Of a stretch of 64,000 bases of DNA, positions 1 to 64,000 are shown piece after piece (positions within the stretch are counted from its first letter, which is position 1; the number at the start of each line of letters is the position of its first letter). The notes beneath the pieces are model-generated. The model saw only the letters and a list, made by a program, of their open reading frames with translations. It had not been told where the DNA came from and did no database searches. This stretch comes from Tetramitus jugosus (taxonomy: Eukaryota; Heterolobosea; Eutetramitea; Acrasida; Vahlkampfiidae). The stretch is from contig OW569385.1 in NCBI GenBank assembly GCA_937625935.1, forward strand, positions 124,001 through 188,000, in the 5' to 3' direction. A program made the position numbers and the translations under genes.

Positions 1-785
1 TACAAGAATTTTTTGGTCCCTCACTCGCCCTGTTTCTCCTTGTTAGCCGCCTGATGTTGACTTGGGTCATGAGTTTGCACAGGACACAATACCTGACTTG
101 AGCAAGTCGGCACCTGAAAATGAATGGCAACTTGGACCACTGCAGATGGTTGGTTTGTACCTGACTCCAGTGCTGACTCTGGGATAGTCAGCACCGGACT
201 TGATCCGAGTCAGGATCTGGCGCAACGAAAGTCAGGTGCTGGTTGCCTCATGTGATTTTTTATTCGGGCTGCCTCTACACCATCAATGCTCCTTTGCTTT
301 CTGTAAATCGGCAGTTGACGGTTTCGTATTTCTCCACTTTTCGTGTCGAAAAGTGATAGGTACCGGATGAGCGAGGATCTCGCAAAGGACCTTGGTAGTG
401 AAGATTTGGGTTTTTCACGTGCGTGCATCCCAGTGCAGATCCAGCTTCACCACTTCAAAGAGGAGACAAACGGCAGTCAGTCAGGACATCTATTACTGTG
501 AACACCCAGTCTATGACCGTTTCTTTCCATCTCTTCGTATCACTCTCTGTTCCTTTGAAAGCCAACACTATCACACCAGCTTGGTTGTTCACTGCAATCG
601 TAGCATGAGAATTCAAAAAATTCTTTGACTATGAATTTCACTACGAAGCTGCCAGTTACCACATGATTTCAATCTGGAATAACCGAGATCAGCAGACATG
701 TTCACGAGAAAAGTTGTGTGTTTGATTTCAAGCTCAAGACTTTAATAAAACGGAGAAAGGTGAGTAGAAGTCTATAAAACGAGAC
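1..785. other. Left-edge region without a recognisable gene
   Basis: I see no family-level protein in any frame here, and the short open frames overlap one another with no consistent coding character. The main structure is a set of related inverted words around 88-245 (listed separately). The right part (about 700-785) would be the 3' flank of the minus-strand CAP-like gene. A terminal exon of a gene lying to the left cannot be excluded. Confidence 0.4.
160..214. repeat. Nested inverted repeat (hairpin)
   Basis: GTGCTGACT (170-178) and AGTCAGCAC (186-194) are perfect complements around a 7-nt loop. An outer pair, CCTGACTC (160-167) and GAGTCAGG (207-214), encloses them. A third related pair, ACCTGACTT near 88 and AAGTCAGGT near 229, lies further out. 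The pairs are seen directly; their function is unknown. Confidence 0.75.
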
Positions 786-1418
786 TTAACACGGATGAGC
801 GGCTGTTCGTTTCTCCACTTCCGACTTTGTTGTCAAATAACCATGTGCTCCCTCTCTCAGAATCAACTCTGTAACCAACACTCCATTCTCGTTCCAATAG
901 GACTTGTACTGCTTGGTACCAATCACTTGACTTGTCGGCTCCACAGGTATCAAATTCACAGCAGCATTCACATTTGAATCATCAATAGGAGATGACAACA
1001 ATAGTTCTGCTTCATTGACAAACAACAGACTTGAATTCGAGTGAACAATGGACAAATTTGGACACAATGATTCATCTTGAATGATCAATCGAGAATCATG
1101 ACACTGATCAATGGCAATCAATTGAACATTGGTGCTAGATTGGCTAGGGAATTGTAATTGAACATTGTTTGAACTGAACATTTCAATTGTGCTCGTGCGT
1201 ATTCCACAATTAATGACAAGCTGTACGTCCGTGCATTTTTCGATCAATACTTTTTCCAGTTTTTGACAGGTGACAGAAATTTGACACTTGGAACAATTGC
1301 GAATGTAGAGGAGATGATTGTTCATTTCATGACCAATTTCAATGGTCTCATTTTCATTGTGTCTATTCTCAATAAATGATTGCTTTCGTTGTTGGAGTGA
1401 GAGGAAAATTTGATTCAT
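786..1418 (-). CDS. CAP C-terminal / cofactor C-like beta-helix domain protein
   Basis: A 210-residue single-exon protein. From about residue 20 to 190 it shows the short alternating turns of the C-CAP/cofactor C-like right-handed beta-helix: repeated I/V-x-I/V strands with NC, KC and QC steps, ending in a segment like the CAP tail. In cyclase-associated proteins this domain binds ADP-actin and recycles it to ATP-actin; in tubulin cofactor C relatives it stimulates small-GTPase hydrolysis. There is no N-terminal helical CAP domain, so the gene codes for the domain alone unless an upstream exon was missed. The ATG at 1416-1418 is the first in the frame and is preceded by an A-rich leader. Family assignment is by eye; actin versus tubulin/Arl partner is open. 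Confidence 0.6.
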   Translation of the reverse strand: MNQIFLSLQQRKQSFIENRHNENETIEIGHEMNNHLLYIRNCSKCQISVTCQKLEKVLIEKCTDVQLVINCGIRTSTIEMFSSNNVQLQFPSQSSTNVQLIAIDQCHDSRLIIQDESLCPNLSIVHSNSSLLFVNEAELLLSSPIDDSNVNAAVNLIPVEPTSQVIGTKQYKSYWNENGVLVTELILREGAHGYLTTKSEVEKRTAAHPC

Positions 1419-1676
1419 CGCTTTCTTTGTTGTTTGGTTTTCTTTCCTCCTGGAAGCAGTTTGATGGCCTCTCAGATGTCGGGTATGATAGGTGATACTC
1501 CGAACGATCCTGCTCCTTTACAAATCACAATTGGGCTAAACAGTCGTCTGCTCTCTTGTAGACCAAGGACTCAAATCATTGATTCTACAACGCATTAACT
1601 TAGATGAGTTAACTTGTTCAAGATATAAACAAGAAAGAATTGATACGAAGAGTTTGCTCTGCGAAAAGAGTAAAAG

Positions 1677-1749
1677 TACCGACGACGGGACTCGAACCCG
1701 CGACCACTGGATTAGAAGTCCAGTGCTCTTCCAGCTGAGCTACGACGGC
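1677..1749 (-). tRNA. tRNA-Arg (anticodon UCU)
   Basis: A full cloverleaf can be drawn: 7-bp acceptor starting GCCGTCG, D stem GCTC/GAGC, anticodon stem CTGGA/TCCAG around loop CTTCTAA (anticodon TCT), and T arm GCGGG-TTCGAGT-CCCGT. The discriminator is A, no CCA is encoded and there is no intron. The acceptor has one T:T mismatch and a terminal G:T pair, so it is slightly weak. A retroelement remnant begins about 46 bp upstream of the 5' end, on the opposite strand. Confidence 0.9.
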
Positions 1750-1794
1750 TAGATATTCGAGTGATTTGACTGATGCACTATGTGCGAAACAAAA

Positions 1795-2135
1795 AACGAA
1801 AATTTCGCTGGTGAAGCGAGCGGCGGCATGATGAGGCTCACAGCGAGACAAGTGGCTCGAATTGTTAACACCTGCATCCACCCGTGAGGAGATCAAGCTT
1901 CGGCAAACATTCCAAAGGGAGAATGTCTTTCAGTCCAACAACAGGCTGGAGCTCATACCTCAAGTGGTGCGCGGAACGCCTGCACAACAACAATTTGACT
2001 ATCGCATATGGAGATGAGGTCAATTGTTTGGACTGTAACCTTGCCATGTCGCAGCCAAACGTTGTGACAAAGAAATTCTTTTACCTCTATGGGAATATCA
2101 CTGGCTCTCAACACAAAAATAAGAGAATGTTTCTA
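1795..2135 (+). mobile_element. Decayed LINE ORF2 C-terminal fragment
   Basis: Translating both usable frames gives pieces that match the C-terminal part of the LINE ORF2 at 25675-27258: the LTARQV..VVNTCIHP block at about 1840-1886, then an xEIKLxQTFQxENVFQS block at about 1888-1945, then a KWC..R block continuing to a LKKLYL-like block near 2070. Stops and frame changes separate the blocks, and roughly 360 nt between the first two are missing. It is a dead scrap on the plus strand with its 5' side toward tRNA-Arg. Confidence 0.75.
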
Positions 2136-2161
2136 TGTTTATGTATGAAGTGATCACAAGC

Positions 2162-4165
2162 TTATCGCAGGAAATGATCCTGCAACAAATCATAAATTTC
2201 AGGATCTTGAAAATTGACTTCGTTTTGCAGAGAGGCAGACAGATCTTGCTCCTCTTCATATTCATCATCAATCTCCTCCATATCTAACAATTCACTATCC
2301 TGATCTGCATATCTTGTTTCTGAGAATTTGAACTTGACGAACCTTCTTTGATGTTCTTCGTTGTACACATCAAATGAATCCATGTGGAATGGAGCACGGT
2401 TAGTATACATGTATGAATCTTGATCCATCTTTTTCTGTGCTGTTCGTACAATTGATGAAGGAATCAAACTATTTGCAGATGCTACTTGCTGAGAACGAGG
2501 ACTGCTTCCGCCTCGCCTTGGTGTCTCTGCAGTCACGATACTACTACTACTGCTACCACTATTGATACCATTCGTAGAATGATCTACGGATGTATTGCCC
2601 GTGTTATTGTTGTTGCTGCTGTTGTTTGCAACAAAAGAGTGAACAATAGGAGACCCTCTCTTCATCATAATCGTATCAGCCTTTCTCCGAACAACCATGG
2701 AAGAAGAAGGCGAAGTGGAAGACATTCCATTACTACCACTACCATTATTGATCATGACATCTTCACTAGGGGAATTTGGTGTCGTTGCTTCTGATATTCT
2801 TCTCTTGAATCGATCAGAACGAGTGGCAATTTTGATGGCACCACTCGATGCAGCATAATTGAGTGGTGCCGTACTCGAAGCAGTGCTCGTGCTCATGTGT
2901 GTACCTGTTGTACTAGCTGTCGCTGTTCCCGTTGCTGTTGTAGACCTAGATGGATGAGCGAGAGAAGATCCAAAGCTCTTGTATCCATGATGATTGTTGT
3001 TACCTATGTTGTTATTGTTATTATGACTTGCCTGATTGTTCATCATGCTGCTGCCATTGTTACTACTGCCATTGCTACTACTGCCAATGCTACTGCTACT
3101 GTTGTTACTGTTCGTGTTTGTATCAGTGAAAACACGATTCAACTGATCATCCATTCTCATGACACTCATCATATCACCACCAGGAAAGTAAAAATCAGGA
3201 TCACGAATAAACTCTGTCATGAGACTGTTGCTAAACTTGGTGTCCTTGATGAGATCTTCTGTGCTCTGAACTTGATTGGTACGGAGAATGTTGGGAGCAA
3301 AGACAATGGCCAAATTATGGGCATTCATCTTGTTTTGAGCCTGATTCTTTGTTATACGGTACAGGAAATGACATAGCTGACTCAAGATTGTGAAATGACC
3401 CTTGGGCAAGAACTGTAGCACGTGCTTAATTTTCTCTTGCTTGGCGCGTGCGAGCATACTAGCGACACTCTCATCTTCTTCACTTGACGATCCACCACTA
3501 CCGCCGCCGTAAGCTTGATTTTTTTTGGCGGGCAATTTATTGGCGGCGGCAACCGCACTATTGTCATCCATGGCGCTCACCGCAATAAACATGTCATAGT
3601 TTTCAAATGAGAGCAACGGATCTTTTAGCTCTCTAAAGTATAGCTTTAGCAAGTTTGCAGCGACATGTGGGCCAACAGATCGATTATATTGCTCCAAAGG
3701 TATCACATAACGCCCCTCACTGTTCTCCAACTCTGAAATGACACTTTCCAGAATGTTGACTTGAGCAGAGAGACGAAAAATGCCTTCCACGTCGAGACAT
3801 TGATCCTCAATGTACCTCATACACTGATGAATAAAGGGTGGTAGTTCTCTGAGTGAATCAGGCACATTCTTGTGAAACACTTTGCTATTGACATATTTTG
3901 ACGTGTGTATTTGAGTCAAAATTTTTTGTGAAGCAGTGTTGTTTGTTGTTGTTGTAGCTATACATTGAGAATGGGTTGTTGCTGTTGCTACAGAAGAAGT
4001 ATTTGTTGTTGTTGTTGTTGGATGATGCTGATTATTGTTGTTGTTGCCGTGATTTGAAATCATTGTGGCGGTTCGTTTGATGAGACCAGGAAATGCCTTT
4101 TTCTTGACAATTTTTGGAGCTCCATTGTGAGTGTCAGTGGACGACGGAGGATGAGGGGTAGTCAT
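2162..4165 (-). CDS. RhoGAP domain protein
   Basis: A 667-residue protein. Residues about 85-330 are a RhoGAP domain with the GIFRLSA block carrying the catalytic arginine finger (Arg131). They also show the LLKLYFRELKDPLL helix and the NAHNLAIVFAPN block. Such domains accelerate GTP hydrolysis by Rho/Rac/Cdc42 GTPases and so switch actin signalling off. A Ser/Gly-rich insert of about 30 residues (around 210-235) splits the domain's middle. The N-terminus (1-80) is basic then Asn/Thr-rich; the C-terminal half (340-600) is Asn/Ser/Thr low complexity and ends with an acidic tail. No membrane segment or second domain is visible. The ATG at 4163-4165 is the first in frame. The target GTPase cannot be told from sequence. 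Confidence 0.92.
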   Translation of the reverse strand: MTTPHPPSSTDTHNGAPKIVKKKAFPGLIKRTATMISNHGNNNNNQHHPTTTTTNTSSVATATTHSQCIATTTTNNTASQKILTQIHTSKYVNSKVFHKNVPDSLRELPPFIHQCMRYIEDQCLDVEGIFRLSAQVNILESVISELENSEGRYVIPLEQYNRSVGPHVAANLLKLYFRELKDPLLSFENYDMFIAVSAMDDNSAVAAANKLPAKKNQAYGGGSGGSSSEEDESVASMLARAKQEKIKHVLQFLPKGHFTILSQLCHFLYRITKNQAQNKMNAHNLAIVFAPNILRTNQVQSTEDLIKDTKFSNSLMTEFIRDPDFYFPGGDMMSVMRMDDQLNRVFTDTNTNSNNSSSSIGSSSNGSSNNGSSMMNNQASHNNNNNIGNNNHHGYKSFGSSLAHPSRSTTATGTATASTTGTHMSTSTASSTAPLNYAASSGAIKIATRSDRFKRRISEATTPNSPSEDVMINNGSGSNGMSSTSPSSSMVVRRKADTIMMKRGSPIVHSFVANNSSNNNNTGNTSVDHSTNGINSGSSSSSIVTAETPRRGGSSPRSQQVASANSLIPSSIVRTAQKKMDQDSYMYTNRAPFHMDSFDVYNEEHQRRFVKFKFSETRYADQDSELLDMEEIDDEYEEEQDLSASLQNEVNFQDPEIYDLLQDHFLR

Positions 4166-4865
4166 TCTTTTTTTACACTGCTAAAAAAAATGGATATATT
4201 GTTGTTGCTTTTGTTTTTGTTGTTGTTTTGATATGAATAATATTATTATTGGCTTCTTTGCTAGTGCTCACACCCAAACTTTTCGAGTGTCAGATATTGA
4301 TGTGTTGTTGTTTCGTGTTCGGTGTGATGTTGTTCGTTCCTTTGTGTTCTAGTGCTGTGGAAATAGTACCTTGGTAAGTCACTCATGCAAGCCTTATTCT
4401 CACTTGGTTTTTTCGTGTTCAACAAAAAAAGTGTTTTAATTGTGGGGCTGTTTCTTTTTACGACGAGATTGGTTGTTGGATGTCGGATACGCATCAACGA
4501 CAAGGCGTCTCATTCAAACGTCAAATACATTCGGTTTCGGAGATTCGCGTTCTTCCACCACCTGATCGGGCTGGAAGGTTTTTGGAGACGCTTCAGAGGG
4601 TCAAAGTTTGGCGCTCACAAGAGGTTCCGCACTGTCTTGGAAGGTATTCCATGTTGAATGCCACACGTTTTTGTTTATTCGGGTTGCAAAGACACACACG
4701 GAATATTTGATTGATGGATTGAATGCATTGTAAGTAGTACAAATCATCCATTGGCCGCTTCGTCCCAGAAGGTTTCACAGAATAAAGTAGAAAAGATCCA
4801 CTTCGTCCCCCATTCAACCTCAACCAGATCAAAGCAACACTCCATCGCGCTGTTCATTGTGAAGT
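4166..4865. other. Intergenic spacer between two minus-strand genes
   Basis: This 700-bp stretch is upstream of the RhoGAP gene and downstream of the poly(A)-binding protein gene. Near 4195-4230 it contains a TTG-rich simple repeat next to the RhoGAP start. An AATAAA on the minus strand (TTTATT at about 4675) could serve as the poly(A) signal of the upstream gene. No coding family was recognised. Confidence 0.6.
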
Positions 4866-7212
<2,347 letters not shown>

Positions 7213-8430
7213 TCATTTGTCCTTGGAATCGCTTGCAGAGTCTGGTTGGGGTGGGTGAAGCACTGATCTGCAATACTCAACAAATTCCTTCTTTGATATT
7301 TCTTTTCCTGACCGTTCCAAGGAGGGCACTAGTTCTGATTTGCTTTCTCGCATGGCTTGCAGCTTGGAGAGTACGAGTTGGGTGCAAGCTTCTGGAGTTC
7401 GCATCTCAGCTGGTAATGAATGGATATACTTTTCATTCAGAAGCTTGAAAATGTGCGTCAACATTCGAGTAATGTCTTCGTCCTTAATAGCAGTGCTAGG
7501 GGTTGGATTGACCAGCCGATTTGCATTCGGTGGATTGGCAAACAGTTGGAAGCCCCATTCTAGTGCGCCATCCACATTTCCATTCATGTACACATCGATC
7601 GTTGGCAACAATGTTTGAAATGCCAGATGATCCATATTATTCTGTTGTTCTTGCACTTTCTGCCACAGAGCTTGATACTGTTGTTGTTGTTGCAATAGAG
7701 ACGCCTTGCCCGCACTAGACAATTGAGCACTGTTTGCGTTTCCACCAGAGGAAGAAGAAGTGCTCCGAGGAGAGAGTGGAGGACCACTATTGCTTGCTTG
7801 CGGCTGTCCTCCTCCAATCGGTGCTGCATTCGCCATATTTCCACCACCACCACCACCACCACCAACATTGCCCGAACCACCACCAATATTCGTCATTGTG
7901 CTACTGCTACTGCTGTTGAGACCAGTGGCAGAGTTCGGAGTCAGAGTACTCGCTGGTGACAAAGAAGCGTTTGAAAGAAGTGACTGATAGAGTTGTTCCT
8001 GTTGCTTCTGCACATGACTTCCACTCTGAATGGCTTCAATCTCCTGTTTCAACACTTTCATCTCCTTCTTGTGTTCATTCGTGCCAAACGACACAAAATT
8101 ATCAAATATGCTGTTCATGAGTGCTGTTTCTTTGTCATGTCCTCTTCCACTGCGCTGATCATCACCACTACTACTATTATTACTGCTATTATTCTTACAT
8201 TTGGCTAAAAATTTTTCACGAGTCATCACAGCTGTGCCACTGGTGCCACTACTAATACTGTTCGATGAGCTACTACCACCTCCTTGATGCACGGGACTGA
8301 CTGGAGTCGTTGTTGTCATTGCGGTGAAATTTTGATACCATTCTTCAATTTCACGCCGCGTAAAATTGGAATGACTCTGAAGATCGATCAACTGATCCTG
8401 ACTGAGTTTGTTTGATGGTGAATTTCCCAT
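7213..8430 (-). CDS. Neuronal-calcium-sensor-like protein with degenerate EF-hands
   Basis: A 405-residue protein starting MGNSPSNKLS, a likely N-myristoylation signal (Gly2, Ser6). It is followed by a FTRREIEEWYQNF block that matches the first helix of NCS/recoverin/KChIP proteins. The C-terminal part has a DGALEWGFQLF...ITRMLTHIFKLL block that aligns by eye with the third EF-hand region of those proteins. The calcium-coordinating Asp/Asn positions are missing there. About 200 residues of Ser/Gly/Asn/Gln low complexity are inserted in the middle, so the protein is about twice the usual length (about 190). It may be a membrane-anchored sensor-derived scaffold that no longer binds calcium. Assignment rests on two conserved blocks. 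Confidence 0.6.
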   Translation of the reverse strand: MGNSPSNKLSQDQLIDLQSHSNFTRREIEEWYQNFTAMTTTTPVSPVHQGGGSSSSNSISSGTSGTAVMTREKFLAKCKNNSSNNSSSGDDQRSGRGHDKETALMNSIFDNFVSFGTNEHKKEMKVLKQEIEAIQSGSHVQKQQEQLYQSLLSNASLSPASTLTPNSATGLNSSSSSTMTNIGGGSGNVGGGGGGGGNMANAAPIGGGQPQASNSGPPLSPRSTSSSSGGNANSAQLSSAGKASLLQQQQQYQALWQKVQEQQNNMDHLAFQTLLPTIDVYMNGNVDGALEWGFQLFANPPNANRLVNPTPSTAIKDEDITRMLTHIFKLLNEKYIHSLPAEMRTPEACTQLVLSKLQAMRESKSELVPSLERSGKEISKKEFVEYCRSVLHPPQPDSASDSKDK

Positions 8431-8600
8431 TTCTGTTTCGAAAGCTTCTTGTTGCTAGCAATTGGTTGTGTGCACTCTTCTTTGGCGTTTTGTTGCGTTA
8501 GTTTTTGTGCCTCTTTCGTCACAAACATGAACTTTTCGAGCACTCACATTTCAAGCGCAATTCTTCCGGATACCTGATTTGGTAATTGACGTTGCGCCAA

Positions 8601-11600
8601 CTACGGATTTTTAGACTTCAACCGCGTTCTTGATCGAGTTTGGAAGAGCTCATGCAAGGCGATAATCTCCTGAAAAGAGGAATAAAGGGAGAAATTGAGA
8701 CCTTGTTCACACAATTGCTTTTTTGCTTGATTGAGTCGCACGAATAGGAGTCTCAGAGTCTCAATTTGAGCTTTTCGAAAATCGGTGTTGTCATGATGTT
8801 TGGCCAGTGTTCGCAGTGTTGATAGAATGTACTGAAGGTTGATCAAGTTAAACTCATTCTGTAAGCTCGATTGAATCATTGTGTACCAATGAATACCCAG
8901 TCGTTCCACACCACTTGGTGTTTGACTCAGTCTAAGTGACGCATAGTACAAGTAGGCAGACAAACTTTCCTCCAGGTTGGCAGTCAAGAACGCTTGAACT
9001 GATGAATCGCAATCACAGAGAATCAAGGTCAATACGAGAATTCTCTTATAACGAGTCAGGTTACAGTGTTCGGGATCAGACAAAGAGAAGCATATGAGCT
9101 GTTGAACCTTTTGTTCCATGTTCCGGTCCATTCTAAACAGGAAGCAAGAAAAGGCTTGAAGTTCATAGAGGATGTCATGTAGGGGCGATGATGAGTATCG
9201 AGCAGTTGATTGTTCACTCCAAAAGTCAAACAACACGAACAGTAGTTGATAAACATCTTCACTGATCGCTGGGGATTGTTTTCCATATGATGAGACATTT
9301 GCTATCCAGTCAAATATGGATGATAGTTGTTTCTTGTCATTATCGTTCAAATCGTTCGTAAGCTCAAAGTTCTTTCTCACAACCTTCATCACCATGTTTG
9401 AAAATAGTTGAACGTAACCTCGATACACCATTTCAAAGGCTGCGTGTTCCTGTTCAGGCAGATTGACAAATGACTGGACAAGAACTAGGGATATTACCGT
9501 CAATATATGCATGAGGAACGATCGAGTTGGATACAACAATAGAGAGCATTCTTCGAGCAGATTCAAGGCAATATTGTAACCTACGAAGTGATTTTGACTG
9601 TTTCCATACAACAATCGCTTGCATGCAGATACGAGCTCAAAATTCTCAAATTGCGACCTGTGAATGATATTGCGCAGCATGGTAATTAACAGGGCAATAC
9701 CTTTCATATTCGAGAGCTCATGGGGACGAGAACAGATATCAGTGTTATCCTCTTTTTGAATCATCTCTACCAATGAGGATGTATTCACTGGTTTAGTTCC
9801 TGAAGCAAGATTCAGCCTGTTGTGTTCACTCTCCACTATAAAATTTCGTGGAAGAACAAATTCATATCGGAATTTGTTGTCTTGCATCATCATGTCTATC
9901 ACGTTAGTGGCTTCTTGGTTCGGATCCAGCGTTTGTAAAAATAATGCTTCATTCGGAGAGTGAGTGAACTCTGTGTCATGTTGGCAGTAGAGGTATAGGA
10001 GAGCTTCAAAATTGGTTTTCCAGGTATCGACATCTCTCTGATAAGCGATTATAAAGTCTGCCCCCTGTGTCAAGCAGATAGAATATGGCGATTCGTTATA
10101 CATATGTTTTGAAACACGAATCAACAGTTTCTCATCATTAAGAAGTCTGGAAGCTATCCTTTTCTTCATGGGTAACAGTCGATCGTCAGTATAGTGTATG
10201 GCATCAATGGCGTGTAAAATCTTCTTCTCTGATCGATAGAACTCAACCATGCAAGTATTGATACTCGAGGCCCAACGAATTTGAACCATCATTTTGATGG
10301 AGTTCAGAAGTGGCAGGGCTGTCACAACGTCTACGAAACTATGTAGTGATGATTTCCATAACATTCTGTCTATTTGAGCCCAATCTGCGTTTTGATTCTC
10401 GATAGTGATCCGGAATACATTCCTGATTTGCTCATTCAACATCAACTTTTTGAGACTTGCTTCGAGTTGATTCCTCTTCCTAATAATTTCTTCCTTGTTC
10501 ACAATCCGTCCCAACGCAGATGCGAGAGCAGGATCCACTAATTCAAGGCAAGCGAATAGAAGAGAGCCTTGAACAAGAATTTTGGTATTCCATTCTCCTC
10601 TTGACTTCAGTACTTGAATAAATCTTGTTAGTTGTGACTGGTGGTCACCACTAGCTCCATCTGCAGTTACAGACTCTTGAGCAGTAATTGACATATTCTT
10701 TTTCAATCCTGCCAGAATACATGCTTTGTTAATTGGAGAGAGGGAGAATATTCCGCTGTACTGCAGAGTTTCATCTGAATCGATAAAGTCGATTATCCAG
10801 CGGTAGAGTTCTTCTACCGGTCTGCTGAAGTATGACAATATTTGGAGGGTATGAGCATATTTGATGAATGCTGGAGTGTCCTTCTGATCAATTCTCAAAA
10901 ATTGTTGACTCAGTACAACAATTCGCAGTTGCTTGAGTGAAAGTATAAGTTGAGATAGGACAGAAGAGTTCTGTGTCACTTTTTTGTGTAGGAGGTTTCT
11001 TGCGAATGAATAGAACTTCTTCTTTGGTATGCGAAATAGATTTTGGATTACGTCAACAAAGGATTCGTGGTAGATTTTCTCTTTTTCATAACGAATATGT
11101 TGTTTCATCAACTGATTCACATCTTTTAGTTGTGATGCGATATCCGTATGCTTTGAGAGTTCATCTTTTAGACCTTTTGAATCCATAGTAATACTTGTTC
11201 TTTCGTCCTCTTTGTACATTCGAATGAACTTGTGTAGCAATATCCATACTGGCATTGCTTTGGATATGTAATTTGTTGAACATATCAAGTCTGACATTTG
11301 TGTCAATAGTTTGTAGAATGAACTATTCTGTAATAAGAAAGATTTCAACCCCTCAGTTAGGTGATGATAGATGCTGAAAACCGAAAGCTCTTCTGGATGA
11401 CTGCTTGTTATATTAGCTATTTCGAAGAACATGAGTAGAGTTATCCTATTTGACTGGGGGAGGTCATGAAGACAATCATCATGGTTCTTACTTAAATTAG
11501 TGAGAAGTCGATGCAATAGTTTCATAGTGCTCATGTTGTGAACAGATGTGACTACATCGGAGAACCAAGACAATTCTGATCCAGCATTCCACGAGATTTT

Positions 11601-14600
11601 GACTGTTTGTCCAAGCAAGCTCTGTTGATAAAGGAAATTAAGCAAATAATAATCTTCGTCATCCTCAATTGATTGCGAATTTCCGTGCAGACGCTTGTAG
11701 TATAATAAATAGTGAAATGATTGAGAGTGTTCATCTTTGCATACTGTATGCACTATGACTGGATGATATTCAATTATGTTCCAAACTGATTGAGTATTTG
11801 TAGGGGAGGGAGTTGCATCAGGCTTGTCTCTCATTGATAAGATTATATCATTAATGAGAGGATGATACTGAAACTCATCGCTAGTGTTGTCTCCGAAGGA
11901 CTGGAACAAATACTTAACTTGATTGAGCTCGTTTGGGAATTGATGACAAAGTTGGGCTCTATTCATTGCCTTCTTCAAACGGATCGCTTGTCTGAGTAAA
12001 CTTTCGACATCTGTGGAGTAATTTGTACCCTCCAGTATTGAGACGCAGTGCTGGAGTGCTTGGTAATAGCGACTTAACTTGAAATATATGTGGATATCGG
12101 GTTCAATGCTTTTGAGTTTTCGTATTTGATGCATCAATCGAATTGAGTTAAACATTGCATAGGATTCGTTGTTTTTCATCGAAATATTCCGCATCAACAA
12201 GTTAATGGCTTGGTACTGACATTCAAGCTGTGGTATCACTTCTGCTGGTAGCATGTACTCTGACAAAAATTTATCCAGACTATTAATTGCTTGCTGCAGC
12301 TTTTGACTATTGCGAGGGAGGTTGAGAGCAATAGATTGAAGGATTTTCCAGACACTCGGTAATTCTACAAATAAGCGATTTGCAAAATCCGAAGATCTAT
12401 GATCAGTAATTACGAGCGGTCTAACATCTGGTAGGAGTGTAGTGTTAAGGATAGCAAGTTTCTCGAGTGCCAGCGATGGTGGCCCATCTGAAGCTACTTG
12501 CACACGTAGAGTATCCAAGGTATCTATGATGTTTGTGAATGTAATCGATGTGAGCAGTGTCCGATCAAACATTGCACTTGGGCTATCTTCTAAGTGACAG
12601 ATGACCTGAGACCTAATATCGTGCATATCACTTACTTCATTTTGATGCAAGTATTCAGAATCAAAAATAATTTGTGTAGACTGAAGGATATCTTCGCGAA
12701 GATAAGATCCTGATAATAACTTGTTGATGTCGAGTTGGGGAATGTGGGTCAATGATTTGAGGAATAGCGGAACAAGTTTTGTCATGGATGTTTTCTTTTT
12801 CGCATATCGCTTCACACTCAAAATTATCTTTAGCAACTGTGGATCAGATCTATTGCTACTCATAAGTCTAAGTAACTCGTTGCAATTTCTTTCTAATTCT
12901 CTGTGAGATGGATTAAAACTGATTAATGCAAGGTCAATCTGTGAGGTAAGAATTGTATAGCGTTCTCGGTCTTCAGCATACAATAATGGTATGCATCTTT
13001 CAATGATCGTGCTGACGACCGAATAAATCGAGTTTCGAGGTGAGGCAGCTGCAGGGAAAGCCTGCAAATATACTTCATTGATCACTTGAATAGCTGAATC
13101 ATAATTTACATTCACGAGTTCAGCTAACTTTCGTTGTTCTTGAATAGTTGAGAGACTGGCAAGACAAACATATTCAGCTATTCCGTGAGCAATATAGTGA
13201 TCAATTTGTTCGAGAATGGCTATGTATCTTGTGATTGGATAGGACTTACAGAACCCTAACATTGACGAACAAATTACGAAGCTAGTGTATAAAGCATCGT
13301 CGACAGATTGGTCAACACTAGCAGCAGAGAACCAAGAACTAATCAAATGGTCCGTAACATTATCATACCAATAATCTAATACATCGTCTGTTGATGCAAC
13401 ATACGAACTCATCAATGTCCAAGCATGACTTTCTTCTGGGCACAGCTTCTTTAGGAAAGCCTTTAGTCTATCCAATGTCAACAATAATGATCGAAATACA
13501 TCTTGTTGAGTGAAAGGAAAATTTCTTGAATTAATAGTTATAGTCTCGGATAGATGAATTTGTAACTGTACAATTTTAAGGAGGGTTACTACTTCAAAGG
13601 GCATAATCGCAAATGTTGGAATGCTTGTTGATATATTCTCTAATTGCATGGTTGATAGATAGCTCAGTTTCCCTATATTATTGTTCGCTCCTGGATGTTC
13701 AAATGTGACAGCACGCCGATTGAACATGACCGATGATATTAGATCATCAATTAGGCATTCCAAAGATTGTCCAGCTGTCATCTGCTTTGACAGCAAGAAC
13801 AACATAATTAGTTGGGATTTTTGGTCCACGAAACAATCAGCATATTGTGAAAAAGTTCGCCACAGGTTGGTCGGAGGCTGATTGAGTAACCGACTCAGAA
13901 TGATTTTGAGAGAGGATGTGCGTATTGAATCAAAAATGTCTAGCATTAGCACAGGTATTAATAGTACAAGAGTACTCGTTCCAAGTGAGGTCTGCTCGTT
14001 CTGCATCAGATACACAACGAATCTGGCAAAATCAGCCTGGAATGTCACATTTGTTCGAACCTGCGACTTTGAGAGTTGGAACAATGAATCAGACAAAGAC
14101 GGCCAGCTATCGAAAGGAAATATTTTGCTTTGGAGCAAAGCATGAAGACAAAAGCAAGTTAGAACTAATGTTTTCAGTTCATCTGCAGCGGTTTTCGATA
14201 ACTCATTCCATGAATCTATGATTGCTACCGACAACCTAACACCATGGATAAAAAACTCTTTGGTGCACAAGAGAATAGTCACGAGGTGTCGGATCAATGT
14301 CACATCTCGTAGTACTGGTTCCATCTCTAAATCACCAATCAAAGACTCAACCATGTTTCTTACAGAACTATTGTAGGAGAGGCTGGGCACTTTTGTTCCA
14401 GAATACTGAATTTTCATCAGGTAATAGAAAAGTTTCTGTTCTCTCTCAGTTGGTAAGAATGATGCAGTATCAGCAAGGAGAGTTTTGTGTCTTAGAGTAA
14501 AGCTGCTGTGGTCTCTTGATGTGAGAATAGTTTTGATATCAGCAAGCGTCGTTTCTATCTTTGATGAATATATATCCTCGTTAGGAACTCCACTTGTGTT

Positions 14601-17453
14601 TGGTTCATCATTCGAAGAGCTTGTTGATTGTGCGACTAATCGACTGAGAGAGCTGACTTGATGTTTGAGCGTGGATATTTGAGACAATCTTTCTCTTGAG
14701 GCAAGTCGACTGATCACGAACTCTCTCTTCTGACTTCGTGAGATATCGGAGAGGACACTTCGAAGCCTTGGCGCTTCATCCTTGAAGTACTTGAGGAGAT
14801 TGTTAGGCCTCTTCAGGTTGACATTCTCCAAAATGAAAGGATCAAATAATGGTCCAAAGTGAGACGGTTGTGCTTTCGAGGTTTTGTCCCGAATAAGAAT
14901 GTCTTTGAAGTATGAGAACAGATAGGGATTTTCAGGTTTGAAGTTTGGTCGTTTTTTGCGCAAGAGAGTAGACGAATAGTTGTCACTGCTGTTGGAGATT
15001 TCAGGCGGCTCTTGAGTTGTTTTCCAAGAGGAGATTAACTTTTGAATTATCTTACTTTTGGAGGTAACCTTCTTGACCTCGGTGTTCGGCTCAAGATCGC
15101 TGGGGTTTATCTCATATGATTGCTGATAGATCAAATCTAAACACTTAATCGTCATAGAGCCGGAACCGTTATCATCAACTCTCTGTAATTGGACTCTCTC
15201 GACTAGTTCGTTAAAGATTGTATTGCTACGGATGTTTTTGTTGTAATGTGCTTGTATTTCAAAACTCTTTAGGTTAGTATGTCGCCAATGCACATTCCAG
15301 TCCGCAGTTTTCCGGCAGGTTTCAATCATCTGTTCGAGATACAGTCGACAATCATCCAGGGATGATGAAGAATTGAGCTTTGGAGCCCCAATACGAGCAA
15401 TTTGTTTGTCCACATGTTTGTTTGATTTCTCAACAAACTTGCTGTATAAGGAATGTTCCTCTGTTTCTTGTGCAAGCTTTTTCACTGGTAATCGGTCTCT
15501 CTCCTTTGACCGAAAGAATTGCTCGAGGGTAATAGAAACAGATAAAATGTCATCCACATCTAGTAATGCCTTTTTCCTAGAGTTGTGAGCAGGTTCGTTC
15601 GGGATGCAAGTCTGAACGACACCTATTATGTGCGGAATTATTTGTTGAATGTCAGACAGAAGACTTAGGTTGATCGCTGTTGAATCGCTCAATTTCTTTG
15701 ATAAACTTCTCACACTGTGAGTAAATAACACGAGTGGATGTTGTTTCTCAGTTGATGCATATACGTTGTTCGAAAAGATAGAATTTAAGTGAAACATTAG
15801 CAATTCATCCATAATACTATCTTCTTCCATAACCATATGACTGTATTCATTTGCAATGAATCTCTGTAGCATAACTTGTAACTCTTCCTTCGTGCCATAC
15901 AGATTTTTCCACTTTTTGGCAGTCTTGCGTTTCTTTTCTCCCTTTTTGAGCGGAATAGACGTCTCGTCTCTCGCTTGTGCTTTTCTCTTCTTACGCAGAG
16001 TATCAATCTGAGACAGGATATCCATAAAATCAACAATGCGATGAGGTTGTTGGAGGTTGATCGGTTTTACAGTACGACTGCACTGAGCTTCAATGTAGCT
16101 TTGATCCTTTGAAACGGATTTTGACAATTGCTCAGAGTTCATTGTACTGTCATAGAAGGTGCCAGGGATATACCAATTCACTTCTCCGTGCAAAATCGAT
16201 ATCATTTTTGGAAATTTGTCCAAAAGTTGATGATCAACTCCTCCAGTAAACGGGATCACATTACCAAATGGCCTCCAAGATGTTCGTTCGTGCCATTCTC
16301 GAACATACTCTGATTCATTGTCATCTTCATCGTCTCCAAACTCCATGAGATAACCAGTAAACACATGCACAAGATCAACGAATCTCAATCGAACACATCT
16401 CATCAACTTATTGTCTGTTTGTTCTTCTCGATTGATTTTTGAATGAAATAGTCGCATCAAAGCATAAATAAAACTGTGAAACGCACTGATCACATAGGAT
16501 GGCATCACACCAGACAGAGGAGTAATCATTTGACACAATTCTCTCGTCATTTGTTCCACATCTCTGTGAAGCACACTGTTCCCACCAGAATTGAGGGGTG
16601 CTACACATTGTCTCAACCAATCATGTTGCCCATGTTGCTCTTCTGACGATCGATTTTCATAGTTGAACGATTCAAACAATTGTTCTCCAAATTTTTCGAT
16701 TCGTTTTCGATTTTTAGCCGTAGTTCGTTCAGCCGCTGTTTCGTCACTCGATCTCTCGTTATTTTTTCCCAAGTGCAAATCGATATCTGCAATCAACTCA
16801 CGCATCACTCTCTCTATTCTCATGGTACCATCATGAGCACAGCTACCCTCACCACACATGATCATTTGCTGATTCACATAGAGTTCCTTCAGATTACCAA
16901 TCAATTGAATCAAGTGCTGCAAATCTTGGACTTTGCTTTGCTTTGTCACTGCAGCACTAAAATTTCGTTTGCGTTTCCACTTTTCGAACATTGCTTTATC
17001 ATCATCATCATCGTCATCAATATCATCATCTCTATAGTCATCATCTTCATTGTTCAATTTGTTGTTTCGTTGTGCTAGCACTTCAGAAATCATGGTTTGA
17101 TTCTCAAACGAGTTCACTTCTTGATTCAACCGACTCAAAAATTGATCATAATCCAACTGTTTCAATGAATCATCATCATCATTGTCCTTGTGTGTTGTTG
17201 TTGTTGTTGTCTGATTTTTGTCGCTTGTCTGATTGCCATTGTTATCCTTGTTGTTGTTATTGGATGATATATATCGTAACCAAAACAAGTCATTCTCTAC
17301 TATCGTTTTTGTTTCTTCTTGTTGTAACATATTGTGATTCATTGCTGCATTTTCTGTGCTTTGTTGATCATTATTCTTAGTGTGAGTGTTCGTATAGTGA
17401 TGGAGCAACGGATGAATCATTTGAGTGAATTCAACAACACGTATCACATGCAT
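8601..17453 (-). CDS. Giant uncharacterised helical protein (about 2,950 residues)
   Basis: A single uninterrupted frame. The first in-frame ATG (17451-17453) gives about 2,950 residues, and the same frame stays open without an ATG up to 17864. The N-terminal 400 residues contain acidic runs (poly-Asp near the start) and Asn/Thr-rich tracts. The rest is Leu/Ile-rich with amphipathic helical character throughout, and I see no transmembrane span, zinc motif, nucleotide-binding loop or recognisable catalytic motif. This is compatible with an alpha-solenoid (HEAT/ARM-like) scaffold, but I cannot name a family. It keeps an intact frame over 8.8 kb with normal-looking codon use, so it is clearly a functional gene. 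The true N-terminus is uncertain because coding-like sequence extends upstream of the first ATG. Confidence 0.85.
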   Translation of the reverse strand: MHVIRVVEFTQMIHPLLHHYTNTHTKNNDQQSTENAAMNHNMLQQEETKTIVENDLFWLRYISSNNNNKDNNGNQTSDKNQTTTTTTHKDNDDDDSLKQLDYDQFLSRLNQEVNSFENQTMISEVLAQRNNKLNNEDDDYRDDDIDDDDDDDKAMFEKWKRKRNFSAAVTKQSKVQDLQHLIQLIGNLKELYVNQQMIMCGEGSCAHDGTMRIERVMRELIADIDLHLGKNNERSSDETAAERTTAKNRKRIEKFGEQLFESFNYENRSSEEQHGQHDWLRQCVAPLNSGGNSVLHRDVEQMTRELCQMITPLSGVMPSYVISAFHSFIYALMRLFHSKINREEQTDNKLMRCVRLRFVDLVHVFTGYLMEFGDDEDDNESEYVREWHERTSWRPFGNVIPFTGGVDHQLLDKFPKMISILHGEVNWYIPGTFYDSTMNSEQLSKSVSKDQSYIEAQCSRTVKPINLQQPHRIVDFMDILSQIDTLRKKRKAQARDETSIPLKKGEKKRKTAKKWKNLYGTKEELQVMLQRFIANEYSHMVMEEDSIMDELLMFHLNSIFSNNVYASTEKQHPLVLFTHSVRSLSKKLSDSTAINLSLLSDIQQIIPHIIGVVQTCIPNEPAHNSRKKALLDVDDILSVSITLEQFFRSKERDRLPVKKLAQETEEHSLYSKFVEKSNKHVDKQIARIGAPKLNSSSSLDDCRLYLEQMIETCRKTADWNVHWRHTNLKSFEIQAHYNKNIRSNTIFNELVERVQLQRVDDNGSGSMTIKCLDLIYQQSYEINPSDLEPNTEVKKVTSKSKIIQKLISSWKTTQEPPEISNSSDNYSSTLLRKKRPNFKPENPYLFSYFKDILIRDKTSKAQPSHFGPLFDPFILENVNLKRPNNLLKYFKDEAPRLRSVLSDISRSQKREFVISRLASRERLSQISTLKHQVSSLSRLVAQSTSSSNDEPNTSGVPNEDIYSSKIETTLADIKTILTSRDHSSFTLRHKTLLADTASFLPTEREQKLFYYLMKIQYSGTKVPSLSYNSSVRNMVESLIGDLEMEPVLRDVTLIRHLVTILLCTKEFFIHGVRLSVAIIDSWNELSKTAADELKTLVLTCFCLHALLQSKIFPFDSWPSLSDSLFQLSKSQVRTNVTFQADFARFVVYLMQNEQTSLGTSTLVLLIPVLMLDIFDSIRTSSLKIILSRLLNQPPTNLWRTFSQYADCFVDQKSQLIMLFLLSKQMTAGQSLECLIDDLISSVMFNRRAVTFEHPGANNNIGKLSYLSTMQLENISTSIPTFAIMPFEVVTLLKIVQLQIHLSETITINSRNFPFTQQDVFRSLLLTLDRLKAFLKKLCPEESHAWTLMSSYVASTDDVLDYWYDNVTDHLISSWFSAASVDQSVDDALYTSFVICSSMLGFCKSYPITRYIAILEQIDHYIAHGIAEYVCLASLSTIQEQRKLAELVNVNYDSAIQVINEVYLQAFPAAASPRNSIYSVVSTIIERCIPLLYAEDRERYTILTSQIDLALISFNPSHRELERNCNELLRLMSSNRSDPQLLKIILSVKRYAKKKTSMTKLVPLFLKSLTHIPQLDINKLLSGSYLREDILQSTQIIFDSEYLHQNEVSDMHDIRSQVICHLEDSPSAMFDRTLLTSITFTNIIDTLDTLRVQVASDGPPSLALEKLAILNTTLLPDVRPLVITDHRSSDFANRLFVELPSVWKILQSIALNLPRNSQKLQQAINSLDKFLSEYMLPAEVIPQLECQYQAINLLMRNISMKNNESYAMFNSIRLMHQIRKLKSIEPDIHIYFKLSRYYQALQHCVSILEGTNYSTDVESLLRQAIRLKKAMNRAQLCHQFPNELNQVKYLFQSFGDNTSDEFQYHPLINDIILSMRDKPDATPSPTNTQSVWNIIEYHPVIVHTVCKDEHSQSFHYLLYYKRLHGNSQSIEDDEDYYLLNFLYQQSLLGQTVKISWNAGSELSWFSDVVTSVHNMSTMKLLHRLLTNLSKNHDDCLHDLPQSNRITLLMFFEIANITSSHPEELSVFSIYHHLTEGLKSFLLQNSSFYKLLTQMSDLICSTNYISKAMPVWILLHKFIRMYKEDERTSITMDSKGLKDELSKHTDIASQLKDVNQLMKQHIRYEKEKIYHESFVDVIQNLFRIPKKKFYSFARNLLHKKVTQNSSVLSQLILSLKQLRIVVLSQQFLRIDQKDTPAFIKYAHTLQILSYFSRPVEELYRWIIDFIDSDETLQYSGIFSLSPINKACILAGLKKNMSITAQESVTADGASGDHQSQLTRFIQVLKSRGEWNTKILVQGSLLFACLELVDPALASALGRIVNKEEIIRKRNQLEASLKKLMLNEQIRNVFRITIENQNADWAQIDRMLWKSSLHSFVDVVTALPLLNSIKMMVQIRWASSINTCMVEFYRSEKKILHAIDAIHYTDDRLLPMKKRIASRLLNDEKLLIRVSKHMYNESPYSICLTQGADFIIAYQRDVDTWKTNFEALLYLYCQHDTEFTHSPNEALFLQTLDPNQEATNVIDMMMQDNKFRYEFVLPRNFIVESEHNRLNLASGTKPVNTSSLVEMIQKEDNTDICSRPHELSNMKGIALLITMLRNIIHRSQFENFELVSACKRLLYGNSQNHFVGYNIALNLLEECSLLLYPTRSFLMHILTVISLVLVQSFVNLPEQEHAAFEMVYRGYVQLFSNMVMKVVRKNFELTNDLNDNDKKQLSSIFDWIANVSSYGKQSPAISEDVYQLLFVLFDFWSEQSTARYSSSPLHDILYELQAFSCFLFRMDRNMEQKVQQLICFSLSDPEHCNLTRYKRILVLTLILCDCDSSVQAFLTANLEESLSAYLYYASLRLSQTPSGVERLGIHWYTMIQSSLQNEFNLINLQYILSTLRTLAKHHDNTDFRKAQIETLRLLFVRLNQAKKQLCEQGLNFSLYSSFQEIIALHELFQTRSRTRLKSKNP

Positions 17454-18905
17454 CAATCTGGATGATGATGATGATGATGATGACTGTAAGAATGATGATG
17501 AGAATGGTGAGAGTAGTGGTAACGATGATGATGATGATGATGATAGTGGAGCATTGAACAAAAATTGTTGAAAATGATTGTATTCAAACGAATAGGGAAA
17601 TAGCTCTGGTGCAACATGTTGTTCAGATGATGATGATGAGTCTATAGTCGGAGGAAGAGTATTCGGTATCGTTGTTGTTGTTGTTGAAGTTTGATCATCA
17701 TTGGTTTGATTTTTTGTGATCGTGTTGTTATTGTTGATTGTGTCGTTGGTTGTTGGAGAAGGAGGTGAGGATGTGGGGGTGGATGCGTCATGTTGGTTCT
17801 CGAATTCAGAGTAAACATCGTCATCATTCTCGTCGTCATCGCTGCTGTCGTTGGGACTGTGGGATCATGATCAAGTTTCATTTTTTTTTTCCACTGAAAA
17901 CTGAGAGGACGGCCTAATTTATAAACCACGGGAAAAATCTGGGCAGTTTGAACATCTCTACCTAAACAACTACGAGAACTACCAAATAACAATGATACAA
18001 TACACTCATCATCTTTTCAAACAACGAATGATCACAAAGATAAATTCATACAGTCATTACGGAATGACCAATCAATAGGTTAAGTGAAACAAATGAAGTG
18101 ATTTATAAAGGAAATTATTACGCTGTGCTCGACCGTGAATTTCCCTACTTGTTGAATGATACTCGGATAATAAATCTATAAGTAATACAACCCTTTTCAT
18201 ATATGTTCTTTGACTTCCTCAATAAACATATTGCAAATATCCACAACCTTCCTCTCACACTCTGCCTGCGAGCTATTAAATCACCCATCAACGACTATGC
18301 TGTGCTGGAGCCAGTAGGAGCGGGCTCTGACACGACTTAAATATCAATTATTGATCCAATACAGTACAAATTCGGGAACTCAGTATTCAATGTCCTATAA
18401 AAATTAACAAACTATTATTATTTTCCACCACAATCTATTCTCTTTAGTAACTCTTCTGAATAACCATCAATAATCATACGGAAATAGGACATTCAATATC
18501 TATCCCGTCTAATAAAGCATTTATAATATGTCGGATTTGGTGTCATGATTAATCTGATTTGTTCTTTGAATTCCCATATGAAGAGGACGTAAAACTCTGA
18601 AGTTCAAAATTCACTTTACTAACATAAATAAGCATAACACTATTTTTATAACGGAATTCTCTTTTGAGAAATCGTTAATCACTCTTGCTTTGTGAGCATG
18701 TTATTGCGATAGTTTCCATCTTCATTTGACTCCATTTACTTCAAACCTGATCTGGAAGTAGAGAAGAGTACTCACCAAGTATTTATGGGCCCTACAATGA
18801 TTGGAAAACTGCAGTTGATCGAGTACAAGTGTTCCTTGCCAAAGCTGGTGTATCACTTGTTGAGTCTCAAAGCTTTTATCCTACCATGAAACAAGCTACG
18901 AAGGA

Positions 18906-18953
18906 CATTATTCGTGAAGAGATCGACATACATGGATCTCTTCACGAATAATG
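18906..18953. repeat. Perfect 19-bp inverted repeat with 10-nt loop
   Basis: The arm at 18906-18924 (CATTATTCGTGAAGAGATC) is exactly complementary to 18935-18953, separated by a 10-nt loop. The second arm supplies the stop that ends a plus-strand protein-like stretch. Perfect arms in otherwise decayed DNA suggest a recent fold-back duplication or a conserved hairpin; nothing shows which. Confidence 0.85.
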
Positions 18954-20109
18954 ATTATTCTAACACCTTGACGAAGCAACTGGACATTACCATCGAGGGC
19001 TTCTTCTGCAACTAGCAAATCGGAGAGTCGTCGACTGATTCTTTTCTTTTAGACAAGATAAGAGGTGTGTTCATCAACGATTTCAAAATATACGCCATGT
19101 CAAATGCGCTCGCTTCGAATTCTGTTCCATAATAACGAACAAATGTTCTTTGTTGTAGAGACTCCTTACTGAGAATTGATCCGGAATTGCTGCACAACAA
19201 ACTATATTCAGTCAAGTGAGACACATTTTATCGACTCAGTGTTTTTCCCTGGATTTGCCCACAATGGAATTGGATCTTAGAAGGGTTTATACTTCAATGG
19301 GACAGAAATTTCGCCTTGTTACTTCACAGGAAGTAAATAACAGTTCAAAAGCCGACGATTCTCCTTTAAAGATAACACCAATGGGTGTTTAAGATTTGTT
19401 AATAATGTATACCGGTATTAGATCTGGTGATAGACTTCAAGAAGCATTCGATTATTACTGCTCCCAGAGGTGCCTCCAAACAAGTATGTTGTATATCCTG
19501 TGAACAATAACCGTCTGTACAAGAGTCCTTTGCTGTATAGGTTCAACAAGGTTGCTCGCCAATTCCATCTTCCCATCACTCCAGTTGGTTTTACTCAGGG
19601 CATGGTCGAAATGAACCATTTTGACCGTTGTGAATTTTTTTGTTATATAGTGCATGAATTGTCTTTAAGAAGTTGACCTTAAACCAAATAACTACACACC
19701 ATAAACTATGTGAACAAGGACAAGAGAAGCTGTCTGCACAGAGACAATAACAAACTTCGGGCGTTATTGCAAAGAAAGAGTAAAGTAGGTCGAACTCCCA
19801 ATAGTTTTCCACAATTAAAAAGTTTGTGACAAATTGGGACTGACGGCTTTTTGCCCGCCGTTTGATTGAATAAAATCTCAGTTATTCTCGAATTAAAATT
19901 CTCCAACTAAAATTCTCGAATATTGAGATGCCAAAAGAAGAATCCTACTTGTATCGAACTATTCGACCATTATAGCATTGTGGTCAGAAGAATGTTGCCC
20001 AAGAGGCATGGATTTTCATCATTCCAATGTATCAAGAAAAATTCCCAAGATCATCGACTGTTGGCTTATGTTTTATTTTTATGGAGATTGTTGAGACCAC
20101 CATTCTTAG

Positions 20110-20560
20110 ATGAATTTCTCGAATTTCGAGAGGGTAATTTCGGGTGGGGATTGTATTGTACTCGAACTGTGGAGGACAAGAGTCGACTTAAAGTTATTGG
20201 TGTGTCGTTTAGATATGTATCCGATCTTGTGATCTGGTTCATCCATCTCTTATCGAACAGGATAGAGGCGGCGGAGTCACCAATGATACTTCTCGGTCCT
20301 TACTTTTTGAATCAATTATGCTTATCGAATGTATTTTCATCTAGTTGCAAGCTGAGTACAATAGTACCTAGCAAGAAAACAAGAGAACTCCTTCCAAGGA
20401 TTATCAATCAAATTCCAAAATAGATATGAATCAATGTTTTACTATTTGAAGCTGGATTCACAAGTTCCTTTGAAAAAGGGAGAGATCATGGTGAACTATT
20501 CACCTCTGGATCATCTTCTAGAGATTTTTTTCCACTCTCGGTTTCTATTGCCAATGTGAA
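20110..20560 (+). pseudogene. Possible decayed SET-domain gene fragment
   Basis: On the plus strand one frame reads a GWGLYCTRT block (compare G-x-G-hydrophobic starts of SET domains), then a FLNQLCLSN block that resembles the FxNHSCxPN motif with His-Ser replaced. After stops and a frame change comes a VPLKKGEIMVNYSPLDHLL block resembling the GEE-x-x-x-x-Y end of SET domains. The order and spacing fit a SET methyltransferase fragment. The key residues are altered and the frame is broken, so it would be inactive. The match is by eye only. Confidence 0.3.
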
Positions 20561-21584
20561 CGATACAAACAAAAGAAGAAGGAAAAGATGAAGAAGAGTA
20601 AATATTTGGATTGCATTGTTGATGACCTGTCATTGTAGTCACATTCCTTTTGTTTACTAGTTTCTCTACTATCTGTGATTATTGAAAACATTTGGACCCT
20701 CAATAAACTTTTGCCGAACCGTAGTTCAAGAAATTCTCCACTTCGGACTAGAGAATCAGCATAAGTGCAAGAGCACCGATGCAAGAACAATTTTTCTCCT
20801 TTTTCTTCATCTACAATAACCATCTACAAGAATATATTTGACATTGTAGATCGTTCAAATCATCAATTTCAACTCGGTTTGTTCCATTGTCGAGGACGCA
20901 ACAGTAGTCAGTACTAAGAATGAACTTGGGGATATCATTGAAGAAGAAGCTGATTGGATTCCTTTGTTGTTCAAGTTTTCGAAAATTTCTGAAAGACAAA
21001 ATTTTCTGGAATTGTCTTCCACCTTCAAAAGACAAATCATCTGAATCTAAAAGTCAATAAAAACAAATTCAACACCAACCCTAACTAGATCTTGTCGAGA
21101 GGTGCAAGAGCTCATAGCATCAGCCAATTTGAACAAAAATCATAAGGTAAGAACACCTTTTGTTGGCTTTTCCGTTGGAGCCCCTGAGTGTTTGATGTGA
21201 GTGATGTAGAAGAAAAATAAATGTGTACGATTCGTCATTGTACCATCAGAAAATTTATTTTTGGTTGTAATGACTGGATTTTGAACTAGTTTCTTAACTT
21301 CCTGTAAAAATGTGAATCCGTCTCTGTCAACTGAGTGCATTCCCGTATGTATCGCATAATGTATGATTGCCGCATTGATATGTTTACAAATCTGTCCAAA
21401 ATTACAAATGTAATCCAAACAATTACAAAAAAGTCCTCTGATATTAGGATAAAACATTTGATCACTTTCTGGTTTTTACACGGAAAACCACATCAGAACC
21501 GAGAAATGGACGAACATATCCGTGATTATAATAGGAAATTCCTTTTTCCAGATGTTTGTTAAATTGCAATACAGTTTCTGATCG

Positions 21585-21718
21585 AGGTAGGTTGACCATT
21601 GCATATACTTTGGGGATACTTTTTGACTCATTGAACAAACTCATACAACTTGTCATTTACATCACTGACACAGGCAATGAAGTCCCCCTTATCTCATCTT
21701 ATGACTTGCACTCTTGGA
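21585..21718 (-). mobile_element. LINE ORF1 fragment
   Basis: On the minus strand this reads an ORF1 piece with the NESKSIPK..AMV block. At the nucleotide level it closely parallels 30495-30635 of the near-complete copy. It abuts an ORF2 RT fragment at about 21718, out of normal element order, so it is a separate truncated copy or a deletion junction. Confidence 0.7.
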
Positions 21719-23560
21719 TTCTGACACGATGTTGCAGTCGTCAACGTACGCAATGTTCCAGATCCTTTGAGAGAGTGCCTGTTATCCAGAAACTCTTCGT
21801 TGCGCAAACATGAGGACTGTTTGATGTACCAATACATACGTGGGGGACAACGAGTCCCCTTGTCTCGTGCCCTTGTTGACTTTGAAGGGTCTCGAGAACT
21901 GTCCTGCTAATACTTGTGCCTCATTGTTCGACACCATATCAATGACGAAATTGGTGATGTTGTCTGGGTAGCCGAAGATAAGTTAATAAAAGGTATAGTT
22001 GTTTCTGCCTCCTATTCGCATCATCGACAACCTTATACTGTGTCCACCTTACTCTTCTGGCCTTCTTTGCTGTCGATGACGCAAAGAACAGACTCGAATT
22101 AATATGCTCTGACGTTCTCGCTTTCCAGATCCACTTGCGGAATTGGCGATCATTTGACCTACGCCTCTTAAGCCATACTTGTTCATGAGATGGTCCAACT
22201 TTGGGATCGACAATGTGCGATTCTCTATTGAATCAATCAACACTAACCTATGCTGAACAAGCCGTCTGGTCCGTCTATTTTCCCTCACTCTCTTTTCCTC
22301 TTTCCTAACTCGAAAGCATTGGGCGTGATTAACGATCGTGGAGGTAATAAGATCGCATTGCATATTAACATCATCAATGTCCGTGATACCCAGTGTTTTC
22401 AATTCATCTAACAGTCCTTGTCCACTTTGGGTCATCCTTCTCCTAGGGAAGCAATGAGCTGTCAGGATGGGTCCTCGGCACCTACTGACAGTACTCGCTA
22501 CTTTCAGCTTCACCTCAATCGGTAAGTGGTCACTCCTGGTGCCGTTCTGGGAGTAGATTCCAACTCTCTGGATGTCGACTATTGTTTTCCTGCTGCACCA
22601 GACTGTGTTGAGTCTTGATGAGCAGTTCCAAATAGTATGCTTCCATCCAGACGTCCAGATGATCTGTCCGTTCTATTAATTACAGTGTTACGGTCTCCCC
22701 CCATTAACACTTTTCCTTCAACGCTGATCTTGTTCAACACGGCGGAGAGTTTTTCGTAATGTTCCTCACTTCTCATATGTGGACAATAATGATTGACCAG
22801 CGTGTAACTGGTTGATCCTATGCTGATACTCAGGCTTGTATTCTGTCGCTGGAGTGGATGATTCCATAGCTGTCCACTGAAGTGACCTTGATGATTGTCG
22901 CTACATACTTACTTGGTGTGTCGCACAAAAGGACACAATTGATTCTCTCCAGCATTCTGTTGACCCTCTAACAAAAGCGTTCATCCATTTTGCTTGCTTC
23001 CTGGATCATAATCACATCAATACTCTCTGTCGCTATAACGTTGAACGTTAACGATATCATGGATCTTTCTAAGCACTTGTAAAGACTTCTTGTTTCTTTG
23101 CAACGAGAGTTCCTTAATTTGCTTCTCTAATGCCTCAATCTTACTGCTTAGACTTTTCACCATGTCGGTATCTTTGATCTTAAGCATTCTCTTTCTTGTT
23201 TTCTTGTTCGTATCTTCCGTTCTTTCTACATACTTGCTTACAGATCCATTTGGTACTTCAAGTGATTCCATCACTGCCCGAGCATACGACTTTGACTGCA
23301 TGGTACCGAATGCTGTACTACCATTGATGGCCCCTTATCGTTACCGATCATAGATTTGATATTGTTCTCTGTTTTGCCGGTGACATTGTGGACAACAACT
23401 TTCTTGTCGTTGTCTATTCCTTCTCTTCACATCTGCTCTCATATGGGAGTTATTCTCTTTGTTGAAGAGTTCAACAAAATCATACAAATTATCATCCTTT
23501 ACTTACCTCCGGAGAGGATGGAATTGTTTGCGTTTTTTTCGGCATTTTTTGTTTTTTTGT
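21719..23560 (-). mobile_element. Decayed LINE copy upstream of tRNA-Gln
   Basis: Going 5' to 3' on the minus strand, the region holds an ORF1 start-like block (IYDFVELFNKE type, near 23490), and an ORF1 coiled coil (about 23090-23300, heptads of Leu/Ile/Lys). EN pieces include GGDRNTV and a SRLNTVWCS block (about 22570-22740). Next come the EN-RT linker with CDLITSTIVNHAQCF (about 22290-22390) and an RT stretch at 21719-21985. Stops, frame shifts and gaps break it throughout. Its 5' edge lies about 36-40 bp upstream of tRNA-Gln, oriented away from it. ORF1 differs from the tRNA-Thr copies, so it belongs to another subfamily. Confidence 0.8.
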
Positions 23561-23595
23561 TGATTATTGCCCTTCATGACCACTTCGGACGAGTA

Positions 23596-23666
23596 TCTCC
23601 TATGGTCTAGTGGTATGATAGCGGACTTTGAATCCGTTGACGGTGGTTCGATTCCACCTAGGAGAA
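23596..23666 (+). tRNA. tRNA-Gln (anticodon UUG)
   Basis: Acceptor TCTCCTA pairs perfectly with TAGGAGA, with discriminator A. The anticodon loop CTTTGAA gives TTG, and the T arm is GGTGG-TTCGATT-CCACC. No intron or CCA is encoded. Anticodon UUG reads CAA (Gln). LINE fragments flank it on both sides, both on the opposite strand. Confidence 0.92.
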
Positions 23667-23689
23667 TTTTTGCAGTTGCTATGTGTTCA

Positions 23690-24062
23690 TTGCTTCACCA
23701 TATTGATAATGTCGGCCTTACCAGGTAGACCGTTGACATTGTACCAGACAACTCCTAACATAATGTACCTCTTGGCTCTTGTTAAGAAGGCATCCCTCTG
23801 TCGAATCGTTGGTAAGTGAGCAGGGGTATTGATCAATTTCCTTTTCCTCTCATTCGTCTGAGACCCAGTTGAGAGCTTGTGCACCTTATCCCTCTTAACT
23901 GGTCTTGATTGTTCAGACATATTTCTGCCAATTAGTGGACAAGTTTTTTGTCGTTGTCAAGCCCTTTCTGGATAAATGCCTTGGCATTTTTCACACACTT
24001 TCTTGCATTGAAATGAGCCACAAACTCATATATTTCATCTTTCTTGATGTTGAGCCATGCAA
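23690..24062 (-). mobile_element. Old LINE fragment: ORF1 piece joined to ORF2 start
   Basis: On the minus strand, an ORF1 block (IYEFVAHFNARK...KLVH) is followed by a Lys/Arg-rich ORF1 tail. The start of ORF2 follows, with the APE-endonuclease opening MLGVVWYNVNG. Homology stops about 30 bp from the 3' end of tRNA-Gln. Stops interrupt ORF1. It is distinct in sequence from both the upstream and downstream copies. Confidence 0.7.
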
Positions 24063-24876
24063 CCTTGTAGTAGGACCGTCGATGGACACAGAGCCATCTG
24101 TTTTTTTTTCTTGTCTTGGGCCTTGTTGCTCCTCAGATCACCCAGTGTGATCCTAGCACCCCTCTTCTTGTTGTCATTGAGTTGTGGACTCTGAATCTCC
24201 TTTTCGGAGTCATCATCCACATCAACAATGACTGGTTCGTCCTCAGTCAAAACATACCTTTTGCGTGCACTGGCTAGTGCCAATGCAGCAATTTCCTTCT
24301 TCGCTCTTGCGAACACTGGAGAAGTGGCATTCACTTGCTCCAGGATTTGATCTTTGTCAACCTCTTGTTGACAGCCTTGAGAGGATCATGTGGTCTCTCG
24401 ACGTATCGAGTGACCGTGGCCTTGACCTTTTGCTCTCCGCTGAGCACTGCTTGTGCATAGGTTTCATCACCCATGACCACGAAAGCAGTGTCACCCTTCT
24501 TGAGCACACTGGCAACCTTCTCAGGTCCCAGTAGCTTCTTGATGTCGTCCACTGACATGTTCTTCATGCCATGGACGACCACCTTTCTTGTGCAATCAAC
24601 ACTGCGCTTGGGTGCAGCAGTGCTGTTGCCAATCCTCCTCTCTTTGTTGAACAACTCAACAAAGTCATAGATGCGGTCACCCTTGACCGTCACCCATGTA
24701 ACAAAGCGTTGCTGGCCTTTCCTTTTGATGACCTGGACTCGGTTGAGCCAGTAATGACGACCTCTCTGTCACTTGGCCTCGTGCCTATCCGTGCAGTGGT
24801 CCACACTGCATAACGACTGTTGCCGTATTCCTTCACCAAATTTGTTGAATCACCAGACACGTGATTCCGTTTTTTT
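24063..24876 (-). mobile_element. Truncated ORF1-only element
   Basis: The 5' start matches the elements at 31993 and 51881 (AAAAAAACGG then the MSGDST-type ORF1 start, here with ATG changed to GTG). Two internal deletions relative to those copies are visible: about 66 nt between two CCAGT-like words near 24745, and about 270 nt near 24345, each joined at a short repeat. The 3' tail with hairpins and poly(A) is missing. It begins directly after a target-site copy at 24877-24890. Confidence 0.8.
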
Positions 24877-24890
24877 CTGCGTTTTTATCA
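24877..24890. repeat. Target-site copy 4 of tRNA-Thr stack
   Basis: CTGCGTTTTTATCA sits between the poly(A) end of the copy to the right and the 5' start of the copy to the left. The same word occurs at 25536, 30828 and, expanded, at 31994. Confidence 0.8.
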
Positions 24891-25535
24891 TTTTTTTTTT
24901 AAATACAACCATTTCGGTTGCTTAGATTTTATTTTCTGACTATTTACACTGGATAACGCTCGAAGAGCGTTATCTCCTCCGTTACTTTTCATTTCTCACA
25001 ATGACGCTCTACGAGCGTCATTGTTATGTGTCTTCCTTGTGTGAGATGAATAGGTGATGAAGGGTCGACGCACCTCCTCTTCACCCTGTTCACGAATGAT
25101 TTCGCTTTCTTTTCCGCCATGACCTTCTTCACACCGTTCATCCTCAAACCTTTTGTTACTTGTTCCACTGCTTTATTTTCAACCCCCATCATACCAGATA
25201 GGAACTCCTTGCTTGTCTTACGATTTTCTCTCACCGAAATTTTACCATCCATCCACACAACATTATCAAACCATATATCGATTTGCTGCTTATGATGAAC
25301 ACCCAGCTTGTCAAGGTCTTTACCTACGGACAATGCCAGTCTTCTTCGGCGCACGATGGCCCTTGGACAGCGTATGAGACAGTGTTGTATCGTCTCTGGC
25401 TCTTTGAGACATCGCTCACATCTTTCCATCTTCATCCTTGCCATAAAGACAGCGCTTTGTCTCTTTTGTGTGAAGAGTACCGCTGCGCACTTGAGCATAG
25501 AACCACTCCACTTGCCTATTGATCTTGTGGGGGTT
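24891..25535 (-). mobile_element. 5'-truncated LINE copy (ORF2 C-terminus and 3'UTR)
   Basis: A 645-bp insertion bounded by target-site copies on both sides. It begins inside ORF2 at the NRQVEWF block and contains the zf-RVT-like CxxC...EPETIQHCLIRCPRA motif. The ORF2 terminal helix follows, then two 3' hairpins, the CAACC/GGTTG mini-hairpin and a 10-nt poly(A). Classic target-primed products look like this: full 3' end, variable 5' loss. Its ORF2 is clearly diverged from the neighbouring copy, so it is not a tandem duplication of it. Confidence 0.88.
24906..25024 (-). promoter_or_regulatory. 3'UTR hairpin cassette
   Basis: Three stems are present: ACAATGACGCTC/GAGCGTCATTGT (24998-25024, 12 bp, 3-nt loop), GATAACGCTC/GAGCGTTATC (24952-24974, 10 bp), and CAACC/GGTTG (24906-24920). 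The same order occurs in the neighbouring full copy with different stem sequences. It is probably the RNA end recognised by the element's reverse transcriptase (inference). Confidence 0.75.
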
Positions 25536-25548
25536 CTGCGTTTTTATC
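25536..25548. repeat. Target-site copy 3 of tRNA-Thr stack
   Basis: CTGCGTTTTTATC lies exactly between the poly(A) of the near-complete LINE and the truncated 5' end of the next copy. It matches the target words at 24877 and 30828. Confidence 0.8.
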
Positions 25549-25570
25549 TTTTTTTTTTTTTTTTTTAATA

Positions 25571-25680
25571 CAACCATTTCGGTTGCTCACTTTATTGTCA
25601 ATACATTTTCATCAGCCATCGCTCTTTGAGCGATGGCTCTTGGTCGTCTGATTAATTCCCAATGACGCAGAGCGTCATTG
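25571..25680 (-). promoter_or_regulatory. 3'UTR hairpin cassette of the near-complete LINE
   Basis: CAATGACGC/GCGTCATTG (25660-25680, 9 bp) overlaps the ORF2 stop codon. AGCCATCGCTC/GAGCGATGGCT (25614-25638) is an 11-bp stem with a 3-nt loop. CAACC/GGTTG (25571-25585) precedes the poly(A). An AATAAA lies between the second and third stems. Confidence 0.8.
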
Positions 25681-28600
25681 CTGTTGTTTCGCTTTTGTTG
25701 CGGTGAAGAGGTGAAGGAGAGTCGTGAGACATCTCCGTTTCACCCCATTCACAAAGGTTCTTGCTTTCTTACCGGCTTCTGTTGTTTTGATCCCAGTCTC
25801 TACCAGTCCGTTGGTGACCTCTTCGATGGCGTTTGTTTCTATGCCCATCATACCCTTCAGAAATTCTCTACTCGTCCGTCGCAAAGGACGCCTTTCCATC
25901 TTGCCATCCTTCAGTCGCACATTATCGAACCATATGTCGATACAGGACACACCCATGCTGGTAAGCTCCTTACTGACAGTCAAGGCTAGACATCTTCTTG
26001 CATACACAGCCCTTGAGCATCGAATGAGGCAGTGCAGCACACTTTCGGGTTCTTTGTTACACCAGACACACATTGAGGGCTCGGTGCCAGTGTTATAAAG
26101 ACACCGAACAACTTCCTCCGTGTGGAGAGTACCACTTCTGACCTGAAGCTGGAACCATTCCAGCCTTCTGTCAACAACGTGTGGGTACTTGAGAAAGCTG
26201 AAGTCTGCGCCGCTGTAGTTGGCATCTTTTTGAATCCACCAACGCTCGCTCTTCTCTACACGTGCATTTCTCTCCTGATCAAACAGGGACTGTAGGTGTT
26301 CTCTACTCTCGACTCTGAGGTTACTCTTGTACAGAGCAGGTTCATTTTTAGTGGAGTTTTGGCTAATGGGACACTGACAGGTCCTCATTTGCGCAATCAA
26401 AATGTTCAGTATTTGGTGCGACTTTGCACCTATCCTACATGTTGGGAATAGTTTCTTGAATTCTTTGAAACAGATGGGATGTTCCTCTACAAGCAGTTGA
26501 TTGCGGCTGACTATACCTGAGAGGTAGAGTTTTTTGAGGATGGTGGATGGTACGTACCTTGCCAACCTACACTCATCACACTGCGTAGTTGTATCAACAG
26601 TTAATCTGATCCCATGTGCGTGCATCCTGATGGCACACCACTTGTGGTAAGTTGACATGACATTCTCGAGTCTGTTGCTTGACTGAAATACATTCTCTTG
26701 TTGGAATGTTTGGTGGAGCTTGATGTCCTCAAGCGTGTCAAGGAACAGCCTACGAGCTTCAGTGTCTCTCTTACCGTTGATCATTGAGAACACAAACCAT
26801 CCAGTCTGCGTCGCAATTGTCTCTTCAATGTCCTTTAGTCCTACTGACCCGAGCTCAAAGCCGATGGACAGTAGCTCAGTCGGGAACCTCTTCATTGCCT
26901 TCGACCCGAACTTCACTAATGATCTTCCCAGTGTATTAACTTTGTTCAACCACTCATCTGTCCAGTCAGTAAACTCTGATGCATAAGCGAATAGAGGATG
27001 GATGCACGTGTTCACCACCCGACTCACTTGTCTTGCGGTGAGTCTCATTATTTTGAGCCTAACAACCACCCTCTGTGCCTTTTGCCACGCTTGTTCTCTC
27101 TGTTTCTGGGTTGCACCCTTGAGATTCGTGTACAGACCCAGCGCACGAAACACCTGCCTGTTGTTTCTCCCCACCACCTTGGTGCCATCCACAGTAATGT
27201 CGTTCGATGACTTATTGTCCACTTTTCTGACGTAAAGTTCCAACTTGTCAGGATGCATTAACCCAAAGCGGTAGACATTGCTTTGGCGGCAATTTCAATG
27301 TCCTCCCTGGATTCAGCAAACAGATTACAGTCATCCACGTACGCAGCATTCCAGAGTCTCTGAGTCATCGCACCAAATCCTTTCACTTGACTTTTCACAT
27401 ACAACAAAACCACTTGGTGCACCAGTATGTAGGTAGTGGGTGATAGTGAATCACCCTGTCTCGTACCTTTCCCTATTCTAAACCTTCTCGAAAGCGAAGA
27501 GGTCAAGACTCGTGCATGATTGTCACGCACCATACCACTGACAAGTTTCACTATTCCCTCAGGAAAACCAAAGAATCTGTATACAGCTTCTATGGCGTTG
27601 TGCGGAACCGAGTCGAAAGCCTTGGAAATGTCCGTCAACAAAAGGTACAATTGCTTGTCATGACGATTGGCACAGTCAATGACACCCCTTATCAAGGACA
27701 GTTTCTCCCTGATATCTCGAAATTTTCTTCCTCCCCCTTGAACATTCGTAAACACACATCCTTCCTCTGCCGCCTTCGAGATGCGTTGATTCAAAAGCTT
27801 AGTGTAAAGCTTAGACAACGAACTAAGAAGGCAAATAGGACGATAGTTCTCTGGTCGTGTGACGTCCCCTTTTTTGTAGGCAGGGATGATCACACACTCC
27901 TTCCACGCTCTCGGGAACTTGCCGGTATTAGTGATGTTGTTGAAGAAGTTGCAGAGAGTCTCTGCCAATTCCCACCTGAAGTCTCTTTTCTTGGTGCGCG
28001 GGAGTTTGACCATCTCGTTATGAACACCGTCAGCACCTGGGCATTTTCTATTCCTTAACCATCTGATTGCTTCCGCGACTTCCTCTGTCTTGAAAGGTTG
28101 GATAGCTGTCCTCAGTTTGTGTTTATCGCTTCGACTATCCATCAGTGCAAGGAAGCCCATGCTAGCTTTATCCTTCTTGAATGCCTCTTCGTAATAGTCA
28201 GCTGCTACTTCACCAACTATATGAGGATCTGTGTATTGCAAACCGTTTTTGGTGACCCTAGTCAACCGGACTCTACAACTCTTCTTTGCAGATGCAGCAG
28301 AGAAAAACCTCGACGGGTCGCTGAACTCAGACGTTCTTGCTATCCACTCCCACTTTCTGTACTTGTGTGTTGCCTTCTTCGCCCTTGCTTGGTGGAGTGA
28401 ATCATTGATGTACTTGAGTGTACTCAATACTCTATCTGCTCTTGGTTCACTTTTGTCGGTGGACGAGCATATCCGGTCCAGCTTGGAGCACCATACGTGG
28501 TGCGACATGAACTTCATCAACAAAGCTCTGTGTTTCAATAGTCTTCTCTCTCTTCTACTCTGTCTCCATGTTTTTGTTGCTTTCACATCTCGGAATTGCT

Positions 28601-29471
28601 GGGCATGCTCAAGAATGGTGCTGGTGATAAGTTCACATTGGGAATCCACATCGTTAGAGTCCTGAATCCACCCTCTCTTCAACGTACTGACAACGTTTTT
28701 TGCATAGTCCACCCACCTAGGATCACTCCTATCTTTTGGAAATCGATACGACCTGCGCTCACTTAAGGTTGGAGTGTGTTTATCAGTTTCCACTACCAAC
28801 AGCGTGGGAACATGATCGCTGCCTACACCATTTTGGGTGTACATTTTCACTGCTTCTATATCTTCTAGGGCAGCTCTATTGCACCATACTGTGTCGATGC
28901 GTGAAGAGGAACCCTTCTTTTAGAAAGTGTGGAACCTCTCCGTACCCAGCTTTTCGTTCACATCGAAAAGGTTGTTGTCCGTCATCGTCTCCACCAGCGA
29001 TTTTGTGTTGCGATCGATCCTACCAGCAGACCTATCCATGGCACACGAGACAGCGTTATGGTCTCCTCCAAATACGAACTTCCCTTCTAGTGAGAACCGA
29101 CTGATTACCTGTTTCAAACTTCGGTAGTGTGTCAAGTCACTCTTGTGTGGTCCGTAGTGATTTGCTAATGTGATGGTCCTGTTTCCCACTTCGATCTTGA
29201 TTACCTGTAGTCTGTCTTGGCTGTGAAGTACACCGTATATGGGCACTGTTGTGGTGCGTACAATTGTAGCAAGATATTGATTGGGTGCGTCGCACAAAAG
29301 TACACAGTTAATACGGGACAGCTGTCGGCTTAGCTTTTGATACCACACTTCATTGATATCTGTTGCCTCTTGTACCATTAGCACATCTATTTCCTCTGTT
29401 TCCATCAAGCTCACCACATCCAAGGCCTTACCCTTGATTCCATTAATGTTGTACCATACCACGTTCAACAT
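25675..29471 (-). pseudogene. LINE ORF2: APE endonuclease, reverse transcriptase, zinc motif (disrupted)
   Basis: About 1,265 codons across two lesions. EN motifs seen in order: WYNINGIKG, VQEATD, NHYGPH, GGDHNAV, SRIDTVW and GSDH. RT motifs: NYRPICLLSS, LLLTDISKAFDSVPH, GKGTRQGDSLSP and the catalytic AYVDD. The C-terminal part has CxxC-x8-H-x4-C (CVWC...HCLIRC), like the zf-RVT module of plant and insect LINEs. Lesion 1 is a TAA at 28920-28922, inside EN just before SRID; the frame continues unchanged after it. Lesion 2 is a 1-nt loss at about 27258, just after the AYVDD domain, where stop and next ATG overlap as TAATG. I read both as decay. No RNase H domain is evident. Confidence 0.9.
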
Positions 29472-30817
29472 TGATTAGGTGGTTGGGAATCAGTCTCGTT
29501 TGGCTCATCATTTTGAACTTGACTAGCCGATTGTGCATCACTGTTTGATGACAGCAACATGGATTTCTTTCTTCTCCTCTCAGAAAGCGGGATGTGAGCT
29601 CCTCTTTTGCCTCCTTCTTTGATTGGAGTATCACTATTTTCAGTCTGCTCAGAGGTCAAAAACCGGTGCATTGTTGCTTGTTTGTCTCGAATGAGACTTC
29701 TTAATCTTCTTGTCTTTTGACGCTCTGACATGTTGGAATTCACGTCAGTTAGGTGCTCAAAGGTTATCATAGAGCTTGCCATGACGGAAGTTGCCATGCC
29801 TTCAGTACTTAGTGCTGACTCCCAACTGTCACTTGAATCCTCCACTTCACTGGTGACAAATGACCCGCGGTTTACTTCAGAGACAGGTTCACTTGTCTCT
29901 CTCTCCACTGCACAGTCCACCACAACTGCCTCTACCTGGTTTTCCATAGGACTATCCCTTTCTGGGTCACCGATTACTTCCACCAGCATCATTGCTGTTC
30001 CGCTTGGTTCGGAGTCTCCATGCACATCCTCAACTGTGTCTACTTCCTCTTCTTCCGTGACCATGTCACTCTCATCCTCGACTTCTTCTGAGAGCTGTGG
30101 TGCTCTTCCTTTGCTCCTGAGTCCCTTATCTGCACCTGCTTTCTTGGGGCGACCACTGTTCCTTTTACCGAAAGTGCTTTCGAGTTGAACAACTCTCATT
30201 TGAAGAGACTCAATTTGCCTTGTTAGTTGTGCCTTCATTTTCTTGAATCTCTTGGTTAGTTCAGTTAGTGGATCGCTTTTTCTTTCATAGTATGGGCTGA
30301 TTTCCGCCACAATCGTCTTACTGCCAACCACAGCCTGTGCATACGTCTGATTTGTCATCGTTACAAATGCGACATCACCTTTTTTCTCCACGTGCTTCAC
30401 CTTTTCAACACCGAGGAGTCTCGCTATGTCATCCTTTGATTGTCTTTCCATTTTGTGCACTACAAGTTTCTTCTCACTGTCGATTCCTCTCTTGACCATT
30501 GCATGTGCTTTGGGGATTCTTTTTGACTCATTGAAAGCGTCTACAAACTCATACAACCTGTCATTCACAACATTGACCCATGCAATAAAGTCACCCTTGT
30601 CCCATCTAATGACTTGCACTCTTGTGACCCAATCACCATATTGCATCCCAATTGCTTTGGCCATTGCTGAGTGTGTTCTGTGACATTCCGTCCCTTTGAT
30701 TACCACTTCCTTTTTGTTCATTCCGCTTCCATTGATCAGTGTCGTCCATACTGCGTATCCGTCACGAACATACTCGCGCACGCCCTTAGAGGATGAGATG
30801 TTTGTTTGTTTTTTCAT
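29465..30817 (-). CDS. LINE ORF1 protein (450 residues)
   Basis: An intact frame. The first about 190 residues are shared with the ORF1-only elements: a YAVWTT block, a DWVTRVQVIRW block, a LYEFVDAFNESKR block and a VVVHxM-type segment. A Lys/Arg/Leu coiled-coil stretch (about 190-225) follows, then a long acidic Ser/Glu/Thr tail ending in a basic patch. No CCHC knuckle is present. By analogy with other LINE ORF1s it should bind the element RNA (inference). Its stop (TGA, 29465-29467) overlaps the ORF2 ATG (29469-29471) inside ATGTTGA, in a different frame. The ATG at 30815-30817 is only 10 nt from the element's 5' end. Confidence 0.85.
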   Translation of the reverse strand: MKKQTNISSSKGVREYVRDGYAVWTTLINGSGMNKKEVVIKGTECHRTHSAMAKAIGMQYGDWVTRVQVIRWDKGDFIAWVNVVNDRLYEFVDAFNESKRIPKAHAMVKRGIDSEKKLVVHKMERQSKDDIARLLGVEKVKHVEKKGDVAFVTMTNQTYAQAVVGSKTIVAEISPYYERKSDPLTELTKRFKKMKAQLTRQIESLQMRVVQLESTFGKRNSGRPKKAGADKGLRSKGRAPQLSEEVEDESDMVTEEEEVDTVEDVHGDSEPSGTAMMLVEVIGDPERDSPMENQVEAVVVDCAVERETSEPVSEVNRGSFVTSEVEDSSDSWESALSTEGMATSVMASSMITFEHLTDVNSNMSERQKTRRLRSLIRDKQATMHRFLTSEQTENSDTPIKEGGKRGAHIPLSERRRKKSMLLSSNSDAQSASQVQNDEPNETDSQPPNQC

Positions 30818-30827
30818 AGCGTTTTTT

Positions 30828-30845
30828 CTGCGTTTTTATCATTGC
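30828..30845. repeat. Target-site copy 2 of tRNA-Thr stack
   Basis: CTGCGTTTTTATCATTGC, 18 bp, lies between the poly(A) of the ORF1-only element and the 5' end of the near-complete LINE. It is the longest and probably cleanest version of the repeated target. Confidence 0.85.
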
Positions 30846-30873
30846 TTTTTTTTTTTTTGTTCCATACAACCAT

Positions 30874-30945
30874 GTGTGCTTGCGCAGCAAGCGCACGATT
30901 GCTCATTTATTGACTTGTTTTGTGAGTGACGACCCGTAGGGCGTC
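30874..30945 (-). promoter_or_regulatory. 3'UTR hairpins of ORF1-only element
   Basis: GTGTGCTTGC/GCAAGCGCAC (30874-30896) forms a 10-bp stem with one G:T pair. A second stem formed by TGACG and CGTCA flanks (about 30925-30950) has one bulge. The positions match the two stems of the autonomous copies, but the bases differ. Confidence 0.65.
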
Positions 30946-31116
30946 ATTCACTCTTCTTCTCTTGTTGTCCCCGACGGTGCACCTACAGGTTGAAAGAATC
31001 ACTCTGGTGAGTGTTTTGGTTGATGCTCTTCATCAAAGAGCGTAACCTTGTAGTAGGACCGCCGATGGACACAGAGCCATCTGTTGTTTTTTTCTTGTCT
31101 TGGGCCTTGTTGCTCT

Positions 31117-31977
31117 TCAGATCACCCAGTGTGATCCTGGCACTCCTTTTCTTGTTGTCATTGAGTTGTGGAGGATTTGCTGATTTTGAGTGCTGAGCTG
31201 TGCAACAGGCACTGTTGGCAGTGGTGTTGCACTCCTTTGTTCTTCTGCCTCCATTATATCAGGAGCAGTTCTTTGTGCAACTTCTTGTTCCGGTATTGGA
31301 ACCGGTTTGTTGCCCTCTAGACCCTTTGTCTTAGCCAATTCCTTGGTGAGTTCTGTGACCTGTCGACGCAGTGCGTCAACCACCGTCAGCAGCTCCTCGT
31401 ACATCTTCGTCAACCTCTTGTTGACAGCCTTGAGAGGATCATGTGGTCTCTCGACGTATCGAGTGACCGTGGCCTTTACCTTGTTCTCTCCGCTGAGCAC
31501 TGCTTGTGCATAGGTTTCATCACCCATGACCACGAAAGCAGTGTCACGCTTCTTGAGCACACTGGCGACCTTTTCAGGTCCCAGTAGCTTCTTGATGTCG
31601 TCCACTGACATGTTCTTCATGCCATGGACGACCACCTTTCTTGTGCAATCAACACTGCGCTTGGGTGCAGCAGTGCTGTTGCCAATCCTCCTTTGTTTGT
31701 TGAACAAATCAACAAAGTCATAGATGCGGTCACCCTTGACCGTCACCCATGCAACAAAGCGTTGCTGGCCTTTCCTCTTGATGACCTGGACTCGGTTGAG
31801 CCAGTCATCAAACTCCTCTCCAATCTTTCTTGCCAATGCTGACTGAGAGACACCATTACCATTGCCAGTAATGACGACCTCTCTGTCACTTGGCCTAGAG
31901 CCTTTCCGTGCAGTGGTCCACACTGCATAACGGCTGTTGCCGTATTCCTTCACCAAATTTGTTGAATCACCAGACAT
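31117..31977 (-). CDS. ORF1-type protein of the non-autonomous element (286 residues)
   Basis: It starts MSGDSTNLVKEYGNSRYAVWTT. It carries the same N-terminal domain as the larger ORF1 (WLNRVQVI, IYDFVDLFNKQRR and VVVHGM blocks), followed by a Leu-rich coiled coil (ELLTVVDALRRQVTELTKEL). Compared with the copy at 51905 the C-terminal third is altered: a deletion after STQNQQIL shifts the frame, so the acidic SEKEIQSPQ tail is lost. It may still be translated. Its likely role is RNA binding in trans mobilisation (inference). Confidence 0.75.
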   Translation of the reverse strand: MSGDSTNLVKEYGNSRYAVWTTARKGSRPSDREVVITGNGNGVSQSALARKIGEEFDDWLNRVQVIKRKGQQRFVAWVTVKGDRIYDFVDLFNKQRRIGNSTAAPKRSVDCTRKVVVHGMKNMSVDDIKKLLGPEKVASVLKKRDTAFVVMGDETYAQAVLSGENKVKATVTRYVERPHDPLKAVNKRLTKMYEELLTVVDALRRQVTELTKELAKTKGLEGNKPVPIPEQEVAQRTAPDIMEAEEQRSATPLPTVPVAQLSTQNQQILHNSMTTRKGVPGSHWVI

Positions 31978-31993
31978 GTGATTCCGTTTTTTT

Positions 31994-32030
31994 CTGCGTT
32001 TTTTTTTTTTTTTATTATCATTACCATTGC
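31994..32030. repeat. Target site beside tRNA-Thr (copy 1, T-run expanded)
   Basis: CTGCG, a T run of about 15 and ATTATCATTACCATTGC are recognisable as the stack target CTGCGTTTTTATCATTGC with an expanded T run and small duplication. It ends about 30 bp upstream of tRNA-Thr. Confidence 0.65.
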
Positions 32031-32060
32031 TATCATACAGTCAAACCAGATAGTACAAAT

Positions 32061-32133
32061 GGCTCCTTAGCACAGGTGGCAGTGCGCTGTCCTAGTAAGA
32101 CAGAGGTCACGAGTTCGAGTCTCGTAGGAGCCT
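32061..32133 (+). tRNA. tRNA-Thr (anticodon AGU)
   Basis: Acceptor GGCTCCT/AGGAGCC is perfect. The anticodon stem CTGTC/GACAG encloses loop CTAGTAA (anticodon AGT, presumably edited to IGU). The T arm is ACGAG-TTCGAGT-CTCGT. There is no intron or CCA, and the discriminator is T. It lies 95 bp upstream of the SSB gene on the same strand and about 67 bp from the retroelement stack. Confidence 0.93.
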
Positions 32134-32227
32134 GAACGTTTTGCTCCAGCAACAAACTTTCTGGGCGCCAAAACTGGATTGAAAAGTCAACCAAAATTTT
32201 CCATCAAACAAGCAACATCTTCGAAAA

Positions 32228-32806
32228 ATGATCAGAACTGCAGCATCACGCATCCTCAGACAACAACAATCTCTATCGACCGCTCGTTGTTCCTTCTTCA
32301 CCAACTCTCGCGTCCTTCACAACAAAAACACTCAATATGAAAGCGAGGAACCCACAGCAGCTGAAGAAGAGCTCTTTAATCAAATGGAGAGTGAAGCTTC
32401 CGCCAAAAAATCCTTCAAAATGCGTGCCACTCTCAACAAGGCCATCATTTGTGGTAGAGTAGGTGCCACACCAAACGTAAAGTTGGGCAGTGAAGCTACT
32501 GCTGATGCACCAGCAAAGAAGGGCTTTGGTCTAGTGAACCTTGCCACGAGTGATACTTACCTAAAGGATGCCAATGGTAAGAATGCAGTCACATGGCACG
32601 CCATTATCACATTCCATCCAAACATTCTTTCCATTTTGAACAAGTATGTTCGCAAGGGAATGTTGGTCTATGCGGAAGGACCCATCATTTATAGACAATC
32701 AAAGGACAAGGACGGTAATCCTCGGACTGTGACTCAAATCTTGGTGCGTGAACCAAGTGATTTTAGAGTGTTGGACGGAGAGGTCTCTCTTGATCAAGAC
32801 AAGTAA
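32228..32806 (+). CDS. SSB: Mitochondrial single-stranded DNA-binding protein
   Basis: A 192-residue protein. Residues 1-25 are rich in Arg, Ser and Ala with no acidic residue (RTAASRILRQQQSLSTARC), typical of a mitochondrial presequence. Residues about 70-180 form an SSB OB-fold: LNKAIICGRVG start, FGLVNLATSD, a W-H-x-I-x-F block (TWHAIITF) and KGMLVYAEGPI. Bacterial-type SSB tetramers coat single-stranded DNA during mitochondrial replication; no bacterial-type acidic DF tail is present, as usual for mitochondrial forms. The ATG at 32228 is the first after the tRNA. An AATAAA follows the stop by about 35 nt. Confidence 0.9.
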   Translation: MIRTAASRILRQQQSLSTARCSFFTNSRVLHNKNTQYESEEPTAAEEELFNQMESEASAKKSFKMRATLNKAIICGRVGATPNVKLGSEATADAPAKKGFGLVNLATSDTYLKDANGKNAVTWHAIITFHPNILSILNKYVRKGMLVYAEGPIIYRQSKDKDGNPRTVTQILVREPSDFRVLDGEVSLDQDK

Positions 32807-33123
32807 AAACGACAGTACTCATGGAATTCTTGTTTTTTATTTGGGAATAAAGATGGCATTATTATATAATATACCACCGAAAAAAAAAGATGTGCTTTTA
32901 ATTATATCTAAGTAGTGTACAGGAAATCGATTTCTTTTGTCAAGGTTGTTGCATTCGAGATTATGTTATACTTGGATTGTATATGGGCCAATGATTGTTG
33001 TGCAGCATTGCTGGTGTGCACAGATCTCCACGCAAAATGTCGCGACTCAACAAATCAACAACACCACACACAACAACAATCAACAACAGCGCAACACACC
33101 TCTGGACAGACAAAGAATCATCA
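32807..33123. other. Convergent 3' spacer
   Basis: This is the spacer between the stops of SSB (plus) and the calmodulin-like gene (minus). It has AATAAA near 32845 and CAACAACA simple sequence near 33058-33095. No gene is seen. Confidence 0.6.
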
Positions 33124-33534
33124 TTACTTTTTAAGCTTTTTCACAAAAGCTTCATAATCAATATCACCATCCTCATCCATTCCCATATCCTTCAACAACT
33201 CTTCAATATCCGTCACTGTCATCTTTTCACTCTGCAAAATCTTCTTGAGTTCCTCCGACGAAACATGCCCGTTATTTCCCCGATCAAACACGCGGAACGC
33301 TTCCAGTAAATCATCGCTCTGTGACTCATCTCTCATCAATCGACTCATCAGTGCCAAAAAATTGGCAAATTCACATTCACCCTTTGGACCACATGCCTTT
33401 GATACTTCACGTTCAATTTCATCACGTGAAATGCACCCAACTGCCTCCAATGTTTTTTGTAATTCGTCTCTTGTTAATTTTCCGTCACCGTTTCGGTCAA
33501 ATAGTGAGAATGCCTCTCGAAGTTCTTGATCCAT
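33124..33534 (-). CDS. Calmodulin-like EF-hand protein
   Basis: A 136-residue protein with the calmodulin layout of two EF-hand pairs. EF1 (DRNGDGKLTRDE) is canonical. EF2 has lost its loop (GPKGECE). EF3 (DRGNNGHVSSEE) has Gly at loop position 3 and may bind weakly. EF4 (GMDEDGDIDYEA) lacks Asp at position 1 and Glu at position 12, so it is unlikely to bind. With one strong site it is a divergent relative (troponin C/centrin-like) and not calmodulin itself. The start ATG is the first in frame. Targets are unknown. Confidence 0.85.
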   Translation of the reverse strand: MDQELREAFSLFDRNGDGKLTRDELQKTLEAVGCISRDEIEREVSKACGPKGECEFANFLALMSRLMRDESQSDDLLEAFRVFDRGNNGHVSSEELKKILQSEKMTVTDIEELLKDMGMDEDGDIDYEAFVKKLKK

Positions 33535-33781
33535 TATTTTTGGTTATGATGTGAATGGGTGTGTTTTTGTAGGTTGTTGTTTTTCACCTTGTTTCTCGCT
33601 GTTGCTTGTTGTTCTTGCTCGGGGTATTTTGAATGGCGCGTCATGTGTCAAGGAAAAACACCGATTGAAAACCGTTATCCGTTCAGATACGACTCAAAAG
33701 AGAGAGGGCCTCTTCTGAGAAACAAGAGCTAACTTGTGTGAGAATATTCATTTCAAATTTTTTGATCTTGTATACTGAAAG

Positions 33782-35401
33782 ATGAATCAATCATCTTCGA
33801 ACCATCGTTCAACGAGTACTGTTTCTGCTCCATTACCACCTCCCTCGAGAGATGGGACGATTCAGAGGCCAAGGATTCCAAGAGAGAATGAAACCTTCAA
33901 GAAATTGACTCAACAAACTCGCAATGATCCAACTTTGGACTCAAAAGTGAAAAGTGTTCATCGAAGGTCGATAGATAGAGCGAAAGAGATGGAGTTCAGA
34001 GCAGACAACGGTTCATCTATTGCAAAGGAGAGGTCAACAATGTCAAAGGAATCCTCTCCCAAAGTTTCTTCTCTGAGTTTGGATAAGGTGTCCAATCGTT
34101 CTCCATCTCTTTCGGTTACCAGCTCTGTAAATAGCGGTCGAGGAAGTTCGGGGAATATGTCTCCTATTAACTCTCGAAGATCCTTATCATCTCCTTCTCA
34201 ACGACCTCCAGCTGGCGTATCATCTTGGAGGCAGACTCACAAGATAACTGCTTCTCATGTTTTTGACCCAATGGAATCGAGCAGAATTTTTGACTACGTA
34301 CCTCAACACCTTTATGCTGTTAACTACAAGAATGATATTTTCGAGGTGCTGAAAGACAAAATTGACCAATACTCGAATAGTTTCCATCAATCATTCCAGA
34401 GATTGAACAAATCAATTGGTTCCCAGGGGTGGTGCGTGAAAAAGGAAGACTTCAAAAGGGCTCTTATCAAAGACTTCCACTTGTTTGAGGATGTTCCAGC
34501 AGGAGAAACTCAAGAGCATAGAGAGATACGAAGGTATCAAGAACAACAAAAGAGAAAACTAGATGAATTCTTGGACGATGCAGCTTCAAAGAACGATGGT
34601 TACATTCGGTATAGTGATTTTATTAAGGCAATTAAAAGTTTGGACAGGCGAGTGAGCAACATGAGTACAACGACTGAACGACAAGCTCGATACTCATCAA
34701 CAATGAGCAATCAAGCGAACAACATTATTGAGGCGAGAAAACGACAGAAACTGGAGAGAGAACAGTTGAAACCTCCTCCCTTTGCTCTCTATGATGAAAC
34801 TGAACAATATGACATGTACTACTATCAAAGATACAAGGATCGTTTAGCCGCTTTGAGAGGTTCATTTAGTCACTTTGATGTGATGGGAGAACATGAAAAG
34901 GTGCCCTATGAATTATTCAAAAAGGGATTACTAAAATTTGACAAATATATCACCGAGAGAGAAGTGAATGAAATCTATAGATTCTTGGATCCGAAGAGGA
35001 AGGGATACATTGATTTAGGACAATTCATGGATAGGTTTGCTGTTCAGATTCTTAACAACAAGTCACTCAGAGGAACCTGTGAGACCGGTTTTACGCACAT
35101 GTCGTGGCCTCGATCCTTGATAGAAACTGTTCCGAGAAACACTACCATTGAGGAATTGAGAGAGAAGAATGCAAAGCATACTCTGAAGGCGAAGAGCAGG
35201 AACACCCGAACGCTGTACATGCGGAACGACAAGATCGAAAGAGACTCAATTCTGAAAGAGAACAGATCCATTCTAGCAAACACTGGATACTTGAGTCAGG
35301 AACAAAGAGACAAAGGGGAGCTCCCTTTCTATCATAAGAAGCGACCTACTACTGCCTCTGCGGCAATCAATAGATCTTCAATAAGATTCAATCGAACATA
35401 A
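33782..35401 (+). CDS. EF-hand-type protein of unknown role
   Basis: A 539-residue single-exon protein. The N-terminal 150 residues are Ser/Arg/Pro-rich and probably disordered. The middle and C-terminal parts hold EF-hand-like units: helix-KNDGYIRYSDF-helix at about 275, LRGSFSHFDVMGEHEKVPYELF at about 360-380, and YRFLDPKRKGYIDLGQFMDRF at about 400-420. Loop ligands are incomplete, so calcium binding is doubtful. The C-terminus is basic with a FYHKKRPTTASAA ending, a style often seen in ciliary or cytoskeletal EF-hand proteins. I do not recognise a named orthologue. It is transcribed divergently from the calmodulin-like gene, 248 bp away. Confidence 0.65.
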   Translation: MNQSSSNHRSTSTVSAPLPPPSRDGTIQRPRIPRENETFKKLTQQTRNDPTLDSKVKSVHRRSIDRAKEMEFRADNGSSIAKERSTMSKESSPKVSSLSLDKVSNRSPSLSVTSSVNSGRGSSGNMSPINSRRSLSSPSQRPPAGVSSWRQTHKITASHVFDPMESSRIFDYVPQHLYAVNYKNDIFEVLKDKIDQYSNSFHQSFQRLNKSIGSQGWCVKKEDFKRALIKDFHLFEDVPAGETQEHREIRRYQEQQKRKLDEFLDDAASKNDGYIRYSDFIKAIKSLDRRVSNMSTTTERQARYSSTMSNQANNIIEARKRQKLEREQLKPPPFALYDETEQYDMYYYQRYKDRLAALRGSFSHFDVMGEHEKVPYELFKKGLLKFDKYITEREVNEIYRFLDPKRKGYIDLGQFMDRFAVQILNNKSLRGTCETGFTHMSWPRSLIETVPRNTTIEELREKNAKHTLKAKSRNTRTLYMRNDKIERDSILKENRSILANTGYLSQEQRDKGELPFYHKKRPTTASAAINRSSIRFNRT

Positions 35402-35447
35402 ATATATCAATGTAAACTTTCTATTGATGGATATACTACAAATTTGA

Positions 35448-36946
35448 TCAATCTGAATCCCAGCTACTCTCATCACTATCTGAGTGGACATCTTTTCTGA
35501 TCTTGAGTAGGGCATGTTGGATGCAAGAAACTAAATCTTTCTTGTCATTTTCATCGATCTTCTGTAAATCGATATTCACTGAGTGTGAAGCATCTACAGA
35601 CTTGAGTTTTGCTTTGTGCCCTCCATTTCTGATTTGAGCAAGAAGATCATTCCGGTTTGGACTTGAGTCTGGCAATGATTGTGGTCTGTAGGGTACCTTC
35701 TTCTCGGCAGGAGCCTCAGAAACCTTGATGGCCATGGCTGGGAAGTTACCCATAGTAGGTGGAGGTGGAGGTGGGGGAGGAATTCCCATCACGGGTCCAG
35801 ACGGTGGGGGTGGTGGTGGACAAAAAGGTGGAAGCGTTCGCTCAGAGTTGGTATGTGTCGGTACAACAGGAGGAGCTACCATTGGTCGAGGAGGTGGTGG
35901 TGGAGGAGGAGTGACTATCAGTGGAGCATCTGTCACAGGATCAGAGGGTGGAGGAAGAGGCATTCTACGATTATTCTTTTCGGAGGTTGGTGGGTGAGGG
36001 GGTGGTGAAGGCTTCTTCGTTCCATCTAACTTGTTGGCAAACTTGTTCATTTCTTTCATAATTACGGAAGCGGTCTCAGGGTTTTCAAGAACAGCCTTAT
36101 CTACACCCGAAGCATCGAACAATTGTTTCCATTCAGTTGGTAAATTCTCATACACAAATCCTTTCTCTGGATCAAAGCCAATATGAGCACCTCTGCTGAA
36201 TTCCTTCACTCCAGAAATAACAACTTCTCTTCTTACAGGTTTAGGTTCAGCGGGACCTCCCAACAGTTTTTCTTTCATTCGTCCAAAGAAACTCTTCTTC
36301 GGTTGTTGTTGTTGCTTTGGAGAATCTGAGGACTGTCTTCGACTGCTTCCTGCCTTTTGGTACAATCTGAGTTTTGCATTGACAGCATCAATGAATTGTC
36401 CATGATTTTGACCTTCAGCCAGTAAAATTCCAATGGAGCTTCTCTGGTGTTGGGAAAATAATTAGAGAAAGAGCTTAACAACTTTGGAACAACACCAGTC
36501 TACATACATCTGATTCAAAAGCAAAAAATCCTGGTTCGAGGGGTAAAAACGAAAAATTCATGTACATTTCAAATGACCAAATGAACCCTCCTCTCTAATG
36601 ATTATTGTCAAGGGAAGGGAACGGTTAGTAATGATTTTGGTAAGTGCGAACGCACAAAATACTGCTTCCTTTAAACACATACACTACTGTCGTACAACCT
36701 CATAAACATAGTGTCCTCCTTATCTTGTGTTACACACAAAACACCAACTAGTGCAAGGTCATTCCATGTTGAACTACCTTCTTCAGCTTCGTACAGCTTC
36801 ACAACAGCATAACTAACGAGCTAATGAATAGTGAGGTTAGTATTGAGACCGACTTGAGGAGTAACAACTTCGGGCTAACATACAACTTCCTCAGTTAGTG
36901 CTTTCGAGATTCGAATTAGAGTATCAGGTGGCACCAAACGGTTCAT
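35448..36946 (-). CDS. WASP-family actin nucleation-promoting factor (4 exons)
   Basis: I join exons 36884-36946, 36683-36820, 36508-36594 and 35448-36443 (all phase 0), giving 427 residues. Introns are 63, 88 and 64 nt, each starting GTATGT and ending AG with CTAAC or CTAAT upstream. Exons 1-3 plus the start of exon 4 build a WH1/EVH1 domain (VVKLYEAEE, GVLCV, MRLYDSS, IWSFEMYMNF, FFAFESD, IGILLAE). Exon 4 adds a CRIB motif (ISGVKEFSRGAHIGFD) for Rho-GTPase binding, proline-rich runs for profilin and SH3 partners, a WH2 (LLAQIRNGGHKAKLKSV), an amphipathic segment and an acidic end with Trp (DESSWDSD). It should activate Arp2/3 downstream of Cdc42/Rac. Exon joins are inferred, but phase and domain fit agree. 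Confidence 0.88.
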
Positions 36947-37079
36947 TTCGAAAATTATTAATTGTTCTGGTTGGCCAAGACCGTTCAGCTGTAAAATTTG
37001 TTCGTTCGGGCTTAAATTACTTCCGACAAAAAAATAGAAGCGGAAATTCATTCTTGCTCCGCCTCTGAAAGCAAAAACA

Positions 37080-39323
37080 ATGCAACAACATGAGAATAAC
37101 AGAAATCAAATCGAGCAACATTTTTCGAGTTCTGTTGTTGATCAACTAACAGAAGATAGTTGCTTGGGAGATTCCACTCCCTGTGTCCATCATTTTCTTT
37201 CCCGCTCTTTTCATGCGATTGATCCTCACTACCGCGGTGATTTACTAAAATCCCGTCAACAGGTTTACTCCGAGCCTTTCCTCACGAAGCAAATGAGCTA
37301 TCGACTTCGCTATGGAGCGGGAAATTGGGGAAACCTTTTACAGTTTTCTCACTACAACCCAGGAGACACTCATTTTTTCTTGGCTTGCTCTGATGCTCAA
37401 AAATTCAATCGTGTGCTAAAATTTGAAAATGGTTGCACGAGAGCAGATCCCATTGCTCGACCAAGCTTAAGTCAACATTTTCTAGTTCAGCACGATGACG
37501 TTGTAGAGCAAATACAGTGGTCACTGGACAATCGTTTCATCTATGATACCTCTCGTGATCGAACAGTGTGCAAGATGAGTGTAGAAACTGGAAAGTTCTG
37601 TTCTATTGTGAATACACGAAAATTTGGTCTTCCTGTTGGGTTGTGCGTTCCAAGAAATGATAAGACTAGTTCCCTCGTGTACTTTTGTACGGATAGAAAT
37701 GGTGTGGTTTGTTGGGATAGTCGATTGTCAGGTAAACAGAGTCATAATCTGGATCAAGTGAACCAACAAGTAGAAAAGTTTCAGAACATGTCTTGGATTG
37801 ATTGTTACATGACGAACAATGATCAAATTATTGTTTCTGGTTCAAAGAATGGTATTCTTACGTGGTGGGATATCCGAATGAAAAAAGAACTGTATTCTGT
37901 GATGGATTCGAATCGAAAGTTCATCTCCAGTGTAGAGATTGATCAAAACGATCGAAACGTTTTGATATTTAGTGCATCGGGAGATGTGTATTCATTTGAT
38001 CAGCATTTGCTTGTACCTGACAGCAACAATATGCAGACTCTTCAATCCATTACGGGTTTGAAGACATACAAGGGAGCTCAGAATACCTTTGATCGCAAGT
38101 CAGCACATTTTTCCAATGGTTCAAACTATGTCATTGCAGGTAGTGATACAGGAGCGGTATTCATTTGGAATGCCCACACTTGTGAAGAGCTGTTCCAGAT
38201 TAATTGTGGTCGCGATGCCGACAATGAACCATACCGCATTTTATCTGCTCTGTTTGCCCCGATACCATGTGAGAGCGATATATTGGCCATAACATGCAAT
38301 CTGCCTGCTCTTCTCATTTATCAACTCTGTTCCAAACAGAACACTAATTTATCTTGGCAAGAACTTTATTTCGATGATGATATTGGTCAAGCTGAAGATG
38401 ATATATCAGACGATGATTTTGAAGAAGCAGAAGATTGGGCGGACAATCCGATTACTGAAGACAGCTCGGCTGAATGTACATATGAGTTGAGTTACGCCGA
38501 TCAAATTGTCTATCTGTGCTTGACATGTCTAGCAAATGGAGTGCATCCTGCTGGTTTGTGTGAGCCATGTGCAAAGTTTTGTCATCGGATGCGTGGTCAT
38601 CACGTATACAATCTTGGTCGAAAGCGAAATTTCAAGTGCGATTGTGGAAACAGCAAATTCAATGGTTATGAGTGTTGTTTATTACCGAACAAAGACCCTA
38701 TGAATCCTCGAAACAAATATAATCATAATTTCAAGAACGAATGGTGCTATTGTGGTGCTGAGGAGATAAGACCCATGTACCAGTGCGATAACTGTGAGGA
38801 TTGGTTCCACGGGCGTTGCCTCAATGTAGATGTTATTGACGAGGAATTGTCATATATATGTGATATTTGTCTATCAGGTGTGTGCTCATTTCTACGTGAG
38901 TATCCAATTGATACAACTTCATCGACAGAGAGCTCCGCGATCAGTAAAAGAACTCCCTTGTCTGGTGTGCCAGTTGCTCGAGGGCGCTTCCTGCCCTTAG
39001 ACTGGCGGGATAAAATAACAACAGAACATCGAAATCAAATGTTGAACAGTGAGAGAGCAAAGGAGCCTGTAAATGTTTTAGTGCCACGGCGGAAAGCACC
39101 AGTGGTGAACATCTCTGCTGCCTCAGCGTCACTGCCTACAGAGCCATCTTCCTCCTCATCGAGAAGTGTCCCTGACTCTGTTCGTCCAGTAATTTCAAAA
39201 CCAACGCAAAGAGAAGATGAAGAAGAGGAGATACTTGATGAGAGTGAAGATGAGGACAACGAAGACGAAGATGACGTAGATTCGGAGAGTGACGAGTTCT
39301 TAGAAGACGAAGCAATGGAATGA
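37080..39323 (+). CDS. WD40-like propeller fused to UBR box and PHD finger
   Basis: A 747-residue protein. Residues about 130-420 contain WD40-type blades (IIVSGSKNGILTWWDIR, YVIAGSDTGAVFIWNA). An acidic linker leads to a UBR-type zinc finger (about 465-545: Cys/His pattern with CLTCLANGVHPAGLCEPC, FCHR, RGHH, FKCDCGN) and a PHD finger (about 550-600: WCYCG, QCDNCEDWFHGRC, YICDIC). The UBR-PHD pair has the UBR7/Mlo2 order and spacing, including the YNHNF linker. UBR7 proteins are histone H2B ubiquitin ligases; the PHD supplies ligase or histone-reading function. The C-terminus is acidic. UBR7 in animals lacks an N-terminal propeller, so the fusion is notable. It is divergent from the WASP gene, 133 bp apart. 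Confidence 0.85.
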   Translation: MQQHENNRNQIEQHFSSSVVDQLTEDSCLGDSTPCVHHFLSRSFHAIDPHYRGDLLKSRQQVYSEPFLTKQMSYRLRYGAGNWGNLLQFSHYNPGDTHFFLACSDAQKFNRVLKFENGCTRADPIARPSLSQHFLVQHDDVVEQIQWSLDNRFIYDTSRDRTVCKMSVETGKFCSIVNTRKFGLPVGLCVPRNDKTSSLVYFCTDRNGVVCWDSRLSGKQSHNLDQVNQQVEKFQNMSWIDCYMTNNDQIIVSGSKNGILTWWDIRMKKELYSVMDSNRKFISSVEIDQNDRNVLIFSASGDVYSFDQHLLVPDSNNMQTLQSITGLKTYKGAQNTFDRKSAHFSNGSNYVIAGSDTGAVFIWNAHTCEELFQINCGRDADNEPYRILSALFAPIPCESDILAITCNLPALLIYQLCSKQNTNLSWQELYFDDDIGQAEDDISDDDFEEAEDWADNPITEDSSAECTYELSYADQIVYLCLTCLANGVHPAGLCEPCAKFCHRMRGHHVYNLGRKRNFKCDCGNSKFNGYECCLLPNKDPMNPRNKYNHNFKNEWCYCGAEEIRPMYQCDNCEDWFHGRCLNVDVIDEELSYICDICLSGVCSFLREYPIDTTSSTESSAISKRTPLSGVPVARGRFLPLDWRDKITTEHRNQMLNSERAKEPVNVLVPRRKAPVVNISAASASLPTEPSSSSSRSVPDSVRPVISKPTQREDEEEEILDESEDEDNEDEDDVDSESDEFLEDEAME

Positions 39324-39336
39324 TAAAAATCATTAT

Positions 39337-40452
39337 TTATTCCTCGGTCACTGGTTCTTGTGATGCTATCGCTTCCTTTTTCAGAATTGCAAAGTAAAGT
39401 GGACCCCAACCTCCCTTATCTGGCAATACAATCCAACCATGCTTTGTTGGTTCTCCAATAGCAAATGTCTTTTTAACCACTTCAAAACGGAGACCAAACT
39501 TATTGCCCAAGGCCTTTTCGATCACATCATCATTTTCAAGTTGACTCAAAGAACAAGTTCCATAAACAACTGTACCACCAGGTTTAACGGTACTCAGTGC
39601 TGTCAACAATAGCAAATATTGCTTTTGATGCATTTCCTTGGTCAGTGCAGGAGTCCATTTGACCATTTGATCGCGATCATGCAACACATGTCTATCGGAG
39701 GAGCAAGGTGCATCAACCAGCACCTTGTCATAGAGATCCTTCTTGAACCATTGAGAGACAGTTCCATCATAACCCGTGACACTGACTCTGCTTCTCATTG
39801 ACAAAGGAACATAGTCTGCAATCACCTTCTGCAGTCTTTTTCTCCGCTCATCCGACCTCTCATTACAATGAAGAGTGCTGCCCGTGTGAGCAAACAGTTT
39901 TTGAATAAGAGCTACAGATTTGCCTCCAGGTGCAGCGCACAAGTCCAAAACCTTCATATCACTCGATGTGATATCCATGGCCTCCACAGCTAACACAGAA
40001 GCTGCATCCAATAAATAATAACTGTAGACTTGATTGGAGTCACGAACTGGTCTTGGAAAACTCAATAAGCTAATATCAACCTCCTCTTCGCTCTGCTGTA
40101 GTTGGAGCTCCTCCGCGCCATTTTCGATCGGAGTGGATTGTTTCTCCGGTTTCGCAAAAATATAGCAAGGAATCGTGACGTGAGGCATCGTAGACAGATA
40201 AGGTTGAACAAGTGCCAAATACTCATCAAGTTCCTTCCTATTTGCAAATCGATTGAGCATGCAACAATGACTCGTTGGAAGCTCAAGTGCACTCACGAGT
40301 TGACTCCATCTTTTGACGCCGTACTGAGCATTGTAGTGTTCCATGAATGCTCTTTTACCAACATTTTTGCTGCTTTGACCAGAGTTGCTTTTTCCTCCTC
40401 TGTTTGTGTTTCTTCTCATGCTTGTTTTTGTGCAGCTTTGTTTTCTCCGCAT
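39337..40452 (-). CDS. NOL1/NOP2/Sun RNA cytosine-5 methyltransferase, NSUN3/4-like
   Basis: A 371-residue protein. After a basic N-terminus comes HYNAQYGVKRWSQLVSAL, like the start of NSUN3/NSUN4. The SAM-dependent core has motif I (LDLCAAPGGKS), motif IV (VDAPCSSDRH, Cys for product release) and motif VI (YGTCSLS, catalytic Cys). It methylates C5 of cytosine in tRNA or rRNA; the NSUN3/4 group acts in mitochondria, and the Arg/Lys-rich start would suit import. It is convergent with the UBR-PHD gene, only 13 bp between stops. Both Met1 and Met12 are possible starts. Confidence 0.88.
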   Translation of the reverse strand: MRRKQSCTKTSMRRNTNRGGKSNSGQSSKNVGKRAFMEHYNAQYGVKRWSQLVSALELPTSHCCMLNRFANRKELDEYLALVQPYLSTMPHVTIPCYIFAKPEKQSTPIENGAEELQLQQSEEEVDISLLSFPRPVRDSNQVYSYYLLDAASVLAVEAMDITSSDMKVLDLCAAPGGKSVALIQKLFAHTGSTLHCNERSDERRKRLQKVIADYVPLSMRSRVSVTGYDGTVSQWFKKDLYDKVLVDAPCSSDRHVLHDRDQMVKWTPALTKEMHQKQYLLLLTALSTVKPGGTVVYGTCSLSQLENDDVIEKALGNKFGLRFEVVKKTFAIGEPTKHGWIVLPDKGGWGPLYFAILKKEAIASQEPVTEE

Positions 40453-40521
40453 GTGAAAATAACTCTTGATTCTCCGAGGATAAAGGAGCGAGTAGTTGTA
40501 AAGTTTAATATTTATTGCTTC

Positions 40522-41397
40522 TCATATGGCTTGTTGTTCGTTGGACAAGTGAAGAGTTTTGTTCGTCCTTCTTTGGAGTAAGGATGAAGATCGTCTCGGT
40601 TTGTGAATCCTATTCCTTCTAAAGTGACATTCCTGATCATGGTTTGTCACTGAGAATGATGATCTGTGCTGTGAAAGCAATGGAACGTTCCGATGTTCAA
40701 TCGAAAATCCTTGGTTCTCTGTCCTTTTGTCTTCGCACCCAGAATCAGTGCCATCGTTTGTATGTACAAGTCTGGGAGTCTTCGCTTCTCCTTTAAAATC
40801 TAGTGAATCCCCATTTCTTCTCTTTGTTATCCAACGAATATTCCTAATCGAACTCTGAAAGTACTCTTGAAACTCCTTCTTTGCCTTCTGGAAATCAACT
40901 TCTGGGTCGGCAGGCGTTGCTGGAGTTACAGGAGCCGAGGAAAAGCCATGAACTGAAGGTTCTTGCTCTTTAGAGGAAAAGTTCTCAAGGAAACATCTTC
41001 GATGGAGTGAATTTCGTTCACTGCTATGACCAACCTTCCTTTTGTTTGAAAGAGAGAATGCCGATAGACACGATGACATTTCGTCTATTCTATTGTCCAA
41101 CTGTTTAGTATTCGGGGTTAAGCAACTCGTGGATAACAGTGATCTCTGAAGATAACGCTGAGATTTCTTCTCGGGCATTAGCAGAGGTTTGAGATTTGCC
41201 ACTGATTTCTTCGGATGAGCAGGGGAACACTCAACCGACGAGGGTCCAGAAGCTTTATTGAAATACGATGACGAATAAGGAGGATTCAAAGAAGTTTGAG
41301 ATAATGAAGACAAGGATTCTTCATCTCTCTCCTTCAGGTTACTATGACTCATTTGTTGTGGGTTTGATCCGCCATCTTCGCGCATGAAACTAACCAT
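40522..41397 (-). CDS. Hypothetical Ser/Arg-rich protein
   Basis: A 291-residue frame with no recognised domain. It is rich in Ser, Asn, Arg and Lys, with SP/TP sites (APVTPATPAD), a short helical stretch (FQKAKKEFQEYFQSSIRNIRWI, about 175-195) and a basic C-terminus. It looks like a disordered regulatory protein and possible kinase substrate. A near-normal Met start and absence of stops over 290 codons support a real gene, though conservation is untested. Its start faces the RlmN-like gene (279 bp shared promoter region). Confidence 0.55.
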   Translation of the reverse strand: MVSFMREDGGSNPQQMSHSNLKERDEESLSSLSQTSLNPPYSSSYFNKASGPSSVECSPAHPKKSVANLKPLLMPEKKSQRYLQRSLLSTSCLTPNTKQLDNRIDEMSSCLSAFSLSNKRKVGHSSERNSLHRRCFLENFSSKEQEPSVHGFSSAPVTPATPADPEVDFQKAKKEFQEYFQSSIRNIRWITKRRNGDSLDFKGEAKTPRLVHTNDGTDSGCEDKRTENQGFSIEHRNVPLLSQHRSSFSVTNHDQECHFRRNRIHKPRRSSSLLQRRTNKTLHLSNEQQAI

Positions 41398-41676
41398 CCT
41401 AGTGTTTGACTCAAGCTTCTTCTAGAAAGATAAACAATAAGAATATTGTTGTTTGGTTTGGAAAGTCAGATTCTGTTTGTTGCGATAGATGGCATTCGTT
41501 CAAATAAATTGCGAAACGTATCTTCCTTCGAGTAAGGAATTATAAATAGTTATTAGGCACCTCTTCGGAAGAAGCTTCCAGATACCTGATTGATGTTCCT
41601 CGACCAATTCTTATTCTTGGACGATACTTGATATTGATTCTTCTTCATTTGTGATGTCTAGTTCTCTTAATTGGCC

Positions 41677-43227
41677 ATGATTTGCAGGGCATCATCCCCA
41701 CATCACCTTTTCCTTCAAATTGAAAAAAAAATTTGCCGCCAAACTCTCGGACAAAATCATCAATTCATGCAAAACATGCACAGAAAATGGTATCAAACGA
41801 CAACGCACAAATTCGTTTCTAACCTTTTTGGATATTCCTCCAAAACTTACCATTCCTATGGAAATCAAAGATTGTTTTCTCATCTCGCAAATGGCAAACT
41901 TTTCGCGCCAGAAGAAAATTCGTTCGTGAATTCCCGCCAAAACACTGTTTACGACGGGCGCGTCAACATTTGCGGAAAAAGCAGACAAGATGTGAAAGGT
42001 TTGCTACAGGCAACGAATGACCCTGCCTTTTCAGAGTCCAGTATGCCAGACTATCGCATCAATGAGCTCTTTAGATACATTTATCATCATGGTGAAACTG
42101 ATTTCTTGCAGATGCACAAGCTAAGCAAAGCCATGAAGCTAGCACTGAACAACCATTTCAAAGTAGAGTACTGTAATGAGTTGCTGGATCACAAGGTTGA
42201 CTCTACGGATGGCACAAGAAAATTGTTGCTTGCATTTGATGAATTGAACAAGAAACAAGCTCGTTCTGCACTTGATGTTCCCTCAAAGATGGATGAATCA
42301 CCATCTCTCATGAAAAAAAATACTTTATGTGCCGAGAAAAATGTCAATGACACGTCTAGAGTCAAGGTAGAGTCCGTATTTATACCTGATGAAAACAGAG
42401 GCACTGTATGTGTCTCCTCGCAAGTTGGTTGCTCGCTGAGTTGCAAGTTTTGTCACACGGGCACGCAAGCACTGGAAAGAAATCTACAGAGTGATGAAAT
42501 TGTGAGACAAGTGATGATGGCAAAGAAGGTCCTGGGAGATTTCAATCACAGAACAAGTGAACAGAGAAAAGTGTCACATGTCGTTTTCATGGGTCAGGGA
42601 GAACCATTGTACAATTATCGAAATGTCAAGAAGGCGATAGAAGTAATGGGTGATGACTTTGGCTTGAAAATTGGTCAGAGAACCATCACTGTCAGTACAT
42701 CTGGCATTGTTCCTGTCATTACGAGACTCAATCAGGATTTTCCTCGAATTCACATTGCCATTTCGTTGCATGCAACAACAGACGAGCTAAGAAACGAACT
42801 TGTGCCCATCAATAAGACATATAATATCGCCACATTAATGAATACATTGCGCAATCTACCAAACATTCGGCCGAGCAGAAAAATAATGTTTGAATATGTC
42901 ATGTTACGAGGCGTTAATGACAGTTTTGAGGATGCAGAGCGATTGGTGCAATTGCTGGACGGATTACCTGCTATCGTGAATCTGATCCCATTCAATAGCT
43001 GGCCTGGATCTGGATTCGAGAGCTCTACACCAGAACACATAGAACAATTTTCAAACTATATCTCAAGTCGAGGCATTCGTGCTCCTGTTCGTTGGTCCAA
43101 GGGATTTGAAATCCTTGGCGCCTGCGGTCAACTGAGATCCTCTAGCAAACTGAAGGAAGCGTACATCAAACTGATCACTTCAGAGAATACGCAAATACGA
43201 ACTGGAAAATCTCTGTTAAGTTTTTAG
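41677..43227 (+). CDS. rlmN: RlmN/Cfr-type radical SAM RNA methyltransferase
   Basis: A 516-residue protein from the ATG at 41677. It has the radical SAM cluster motif CSLSCKFC (about residue 251), the GQGEPLYN motif, ISLHA, the FEYVML segment, PFN and the GACGQL tail with the second catalytic Cys. Bacterial RlmN makes 2-methyladenosine at A2503 of 23S rRNA and A37 of some tRNAs. About 120 N-terminal residues beyond the bacterial length are basic and Ser/Asn-rich, suggesting organelle targeting, and a 30-residue insert near 215 precedes the core. It probably acts in mitochondria and derives from a bacterial gene (inference). Confidence 0.92.
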   Translation: MICRASSPHHLFLQIEKKICRQTLGQNHQFMQNMHRKWYQTTTHKFVSNLFGYSSKTYHSYGNQRLFSHLANGKLFAPEENSFVNSRQNTVYDGRVNICGKSRQDVKGLLQATNDPAFSESSMPDYRINELFRYIYHHGETDFLQMHKLSKAMKLALNNHFKVEYCNELLDHKVDSTDGTRKLLLAFDELNKKQARSALDVPSKMDESPSLMKKNTLCAEKNVNDTSRVKVESVFIPDENRGTVCVSSQVGCSLSCKFCHTGTQALERNLQSDEIVRQVMMAKKVLGDFNHRTSEQRKVSHVVFMGQGEPLYNYRNVKKAIEVMGDDFGLKIGQRTITVSTSGIVPVITRLNQDFPRIHIAISLHATTDELRNELVPINKTYNIATLMNTLRNLPNIRPSRKIMFEYVMLRGVNDSFEDAERLVQLLDGLPAIVNLIPFNSWPGSGFESSTPEHIEQFSNYISSRGIRAPVRWSKGFEILGACGQLRSSSKLKEAYIKLITSENTQIRTGKSLLSF

Positions 43228-43259
43228 AATAATAAATTATTGTATTGAAACTATCTCGC

Positions 43260-46200
43260 TCACAAGAAATACTTCTTTGGCTTGTATCTCTGGAGTAACA
43301 GCGAGAAGAAAACAACTGGAAGACTAGAGAATATCTCAGACAAGCCAGCGATTGCAGGTGGTATGGTGATGTGGAACATAGGATAGAGGAGGCCTGCTGC
43401 CAGTGGAATACCGATAGCATTGTAGAAGAAAGCCCACAGGAAGTTAATCTTAATTCTTCGGTACGTGGTTTTAGACAAGTCTAACGCCACCAACACATCA
43501 CGCAAATCACTCTTCATGAGGACGATATCAGCAGTTTCTAATGTGATATCAGATCCAGCACCAATTGCCATACCCACATCAGCTCTCGCAATTGAAATAC
43601 TGTCATTTACACCATCACCAACCATGGCAACAATCTTTCCTTGAGACTGCAACTCGCGGATCTTATCAGCCTTATCACTGGGAAGAGCTTCACCAATGAC
43701 GTTTGTAATACCAACCTCATCAGCTATAGCATGAGTAGTGGCAGCATTATCACCACTAACGACCCACACTTCAATACCTTGCTTCTTCAATTCGCGCACA
43801 ACTAGTCTGGCTTCAGGCTTTGGCGTATCCGATAGAGCAACCACTCCACAAAGTACATTTCCTATACAAACACAAATCACAGTCTTTCTGTCATTTTCGT
43901 ACGAGGCAATCAAATCTACAACATCTTCGTTCAATTCAATGAAGTTTTCTTGCATCCAGAATGTGTTGCCAACAATTAGGTCATCTCCGAACACCGAACA
44001 CTTGAATCCTCGTCCAGGTTCAGCTTGATAATCTGCTGGTTCAACCAAGGTCATATCCTTCAATTCTTCTTTTGCATAATTTACAATAGCTTTGCCAATC
44101 ACGTGCTCACTTCCTAACTCAGCCGATCCCACAAGGTATAGAAAATTGGATAATTGCATTTTATCATCCAATATTTCTACATTGGTAACCACGGGCTTTC
44201 CAACTGTCAATGTTCCTGTCTTATCAAAAACAACAGCATTAACTTTGTGACAAGTCTCAATGACTGGACCGCTCTTATACAGCACCCCAAACTTTGCTCC
44301 TTGTCCTATTCCAACCATGACTGCTGTAGGAGCAGCCAGTGATATAGCACATGGACAAGAAATAACCAAGATAGCCAATGCAAATTGCAATGCAAAGGCA
44401 ATTGGATGCATTGTAGGTTTAAATACATTTGCGTATGCTAACGATAGCCAAACAATAAATGCAATGATAGCCATTAGCACGATTACTGGAATAAAGTATG
44501 CAGATACTGTATCGGCTATTCGCTGAATAGGCGCTTTCTCGGCTTGAGCCTCATGGATAGCTCTATCGATCTCAGATAGAGTGTTCTCAGCGGCAATTTT
44601 GGTCACTTGTATATGTATTGTGCCATTTTGGTTGATTGTTCCTCCATATACAAGGTGGTTTAACTCCTTGAGGACTGGGATTGACTCGCCAGTAATCATT
44701 GACTCATCAATGGTTGTTGTTCCATAAACAACAATGCCGTCAGTTGGCACTCTCGCACCTGGTGTGACCTTCAAAACATCTCTTCGCTGCACTAATTCGA
44801 TATCAATCTCTGCTTCTTCATCCTCGCTCACTAAAATTGCCTTATCGACTCTCAACTCCATCATCTTTGACAAAATATCACTCGTTTTTCCTTTGGCTAA
44901 TATTTCACAATACCTACCAAGAATGATAAATGTGAGAAGCATGGCCGAGGTCTCAAAGAATGATTCATCCTGGAAATCTTTACCTAGCATAGCGATCACA
45001 GTGCTGACCACAGAGTAAAAATAAGCTGTGGTCGTGCTTAGCATCACCAAGGTATCCATGTTTGGCTTCTTGGCATATCTTATGGCTCTATAAGCCGATA
45101 AATACAATGGTTTTCCTAAAACAAATTGAATTGGAGTAGCTAAAAACCATGAGATCAATACTCTTATCGACAATCCCTGAATTACACTTTGTTCAAAGAA
45201 TGCATGCACTGATTTGTTCAGAGGAACGATAAAAGATAAAATAAATATGGGAACACTCAGAGACAAACTGATGATAAACTGAAGTCTCCACTTGTAGATT
45301 TCGTTTGCCTGGTCCACTTGGACAGACCGAGGTTCAAAGTACAGTGAAACTGGACCGTGACTCTCCTCAATAACTGCCTTAAGAGTTCTGACTCCAGTGA
45401 TCTCTGGATCGTAATGCACCGTTAAAATGTGTCTCTCCACTGATAAGCTCCGAATACCTGGTGTTGTTGCTGCAATTCGATCATCAACCGTTAAACCAGC
45501 CTCTGCGAACCCTTCTCCCATATTGAACATGACTTTTGTAAACGAGGAATCGCTAGCTACGGACACTCCAAATCCAAACTTTGCAATCTCGTCACACACC
45601 TGTTTACTACTGATCATTGTTCGATTGTATCTTACAAGTGCAGAATTAGTAATAGCAATGATTTGAATACTGATAATTGCAGGATTCTTCCGTACTGTCT
45701 CTTCAGCCATTATCGCACAATCGGCACAATGAATCTTTGTAATGGTTAACTTGACTTCTGCAATCTCAGATTCCAAGTGACTTGAATTCATATCGACAAG
45801 CACAGATGCCGAAGATGCATGATCACTCGAATAATAGACACTGGAAACTTGATCATTACTGCTCTTGGAGCAACAACCCTTTGAACAACTTGTGCTTTGC
45901 TGTTGTTTTTCAACAACAACAGCTTTTGCATTGCGACTACAACCCTTGCTGCTGCAACAAGAAGAACTTTTTACTTCTTGCTCACTTGTTTGTGCAGGTT
46001 TGCTGCCACAGCTTGTTTTGGGCTCTGCTGCAGAATGAGAGGATGAACAGCTACTATGCTTGCTATCCGATGAAGAGCAACAAGAAGTAGGTTTTGCTGG
46101 CTTGACACTAGGAGAAGAAGAGTGATCACAACAAGATTTCTTCTTCTCTGCACTTTTACTGCAGGAACTGGTGTTGCTCGTTGAACAACAAGCTGTTTTG

Positions 46201-46430
46201 CCACTCTCTTTGGAAATAATGGTTGGAAGCTCAATCTCTTCATGATGATGAAGATTGGACTTTGAGGCAGCACAACACGATGAAACCGATTTGCTCGTGG
46301 AGTCCAATGAGTCAAGTGAAGGCTCAACGGTATGACTCATCTTCTCACTCTTCTGATTCGTTGCACCACAACAACCCTTGGAACAGTTTGTCATTGTTGC
46401 TGAGTTGTGCAAGGGGAGTAATTGATGCAT
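43260..46430 (-). CDS. Copper-transporting P1B-type ATPase with Cys-rich N-terminus
   Basis: A 1,056-residue protein. The first about 210 residues hold repeated CC, SCC and KGCC clusters in Ser/Lys linkers. Next is a heavy-metal-associated domain with HCADC at about 235 and a second HMA-like fold lacking its CxxC. The pump core follows: eight expected membrane helices, TGES actuator, SCPCA channel motif (about 695), DKTGT phosphorylation site (about 735), SEHVIGKA-type HP region and GDGVNDS hinge. CPC plus HMA marks Cu(I) (or Ag) export into vesicles or out of the cell. Start: the ATG at 46428-46430; a later Met (MTNCSKGCC) is also possible. The Cys-rich head is unlike ordinary HMA arrays. 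Confidence 0.95.
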   Translation of the reverse strand: MHQLLPLHNSATMTNCSKGCCGATNQKSEKMSHTVEPSLDSLDSTSKSVSSCCAASKSNLHHHEEIELPTIISKESGKTACCSTSNTSSCSKSAEKKKSCCDHSSSPSVKPAKPTSCCSSSDSKHSSCSSSHSAAEPKTSCGSKPAQTSEQEVKSSSCCSSKGCSRNAKAVVVEKQQQSTSCSKGCCSKSSNDQVSSVYYSSDHASSASVLVDMNSSHLESEIAEVKLTITKIHCADCAIMAEETVRKNPAIISIQIIAITNSALVRYNRTMISSKQVCDEIAKFGFGVSVASDSSFTKVMFNMGEGFAEAGLTVDDRIAATTPGIRSLSVERHILTVHYDPEITGVRTLKAVIEESHGPVSLYFEPRSVQVDQANEIYKWRLQFIISLSLSVPIFILSFIVPLNKSVHAFFEQSVIQGLSIRVLISWFLATPIQFVLGKPLYLSAYRAIRYAKKPNMDTLVMLSTTTAYFYSVVSTVIAMLGKDFQDESFFETSAMLLTFIILGRYCEILAKGKTSDILSKMMELRVDKAILVSEDEEAEIDIELVQRRDVLKVTPGARVPTDGIVVYGTTTIDESMITGESIPVLKELNHLVYGGTINQNGTIHIQVTKIAAENTLSEIDRAIHEAQAEKAPIQRIADTVSAYFIPVIVLMAIIAFIVWLSLAYANVFKPTMHPIAFALQFALAILVISCPCAISLAAPTAVMVGIGQGAKFGVLYKSGPVIETCHKVNAVVFDKTGTLTVGKPVVTNVEILDDKMQLSNFLYLVGSAELGSEHVIGKAIVNYAKEELKDMTLVEPADYQAEPGRGFKCSVFGDDLIVGNTFWMQENFIELNEDVVDLIASYENDRKTVICVCIGNVLCGVVALSDTPKPEARLVVRELKKQGIEVWVVSGDNAATTHAIADEVGITNVIGEALPSDKADKIRELQSQGKIVAMVGDGVNDSISIARADVGMAIGAGSDITLETADIVLMKSDLRDVLVALDLSKTTYRRIKINFLWAFFYNAIGIPLAAGLLYPMFHITIPPAIAGLSEIFSSLPVVFFSLLLQRYKPKKYFL

Positions 46431-46831
46431 CAACTTTGTTTGGAAGGGAGCGGAGCAAGGTTGTTAGTCCGCTTCTTTGTAAGCGGGACCAAAGAAGGAC
46501 CGGTTTGTGCAGGATTCACTCGCTTGGTCAGTGTACTTTTGCAAGCATATGTTTTTGAAGGGAGCAAAGTTCCTGAGTTCTCCTCAAGCTAAAAAAGCTA
46601 TTGAGCTATGAGGACGAATTATTCGTTTTTTGACAATGACTAAAAAGAGCTCTCGCTTTCGAGTAACAAATAAGTCGCGGGTACCCTTCTCCGAGTAGCC
46701 ACTAACCGTTTATCTCTTCTCATCATGCATATTTTTGTTACAAACAAGAAGAAGAAACGAGCACGCATCAAACTATTGTTTTGTATCTTCCCACTACAAG
46801 AAGGAAGGATTTTGTCAACTTGATCACCACC
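46431..46831. other. Divergent promoter region
   Basis: This 400-bp spacer lies between the copper ATPase start (minus) and a zinc-binding protein start (plus). No coding family is seen; it should hold both promoters. Confidence 0.5.
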
Positions 46832-47656
46832 ATGAACAAAAAACCCAATCTTTTCATTAGACCGAGTACACCACGATCTGCTAACACACCAGAAAAGAAT
46901 GAATCCGCCATTTGTAAGTTGTGCAGAGAACCAGATATTAGATTGTATGGACATGTTCTAATTGGAGAATCTTCGATGGCACGATTAATCATATGTGAGG
47001 ATCGTGAGGAAGTGTATACACTCGTTGATCCACAAGTGAGTCACAAGTTAGAGGAAGGAGATGCAATATGCTTTGATTGTATTGACTCTCTGCTAGAGAA
47101 AAAAGATGTGATCACAAGAGTTAAATTGCAAGATGCATGCTGCGAGTGTGGGAGAAATGTGAAGGAGATGGCAGGAGAAACAGTCAGCGAAGAAGAACAA
47201 CGCCTCTTAACAAATGTTCACTCTCCAATAAGTACTGTGATCAAATCCTGGGCTCACATTGAAGGAAAGCGAACCTTCTCCTATGGTTTATCAGGCACTT
47301 TTGAATTTGTGAATTTGAGCAAAGATTTACAACCCGGATGTGTCATGTGTCGCTTCTGTATGAACAAACACGAATATGTACCGTATCTCTGTGTCTCATG
47401 TGATCACTGCCACAAAAACTATCAGGGTTGTATGAGACTGACAGACGTAGAGAATGGATTCGGTTGTGCAGCCAATGTGGAACCTTATGGCATCTGTTGT
47501 GGTTATGGAAGCAAGTATGACGATCAGGTTCTACGATTTACAGATCCAAGCGATGTCCAGAGTAATAGATTACAACTAGGACATCGAATATGTGACGACT
47601 GCATCTCCACACTCATTGATCATGGTGTTTGCTTCTCACCGGACTCCCAAGCGTAG
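46832..47656 (+). CDS. Cysteine-rich zinc-binding protein, uncharacterised
   Basis: A 274-residue protein from the ATG at 46832 (an upstream TTG extension is possible). Four groups of paired Cys are visible: CKLC (about 28), CFDC (about 77), CCECG (about 96), and a C-terminal block with CVMCRFC, LCVSCDHCHKNYQGC, GICCGYG and CDDC. The pattern is consistent with two or more treble-clef/RING-like zinc folds, but spacing does not match a canonical RING, PHD or LIM. There is no signal peptide or membrane segment. Function is unknown; nucleic-acid or ubiquitin-related binding would be speculation. Confidence 0.65.
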   Translation: MNKKPNLFIRPSTPRSANTPEKNESAICKLCREPDIRLYGHVLIGESSMARLIICEDREEVYTLVDPQVSHKLEEGDAICFDCIDSLLEKKDVITRVKLQDACCECGRNVKEMAGETVSEEEQRLLTNVHSPISTVIKSWAHIEGKRTFSYGLSGTFEFVNLSKDLQPGCVMCRFCMNKHEYVPYLCVSCDHCHKNYQGCMRLTDVENGFGCAANVEPYGICCGYGSKYDDQVLRFTDPSDVQSNRLQLGHRICDDCISTLIDHGVCFSPDSQA

Positions 47657-47863
47657 AAATGGAAGTTATCTTCACACTCCGACAATTCCATAAAAAAACT
47701 TTACAACAACTCTGAAGTTCTCCTCAACATCGAACTTCACACCCTTCAAAAGCTCGTTTCTTGGTTTTGCACTTTCAAGTTTTCTCATCACACAAAACCC
47801 ATACTTCAATCACCATAATCCACGAACACAACAACTACCCACTCATAACACAACAAACTCACT

Positions 47864-49003
47864 ATGCACCTGTCACTTTTCTCCAACAATGAACAACAAC
47901 AACCATCATTGATCACATTCGATCAAAGTCAATACTTGGCCACATTGGAATTGCTCCAACAATACTCTTCTCCACCAACACCACCAATGCAACAACAAGC
48001 ACCACCACAACAGCAAACTACTGCTGCTGCTTCAGAAGAAGAAGAGTCCTACTTTCCAATGGACTATTTTTTCCTATCAGAGGAAGAAACCTTGTCTAAC
48101 TTGGTTCAAGACTTGATTGATGAGCCTCATCAAGAAGAAGATGACTGCTCTGCAGGTTCATCCTCTTCCACAACCATGATCTCAGTCATGAATGATGAAT
48201 TCATTGATTCACAAGAGGAAGAAACAGAGCAACAAGTACAAAAGTTGAACGTTTCTGATGTTATTGATGGACTGTTTGATCAAGACAATGGATGGAAAGT
48301 GATCAAGAGCGACTCCAATGTGATCAACAGTGAAGATTGTGGAACCAGAATTGTTCTCTCCTCTCGTAAATTCTCCAGTTCAGAGAAGATTGATGCAGAG
48401 TTGTACAGTTGTGTCACCTATGAGATGAGACATGAGGCATATGGTTCTTTTGTGAGAAATGCAGCTGAGAAGCACAGGGTTTTGTTGGTTCGTGTGGAGG
48501 TGATTGATCCAAGCACCAATCAAGTCGTTCTCAAGAACGGCAAAACAATTTTGAATGGATGCACCGAAGGTGCCATTTCAAAATTGAATCATAGTGATAT
48601 TTGGAGATATGATATGAAGATCAAGTTTAATTCTTGTAGCTATCATTTCTCCAAGACAAGTTTTTGCTTTAGGGTGTCCTATTTCTTTGAAAATATGGAA
48701 GAACCATTCTTGGTGAAGCAAAGCTCTGATTTCATGATTTATGCCAGAGTAAAGAAGCAAGAGAAGAAGCCAGCATCTGAAAAGAGAAAGCGCTCTTACT
48801 CATCTGAGGAAGAAACAGAGGAAAACATGAATAAGAGAACTTGTGTGCGCCAACAACAGGAGCCACTAACACAACAATCATCAGAATTGAAGAGCTTTTC
48901 TGAAAAACTACAAGCTCTATTGAATGAAGTGAGCCACATGAGTGGCCAGGATAGAAAAATTGCCCTCGATATGATTCAAGGTCATGTACGAGCCAATTTT
49001 TAA
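47864..49003 (+). CDS. Putative transcription-factor-like protein (Gln-rich, beta-rich core)
   Basis: A 379-residue protein. The N-terminal 130 residues are Gln/Pro-rich then acidic and hydrophobic (YFPMDYFFLSEEE), like a transactivation region. The middle (about 165-300) is predicted beta-rich, with RVLLVRVEVIDPS, a KFNSCSYHFSKTSFCFRVSYF block and a closing DFMIYARVKKQ. By eye this recalls the Ig-like DNA-binding domains of the Rel/p53/STAT-like superfamily seen in protists. A basic KRKRSY nuclear signal and a Gln/Ser-rich tail with a short amphipathic helix follow. The fold suggestion is tentative; no DNA-contact motif can be proved. It follows the zinc protein in tandem, 207 bp apart. Confidence 0.6.
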   Translation: MHLSLFSNNEQQQPSLITFDQSQYLATLELLQQYSSPPTPPMQQQAPPQQQTTAAASEEEESYFPMDYFFLSEEETLSNLVQDLIDEPHQEEDDCSAGSSSSTTMISVMNDEFIDSQEEETEQQVQKLNVSDVIDGLFDQDNGWKVIKSDSNVINSEDCGTRIVLSSRKFSSSEKIDAELYSCVTYEMRHEAYGSFVRNAAEKHRVLLVRVEVIDPSTNQVVLKNGKTILNGCTEGAISKLNHSDIWRYDMKIKFNSCSYHFSKTSFCFRVSYFFENMEEPFLVKQSSDFMIYARVKKQEKKPASEKRKRSYSSEEETEENMNKRTCVRQQQEPLTQQSSELKSFSEKLQALLNEVSHMSGQDRKIALDMIQGHVRANF

Positions 49004-49712
49004 GAGTCTCACATGCGCAACAAGCTTGGCATGAGATGATGGATGAGAAGAGAAGTATACTCCACACTTGAGGGAACTACAACACTTGAGAGGCAAAAAT
49101 TTGATCTGCTGCCAACAACAAACCAAAAAAACAGCAAAATGACAAAAAAGAGCATTATAGAATCATGAGCAGATCGAAGAAGAGGAATAAGCCCACCCTT
49201 GTAGATTCCTTGTGGATGTTTCACTCTTTCTCTAGAAATTGAAACAAAAAAAATGGGAGCATCGTGCCCCGTTTTGATAACTTGACAAACCAACCATTGC
49301 AACAACACCACAACCTCGCACGAGGATTGAACCAAAGAATGAGGTTGTCGTTGAAATGCCTGATTGTTGGACACTTGATCTTGCACTCTAGCTGCACACA
49401 CAAATTTTGAGAGTGTACCTGTTTGATCGTGTCCATGTCCGAGAGCACCAGCAAGCACAGAAGCAGATTTAGCAATTTAACACAACGTTAACAGGGTTAG
49501 TTCCCACTAATCCGTTAACGAGATGGATTCAGCATGCTGGTCGTAGAGATGTTCTCTGTGCATTTTCCATCATCTCTGGTGATAGATTACACTTTGAATT
49601 CTCTCGAACCAGGCCCATTTTTTCAAAAGAAGTGGACTGTCCTGTCCGAAGTGAGAACCCTATTACCGCCTCGCCCATTCGTTTTACTTTGTTGTGACTA
49701 CTAACATCATTT
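49004..49712. other. Intergenic spacer, no gene recognised
   Basis: Overlapping minus-strand frames exist (149 and 111 codons) but read as low-quality Cys/Phe/Val mixtures, so I do not call them. A GGTTCAATCC word near 49330 on the minus strand resembles a tRNA T arm, but no cloverleaf fits around it. Confidence 0.5.
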
Positions 49713-50021
49713 TTATTTAACGCGATCTCTCAGTCTCTGTTCCTCCTTGTCCGTGGATTGCTTCAGTGGTTCGTCTTTTTTCAAGTTGCCTCGATTCAAG
49801 TATTCCAAATCAGAAAAGTTTATGTTCTGGTCCTTGTACAATGGATAGATATCGTTGTACGGAGTGAGGTTGTTAATCGTGTTCATGTCGAGAGAATCCA
49901 TTGATTGTTCGTCGATGCTGTCAGATCGTGCCTTGTCCATTGTATAGCAGCACTTTTGAACAGAGTATCTGGCTGGAGGTTTGCCTCTGATGACTTCTCT
50001 TATGATGATTCTTCGTAGCAT
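49713..50021 (-). CDS. Small possibly mitochondrial protein, uncharacterised
   Basis: A 102-residue protein from the ATG at 50019-50021, starting MLRRIIIREVIRGKPPARYS, an Arg-rich amphipathic start like a mitochondrial presequence. The rest is Asp/Asn/Glu-rich (NTINNLTPYNDIYPLYKDQNI) and ends in a charged helix. CACAG just before the ATG could be the end of a leader intron. I do not recognise a family. Confidence 0.5.
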   Translation of the reverse strand: MLRRIIIREVIRGKPPARYSVQKCCYTMDKARSDSIDEQSMDSLDMNTINNLTPYNDIYPLYKDQNINFSDLEYLNRGNLKKDEPLKQSTDKEEQRLRDRVK

Positions 50022-50270
50022 TGTGGACCTGTGAAAAGTTATGTACAATTTACACTTATGTTCTTTGTTTCAATAGGAGCTTGATTGAATGATGAATTGG
50101 TGTTGTGTGTTTCCAATGCGAGATCTCGCCAGATAAAATTAATTCTTCGTACCTTTTTTAGTATCTCGAAGTCAACTTACTTTAAGAAATGAACACTCTT
50201 TACAACCGATGATTCTTCTTTTCTCCGCTCCAAGTAGTTCCATTTTTTCGGCGAAGATCACAAAGAAAAA

Positions 50271-51752
50271 ATGTTGAACTCATCTCGTTGCGTGGCTTTG
50301 CTTGTTGTACTTTTGCTATTTCTGTCTGCCATGTCCGTTTTTTCATCTAGTTCTTTTGGAAGTGATGTTCATGTGTGCCAATCTAAATTTTCTCAATGGA
50401 TGGATGACTGGTTGTCCAGGAACGAAGGCAGAGCCTCATTTGGAGTATCCGTGCGTAGTTTGAACCCAGAATCAACGTTCAACTATCAGTACAATGCCAA
50501 AAAATTATTCCAACCTGCATCAACAAACAAGGTGTTGACGACTGTTGCTGCCCTCGTAAATCTTGGAAGTGCCTACCAATTCCGTACTCGTATTCTGATT
50601 GACAAGAATACGAAGAGGAGATTAAGGATTGAAATGACGGGTGATCCTTCGTTGTCTAGCACTGTTTTAGTCGATAAGATCAAGTCTCTATCGATTGAAG
50701 GCTCCATAGAAACAGTCGAAGTGGATATCTCTGCGTTCAAGAACACTGCTCCATTGCCTGACAGCTGGGAATTTGGTGACTTGGGTTATGATTATGGTGC
50801 TCAGCCTAGCTGTTCAGTTTTGGACCATAATTTCGTAATTTTTCGGATATCACCTGGAGCAAGTGTTGGCCAGCCGCTGAGTGTTGTTCAGTTAAACGAT
50901 CAAGGAACACCGACAATATGGGAGAATGTTTCTGTTTTTGGACTAAAGGACACTAGAACAGTAGATAATCAAGAGACGAATATTCGAGAGCCTGATTTGT
51001 TTTATCGACCGGGTGAGGACGCGTTGCGAATTGTGGGTCAAATGAAGTTGGGTGCTAAGAGTGTTGATATCGTTCGATCTGTGATGAAGCCTGATGAGTA
51101 TATTGCCAAGACGGTTGCAAGGATGGTTGGCGCACGCAACAGCACCGTAACAAGCGAACCACCAGGCGAGAATTATGTTTCCATTGGCACAATACTGTCT
51201 GAGCCGATAACCGTACTCATGAACAAAACCTTGTTAGAGTCTGACAATTTATATGCCGAATTGTTCATGCGTCAACTCGGTGTTCTCAAATCAAAGAGTG
51301 CTAGTGACAACATTGAACAGATTGGGATTGAACGAGTGAGATCTGTCTTGGTGGACGCTCTGGGTGTAACGGCTGACTCATTCAGGCAAGCTGATGGTTC
51401 AGGATTGTCGCGACAAAACTTGGTGAGCCCTCAAAGTTTAGTAGAAACATTCTATCACCTCTATCAAAGAGATCGCTCCTTATTCAAGTTGTACAAATCC
51501 ATGCTTCCAGTGGGAGGAGTGAGTGGTACTCTTAAGAACAGATTTGTTGATTACCCAGGAGTTGTTCAGGCCAAGACTGGAAGCATGACGGGTGTGATAT
51601 CTCTTTCTGGTCTTGTGGACAGTTTTATGCCAAACCACGACCCATACTTGTTCGCATTTATCGTTAACCAGTCTTCTCTCACCTCTTCCCAGATCAGGAA
51701 AGCAATGGATGAAGTTGTAATTGCCCTCCACCAGATGGATCGAAGTTGCTAA
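50271..51752 (+). CDS. D-alanyl-D-alanine carboxypeptidase/endopeptidase-like (peptidase S13, PBP4/DacB)
   Basis: A 493-residue protein. A signal peptide (about 1-25, CVALLVVLLLFLSAMSVF) is followed by the S13 fold with all three active-site motifs: SxxK as ASTNK (Ser at about 83), SxN as SDN (about 323) and KTG (about 435). QPASTNKV and AKTGSMTGVISLSG match the PBP4 family; length matches bacterial DacB. In bacteria these enzymes trim or cleave peptidoglycan cross-links. A wall-less amoeba would more plausibly use it, secreted or lysosomal, to digest bacterial walls, or on other substrates (inference). It sits in normal eukaryotic context with neighbour-like codon use, so it is an established transfer and not contamination. 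AATAAA follows the stop directly. Confidence 0.92.
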   Translation: MLNSSRCVALLVVLLLFLSAMSVFSSSSFGSDVHVCQSKFSQWMDDWLSRNEGRASFGVSVRSLNPESTFNYQYNAKKLFQPASTNKVLTTVAALVNLGSAYQFRTRILIDKNTKRRLRIEMTGDPSLSSTVLVDKIKSLSIEGSIETVEVDISAFKNTAPLPDSWEFGDLGYDYGAQPSCSVLDHNFVIFRISPGASVGQPLSVVQLNDQGTPTIWENVSVFGLKDTRTVDNQETNIREPDLFYRPGEDALRIVGQMKLGAKSVDIVRSVMKPDEYIAKTVARMVGARNSTVTSEPPGENYVSIGTILSEPITVLMNKTLLESDNLYAELFMRQLGVLKSKSASDNIEQIGIERVRSVLVDALGVTADSFRQADGSGLSRQNLVSPQSLVETFYHLYQRDRSLFKLYKSMLPVGGVSGTLKNRFVDYPGVVQAKTGSMTGVISLSGLVDSFMPNHDPYLFAFIVNQSSLTSSQIRKAMDEVVIALHQMDRSC

Positions 51753-51763
51753 ATAAAAGGGAT

Positions 51764-51837
51764 TACAGGCTATGAGAATCGAACTCATGACCTTAACGGT
51801 GTAAACGTTACGTTCTAACCGACTGAACTAAGCCTGC
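51764..51837 (-). tRNA. tRNA-Val (anticodon UAC)
   Basis: Acceptor GCAGGCT/AGCCTGT (terminal G:T), D stem GTTC/GAAC, anticodon stem TAACG/CGTTA with loop TTTACAC (anticodon TAC), T arm ATGAG-TTCGATT-CTCAT and discriminator A. There is no intron or CCA. Its 3' end lies 12 bp past the stop of the S13 peptidase gene, and a retroelement stack starts 29-43 bp from its 5' end. Confidence 0.92.
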
Positions 51838-51865
51838 TTTCTCTATAAATAGATTTTTGAATTGT

Positions 51866-51880
51866 TATTGGACGTTATTT
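51866..51880. repeat. Target-site duplication, left copy
   Basis: TATTGGACGTTATTT is repeated exactly at 53123-53137, flanking the ORF1-only element. This 15-bp direct repeat is the signature of a target-primed insertion. Confidence 0.93.
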
Positions 51881-51904
51881 TTTTACAGAAAAAAACGGAA
51901 TCAC

Positions 51905-52990
51905 ATGTCTGGTGATTCAACAAATTTGGTGAAGGAATACGGCAACAGCCGTTATGCAGTGTGGACCACTGCACGGAAAGGCTCTAGGCCAAGTGACAGA
52001 GAGGTCGTCATTACCGGCAACGGTAGTGGTGTCTCTCAGTCAGCATTGGCAAGAAAGATTGGAGAGGAGTTTGGTGACTGGCTCAACCGAGTCCAAGTCA
52101 TTAAAAGGAAAGGCCAGCAACGCTTTGTTGCATGGGTGACGGTCAAGGGTGACCGCATCTACGAGTTTGTTGAGTTATTCAACAAACAGAGGAGGATTGG
52201 CAACAGCACTGCTGCACCCAAGCGCAGTGTTGATTGCACAAGAAAGGTGGTCGTCCATGGCATGAAGAACATGTCAGTGGACGACATCAAGAAGCTACTG
52301 GGACCTGAGAAGGTTGCCAGTGTGCTCAAGAAGCGTGACACTGCTTTCGTGGTCACTCGATACGTCGAGCGGCCACATGATCCCCTCAAGGCTGTCAACA
52401 AGAGGTTGACGAAGATGTACGAGGAGCTGCTGACGGTGGTTGACGCACTGCGTCGACAGGTCACAGAACTCACCAAGGACTTGGCAAAGACAAAGGGTCA
52501 AGAGAGCAACAAACCGGTTCCGATACCGGAACTAGAAGTTGCACAAAGAACTGATCCAGATCTAATGGAAGCAGAAGAACAAAGGAGTACAACACCACTG
52601 CCAACAGTGCCTGTTGTACAGCTCAGCGCTGAAAATCAGCAAATACTGGAGCAAGTGAATGCCACTTCTCCAGTGTTTGCCAGAGTGAAGAAGGAAATTG
52701 CTGCATTGGCACTTGCTGCTGCACGCAAAAGGTATGGTTTGACAGAGGACGAACCAGTCATTGTGGATGTGGATGATGACTCCGAAAAGGAGATTCAGAG
52801 TCCACAACTCAATGACAACAAGAAAAGGAGTGCTAGGATCACACTGGGTGATCTGAGGAGCAACAAGGCCCAAGACAAGAAAAAAACAACAGATGGCTCT
52901 GTGTCCATCGGCGGTCCTACTACAAGGTTACGCTCTTTGATGAAGAGCATCAACCAAAACACTCACCTGAGTGATTCTTCCAACCTGTAG
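51905..52990 (+). CDS. ORF1-type protein of the non-autonomous element (361 residues)
   Basis: Starts MSGDSTNLVKEYGNSRYAVWTT; the ATG at 51905 matches the other copy. The N-terminal domain has WLNRVQVIKRK and IYEFVELFNKQRR blocks. A VVVHGM segment, a Leu heptad coiled coil (about 165-190) and an acidic tail (VDVDDDSEKEIQSP) with a basic end follow. Compared with the 31117-31977 copy, about 21 residues (MGDETYAQAV...) are deleted in frame after AFVV. On the other hand the full C-terminal tail is kept. An intact frame suggests recent activity or selection. Confidence 0.8.
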   Translation: MSGDSTNLVKEYGNSRYAVWTTARKGSRPSDREVVITGNGSGVSQSALARKIGEEFGDWLNRVQVIKRKGQQRFVAWVTVKGDRIYEFVELFNKQRRIGNSTAAPKRSVDCTRKVVVHGMKNMSVDDIKKLLGPEKVASVLKKRDTAFVVTRYVERPHDPLKAVNKRLTKMYEELLTVVDALRRQVTELTKDLAKTKGQESNKPVPIPELEVAQRTDPDLMEAEEQRSTTPLPTVPVVQLSAENQQILEQVNATSPVFARVKKEIAALALAAARKRYGLTEDEPVIVDVDDDSEKEIQSPQLNDNKKRSARITLGDLRSNKAQDKKKTTDGSVSIGGPTTRLRSLMKSINQNTHLSDSSNL

Positions 52991-53020
52991 GTGCACCGTC
53001 GGGGACAACAAGAGAAGAAG

Positions 53021-53095
53021 AGTGAATGACGCCCTACGGGTCGTCACTCACAAAACAAGTCAATAAATGAGCAATCGTGTGCTTGCGCACACTTG
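53021..53095 (+). promoter_or_regulatory. 3'UTR hairpins of the ORF1-only element
   Basis: TGACGCCC/GGGTCGTCA (about 53027-53046, one bulged base, TAC loop) and GTGTGC/GCACAC (about 53077-53092) lie in the same positions as the stems of autonomous copies, with AATAAA between them. Confidence 0.6.
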
Positions 53096-53122
53096 GTTGT
53101 ATGGAACAAAAAAAAAAAAAAA

Positions 53123-53137
53123 TATTGGACGTTATTT
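53123..53137. repeat. Target-site duplication, right copy
   Basis: TATTGGACGTTATTT, identical to 51866-51880. Its last three bases overlap the first copy of the next target word. Confidence 0.93.
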
Positions 53138-53149
53138 GAAGTAGTTATG
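53135..53149. repeat. Stack target word, copy 1
   Basis: TTTGAAGTAGTTATG. Exact copies follow at 53922 and 54263 and a two-mismatch copy at 54381; each lies at an element junction. Confidence 0.9.
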
Positions 53150-53921
53150 TCACATAGAAAACAGGAAGCATCTGCAGTCACTATTTGACCAGGAAAGGAA
53201 CAGAAGAGTGGAAGAATGTGTGAGAGGTGGTGGTTACAAAAGGCCGTTAGTAGAAGTGAAGCGGACTTCAGCTTCCTCAAAAATCCCCACAGTATAGACA
53301 GGCAGCTTGTGTGGTTTCAGATGCAAGTCCTCAGTGGGACGCTCCATACCGCAGAGGTTGTAAGAGTCCTCTACAACTCAGACAACAATCCCACCAAATG
53401 CGTATGGTGCAGTCAGGAGCCCGAAAGTGTGCTCCACTGTCTAATTCGGTGCCCTAGAGCGGTTCGTGCCAGAAGATGCCTCGCTATGACGGTGGCAGCA
53501 GAAATTATCAAGATGGGGGTTGCCGATACCAGCTGTATCAATATATGGTTCGACAATGTGAGGATAGTAGGCGGAGAAGTGGTCAGGAGACCGTTGAGAA
53601 GAACGAGCCGGGAGTTCCTGATGGGAATGATGGGTGTTGAGACAGAGACCGTCAGCGACATCGCGGAAGGTCTGATAGCAAATGGAGTAAAGACAGCAAC
53701 GGCAGATAAGATAACTAAAACTTACGTGAATAGTGTGAAACGGAGATGCCTCACGACTCTACTCCACCTATTCACGCAACGAAAGAGAAACAACAGCAAT
53801 GACGCTCTCCGAGCGTCATTGGGGAATCAAAATGGTGACCAAGGGCCACCGCTCTGCGAGCTATGGCTAATGAATATAACAGACAATAAAGTGAGCAACC
53901 GATATGGTTGTATTAAAAAAA
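53150..53921 (+). mobile_element. 5'-truncated LINE copy (ORF2 C-terminus and 3'UTR)
   Basis: Starts inside ORF2 (HLQSLFDQERN block) and after a one-base shift near 53222 reads ADFSFLKNPH, the CVWC...HCLIRCPRA zinc motif and the ORF2 end. A 3' hairpin CAATGACGCTC/GAGCGTCATTG (53797-53821), a weaker second stem, AATAAA, a CAACC/GGTTG-like mini-hairpin and poly(A) follow. It is flanked by target words at 53135 and 53922. Confidence 0.88.
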
Positions 53922-53936
53922 TTTGAAGTAGTTATG
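53922..53936. repeat. Stack target word, copy 2
   Basis: TTTGAAGTAGTTATG, directly after the poly(A) of the preceding copy and before the next truncated copy. Confidence 0.9.
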
Positions 53937-54262
53937 TAAGCGGAGGAAAACATTGGGTATTGAAACAAGGCCGCTGAAACAAGTGATCAAAGGACTGACG
54001 AAGAGTGGGATGGAGAAGAAGAAGGCAAGTGAGAAGGCCCAACAATTTGTCGATCATACAAAGAGTAGGTGTGTGGAGGTGATGCGACGCCTCTTCACGT
54101 GTTCAAAGGAGATTGCTGGTTGCTAATGCTCTACGAGCATTTGCAACTACTTAAATCAATAGTGACGGCATTCTGCCGTCACGAAACCGATACAGAGAAT
54201 CAACAAAGAAGGAATCAACAAAGAAGTAAAATGAGCAATGGTTGTATTTTAAAAAAACAAAA
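53937..54262 (+). mobile_element. Short 5'-truncated LINE copy, divergent subfamily
   Basis: Reads the last part of ORF2 (a GIETRPLKQVIKGLTKSG block, then SRCVEVMRRLF) in one frame, then hairpins TGCTAATGCTC/GAGCATTTGCA (one mismatch) and GTGACGGCA/TGCCGTCAC (54162-54182), and a GGTTGTATTTT-poly(A)-like end. Protein and hairpin sequences differ clearly from the preceding copy. Confidence 0.85.
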
Positions 54263-54277
54263 TTTGAAGTAGTTATG
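54263..54277. repeat. Stack target word, copy 3
   Basis: TTTGAAGTAGTTATG, exact, between two truncated copies. Confidence 0.9.
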
Positions 54278-54380
54278 CTACCGTAGAAGATCCAGTTGAG
54301 TTGGATCTCTGTAACTCCGACTGCGAGTTACAGAGTCACCACCTCACGCACCATTTGTTGAATTGCTTTGTTGAAAAAAA
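54278..54380 (+). mobile_element. Minimal LINE 3' end (about 100 bp)
   Basis: Only the 3' end remains: stems AGATCCA/TGGATCT (54288-54308) and TCTGTAACTC/GAGTTACAGA (54308-54334), then a short unique stretch and eight A's. No coding sequence is left. The base sequences of both stems differ from all other copies. Confidence 0.75.
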
Positions 54381-54395
54381 ATTGAAGCAGTTATG
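54381..54395. repeat. Stack target word, copy 4 (diverged)
   Basis: ATTGAAGCAGTTATG, two differences from the other three. Its last bases (GTTATG-like) also match the ORF1 sequence at the start of the next fragment, so the junction shows microhomology. Confidence 0.75.
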
Positions 54396-54720
54396 CAGTG
54401 TGGGCCACTGCACGGAAAGGCTCTAGGCCAAGTGACATTGGCAAAGGGTAAAGAAGTTCCAATATCGGAACTAGAAGTTGCACAAAGAACTGCTCCTGAT
54501 CTAATGGAGGCAGAAGAACAAAGGAGTTCAACACCACTGTCAACAGTGCCTGTCGTACAGCTCAGCGCCGAAAATCGGCTAATTCTGGAGCAAGTGAATG
54601 CCGCTTCTCCAGTGTTCGCCAGAGTAAAGAAGGAAATTGCTGCATTGGGCAGGTTGGAGATTCAGAGTCATCCACATTCTCAACGACTGGTTCGTCCTCA
54701 GTCAAACCAAAGACTTGACT
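54396..54720 (+). mobile_element. Internally deleted ORF1 fragment
   Basis: Starts within ORF1 at the AVWTTARKG-coding position, jumps by an internal deletion of about 400 nt (between CCAAGTGAC and TTGGCAAAG) to the acidic tail region, and then degenerates. There are no 3' hairpins or poly(A). It is the outermost, presumably oldest, piece of the tRNA-Val stack. Confidence 0.75.
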
Positions 54721-54806
54721 AGATTGTGATCATATTTGTTTGTTCTTTATTTATTGAGTTCAACCAGGTATTGCTCACAGGCATAGTTTTGTGAAGTTCA
54801 CTGTTA

Positions 54807-55907
54807 TTACAAAGTTTGGCGCTCCCCACTCTGTGAAGCTGTTTCAATTGCTTCCAACATACGATGGCGCAACACAGCATCCGTAAAGGTTGGAACAAGA
54901 TGTGTACCATTGCGAATGTCACTTAAGACTTGAGCATATGCATGTGAGATTGCGTACGCTGGATCACTACCTTCACCTTCAAATTCAATAAACTTGGCTG
55001 GTACAGGCAGGTCGACAAGAGCCTTCTCATCACCAGTTGCTCCTCTAATGGTAACATTGCTAAACTGCAAATGTCCACTACTACCTGTAACAATGAGATC
55101 ACCATTGGTGCCATTGATTTCCCAAAGGAAGTTCGTTCCACGGCATATTCCACCTCGATAATGGATCGAAGCAACAGCTCCACGATTCAATACTCCGTTA
55201 ACAGCCACTTGATCAGGTGATGTGTTGGATAATAGTTCATTTGTCTCCACACTTCTAATCTTTTGTCTTCGAATTGCTTGAGTGGCAGTCAATTGTGAGA
55301 ACTCTCCCAGTATCCAACACAATGCATCAATTGAGTGGCCAAAAGGAATGGACAGCATCGTGGCGCCATTCTTCTTATCAAGAAGATATTGGTTTCTCTG
55401 ATCGATAGCTTCTCCCCATGCAAGACCAGACCCGATGACTGTTGTGGACAAAACTTCACCCACATAGCCAGATTGAACGAGATCCCTCACGTATCTGACT
55501 TCTGGAGCGGAACGTGCTTGAAGACCAACAAAAGTTTTTACATTCTTATCCTTGGCAAGAGCATCCAATCTGATGGCCTCTTCAAGAGTGGCTCCCAAAG
55601 GCCACTCACAATAGACCATCTTACCACCATTTAAGGCTGCTTCGACAAGCTTGAAATGTTCTGGCACCTTGACTGACACTACAACAAGATCAACGTCTGG
55701 ATGAGCGACAAGTTCTTCTGGTTTTTCAAAGAAATGGGGCACATTGAACTTTTTGGCAGCTTCCTCAGCAGATTGCAGCGTAGAAGCTGTAAGAGCAGTG
55801 ATCTCAAAGTCAGGCAGCAATTTGAGGGCTGGTACGTGGGCACTGGCGGCCCATCCTCCTTTTGCGCTCAAACCAATAATTCCTACACCAATCTTCTTTT
55901 GGGACAT
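54807..55907 (-). CDS. Gfo/Idh/MocA-family oxidoreductase, GAL80-like
   Basis: A 366-residue protein. The N-terminal Rossmann fold starts VGIIGLSAKGGWAASAHVPAL, followed by VDLVVVSVKVPEH and the VYCEWPL motif. The usual EKP lysine of this family is replaced (EWP), as in the yeast GAL80/Gal80-like branch. The C-terminal alpha/beta domain has GHSIDALCWILGE and a NFLWEINGTNGDLIVTG block. Family members oxidise or bind sugars with NAD(P); loss of the EKP lysine in GAL80 goes with a regulatory, non-catalytic role. No targeting signal is seen. Whether it is an enzyme or an NADP-binding regulator is undecided. Confidence 0.85.
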   Translation of the reverse strand: MSQKKIGVGIIGLSAKGGWAASAHVPALKLLPDFEITALTASTLQSAEEAAKKFNVPHFFEKPEELVAHPDVDLVVVSVKVPEHFKLVEAALNGGKMVYCEWPLGATLEEAIRLDALAKDKNVKTFVGLQARSAPEVRYVRDLVQSGYVGEVLSTTVIGSGLAWGEAIDQRNQYLLDKKNGATMLSIPFGHSIDALCWILGEFSQLTATQAIRRQKIRSVETNELLSNTSPDQVAVNGVLNRGAVASIHYRGGICRGTNFLWEINGTNGDLIVTGSSGHLQFSNVTIRGATGDEKALVDLPVPAKFIEFEGEGSDPAYAISHAYAQVLSDIRNGTHLVPTFTDAVLRHRMLEAIETASQSGERQTL

Positions 55908-56215
55908 GCTTTGTTGTGTGATTTTGTTTTTGTGTGACTGATCAGTAAGCTTTCTCTCGTCATAGTCCAGTCGAAATTCTTAAGCTACAGAAAATGGCGC
56001 ATCGATCTCACCGATGTCCGCACCGGAACTACCGGTTACCCTTGTTTGTATTTTGGGGCATATGTCGCGCGATCAACTCCTTTTCTTGTTGTATACGTGT
56101 GTGTTTGTGCGCATCGCCTGGTTACAAACTTACCAAAACGATTGACTGGATTGGATCTACAATACATCTTTTCGTTCAATCGACATGCTTTGAGTTATAC
56201 AAGAGATGACATCCG
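55908..56215. other. Spacer between two minus-strand genes
   Basis: Contains the promoter of the GAL80-like gene and the 3' flank of the hydrolase gene. Short plus-strand frames look non-coding. Nothing else seen. Confidence 0.5.
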
Positions 56216-57442
56216 CTATTTAATAGGAACCTGTAAATATTGACCAAAGAAGGAAGATAGTTTCTGCTTGTACTCTTGCATTTGACTTGCGATTAGTGTA
56301 CAGTGGTTATTGCACCCATCTCTTTTGATATTTGTGTATACCTTGTTATCTCCAAAATACACGGAAGGTGAGCCACCTGCACCTCTATTCGCCAACAAGC
56401 ATGAAATTGTATTGGACTCTGGAACAACCATATCTCGGTAACCCTGAACAAGAAACAATGGTCTGTTACCAATCTGAGAACATGATTTCAAAGGGTCATA
56501 TGGAAAGGGAGGAAAACCGTACTTGCTCATCACCTTGGACACAACGTGAGCGCCAGACATGAGTATGGTTGATAGTAATCGACTATTAACAATCTCTTGC
56601 ATTCCAAATAAAATTGTCTGATAAACATCAGTTGGAGGTGAATCTAGGAATACCGCTTTCAACTTCTCTTCTTGTGCATAGGCAATTACCCCAGTAGCGG
56701 CTCCCATACTACTTCCATGGAGACCTACAGTAATATTGGCACCAAATTTTTCAACTAAATAGTCATATCCTCCCAATACATCTAAATGTTCAGCATAACC
56801 AAATGTTGCGTATGGATACTTGCTATCCACTTGTGAACTGCCGTGATTTCTCAAATCAGGAATGAGGACATTATATCCAGAATAATAGAGCATTCCAGCA
56901 GTAGCTAATTTGGAAGAGCTACTCTTGCATCCATGGTAACCATGAATCACAATGACAAATGAATGATTCAGTGGATCATTTTGTGTAATCAGAAATGCTG
57001 AAAGTTTCATGGTTGAAGCGAAGGAAGCCTTTCTGGACATGAACTCGACCAATTTCCAACTATTTTCTGGAACAGTTAACCCATCAAAAGTATTATTGCC
57101 GGTAATCAATTTTCTCAACTCTGGGCAATGCCTATACTCTCCTTGCTTCCAGTGAGATGGTGTGTTATTGGCTGTGACACTATTTGCACACTCGTTCAGT
57201 TTATGGTTGGACTTGAAAACCTTTGAAAATGCAAAAACACCCAGAATCAAGTACAACACGAATATACTAAATGCAACTACAAGTGCCATGGTGAGCGCAG
57301 AGAGAAATCCACAACAGCAACTACAAATTGAAAGATTCTTTTTCTTGGACTTGTGTGTGGATGAAGAGAGTATATCCTGGTCGTCAATTTGCTTGTAAGG
57401 CCACATGAGGAGCTCCTCAGTTGAAGAACTTTTGTTTGTCAT
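56216..57442 (-). CDS. Membrane-anchored alpha/beta hydrolase
   Basis: A 408-residue protein. The cytosolic N-terminus ends in a CSCCCG cluster (possible palmitoylation) before one membrane helix (about 48-75). The lumenal or extracellular part has the alpha/beta-hydrolase core: oxyanion block HGYHGCKSS, IPDLRNHGSSQ and nucleophile elbow GLHGSSMGAATG (Ser at about 242). FLDSPPTD and LFLVQGYRDMVVP (acid Asp) follow, with CNNHCTLI carrying the likely catalytic His. The layout resembles ABHD/prolyl-peptidase-like serine hydrolases with an RNHGxS motif as in bacterial cell-surface YqkD-type esterases. The substrate is unknown. Confidence 0.8.
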   Translation of the reverse strand: MTNKSSSTEELLMWPYKQIDDQDILSSSTHKSKKKNLSICSCCCGFLSALTMALVVAFSIFVLYLILGVFAFSKVFKSNHKLNECANSVTANNTPSHWKQGEYRHCPELRKLITGNNTFDGLTVPENSWKLVEFMSRKASFASTMKLSAFLITQNDPLNHSFVIVIHGYHGCKSSSSKLATAGMLYYSGYNVLIPDLRNHGSSQVDSKYPYATFGYAEHLDVLGGYDYLVEKFGANITVGLHGSSMGAATGVIAYAQEEKLKAVFLDSPPTDVYQTILFGMQEIVNSRLLSTILMSGAHVVSKVMSKYGFPPFPYDPLKSCSQIGNRPLFLVQGYRDMVVPESNTISCLLANRGAGGSPSVYFGDNKVYTNIKRDGCNNHCTLIASQMQEYKQKLSSFFGQYLQVPIK

Positions 57443-57709
57443 TGAGGGATGTCCTTTTGTTTGTTCTGTCGGAGGAAGATTTCTGGGAGTTCTTTCTTCG
57501 CACCATACTCGGCCGCAGAATTACCGGACACTGGTAATTACTCATCTTGCTCATTGTATAGGGTGGTTCAGTTACAAGATTTATCCTTTAAAGTTGCCCT
57601 CAAAGTCGATAAGTGATCTTCATGATCCAGTCTAAAATTAGTTGGTGGATTCTGATCGGGAACAAGTTTGGTTGCTCCATCAATTTTTTTACCTCACAAC
57701 AAAAAAAAG

Positions 57710-58924
57710 ATGGCATTGAATTTGGATGTGTGGAGTATCATCATCGAGTATTGTGATTCTCGTTCTTGGATTCAATTGAGTTGCACTAGCAAGGAGATCA
57801 ACCAGTTTAAGTTTGATCGATCGATGATGTGCAACAAGCGAAGAACGTTAAAAAAGGTTGATTCCGAAGAGATTACAAGATTGTTAAGCTTGGCAAGAGG
57901 AACGTTATTTAATGTGTGTTGTAGTGCGAATGACAGTGTCACTGATGAACATTTTCAGTTTTTTGAAGGAATTCACACTTTAGATATGTCTTGGTGCAAC
58001 CAGTCGACTGTGACTGGTAAGGCCTTGTCCCACTTAACAGGAATTCATACTTTAATAATGCATCATTGTTTTCAAGGTTCGATCAATGATGACTCCTTTG
58101 CGTTCTTGTCTGGTATTCACTCACTTAACATGTCCTGGTGTAATCAGCGCACAATTACCGATCAGGCCTTTTCTCACCTGTCTGGAATTCGCACCTTGAA
58201 TATGAATTGCTGTCAACAACCATCAATAACTGAAAAAGCTTTTTCTTACTTGACTGGAGTACAATCCTTGAGCATCTCCCGGTGTAATCGAGCAACTATA
58301 ACTGATAATATATTTCCTCATTTGGTTGGAATCCGAAAGTTGAACATGGACCGATGCAACCAAGATACAATCACCGATAAAGCTTTCTCATACCTAACAG
58401 GAATACATACACTAAGTATGAACGGTTGCAATCAGGAGACAATCACGGATTACGCATTCTCCTTCTTGTCTGGAGTCCACACATTGAGTATATCAGGTTG
58501 CACTCAATTAACAGATCATGCCTTTTCTTATCTGTCTGGCATTCGTAAGTTGATGATGCAACAATGTAATCAGAGAACAATTACGGATGACGCCTTCTCC
58601 TATCTATCAGGTATTCGTGAACTGAACATGTTCGGCTGCGACCAGACAACGATATCAGACAGGGCTTTTTCGTACTTGAAAGGAATAGAAAAGTTGGATA
58701 TATCCTCTTGTGATCAGGAAACTATCACAGATGCTGCCTTTTCACACTTGACAGGGATCGAATATTTAAACATGTGCAACTGCCCTCAGCCCACAATCAC
58801 GGACAAAGCATACTCGTACTTGGGAGGAATCAGAACCCTCATTGTGACAAGACGCAGAAATATTTCAAACAAGGCACTATCCTCCTTGCCAAGAACGAAC
58901 GTGGTGTATTCTTTCGACGATTGA
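57710..58924 (+). CDS. F-box-like protein with regular 25-26-residue LRR repeats
   Basis: 404 residues from the ATG at 57710. The first 45 residues (LDVWSIIIEYCDSRSWIQLSCTSKEI) look like an F-box helix set. From about residue 85 to 390 about 12 repeats of pattern ITDxAFSYLxGIxxLNMxxCNQxT follow with almost no spacer, one repeat being two residues shorter (QLTD near 58505). This gives a compact LRR solenoid with exposed polar faces. F-box/LRR proteins recruit substrates to SCF ubiquitin ligases. The repeats are far more alike than in typical LRRs, pointing to recent tandem expansion. Confidence 0.8.
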   Translation: MALNLDVWSIIIEYCDSRSWIQLSCTSKEINQFKFDRSMMCNKRRTLKKVDSEEITRLLSLARGTLFNVCCSANDSVTDEHFQFFEGIHTLDMSWCNQSTVTGKALSHLTGIHTLIMHHCFQGSINDDSFAFLSGIHSLNMSWCNQRTITDQAFSHLSGIRTLNMNCCQQPSITEKAFSYLTGVQSLSISRCNRATITDNIFPHLVGIRKLNMDRCNQDTITDKAFSYLTGIHTLSMNGCNQETITDYAFSFLSGVHTLSISGCTQLTDHAFSYLSGIRKLMMQQCNQRTITDDAFSYLSGIRELNMFGCDQTTISDRAFSYLKGIEKLDISSCDQETITDAAFSHLTGIEYLNMCNCPQPTITDKAYSYLGGIRTLIVTRRRNISNKALSSLPRTNVVYSFDD

Positions 58925-59115
58925 CCTGGGAGTCCATAACGGAGTATCAATTTATAAATGGGCTCAAGATTCCCCTTCAAGATATTTGTGCCGCGCGATT
59001 CAGAATTCATATGTTACAAGTCAAAAGTTCCATGAATCTTTCGTGCAACTAAAGACTCAAAACAACAAAACCAAATCAAAACACCATAACTTGTGTCCCC
59101 CTTTCAGTGGCAAGA

Positions 59116-60663
59116 ATGAAGATCTCCAATAGTGTGACCTGTTCCTTGCTTTTTGTACTCTTGATTACAATTCTTTTTGTAATCGTAGCTCCTTCTCAAC
59201 AACAAGCTCCAACCACAAGACCAGTGTTGCCGTTGACTTTTAGAGTTACTCTGTCCTTTACTCTCCCCAGCTCTGCATTCACCATGTCCTATCAAGAGTA
59301 CTATGATGGACCAAGCAAGAGATTCAGAATTGATTCAAGCTTCAGTGGCACTAGGCACATGAATCTGTGGAACTTGCAAAAGAAGAGATACTATGACATT
59401 AATCGTACGATGAGAACATGTGACGTGTACGATAGCAATGACTATGTAATTAATCAAGGAGCTGGTCAAGTTTCTCCAGTCAAGAACGGAACCAACCAAT
59501 TGTTCTCACCAAAGGAACTGTTCCAATTCGATGATGATTTTGTCTATAATGGAACAGATGTGATCAGAGGTGTCACGTGTGAAGTTTATAGAAGAGACAG
59601 CACTAATTTTTATTATAGTCCAGAAGTCGTGTTCAATGGAACTCAAATCATGTACTTTTCCATTCCAGATTGGACATTTATGGGAAAGAATATTACTAGG
59701 ATTCCACTTCGATCCAGAACAATTGGAACAATCAAGTTTTCAGATCCAGTGACTCGAAATGTGACTATCGTGCCAGATATTAGCACAATGGTTGATTTTA
59801 CTGATTTTAATACTGATGTGCCTGAGGATGTGTTCGAAGTTCCTTCCTTCTGTGTCGATCAAGTGAACCCTGTTCCAGTGCCTAACTTTGAGAGTGGCTC
59901 TTTTATTGCTTCATTGCAGATCAATCACAGAAAGACAAAGAAGATTGTGTTGATTGATGAGTACTGGGATACACAGAACCAATTAGTCAGAATCAACAGT
60001 CGTTCTGGATCAGAGTCCAACACTACCATCGGATTAGGAGCTAAGAAGCAATTGTTCGTGATGGGATCCAACAGAACCAAGTGTGCAAAGGAGGATCTGT
60101 CAACAGATTTTGCTCAAGTAGGTGGCCTTTTCTCTGTGAAGCAATTGTTCAAGATGGATACCAGATTCGGTGAAGTGTACAAGGGGCAACAAATGGTTCA
60201 TGAGATCAACTGTGACCATTGGGTCGCTGTACAAACATTGTCCGATGGCAGAAACTATACTGTTGAGAGATTTTTCTCTGCTGATGAGTGGAACACTGAT
60301 GGAACATCTGATGTGATTCCAACTCGTATCATTGTTGTTGGCACAGATGCTGATGGAAACGACATTGATGTCGCTATCGATGTGACCAAGTATCTTGATA
60401 TCTCACCAGATCCAGATATGTTTGAAGTTCCATCATCCTGCCCAGGATATCTCATCTACACCACTGTGAGAGCGTACAATGCTGCTGGCATTGGTTTCTT
60501 GTGTCTGTTCATTGGCTTGATCTTTGGAGCTATTGCCGGAGCAGGAATCATTTATCTTGTCTTTGTTAAGAAGGTATGCAACAGAATTTCAAAGGGAGGA
60601 AACATTCAAGTTCCCTCACCAGACACCAGAGGTAGAAACTATTCCATGGACGACTACGAGTAA
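59116..60663 (+). CDS. Type I membrane protein with two tandem lipoprotein-like domains
   Basis: 515 residues from the ATG at 59116. A signal peptide (about 1-28, LLFVLLITILFVIV) precedes an ectodomain of about 420 residues with many N-glycosylation sites (NGT, NRT, NIT, NVT). One membrane helix (about 455-485, FLCLFIGLIFGAIAGAGIIYLVF) leads to a short basic tail ending SMDDYE. The ectodomain appears to be a duplication: each half has a beta-rich YQEYYDG/DEYWDTQNQ start, a phenylalanine-rich middle and ends D-x-x-D-x-FEVPSxC. That end and the overall plan recall the LolA-like/ependymin-type lipid-binding folds, but I cannot prove it. A surface or lysosomal lipid-handling receptor is one possibility. 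Confidence 0.7.
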   Translation: MKISNSVTCSLLFVLLITILFVIVAPSQQQAPTTRPVLPLTFRVTLSFTLPSSAFTMSYQEYYDGPSKRFRIDSSFSGTRHMNLWNLQKKRYYDINRTMRTCDVYDSNDYVINQGAGQVSPVKNGTNQLFSPKELFQFDDDFVYNGTDVIRGVTCEVYRRDSTNFYYSPEVVFNGTQIMYFSIPDWTFMGKNITRIPLRSRTIGTIKFSDPVTRNVTIVPDISTMVDFTDFNTDVPEDVFEVPSFCVDQVNPVPVPNFESGSFIASLQINHRKTKKIVLIDEYWDTQNQLVRINSRSGSESNTTIGLGAKKQLFVMGSNRTKCAKEDLSTDFAQVGGLFSVKQLFKMDTRFGEVYKGQQMVHEINCDHWVAVQTLSDGRNYTVERFFSADEWNTDGTSDVIPTRIIVVGTDADGNDIDVAIDVTKYLDISPDPDMFEVPSSCPGYLIYTTVRAYNAAGIGFLCLFIGLIFGAIAGAGIIYLVFVKKVCNRISKGGNIQVPSPDTRGRNYSMDDYE

Positions 60664-60741
60664 GAATACCAAACCGGGTTCAGATTACGAATAAAGCACC
60701 AAACTAATTTCTCCGAAACCAAAAAATTAGGCACAGAAAAA

Positions 60742-62036
60742 ATGACAGAAAATGGCGGCAACAATTTATCTCATCTGATCTATCGAGGATCTTCTCAGGC
60801 ATTGGTCTTGAGCGAAACAAACACCAATGATCAAAATGGCCGGCGGTATGAATCATCCACTGACGTTGCTCTCATTGATAATGTATGTTCATCATGATTT
60901 TTGAGCAACAAAAGCTTGTGGCACAAGTTATCACGCATAGCTTTCTTCCGTTATTGTGTTGGTGTTGCTTGTCGTACACGACATAATTGTGTGAACTAAC
61001 ACCGTTCAATTTTTTTCTTTTTGATCAACAGTCGATGGCTAACAAGCGCATCTCTTCGCTGTCTGCGCCCAATGTGCAGCTGAAGGGTCATCAAGGCGCA
61101 GTGCTCACGTGCTCCTTTTCTCCCTGTGGTTCCTACTTGGTCACTGGTTCATCTGATAAGACATTGATGATTTGGGATCTCTTTAGTCAAGGTGAGTGTC
61201 AAAATATATCTGTTTTGAAGGGTCATAACAATGCTGTGCTTCAAGCATGTTGGAACTCTGATTCCACTCGTATCTGTTCAGTGTCTGCAGACAAGAGTGT
61301 CATGGTCTGGGATCCATTGAGTCACAAGAGGTTGAGAAGGTATAGAGATCACGAATCAATTGTCAATAGTTGTAGCTCTGTTGCCAATGTGATGTATTCT
61401 GCTCATGCCAGTGCAGATTCAGCAATGTTCTTTGTCACGGGATCAGATGATAAAACTGCAAAATTATTTGATGTAAGATGTAAGGAGGCTGTTCATTCTC
61501 TTCCATGCAAATACCCAGTATTGTCTGTTGCTATGAGTGCCAATGAAGTGTTTACTGCTGGTATTGATGAAGTGATCAAGGTCTGGGACAGAAGAATGAA
61601 CACAATTTCCTATGTTTTGTCTGGAGGTCATTCCGATTCAATCACTGGAATACAGTTGAGTCCTGATGGCAACTCTCTGTTGTCTTGTGCTATGGATACC
61701 ACATTGTGCATCTGGGATGTCAAACCATTCTTGGCCACCGATAACGTTACGTCTACTTCTCGCTTAGTGAAACAGATTCCTGGTGCAGCACTCTATGGAG
61801 TTGATAAAAATTTGCTCAGGTGTGCCTGGTCCAGCAACGGCAAGAGAATCTCTTGTGGTTCTGCTGATATTCCAAATCACGTGTATTTATGGGATAGCAC
61901 GAGCACTCAACTAAAGTACAGATTGCCTGGTCACAAGGATGCCGTCAATGAAGTAGCCTTCCATCCAAATCAACCAATAATTGCTTCTGCCAGCTCTGAC
62001 CGAACTGTTTTCCTCGGTGAATTGGAAGATATCTGA
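60742..62036 (+). CDS. SNRNP40: U5 snRNP 40-kDa WD40 protein (2 exons)
   Basis: Exon 1 (60742-60882, 47 codons) joins exon 2 (61032-62036) in phase 0 across a 149-nt intron (GTATGT start, AACTAAC branch-like word, CAACAG end), giving about 381 residues. Seven WD40 blades follow the SNRNP40/WDR57 order: LKGHQGAVL, LKGHNNAVL, RYRDHESIVNSC, GIDEVIKVWD, GGHSDSITGIQLSPDG, KNLLRCAWSSNGKRISCGSAD and GHKDAVNEVAFHPNQPI. This protein is a core U5 and tri-snRNP component bound to PRP8, needed for splicing. The blade-specific wording matches SNRNP40 well beyond generic WD40. Confidence 0.92.
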
Positions 62037-62606
62037 GTGAATTGAATAACTCACCACTGAATTGTATCTCATTCATCAGAGCTCGGAGGTATTGCCCAAA
62101 GAAGGCAGCGGAGTATTACATCACTATTTACGGATAATTTTTCCTGTTCCCGAGAAAACTCGAACCATAAAACTCGAACTGAAAGCACGTAAATTTAATT
62201 TTTGTGATTCCAAAAAACCATAAAACACCAACACGTCCCTCTTACGTAGCTCACGTATTATATATATTCACATAACACTTTGACATTTTGTTTACGTGCC
62301 AAAAACAACGCCTTTACGCAGCAAACACACATCTTAAAGCCACAATTCTTGCTTCCTACGTACATACAATAACTAACAAACAAAACGACTAAGAATATGA
62401 CATACCTCACAACCAAAAGAACAAGACAACTACAGAAAGGAGAACCATTGGTTTCACCTCTCAAAAAGAAACCAAAGCTTCTTCTCGCAGCTCACAGTCC
62501 CCCCACCAACCATCTTTATCGCTTCACTCACTCAAAAGCTACCACCTTAACACCCATACCAATAACAACAACAACAACAACAACAACAACACTAACAAAA
62601 AAAACA
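62037..62606. other. Spacer with CAA microsatellite
   Basis: Downstream of SNRNP40 and upstream of the last gene. A (CAA)n tract of about 9 units lies at 62563-62592, directly in the likely 5' leader of the next gene. No other feature seen. Confidence 0.6.
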
Positions 62607-64000
62607 ATGGACAACAACATGGATAAACAAGTGTTTTACTTGTTGATAAATGATGTTGTAAAGAATCAGATCATTATTGATTGTATCACCTCATTCTTGC
62701 CTTACTGTGACTTAGTGTCCTTGTGTATGACAAGTAGACACTTGTATACACTGTTGAGTGAACATGGAGATGAATTCCATTTCCATTATCTCAAAAGATT
62801 GTTATTCAAGAAGCATGTCACGTCTTTTTTGAGTGAATACTTTACTCAACATGTGCTGCTACACAATACAACAAAAAATACAAAAAACAACAAGACAATA
62901 AAGCAAGAGACCAAGAAGAAGAACAAAAAACAAAGATCGTTAATGAACATATCATTTGATGATATCACTGCATCTTTGAGTGATAGTGATGAAGATGATG
63001 ATGAAGTGGCTCGTTTAACTAGTCAATCTGACGATGAAGATGATGACGATGATGTCATTGACGATGAGGAAGATGATGCCGAGGAAGAAGAGGTGAATGG
63101 TGGTCAAATCGAAGAAATTGATGGTTTGTCAAGTATTCTGGCTGATGTCAGTCGTCGAAACTTTCACATGCAAGCCATTCATAAGATGCAAGTGTTTATT
63201 GCTGGAAAGTGTGATTCCATGCAAGCTCTGCACTCAATCAGGCAACATTGCTCCTACCCGAATCATGTATTTTCAAGAATCATGTCATGGTACCATTCAT
63301 TGATCCATTCAGGATCCATTCGCACCATTGCAGTGTATGATGACTCATGGATCCTTCATCAACCTGCTTCAGTTGCGACCCAACAACAGAGTCTGAGCGA
63401 CCGAACGGTCACCCTGGAAATCTTTCCATTGAAATGGTTTCCTCATGTGAACCAACAAACTTTAGCCAGCAACATGAGAGAAAGAGAAGAACAGCGAGTA
63501 CTCTTGACAATTATTTCTAAAAAGTTGCCTTGTGATTCTAGTAAGGTTGTAGTCGCCTACTTGGAGACAAGAAGTACCAAAGTCGCATCAGAACTAGGTA
63601 TCTCGGTATCGGAGAGAACATGTGCATTTGAGATTTATCCTACGAAAACGAACATGGAGTGTCATGTTTATCCAGTGCTGAAAAATCTCAACTCATTGAT
63701 GATGTTGGGTGAATCTGATATATCCACGTGGATTGAATTGCTATTGTGGTATTCCGGTGTTCAATGCAAGCTCGACATATGCACATTTATTTATGAATTG
63801 TTTGATGAAGAGCTGGGTGAGAAGGATATTATCACGCCGATTCAAGATGATACAGAGATGGATGTTAGGACTAGTAATTTCGAGTCAAAGTTCAATCAGT
63901 TTGTTGCTGATTATGCATATGACTCTCTATGGTTAGATTCCGAGCTTGTATCCTATGTTTTCTCGATGTTGAATCGAATGTATTGCAAGAAAGCATACGA
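62607..64000 (+). CDS. F-box-like protein, 3' end outside window (partial)
   Basis: An open frame from the ATG at 62607 to the right edge (464 codons, no stop). Residues about 20-45 (IIIDCITSFLPYCDLVSLCMTSRHLYTLL) resemble an F-box. A Lys/Asn linker and a strongly acidic stretch (Asp/Glu about 120-160) follow. The rest is an unrecognised globular-looking region with WILHQPASV, VTLEIFPLKWFPH and CAFEIYPTKTNMECHVYPV segments. The partial gene could be an SCF substrate adaptor; domains further right may decide. Confidence 0.7.
   Translation, partial: MDNNMDKQVFYLLINDVVKNQIIIDCITSFLPYCDLVSLCMTSRHLYTLLSEHGDEFHFHYLKRLLFKKHVTSFLSEYFTQHVLLHNTTKNTKNNKTIKQETKKKNKKQRSLMNISFDDITASLSDSDEDDDEVARLTSQSDDEDDDDDVIDDEEDDAEEEEVNGGQIEEIDGLSSILADVSRRNFHMQAIHKMQVFIAGKCDSMQALHSIRQHCSYPNHVFSRIMSWYHSLIHSGSIRTIAVYDDSWILHQPASVATQQQSLSDRTVTLEIFPLKWFPHVNQQTLASNMREREEQRVLLTIISKKLPCDSSKVVVAYLETRSTKVASELGISVSERTCAFEIYPTKTNMECHVYPVLKNLNSLMMLGESDISTWIELLLWYSGVQCKLDICTFIYELFDEELGEKDIITPIQDDTEMDVRTSNFESKFNQFVADYAYDSLWLDSELVSYVFSMLNRMYCKKAY

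Follow-up and report, generated by a model that had tools for sequence, protein, structure and literature searches.

LINEs in Tetramitus jugosus, a member of the Heterolobosea within Discoba, target Pol III genes, inserting just upstream of tRNA and 5S rRNA genes at a set position and in one orientation. This confirms and extends an observation made in a 64-kb stretch of DNA (the window), and it explains where the sampled T. jugosus LINEs are located and why they are stacked. In the open-licence PMC literature, LINEs targeted to tRNA and 5S genes are described from Dictyostelium and its relatives, and TRE5 targeting is called unique to dictyostelids. New relative to print is the presence of such LINE families in a discoban amoeba, distant from the slime moulds.

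Results

LINE sequences in the window lie upstream of tRNA genes

ARAGORN and Rfam agreed on the same four tRNA genes in the window: tRNA-Arg(TCT) (1676..1749, minus strand), tRNA-Gln(TTG) (23596..23666, plus), tRNA-Thr(AGT) (32061..32133, plus) and tRNA-Val(TAC) (51764..51837, minus). A sequence-only reading had claimed that each carries a divergent LINE upstream with the 5' side of the element toward the tRNA, and this held for all four; the range of 21585-54720 that it gave for them does not include tRNA-Arg. It had also placed all retroelements of the window in tRNA-flanking blocks. BLAST with an element library cut from the T. jugosus genome bore this out, giving matches at 1879-1994, 21592-23561, 24061-31998 and 51886-54709, each upstream of one tRNA, and zero matches in the window outside these four blocks (∼50.9 kb).

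The piece upstream of tRNA-Arg is a decayed, 5'-truncated LINE fragment from the C-terminal part of ORF2 (1787..1994, plus strand, divergent), whose start was set by eye at an edge that is not sharp; BLAST covers 1879-1994 at 72%. Upstream of tRNA-Gln lies a decayed B-family LINE with its 5' end present and internal deletions (21592..23561, minus; BLAST pieces 83-94%), and the outermost 125 bp of this block match family F by BLAST. The tRNA-Thr block is a stack of minus-strand elements. Closest to the gene is E1, an A-family ORF1-only element (30858..31998; ORF1 N-terminal part at C42:155525-155977). It is followed by E2, a 5.3-kb F-family LINE (25566..30824) with ORF1, an endonuclease (EN)-RT-zinc-knuckle ORF2 containing frame breaks, and poly(A). 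ORF1 of E2 (29465..30817, minus, 450 aa) combines an N-terminal part predicted to be RRM-like by a low-confidence model with a coiled coil, and an ORF2 piece (27258..28919, minus) carries an RVT_1 domain (84 bits). E3, a D-family 3' fragment (24902..25537), is third, and E4, an A-family fragment (24061..24886), is outermost. At tRNA-Val, an A-family ORF1-only element (51886..53108, plus; ORF1 51905-52990, then poly(A)15) is flanked by identical copies of the target-site duplication (TSD) TATTGGACGTTATTT, the proximal one at 51866..51880 (plus) and the distal one at 53123..53137 (plus), placing the first nick 28 bp from the tRNA. Older decayed LINE fragments lie behind it (53169..54709, plus), comprising an F 3' part and A/E pieces. 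One short piece (54667-54709 by BLAST) is inverted, and the block is therefore regarded as a decayed stack.

The Val edge is at 43 bp (28 bp plus the 15-bp target duplication) and the Thr edge at 47-62 bp with T-run expansion; the Gln edge is at ∼36-46 bp by eye, and decay has left the Arg piece without a sharp edge.

LINEs are found at Pol III genes across the genome

Genome-wide analyses were carried out on samples of the copies. The 20 best RT loci comprise 14 immediately upstream of a tRNA gene, one immediately upstream of a 5S gene (L028), three stacked behind another element (L012, L016, L020) and one at a tRNA-Gly-like remnant recognized by eye (L025); near the remaining one, L009, a Pol III gene was sought and none was found. 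Five additional RT loci have a divergent tRNA (L068, L071, L072 and L074 from a blind fetch, L073 from a B-box hint), and L069 adjoins a 5' remnant of tRNA-Trp, as judged by eye. Of 20 fetched stretches in one set, 11 include no tRNA and no 5' edge of an element and hence test nothing. Sampling by ORF1 start gave the same picture: 12 of 20 starts are at a tRNA gene, two at a 5S gene, six in stacks (by eye) and none elsewhere, and all 14 Pol III genes beside them are divergent and start no more than 80 bp from the ORF1 start.

Starting from the genes, an element was present at 18 of 36 sampled tRNA genes, divergent in all 18, and the 180 bp downstream of the 36 genes had no BLAST match to the element library. 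Divergent pieces were detected at 10 of 20 sampled 5S genes with E<=1e-3 (6 of 20 at 1e-8); at one 5S flank (L104) the sole BLAST match is a reversed fragment. Two U6 loci gave no library match at 1e-3; either some Pol III genes are not targets, or this sample is too small. The 3.4 kb of host DNA beside L011 likewise had no library match at 1e-3.

A strict B-box pattern occurs at 369 places in the genome compared with 59 for a control pattern and was used as a count only. It was rejected as a genome-wide tRNA map because many tRNAs were missed: when 10 ORF1 starts left unassigned by the pattern were fetched, seven had a tRNA and three were stacked.

Sharp position and single orientation, as initially proposed, hold in the 20 RT loci, 36 tRNA genes and 20 ORF1 starts, samples that were chosen differently, and none of the copies sampled was demonstrably remote from Pol III genes and stacks. 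The proposal needs widening with respect to the target, as 5S rRNA genes are struck as well as tRNA genes, and it gives way on the single distance: the position is sharp, but there are two distances, by family.

Two nick positions differ by about one helical turn

The first nick was defined as the tRNA-proximal edge of the target duplication, where the element 3' end was joined. It lies 28-32 bp upstream in families A/B/C (class I) and 38-44 bp upstream in families D/F (class II). The two classes (10 versus 8 insertions, of which the class II members L028 Tyr and L048 were assigned by 3' tail alone) show no overlap, and their means are 11.4 bp apart (exact Mann-Whitney p 4.6e-5), about one helical turn. 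For several nicks the uncertainty reaches 8 bp (for example, L019, 38-44), since A's beside the poly(A) cannot be assigned. Target duplications are 11-20 bp long and were detected by script in 16 of 20 loci, including one false pick at the window tRNA-Thr, where the script value of 55 was a match to a stacked motif and was replaced by 30; this nick and those of L048 and L056 were set by eye. The 5' edges, all divergent, lie mostly at 39-47 bp for A/B/C and at 52-57 bp for D/E. Those of family A fall at 39-45 bp at 9 of 10 tRNAs and, at two 5S genes, at 38 and 39 bp. The edges that depart from the class values are L073 (36, family from the leader motif only), L113 (35), L125 (39), L024 (30, perhaps nested), L117 of family E (46, by eye) and L056 of family D (43-49).

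Several readings of individual loci were rejected. L056 is not a D element at class I spacing, as its edge at 43 might indicate; from the distal TSD, its nick was placed by eye at 38. L050 had been a candidate reversed element on account of A-runs on the tRNA strand, but its distal junction (L087) shows a divergent element, together with an expanded T tract and the TSD TTTTTAACCACTTTTA (by eye). An A-rich CGCAG motif at truncated 5' ends is not read as added RNA, since by eye it falls within target duplications that took in the 5' end of an earlier, stacked element. That spacing follows the 3' tail was also dismissed as a general rule: family B ends in TATT yet is at -30.

It could be argued that insertion is random or weakly biased and that copies survive only where they do no harm, upstream of tRNA and 5S genes. 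In a genome as small as this one (26.3 Mb), with a window packed with long open frames, most alternative sites would be costly. Such survival is nevertheless extremely unlikely as the explanation, for it accounts neither for a nick fixed within a few bp per family, nor for two nick values about one helical turn apart, nor for the bias in strand at both types of gene, and the downstream flanks of the 36 tRNA genes are free of library matches.

Recognition of a DNA sequence that happens to occur upstream of Pol III genes is another conceivable cause. APE endonucleases can be sequence-specific (R1, TRAS), and A-rich sequence is weakly conserved in the 5' flank of the tRNA genes. However, no base preference at the nick rose above chance (column maxima of 0.52 and 0.56 bits versus mean chance maxima of 0.56 and 0.64), and tRNA and 5S flanks are dissimilar by eye. 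We regard this explanation as very unlikely. A search of 18 unoccupied tRNA 5' flanks revealed no strong box in common, apart from gene-adjacent A-richness.

The nick distance is unchanged in tRNA genes with an intron or long arm (L013, 99 nt, 29 bp; L018, 83 nt, 31 bp; L026, 88 nt, 40 bp), indicating that it is set from the tRNA 5' end and not from the B box. This speaks against measurement from the B-box-bound part of TFIIIC, one of the partners, along with Pol III itself and flanking chromatin, that might dock the element in place of TFIIIB. The data define a position on DNA and not a protein, and Pol III subunits are reported to be used by Ty1 (PMC5911963, PMC10050235); on the other hand, the insertion window here is far narrower than the ∼1 kb given for Ty1 (PMC5911963). 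A partner other than TFIIIB appears fairly unlikely.

The elements are APE-type LINEs with almost no 5' leader

The elements bear the hallmarks of APE-type LINEs with target-primed insertion, namely an APE endonuclease, RT, a poly(A) tail, 5' truncation and target duplications. No LTRs were seen, the elements ending in poly(A), and no integrase domain was listed for the ORFs scanned. In a domain scan of three ORF2, PF00078 was above cut-off in all three, PF03372 matched in all three (above cut-off in one), PF13966 matched in two below cut-off, and no RNase H family was listed; a CxxC-H-C stretch is conserved in ORF2. In a PDB comparison, the best RT matches were R2 elements and the EN matches were L1. 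The start codon is at most about 35 nt from the element 5' end: in all 10 full 5' ends for which the script located a TSD, it comes 3-24 nt after the duplication, and A copies without a TSD have a leader of 25-35 nt. At each of eight junctions, the stop codon of ORF1 overlaps the start of ORF2 (ATGA or ATGTTRA), and re-initiation seems likelier than a frameshift for ORF2 translation. The ORF1 model is of low confidence (mean pLDDT 53). Its best Foldseek rows are tandem RRM proteins, and VIA-align also listed AcrB-type domains at similar Z; given both the pLDDT and these matches, the fold is called just RRM-like and nothing narrower. ORF1-only elements are common in the genome.

In the RT tree, D/Dd/F form one clade (100/99), and the stem leading to the T. 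jugosus clade is long, at 1.5 changes per site. Tested for grouping with L1, with midpoint rooting, this long stem and few named references, the clade joins a group with Anolis, Xiphophorus and Hibiscus proteins at 90/97. No Dictyostelium- or TRE-named protein was among the matches listed in three protein searches (19, 120 and 120 rows, most of them nameless). True kinship with TRE5 through descent or horizontal transfer, as opposed to convergence, would fit the shared ORF2 layout, with APE, RT and zinc knuckle but no RNase H in the scan. The spacing, the orientation, the use of 5S genes, the tandem arrangement and the ORF1-only derivatives also match the descriptions of TRE5. The long stem, the lack of Dictyostelium names among those largely nameless matches and a 5' UTR that is nearly absent, as against the modular UTR described for TRE5, make such kinship unlikely.

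Discussion

Very probably, and as has been proposed for Dictyostelium TRE5, the Pol III initiation complex docks the endonuclease, with TFIIIB as the most likely contact, and this fixes nick, distance and strand. TFIIIB is inferred from the insertion position together with the Dictyostelium literature. Insertion is of the target-primed type, as the poly(A) 3' end, 5' truncation and target duplications show. An endonuclease with little sequence preference would be held on the DNA by the initiation complex, and its reach along the helix, with two positions one turn apart, would set the nick and thereby the distance and strand of the element. Repeated insertion at one spot displaces older copies outward and generates co-oriented stacks, and the ORF1-only elements A and E are probably mobilised in trans by ORF2 proteins of full elements. 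With the start codon so close to the 5' end, the promoter should be either within ORF1 or in the DNA that flanks the Pol III gene.

A more far-reaching combination of ideas is possible but, taken as a whole, doubtful. LINEs with almost no 5' UTR would exploit the Pol III gene twice: the TFIIIB complex would dock the ORF2 endonuclease in a fixed helical phase, with one RT clade shifted by one turn on the same DNA face, and the flank would serve as a divergent promoter of the new copy, limiting transcription to copies with this place and direction. The ORF1-only families A and E are sisters by ORF1; their spacing (∼-30 for A, ∼-41 for E) would stem from the copied 3' tails (TATGG and TATT) of different autonomous families, and spacing that tracks the borrowed tails would mean that ORF2, not ORF1, sets it. 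The whole arrangement would have evolved separately from Dictyostelium TRE5.

Several known systems share features with the T. jugosus elements. The HAL1 half-LINEs of mammals are ORF1-only LINE derivatives, as are families A and E; they are not known to have comparable site specificity and belong to an unrelated lineage. For Naegleria, the N. lovaniensis paper counts 190 LINE copies. Yeast Ty3, which docks through TFIIIB, and dictyostelid DGLT-A also use a narrow window upstream of Pol III genes (PMC5911963). They are, however, described as LTR elements with an integrase that insert far closer to the start site through a different joining mechanism. NLTR-B of Polysphondylium pallidum, a non-TRE LINE found 39-64 bp upstream of tRNA genes (PMC5006619, PMC5911963), resembles the T. 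jugosus LINEs in position, but is reported to encode RNase H, which was not found in the three T. jugosus ORF2.

The closest parallel is TRE5-A, which is described as inserting ∼47 bp upstream of tRNA genes on the opposite strand with the 5' end toward the tRNA, and also upstream of 5S genes at a somewhat shorter distance; it has an APE-RT-ZF ORF2, oligo(A) and tandems, and the TRE5-A.2 type is ORF1-only and borrows ORF2 (PMC5391098, PMC5911963). The T. jugosus elements match the TRE5 insertion pattern (∼44-54 bp upstream, opposite orientation) and likewise have ORF1 plus an ORF2 with APE, RT and zinc finger. TRE5-A ORF1 is said to resemble no other ORF1. The T. jugosus system differs in its discoban, non-dictyostelid host, its short leader in place of the reported A and B modules, its two spacing classes and, probably, the way in which ORF2 is translated: the end of ORF1 overlaps the start of ORF2 here, and a -1 frameshift is said to be required in TRE5. 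With its matching geometry, 5S targeting, stacks and ORF1-only derivatives, the discoban case adds a second natural system. It has several families whose target duplications can be read, and a chromosome-level genome that is public as GCA_937625935.1, with the alternate haplotype GCA_937658345.1 (PMC11106597). Its RT clade with a nick displaced by about one helical turn opens the docking hypothesis to direct test, and its A/E pair poses the question of whether ORF1 or ORF2 is the determinant of distance.

LINEs lie divergently upstream of tRNA and 5S genes

ARAGORN and Rfam returned an identical set of four tRNAs in the window, where BLAST matches to an element library cut from the T. jugosus genome are confined to four tRNA-upstream blocks. 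This bears out the sequence-only reading that every window tRNA (4/4) has a retroelement in divergent orientation a short way (tens of bases) upstream. The element at tRNA-Val, of family A (the LINE families are named A, B, C, D, Dd, E and F), is flanked by identical 15-bp target duplications. Four co-oriented elements follow one another to the left of tRNA-Thr: first an A element with ORF1 only, then a 5.3-kb F element, a 3' fragment of D and finally a fragment of A. Each sits behind the poly(A) of the element next inward.

The assembly comprises 26,348,746 bases in 56 contigs, with the window at positions 124001-188000 of contig C42. Its enolase has 7UGH as by far the best match (587 bits, runner-up 393), an entry that published papers give as the Naegleria fowleri enolase, and differs from it at many positions. 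Two contigs, C54 and C56, show identical tRNA positions, which suggests that an organelle genome, probably mitochondrial, is present twice. Rfam scores were obtained for 63 of 1,593 tRNA candidates, giving 53 nuclear rows, of which 36 were retrieved together with 520 bp of upstream and 180 bp of downstream flank. An element was present upstream in 18 of the 36 and divergent in all 18: sixteen by BLAST (L029-L032, L043-L047, L050, L051, L056, L058, L061, L063, L064), one by eye together with its duplication (L048) and one from a reverse transcriptase (RT) row 1.5 kb upstream (L059). BLAST gave no library match within 180 bp downstream of the 36 genes. The counterpart figure reported for Dictyostelium, in an excerpt of PMC5006619, is 61%.

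The best 20 of 73 RVT_1 rows from a profile search of the contigs were each fetched at 10 kb. A tRNA directly adjoined the element, which lay upstream of it, in 14 loci (L010, L011, L013-L015, L017-L019, L021-L024, L026, L027; L015 and L032 of the tRNA sample are the same tRNA). L028 lay directly upstream of a 5S gene (BLAST edge 51 bp), its neighbouring tRNA-Tyr carrying a separate 1-kb element; three were stacked behind another element (L012, L016, L020), L025 lay at a tRNA-Gly-like 5' remnant (by eye), and no Pol III gene was found at L009, a 5'-truncated copy. Twenty further 0.8-kb stretches were taken, 18 placed blind at full-element distance, L073 by a B-box hint and L085 beside L009. 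Five contained a tRNA, all in divergent arrangement (L068, L071-L074), the only trace of an element at L073 being a leader motif without library match. One held a tRNA-Trp 5' remnant adjoining a C element (L069, by eye) and three fell inside stacked elements or across their junctions (L067, L075, L076). The remaining 11, with neither tRNA nor element 5' edge (10 without library match, L081 with an interior match), carry no information because the placement design missed truncated copies.

Both tRNA remnants, the 5' 14 nt of Trp (L069:222-235) and the Gly-like 5' half (L025, ~4108-4155), continue into TTATTGTATC, which may mark a further insertion into tRNA genes or may be due to chance. Partial RVT_1 rows near contig ends (C3:2089, C17:2337, C10:606104, C48:379851, C9:603492, C22:2739) suggest subtelomeric LINE copies. 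Rows on C16, C28, C15, C30, C40, C7, C14 and C35 match the model only from about position 44-65 onward and may belong to a different reverse transcriptase family.

Twenty ORF1 starts (17 A, 3 E) were fetched from those without an assigned gene among at least 94 N-terminal ORF1 matches. The directly upstream gene was a tRNA in 12 and 5S in 2, all divergent, and six directly adjoined the poly(A) tail of an element in the same orientation (L116, L118-L122; by eye); none of the 20 lay elsewhere, away from Pol III genes and stacks. Of the dispersed 5S genes, which number at least 47, 20 were taken with 200 bp of upstream sequence; 10 had divergent element pieces at E<=1e-3 (L092, L093, L096-L098, L103, L105, L107-L109; BLAST), 6 of them holding at 1e-8; at L104 the sole match was a reversed piece. 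The same library found nothing at 1e-3 in two U6 loci or in 3.4 kb of sequence next to L011. The proposed fixed strand is thus found at every element next to a Pol III gene in the tRNA (18/18) and ORF1 (12 tRNA and 2 5S) samples, and the reading of Pol III gene targeting holds across the RT, tRNA, ORF1 and 5S samples of the genome, more strongly than first stated.

The first nick is fixed within families

Target duplications were located by script in 16/20 loci (11-20 bp, median 15). The first nick was taken as the tRNA-proximal edge of the duplication, to which the poly(A) end is attached. The script's duplication for the window tRNA-Thr was a false pick from a stacked motif, and this nick was set by eye, as were those of L048 and L056 (3/18). 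In A, B and C (10 insertions) the first nick was 28-32 bp away from the tRNA; in D, F and two tail-assigned fragments (8 insertions) it was 38-44 bp away. The ranges are separate, with a difference of 11.4 bp between the means (exact p 4.6e-5). Without the two tail-assigned and three eye-set cases, 9 and 5 nicks remain, still non-overlapping. An E copy in the L012 stack gave 40-43 (by eye). Of the single fixed distance proposed earlier, the sharp position therefore stands for each family, but one common value does not.

The 5' edges, partly from other loci, are concordant with the nicks: A 42-47, B 44-47, C 42-44, D-like 53-55 and E 52-55, with outliers at L073 (36), L024 (30) and L056 (43). 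A edges of the ORF1 sample lay at 39-45 at 9/10 tRNAs (L113, 35), and the E edge of L117 at 46 (by eye). Nick distance is unchanged at tRNA genes with an intron or long arm, so the distance is counted from the 5' end of the tRNA rather than from the B box. No position around the nick favoured any base more than expected by chance. The few distances obtained at 5S genes are 38 and 39 bp for two A edges and 33 bp for one D-like nick (by eye). Between tRNA-Arg and the truncated element of L050, a homopolymer tract (L050:442-483; A14-GG-A23 on the strand of the tRNA) has expanded and shifts the apparent edge outward, as does a T run at the window tRNA-Thr.

Anatomy and relations of the elements

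The more complete library elements span 4.4-5.3 kb. The N-terminal part of ORF1 is RRM-like in a low-confidence AlphaFold model and is followed by a coiled coil; ORF2 (~1,270-1,300 aa) contains an APE endonuclease, RT and a C-terminal zinc knuckle, and no RNase H was found in it. The ORF1 stop is overlapped by the ORF2 start at 8/8 junctions. Most full 5' ends begin with an A run, and the start codon lies 3-24 nt from the duplication in 10/10 full 5' ends with a script-located duplication; A copies lacking one have a leader of 25-35 nt. The 3' ends show hairpins, a CAAC...GTTG stem and TATT or TATGG, then poly(A) (by eye). Repeated hairpins of the type ACGCTCT-x-CGAGCGT occur in the 3' UTRs of B, D and F (e.g. 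window 25571-25670), with stems differing by family; they look like a conserved structure in which both stem sides have changed (by eye). Families A and E are ORF1-only (1.1-1.4 kb), with at least 50 and 27 N-terminal ORF1 matches, respectively.

In the RT tree, all 21 RT sequences from the elements fall into one group (100/100) on a long stem. One branch of this group is C; the other unites B with D+Dd+F (100/99), to which B is sister at 84/65. As D, Dd and F form one branch, the larger spacing marks one clade, the smaller A/B/C-type spacing being common to C and B. In the ORF1 tree A and E are sisters (SH-aLRT 88). P0140, an NCBI database protein from a 3.1-kb contig, places inside this RT group, so a further record, and perhaps a different genome, contains a relative. 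The deeper position of the group is weakly fixed (90/97 for joining a group that includes Anolis, Xiphophorus and Hibiscus proteins; midpoint root; tree without TRE5).

Mechanism and comparison with TRE5

The elements carry the marks of target-primed insertion, with a fixed nick, a fixed strand, one spot reused, and tRNA and 5S genes as targets. We infer that the Pol III initiation complex docks the element endonuclease; TFIIIB would be the common factor at such a distance. That one clade has its nick displaced by about one helical turn would fit an endonuclease held on one DNA face. A and E differ in spacing despite being sisters in the ORF1 tree, and this points to ORF2 as what sets the distance. 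The A tail ends like that of C and the E tail like that of D/F, which suits mobilisation in trans; B has a TATT tail yet nicks at about -30, so the tail alone does not predict spacing. Because a 5' UTR is missing, we hypothesise that new copies use a borrowed promoter.

The sections consulted of the genome note for strain CCAP 1588/3C (PMC11106597) give a total of 26,350,207 bp, a longest chromosome of 699,783 bp, N50 499,551 and N90 399,693, and do not contain the words retrotransposon, repeat or tRNA; no open-licence PMC paper was found naming T. jugosus together with 'retrotransposon'.

The T. jugosus LINEs work like TRE5 of Dictyostelium, to which the sequence-only reading had likened them. 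In TRE5-A, ORF1 binds TFIIIB subunits, according to part of PMC5911963. The few 5S distances here are shorter than most tRNA distances, as is told for TRE5-A in an extract of PMC5391098. Since the 5' UTR and the host differ, we do not claim TRE5 membership. TRE targeting is called unique to dictyostelids in an excerpt of PMC5006619; against that statement, the LINEs of this heterolobosean (Discoba) represent a new variant in a distant supergroup.
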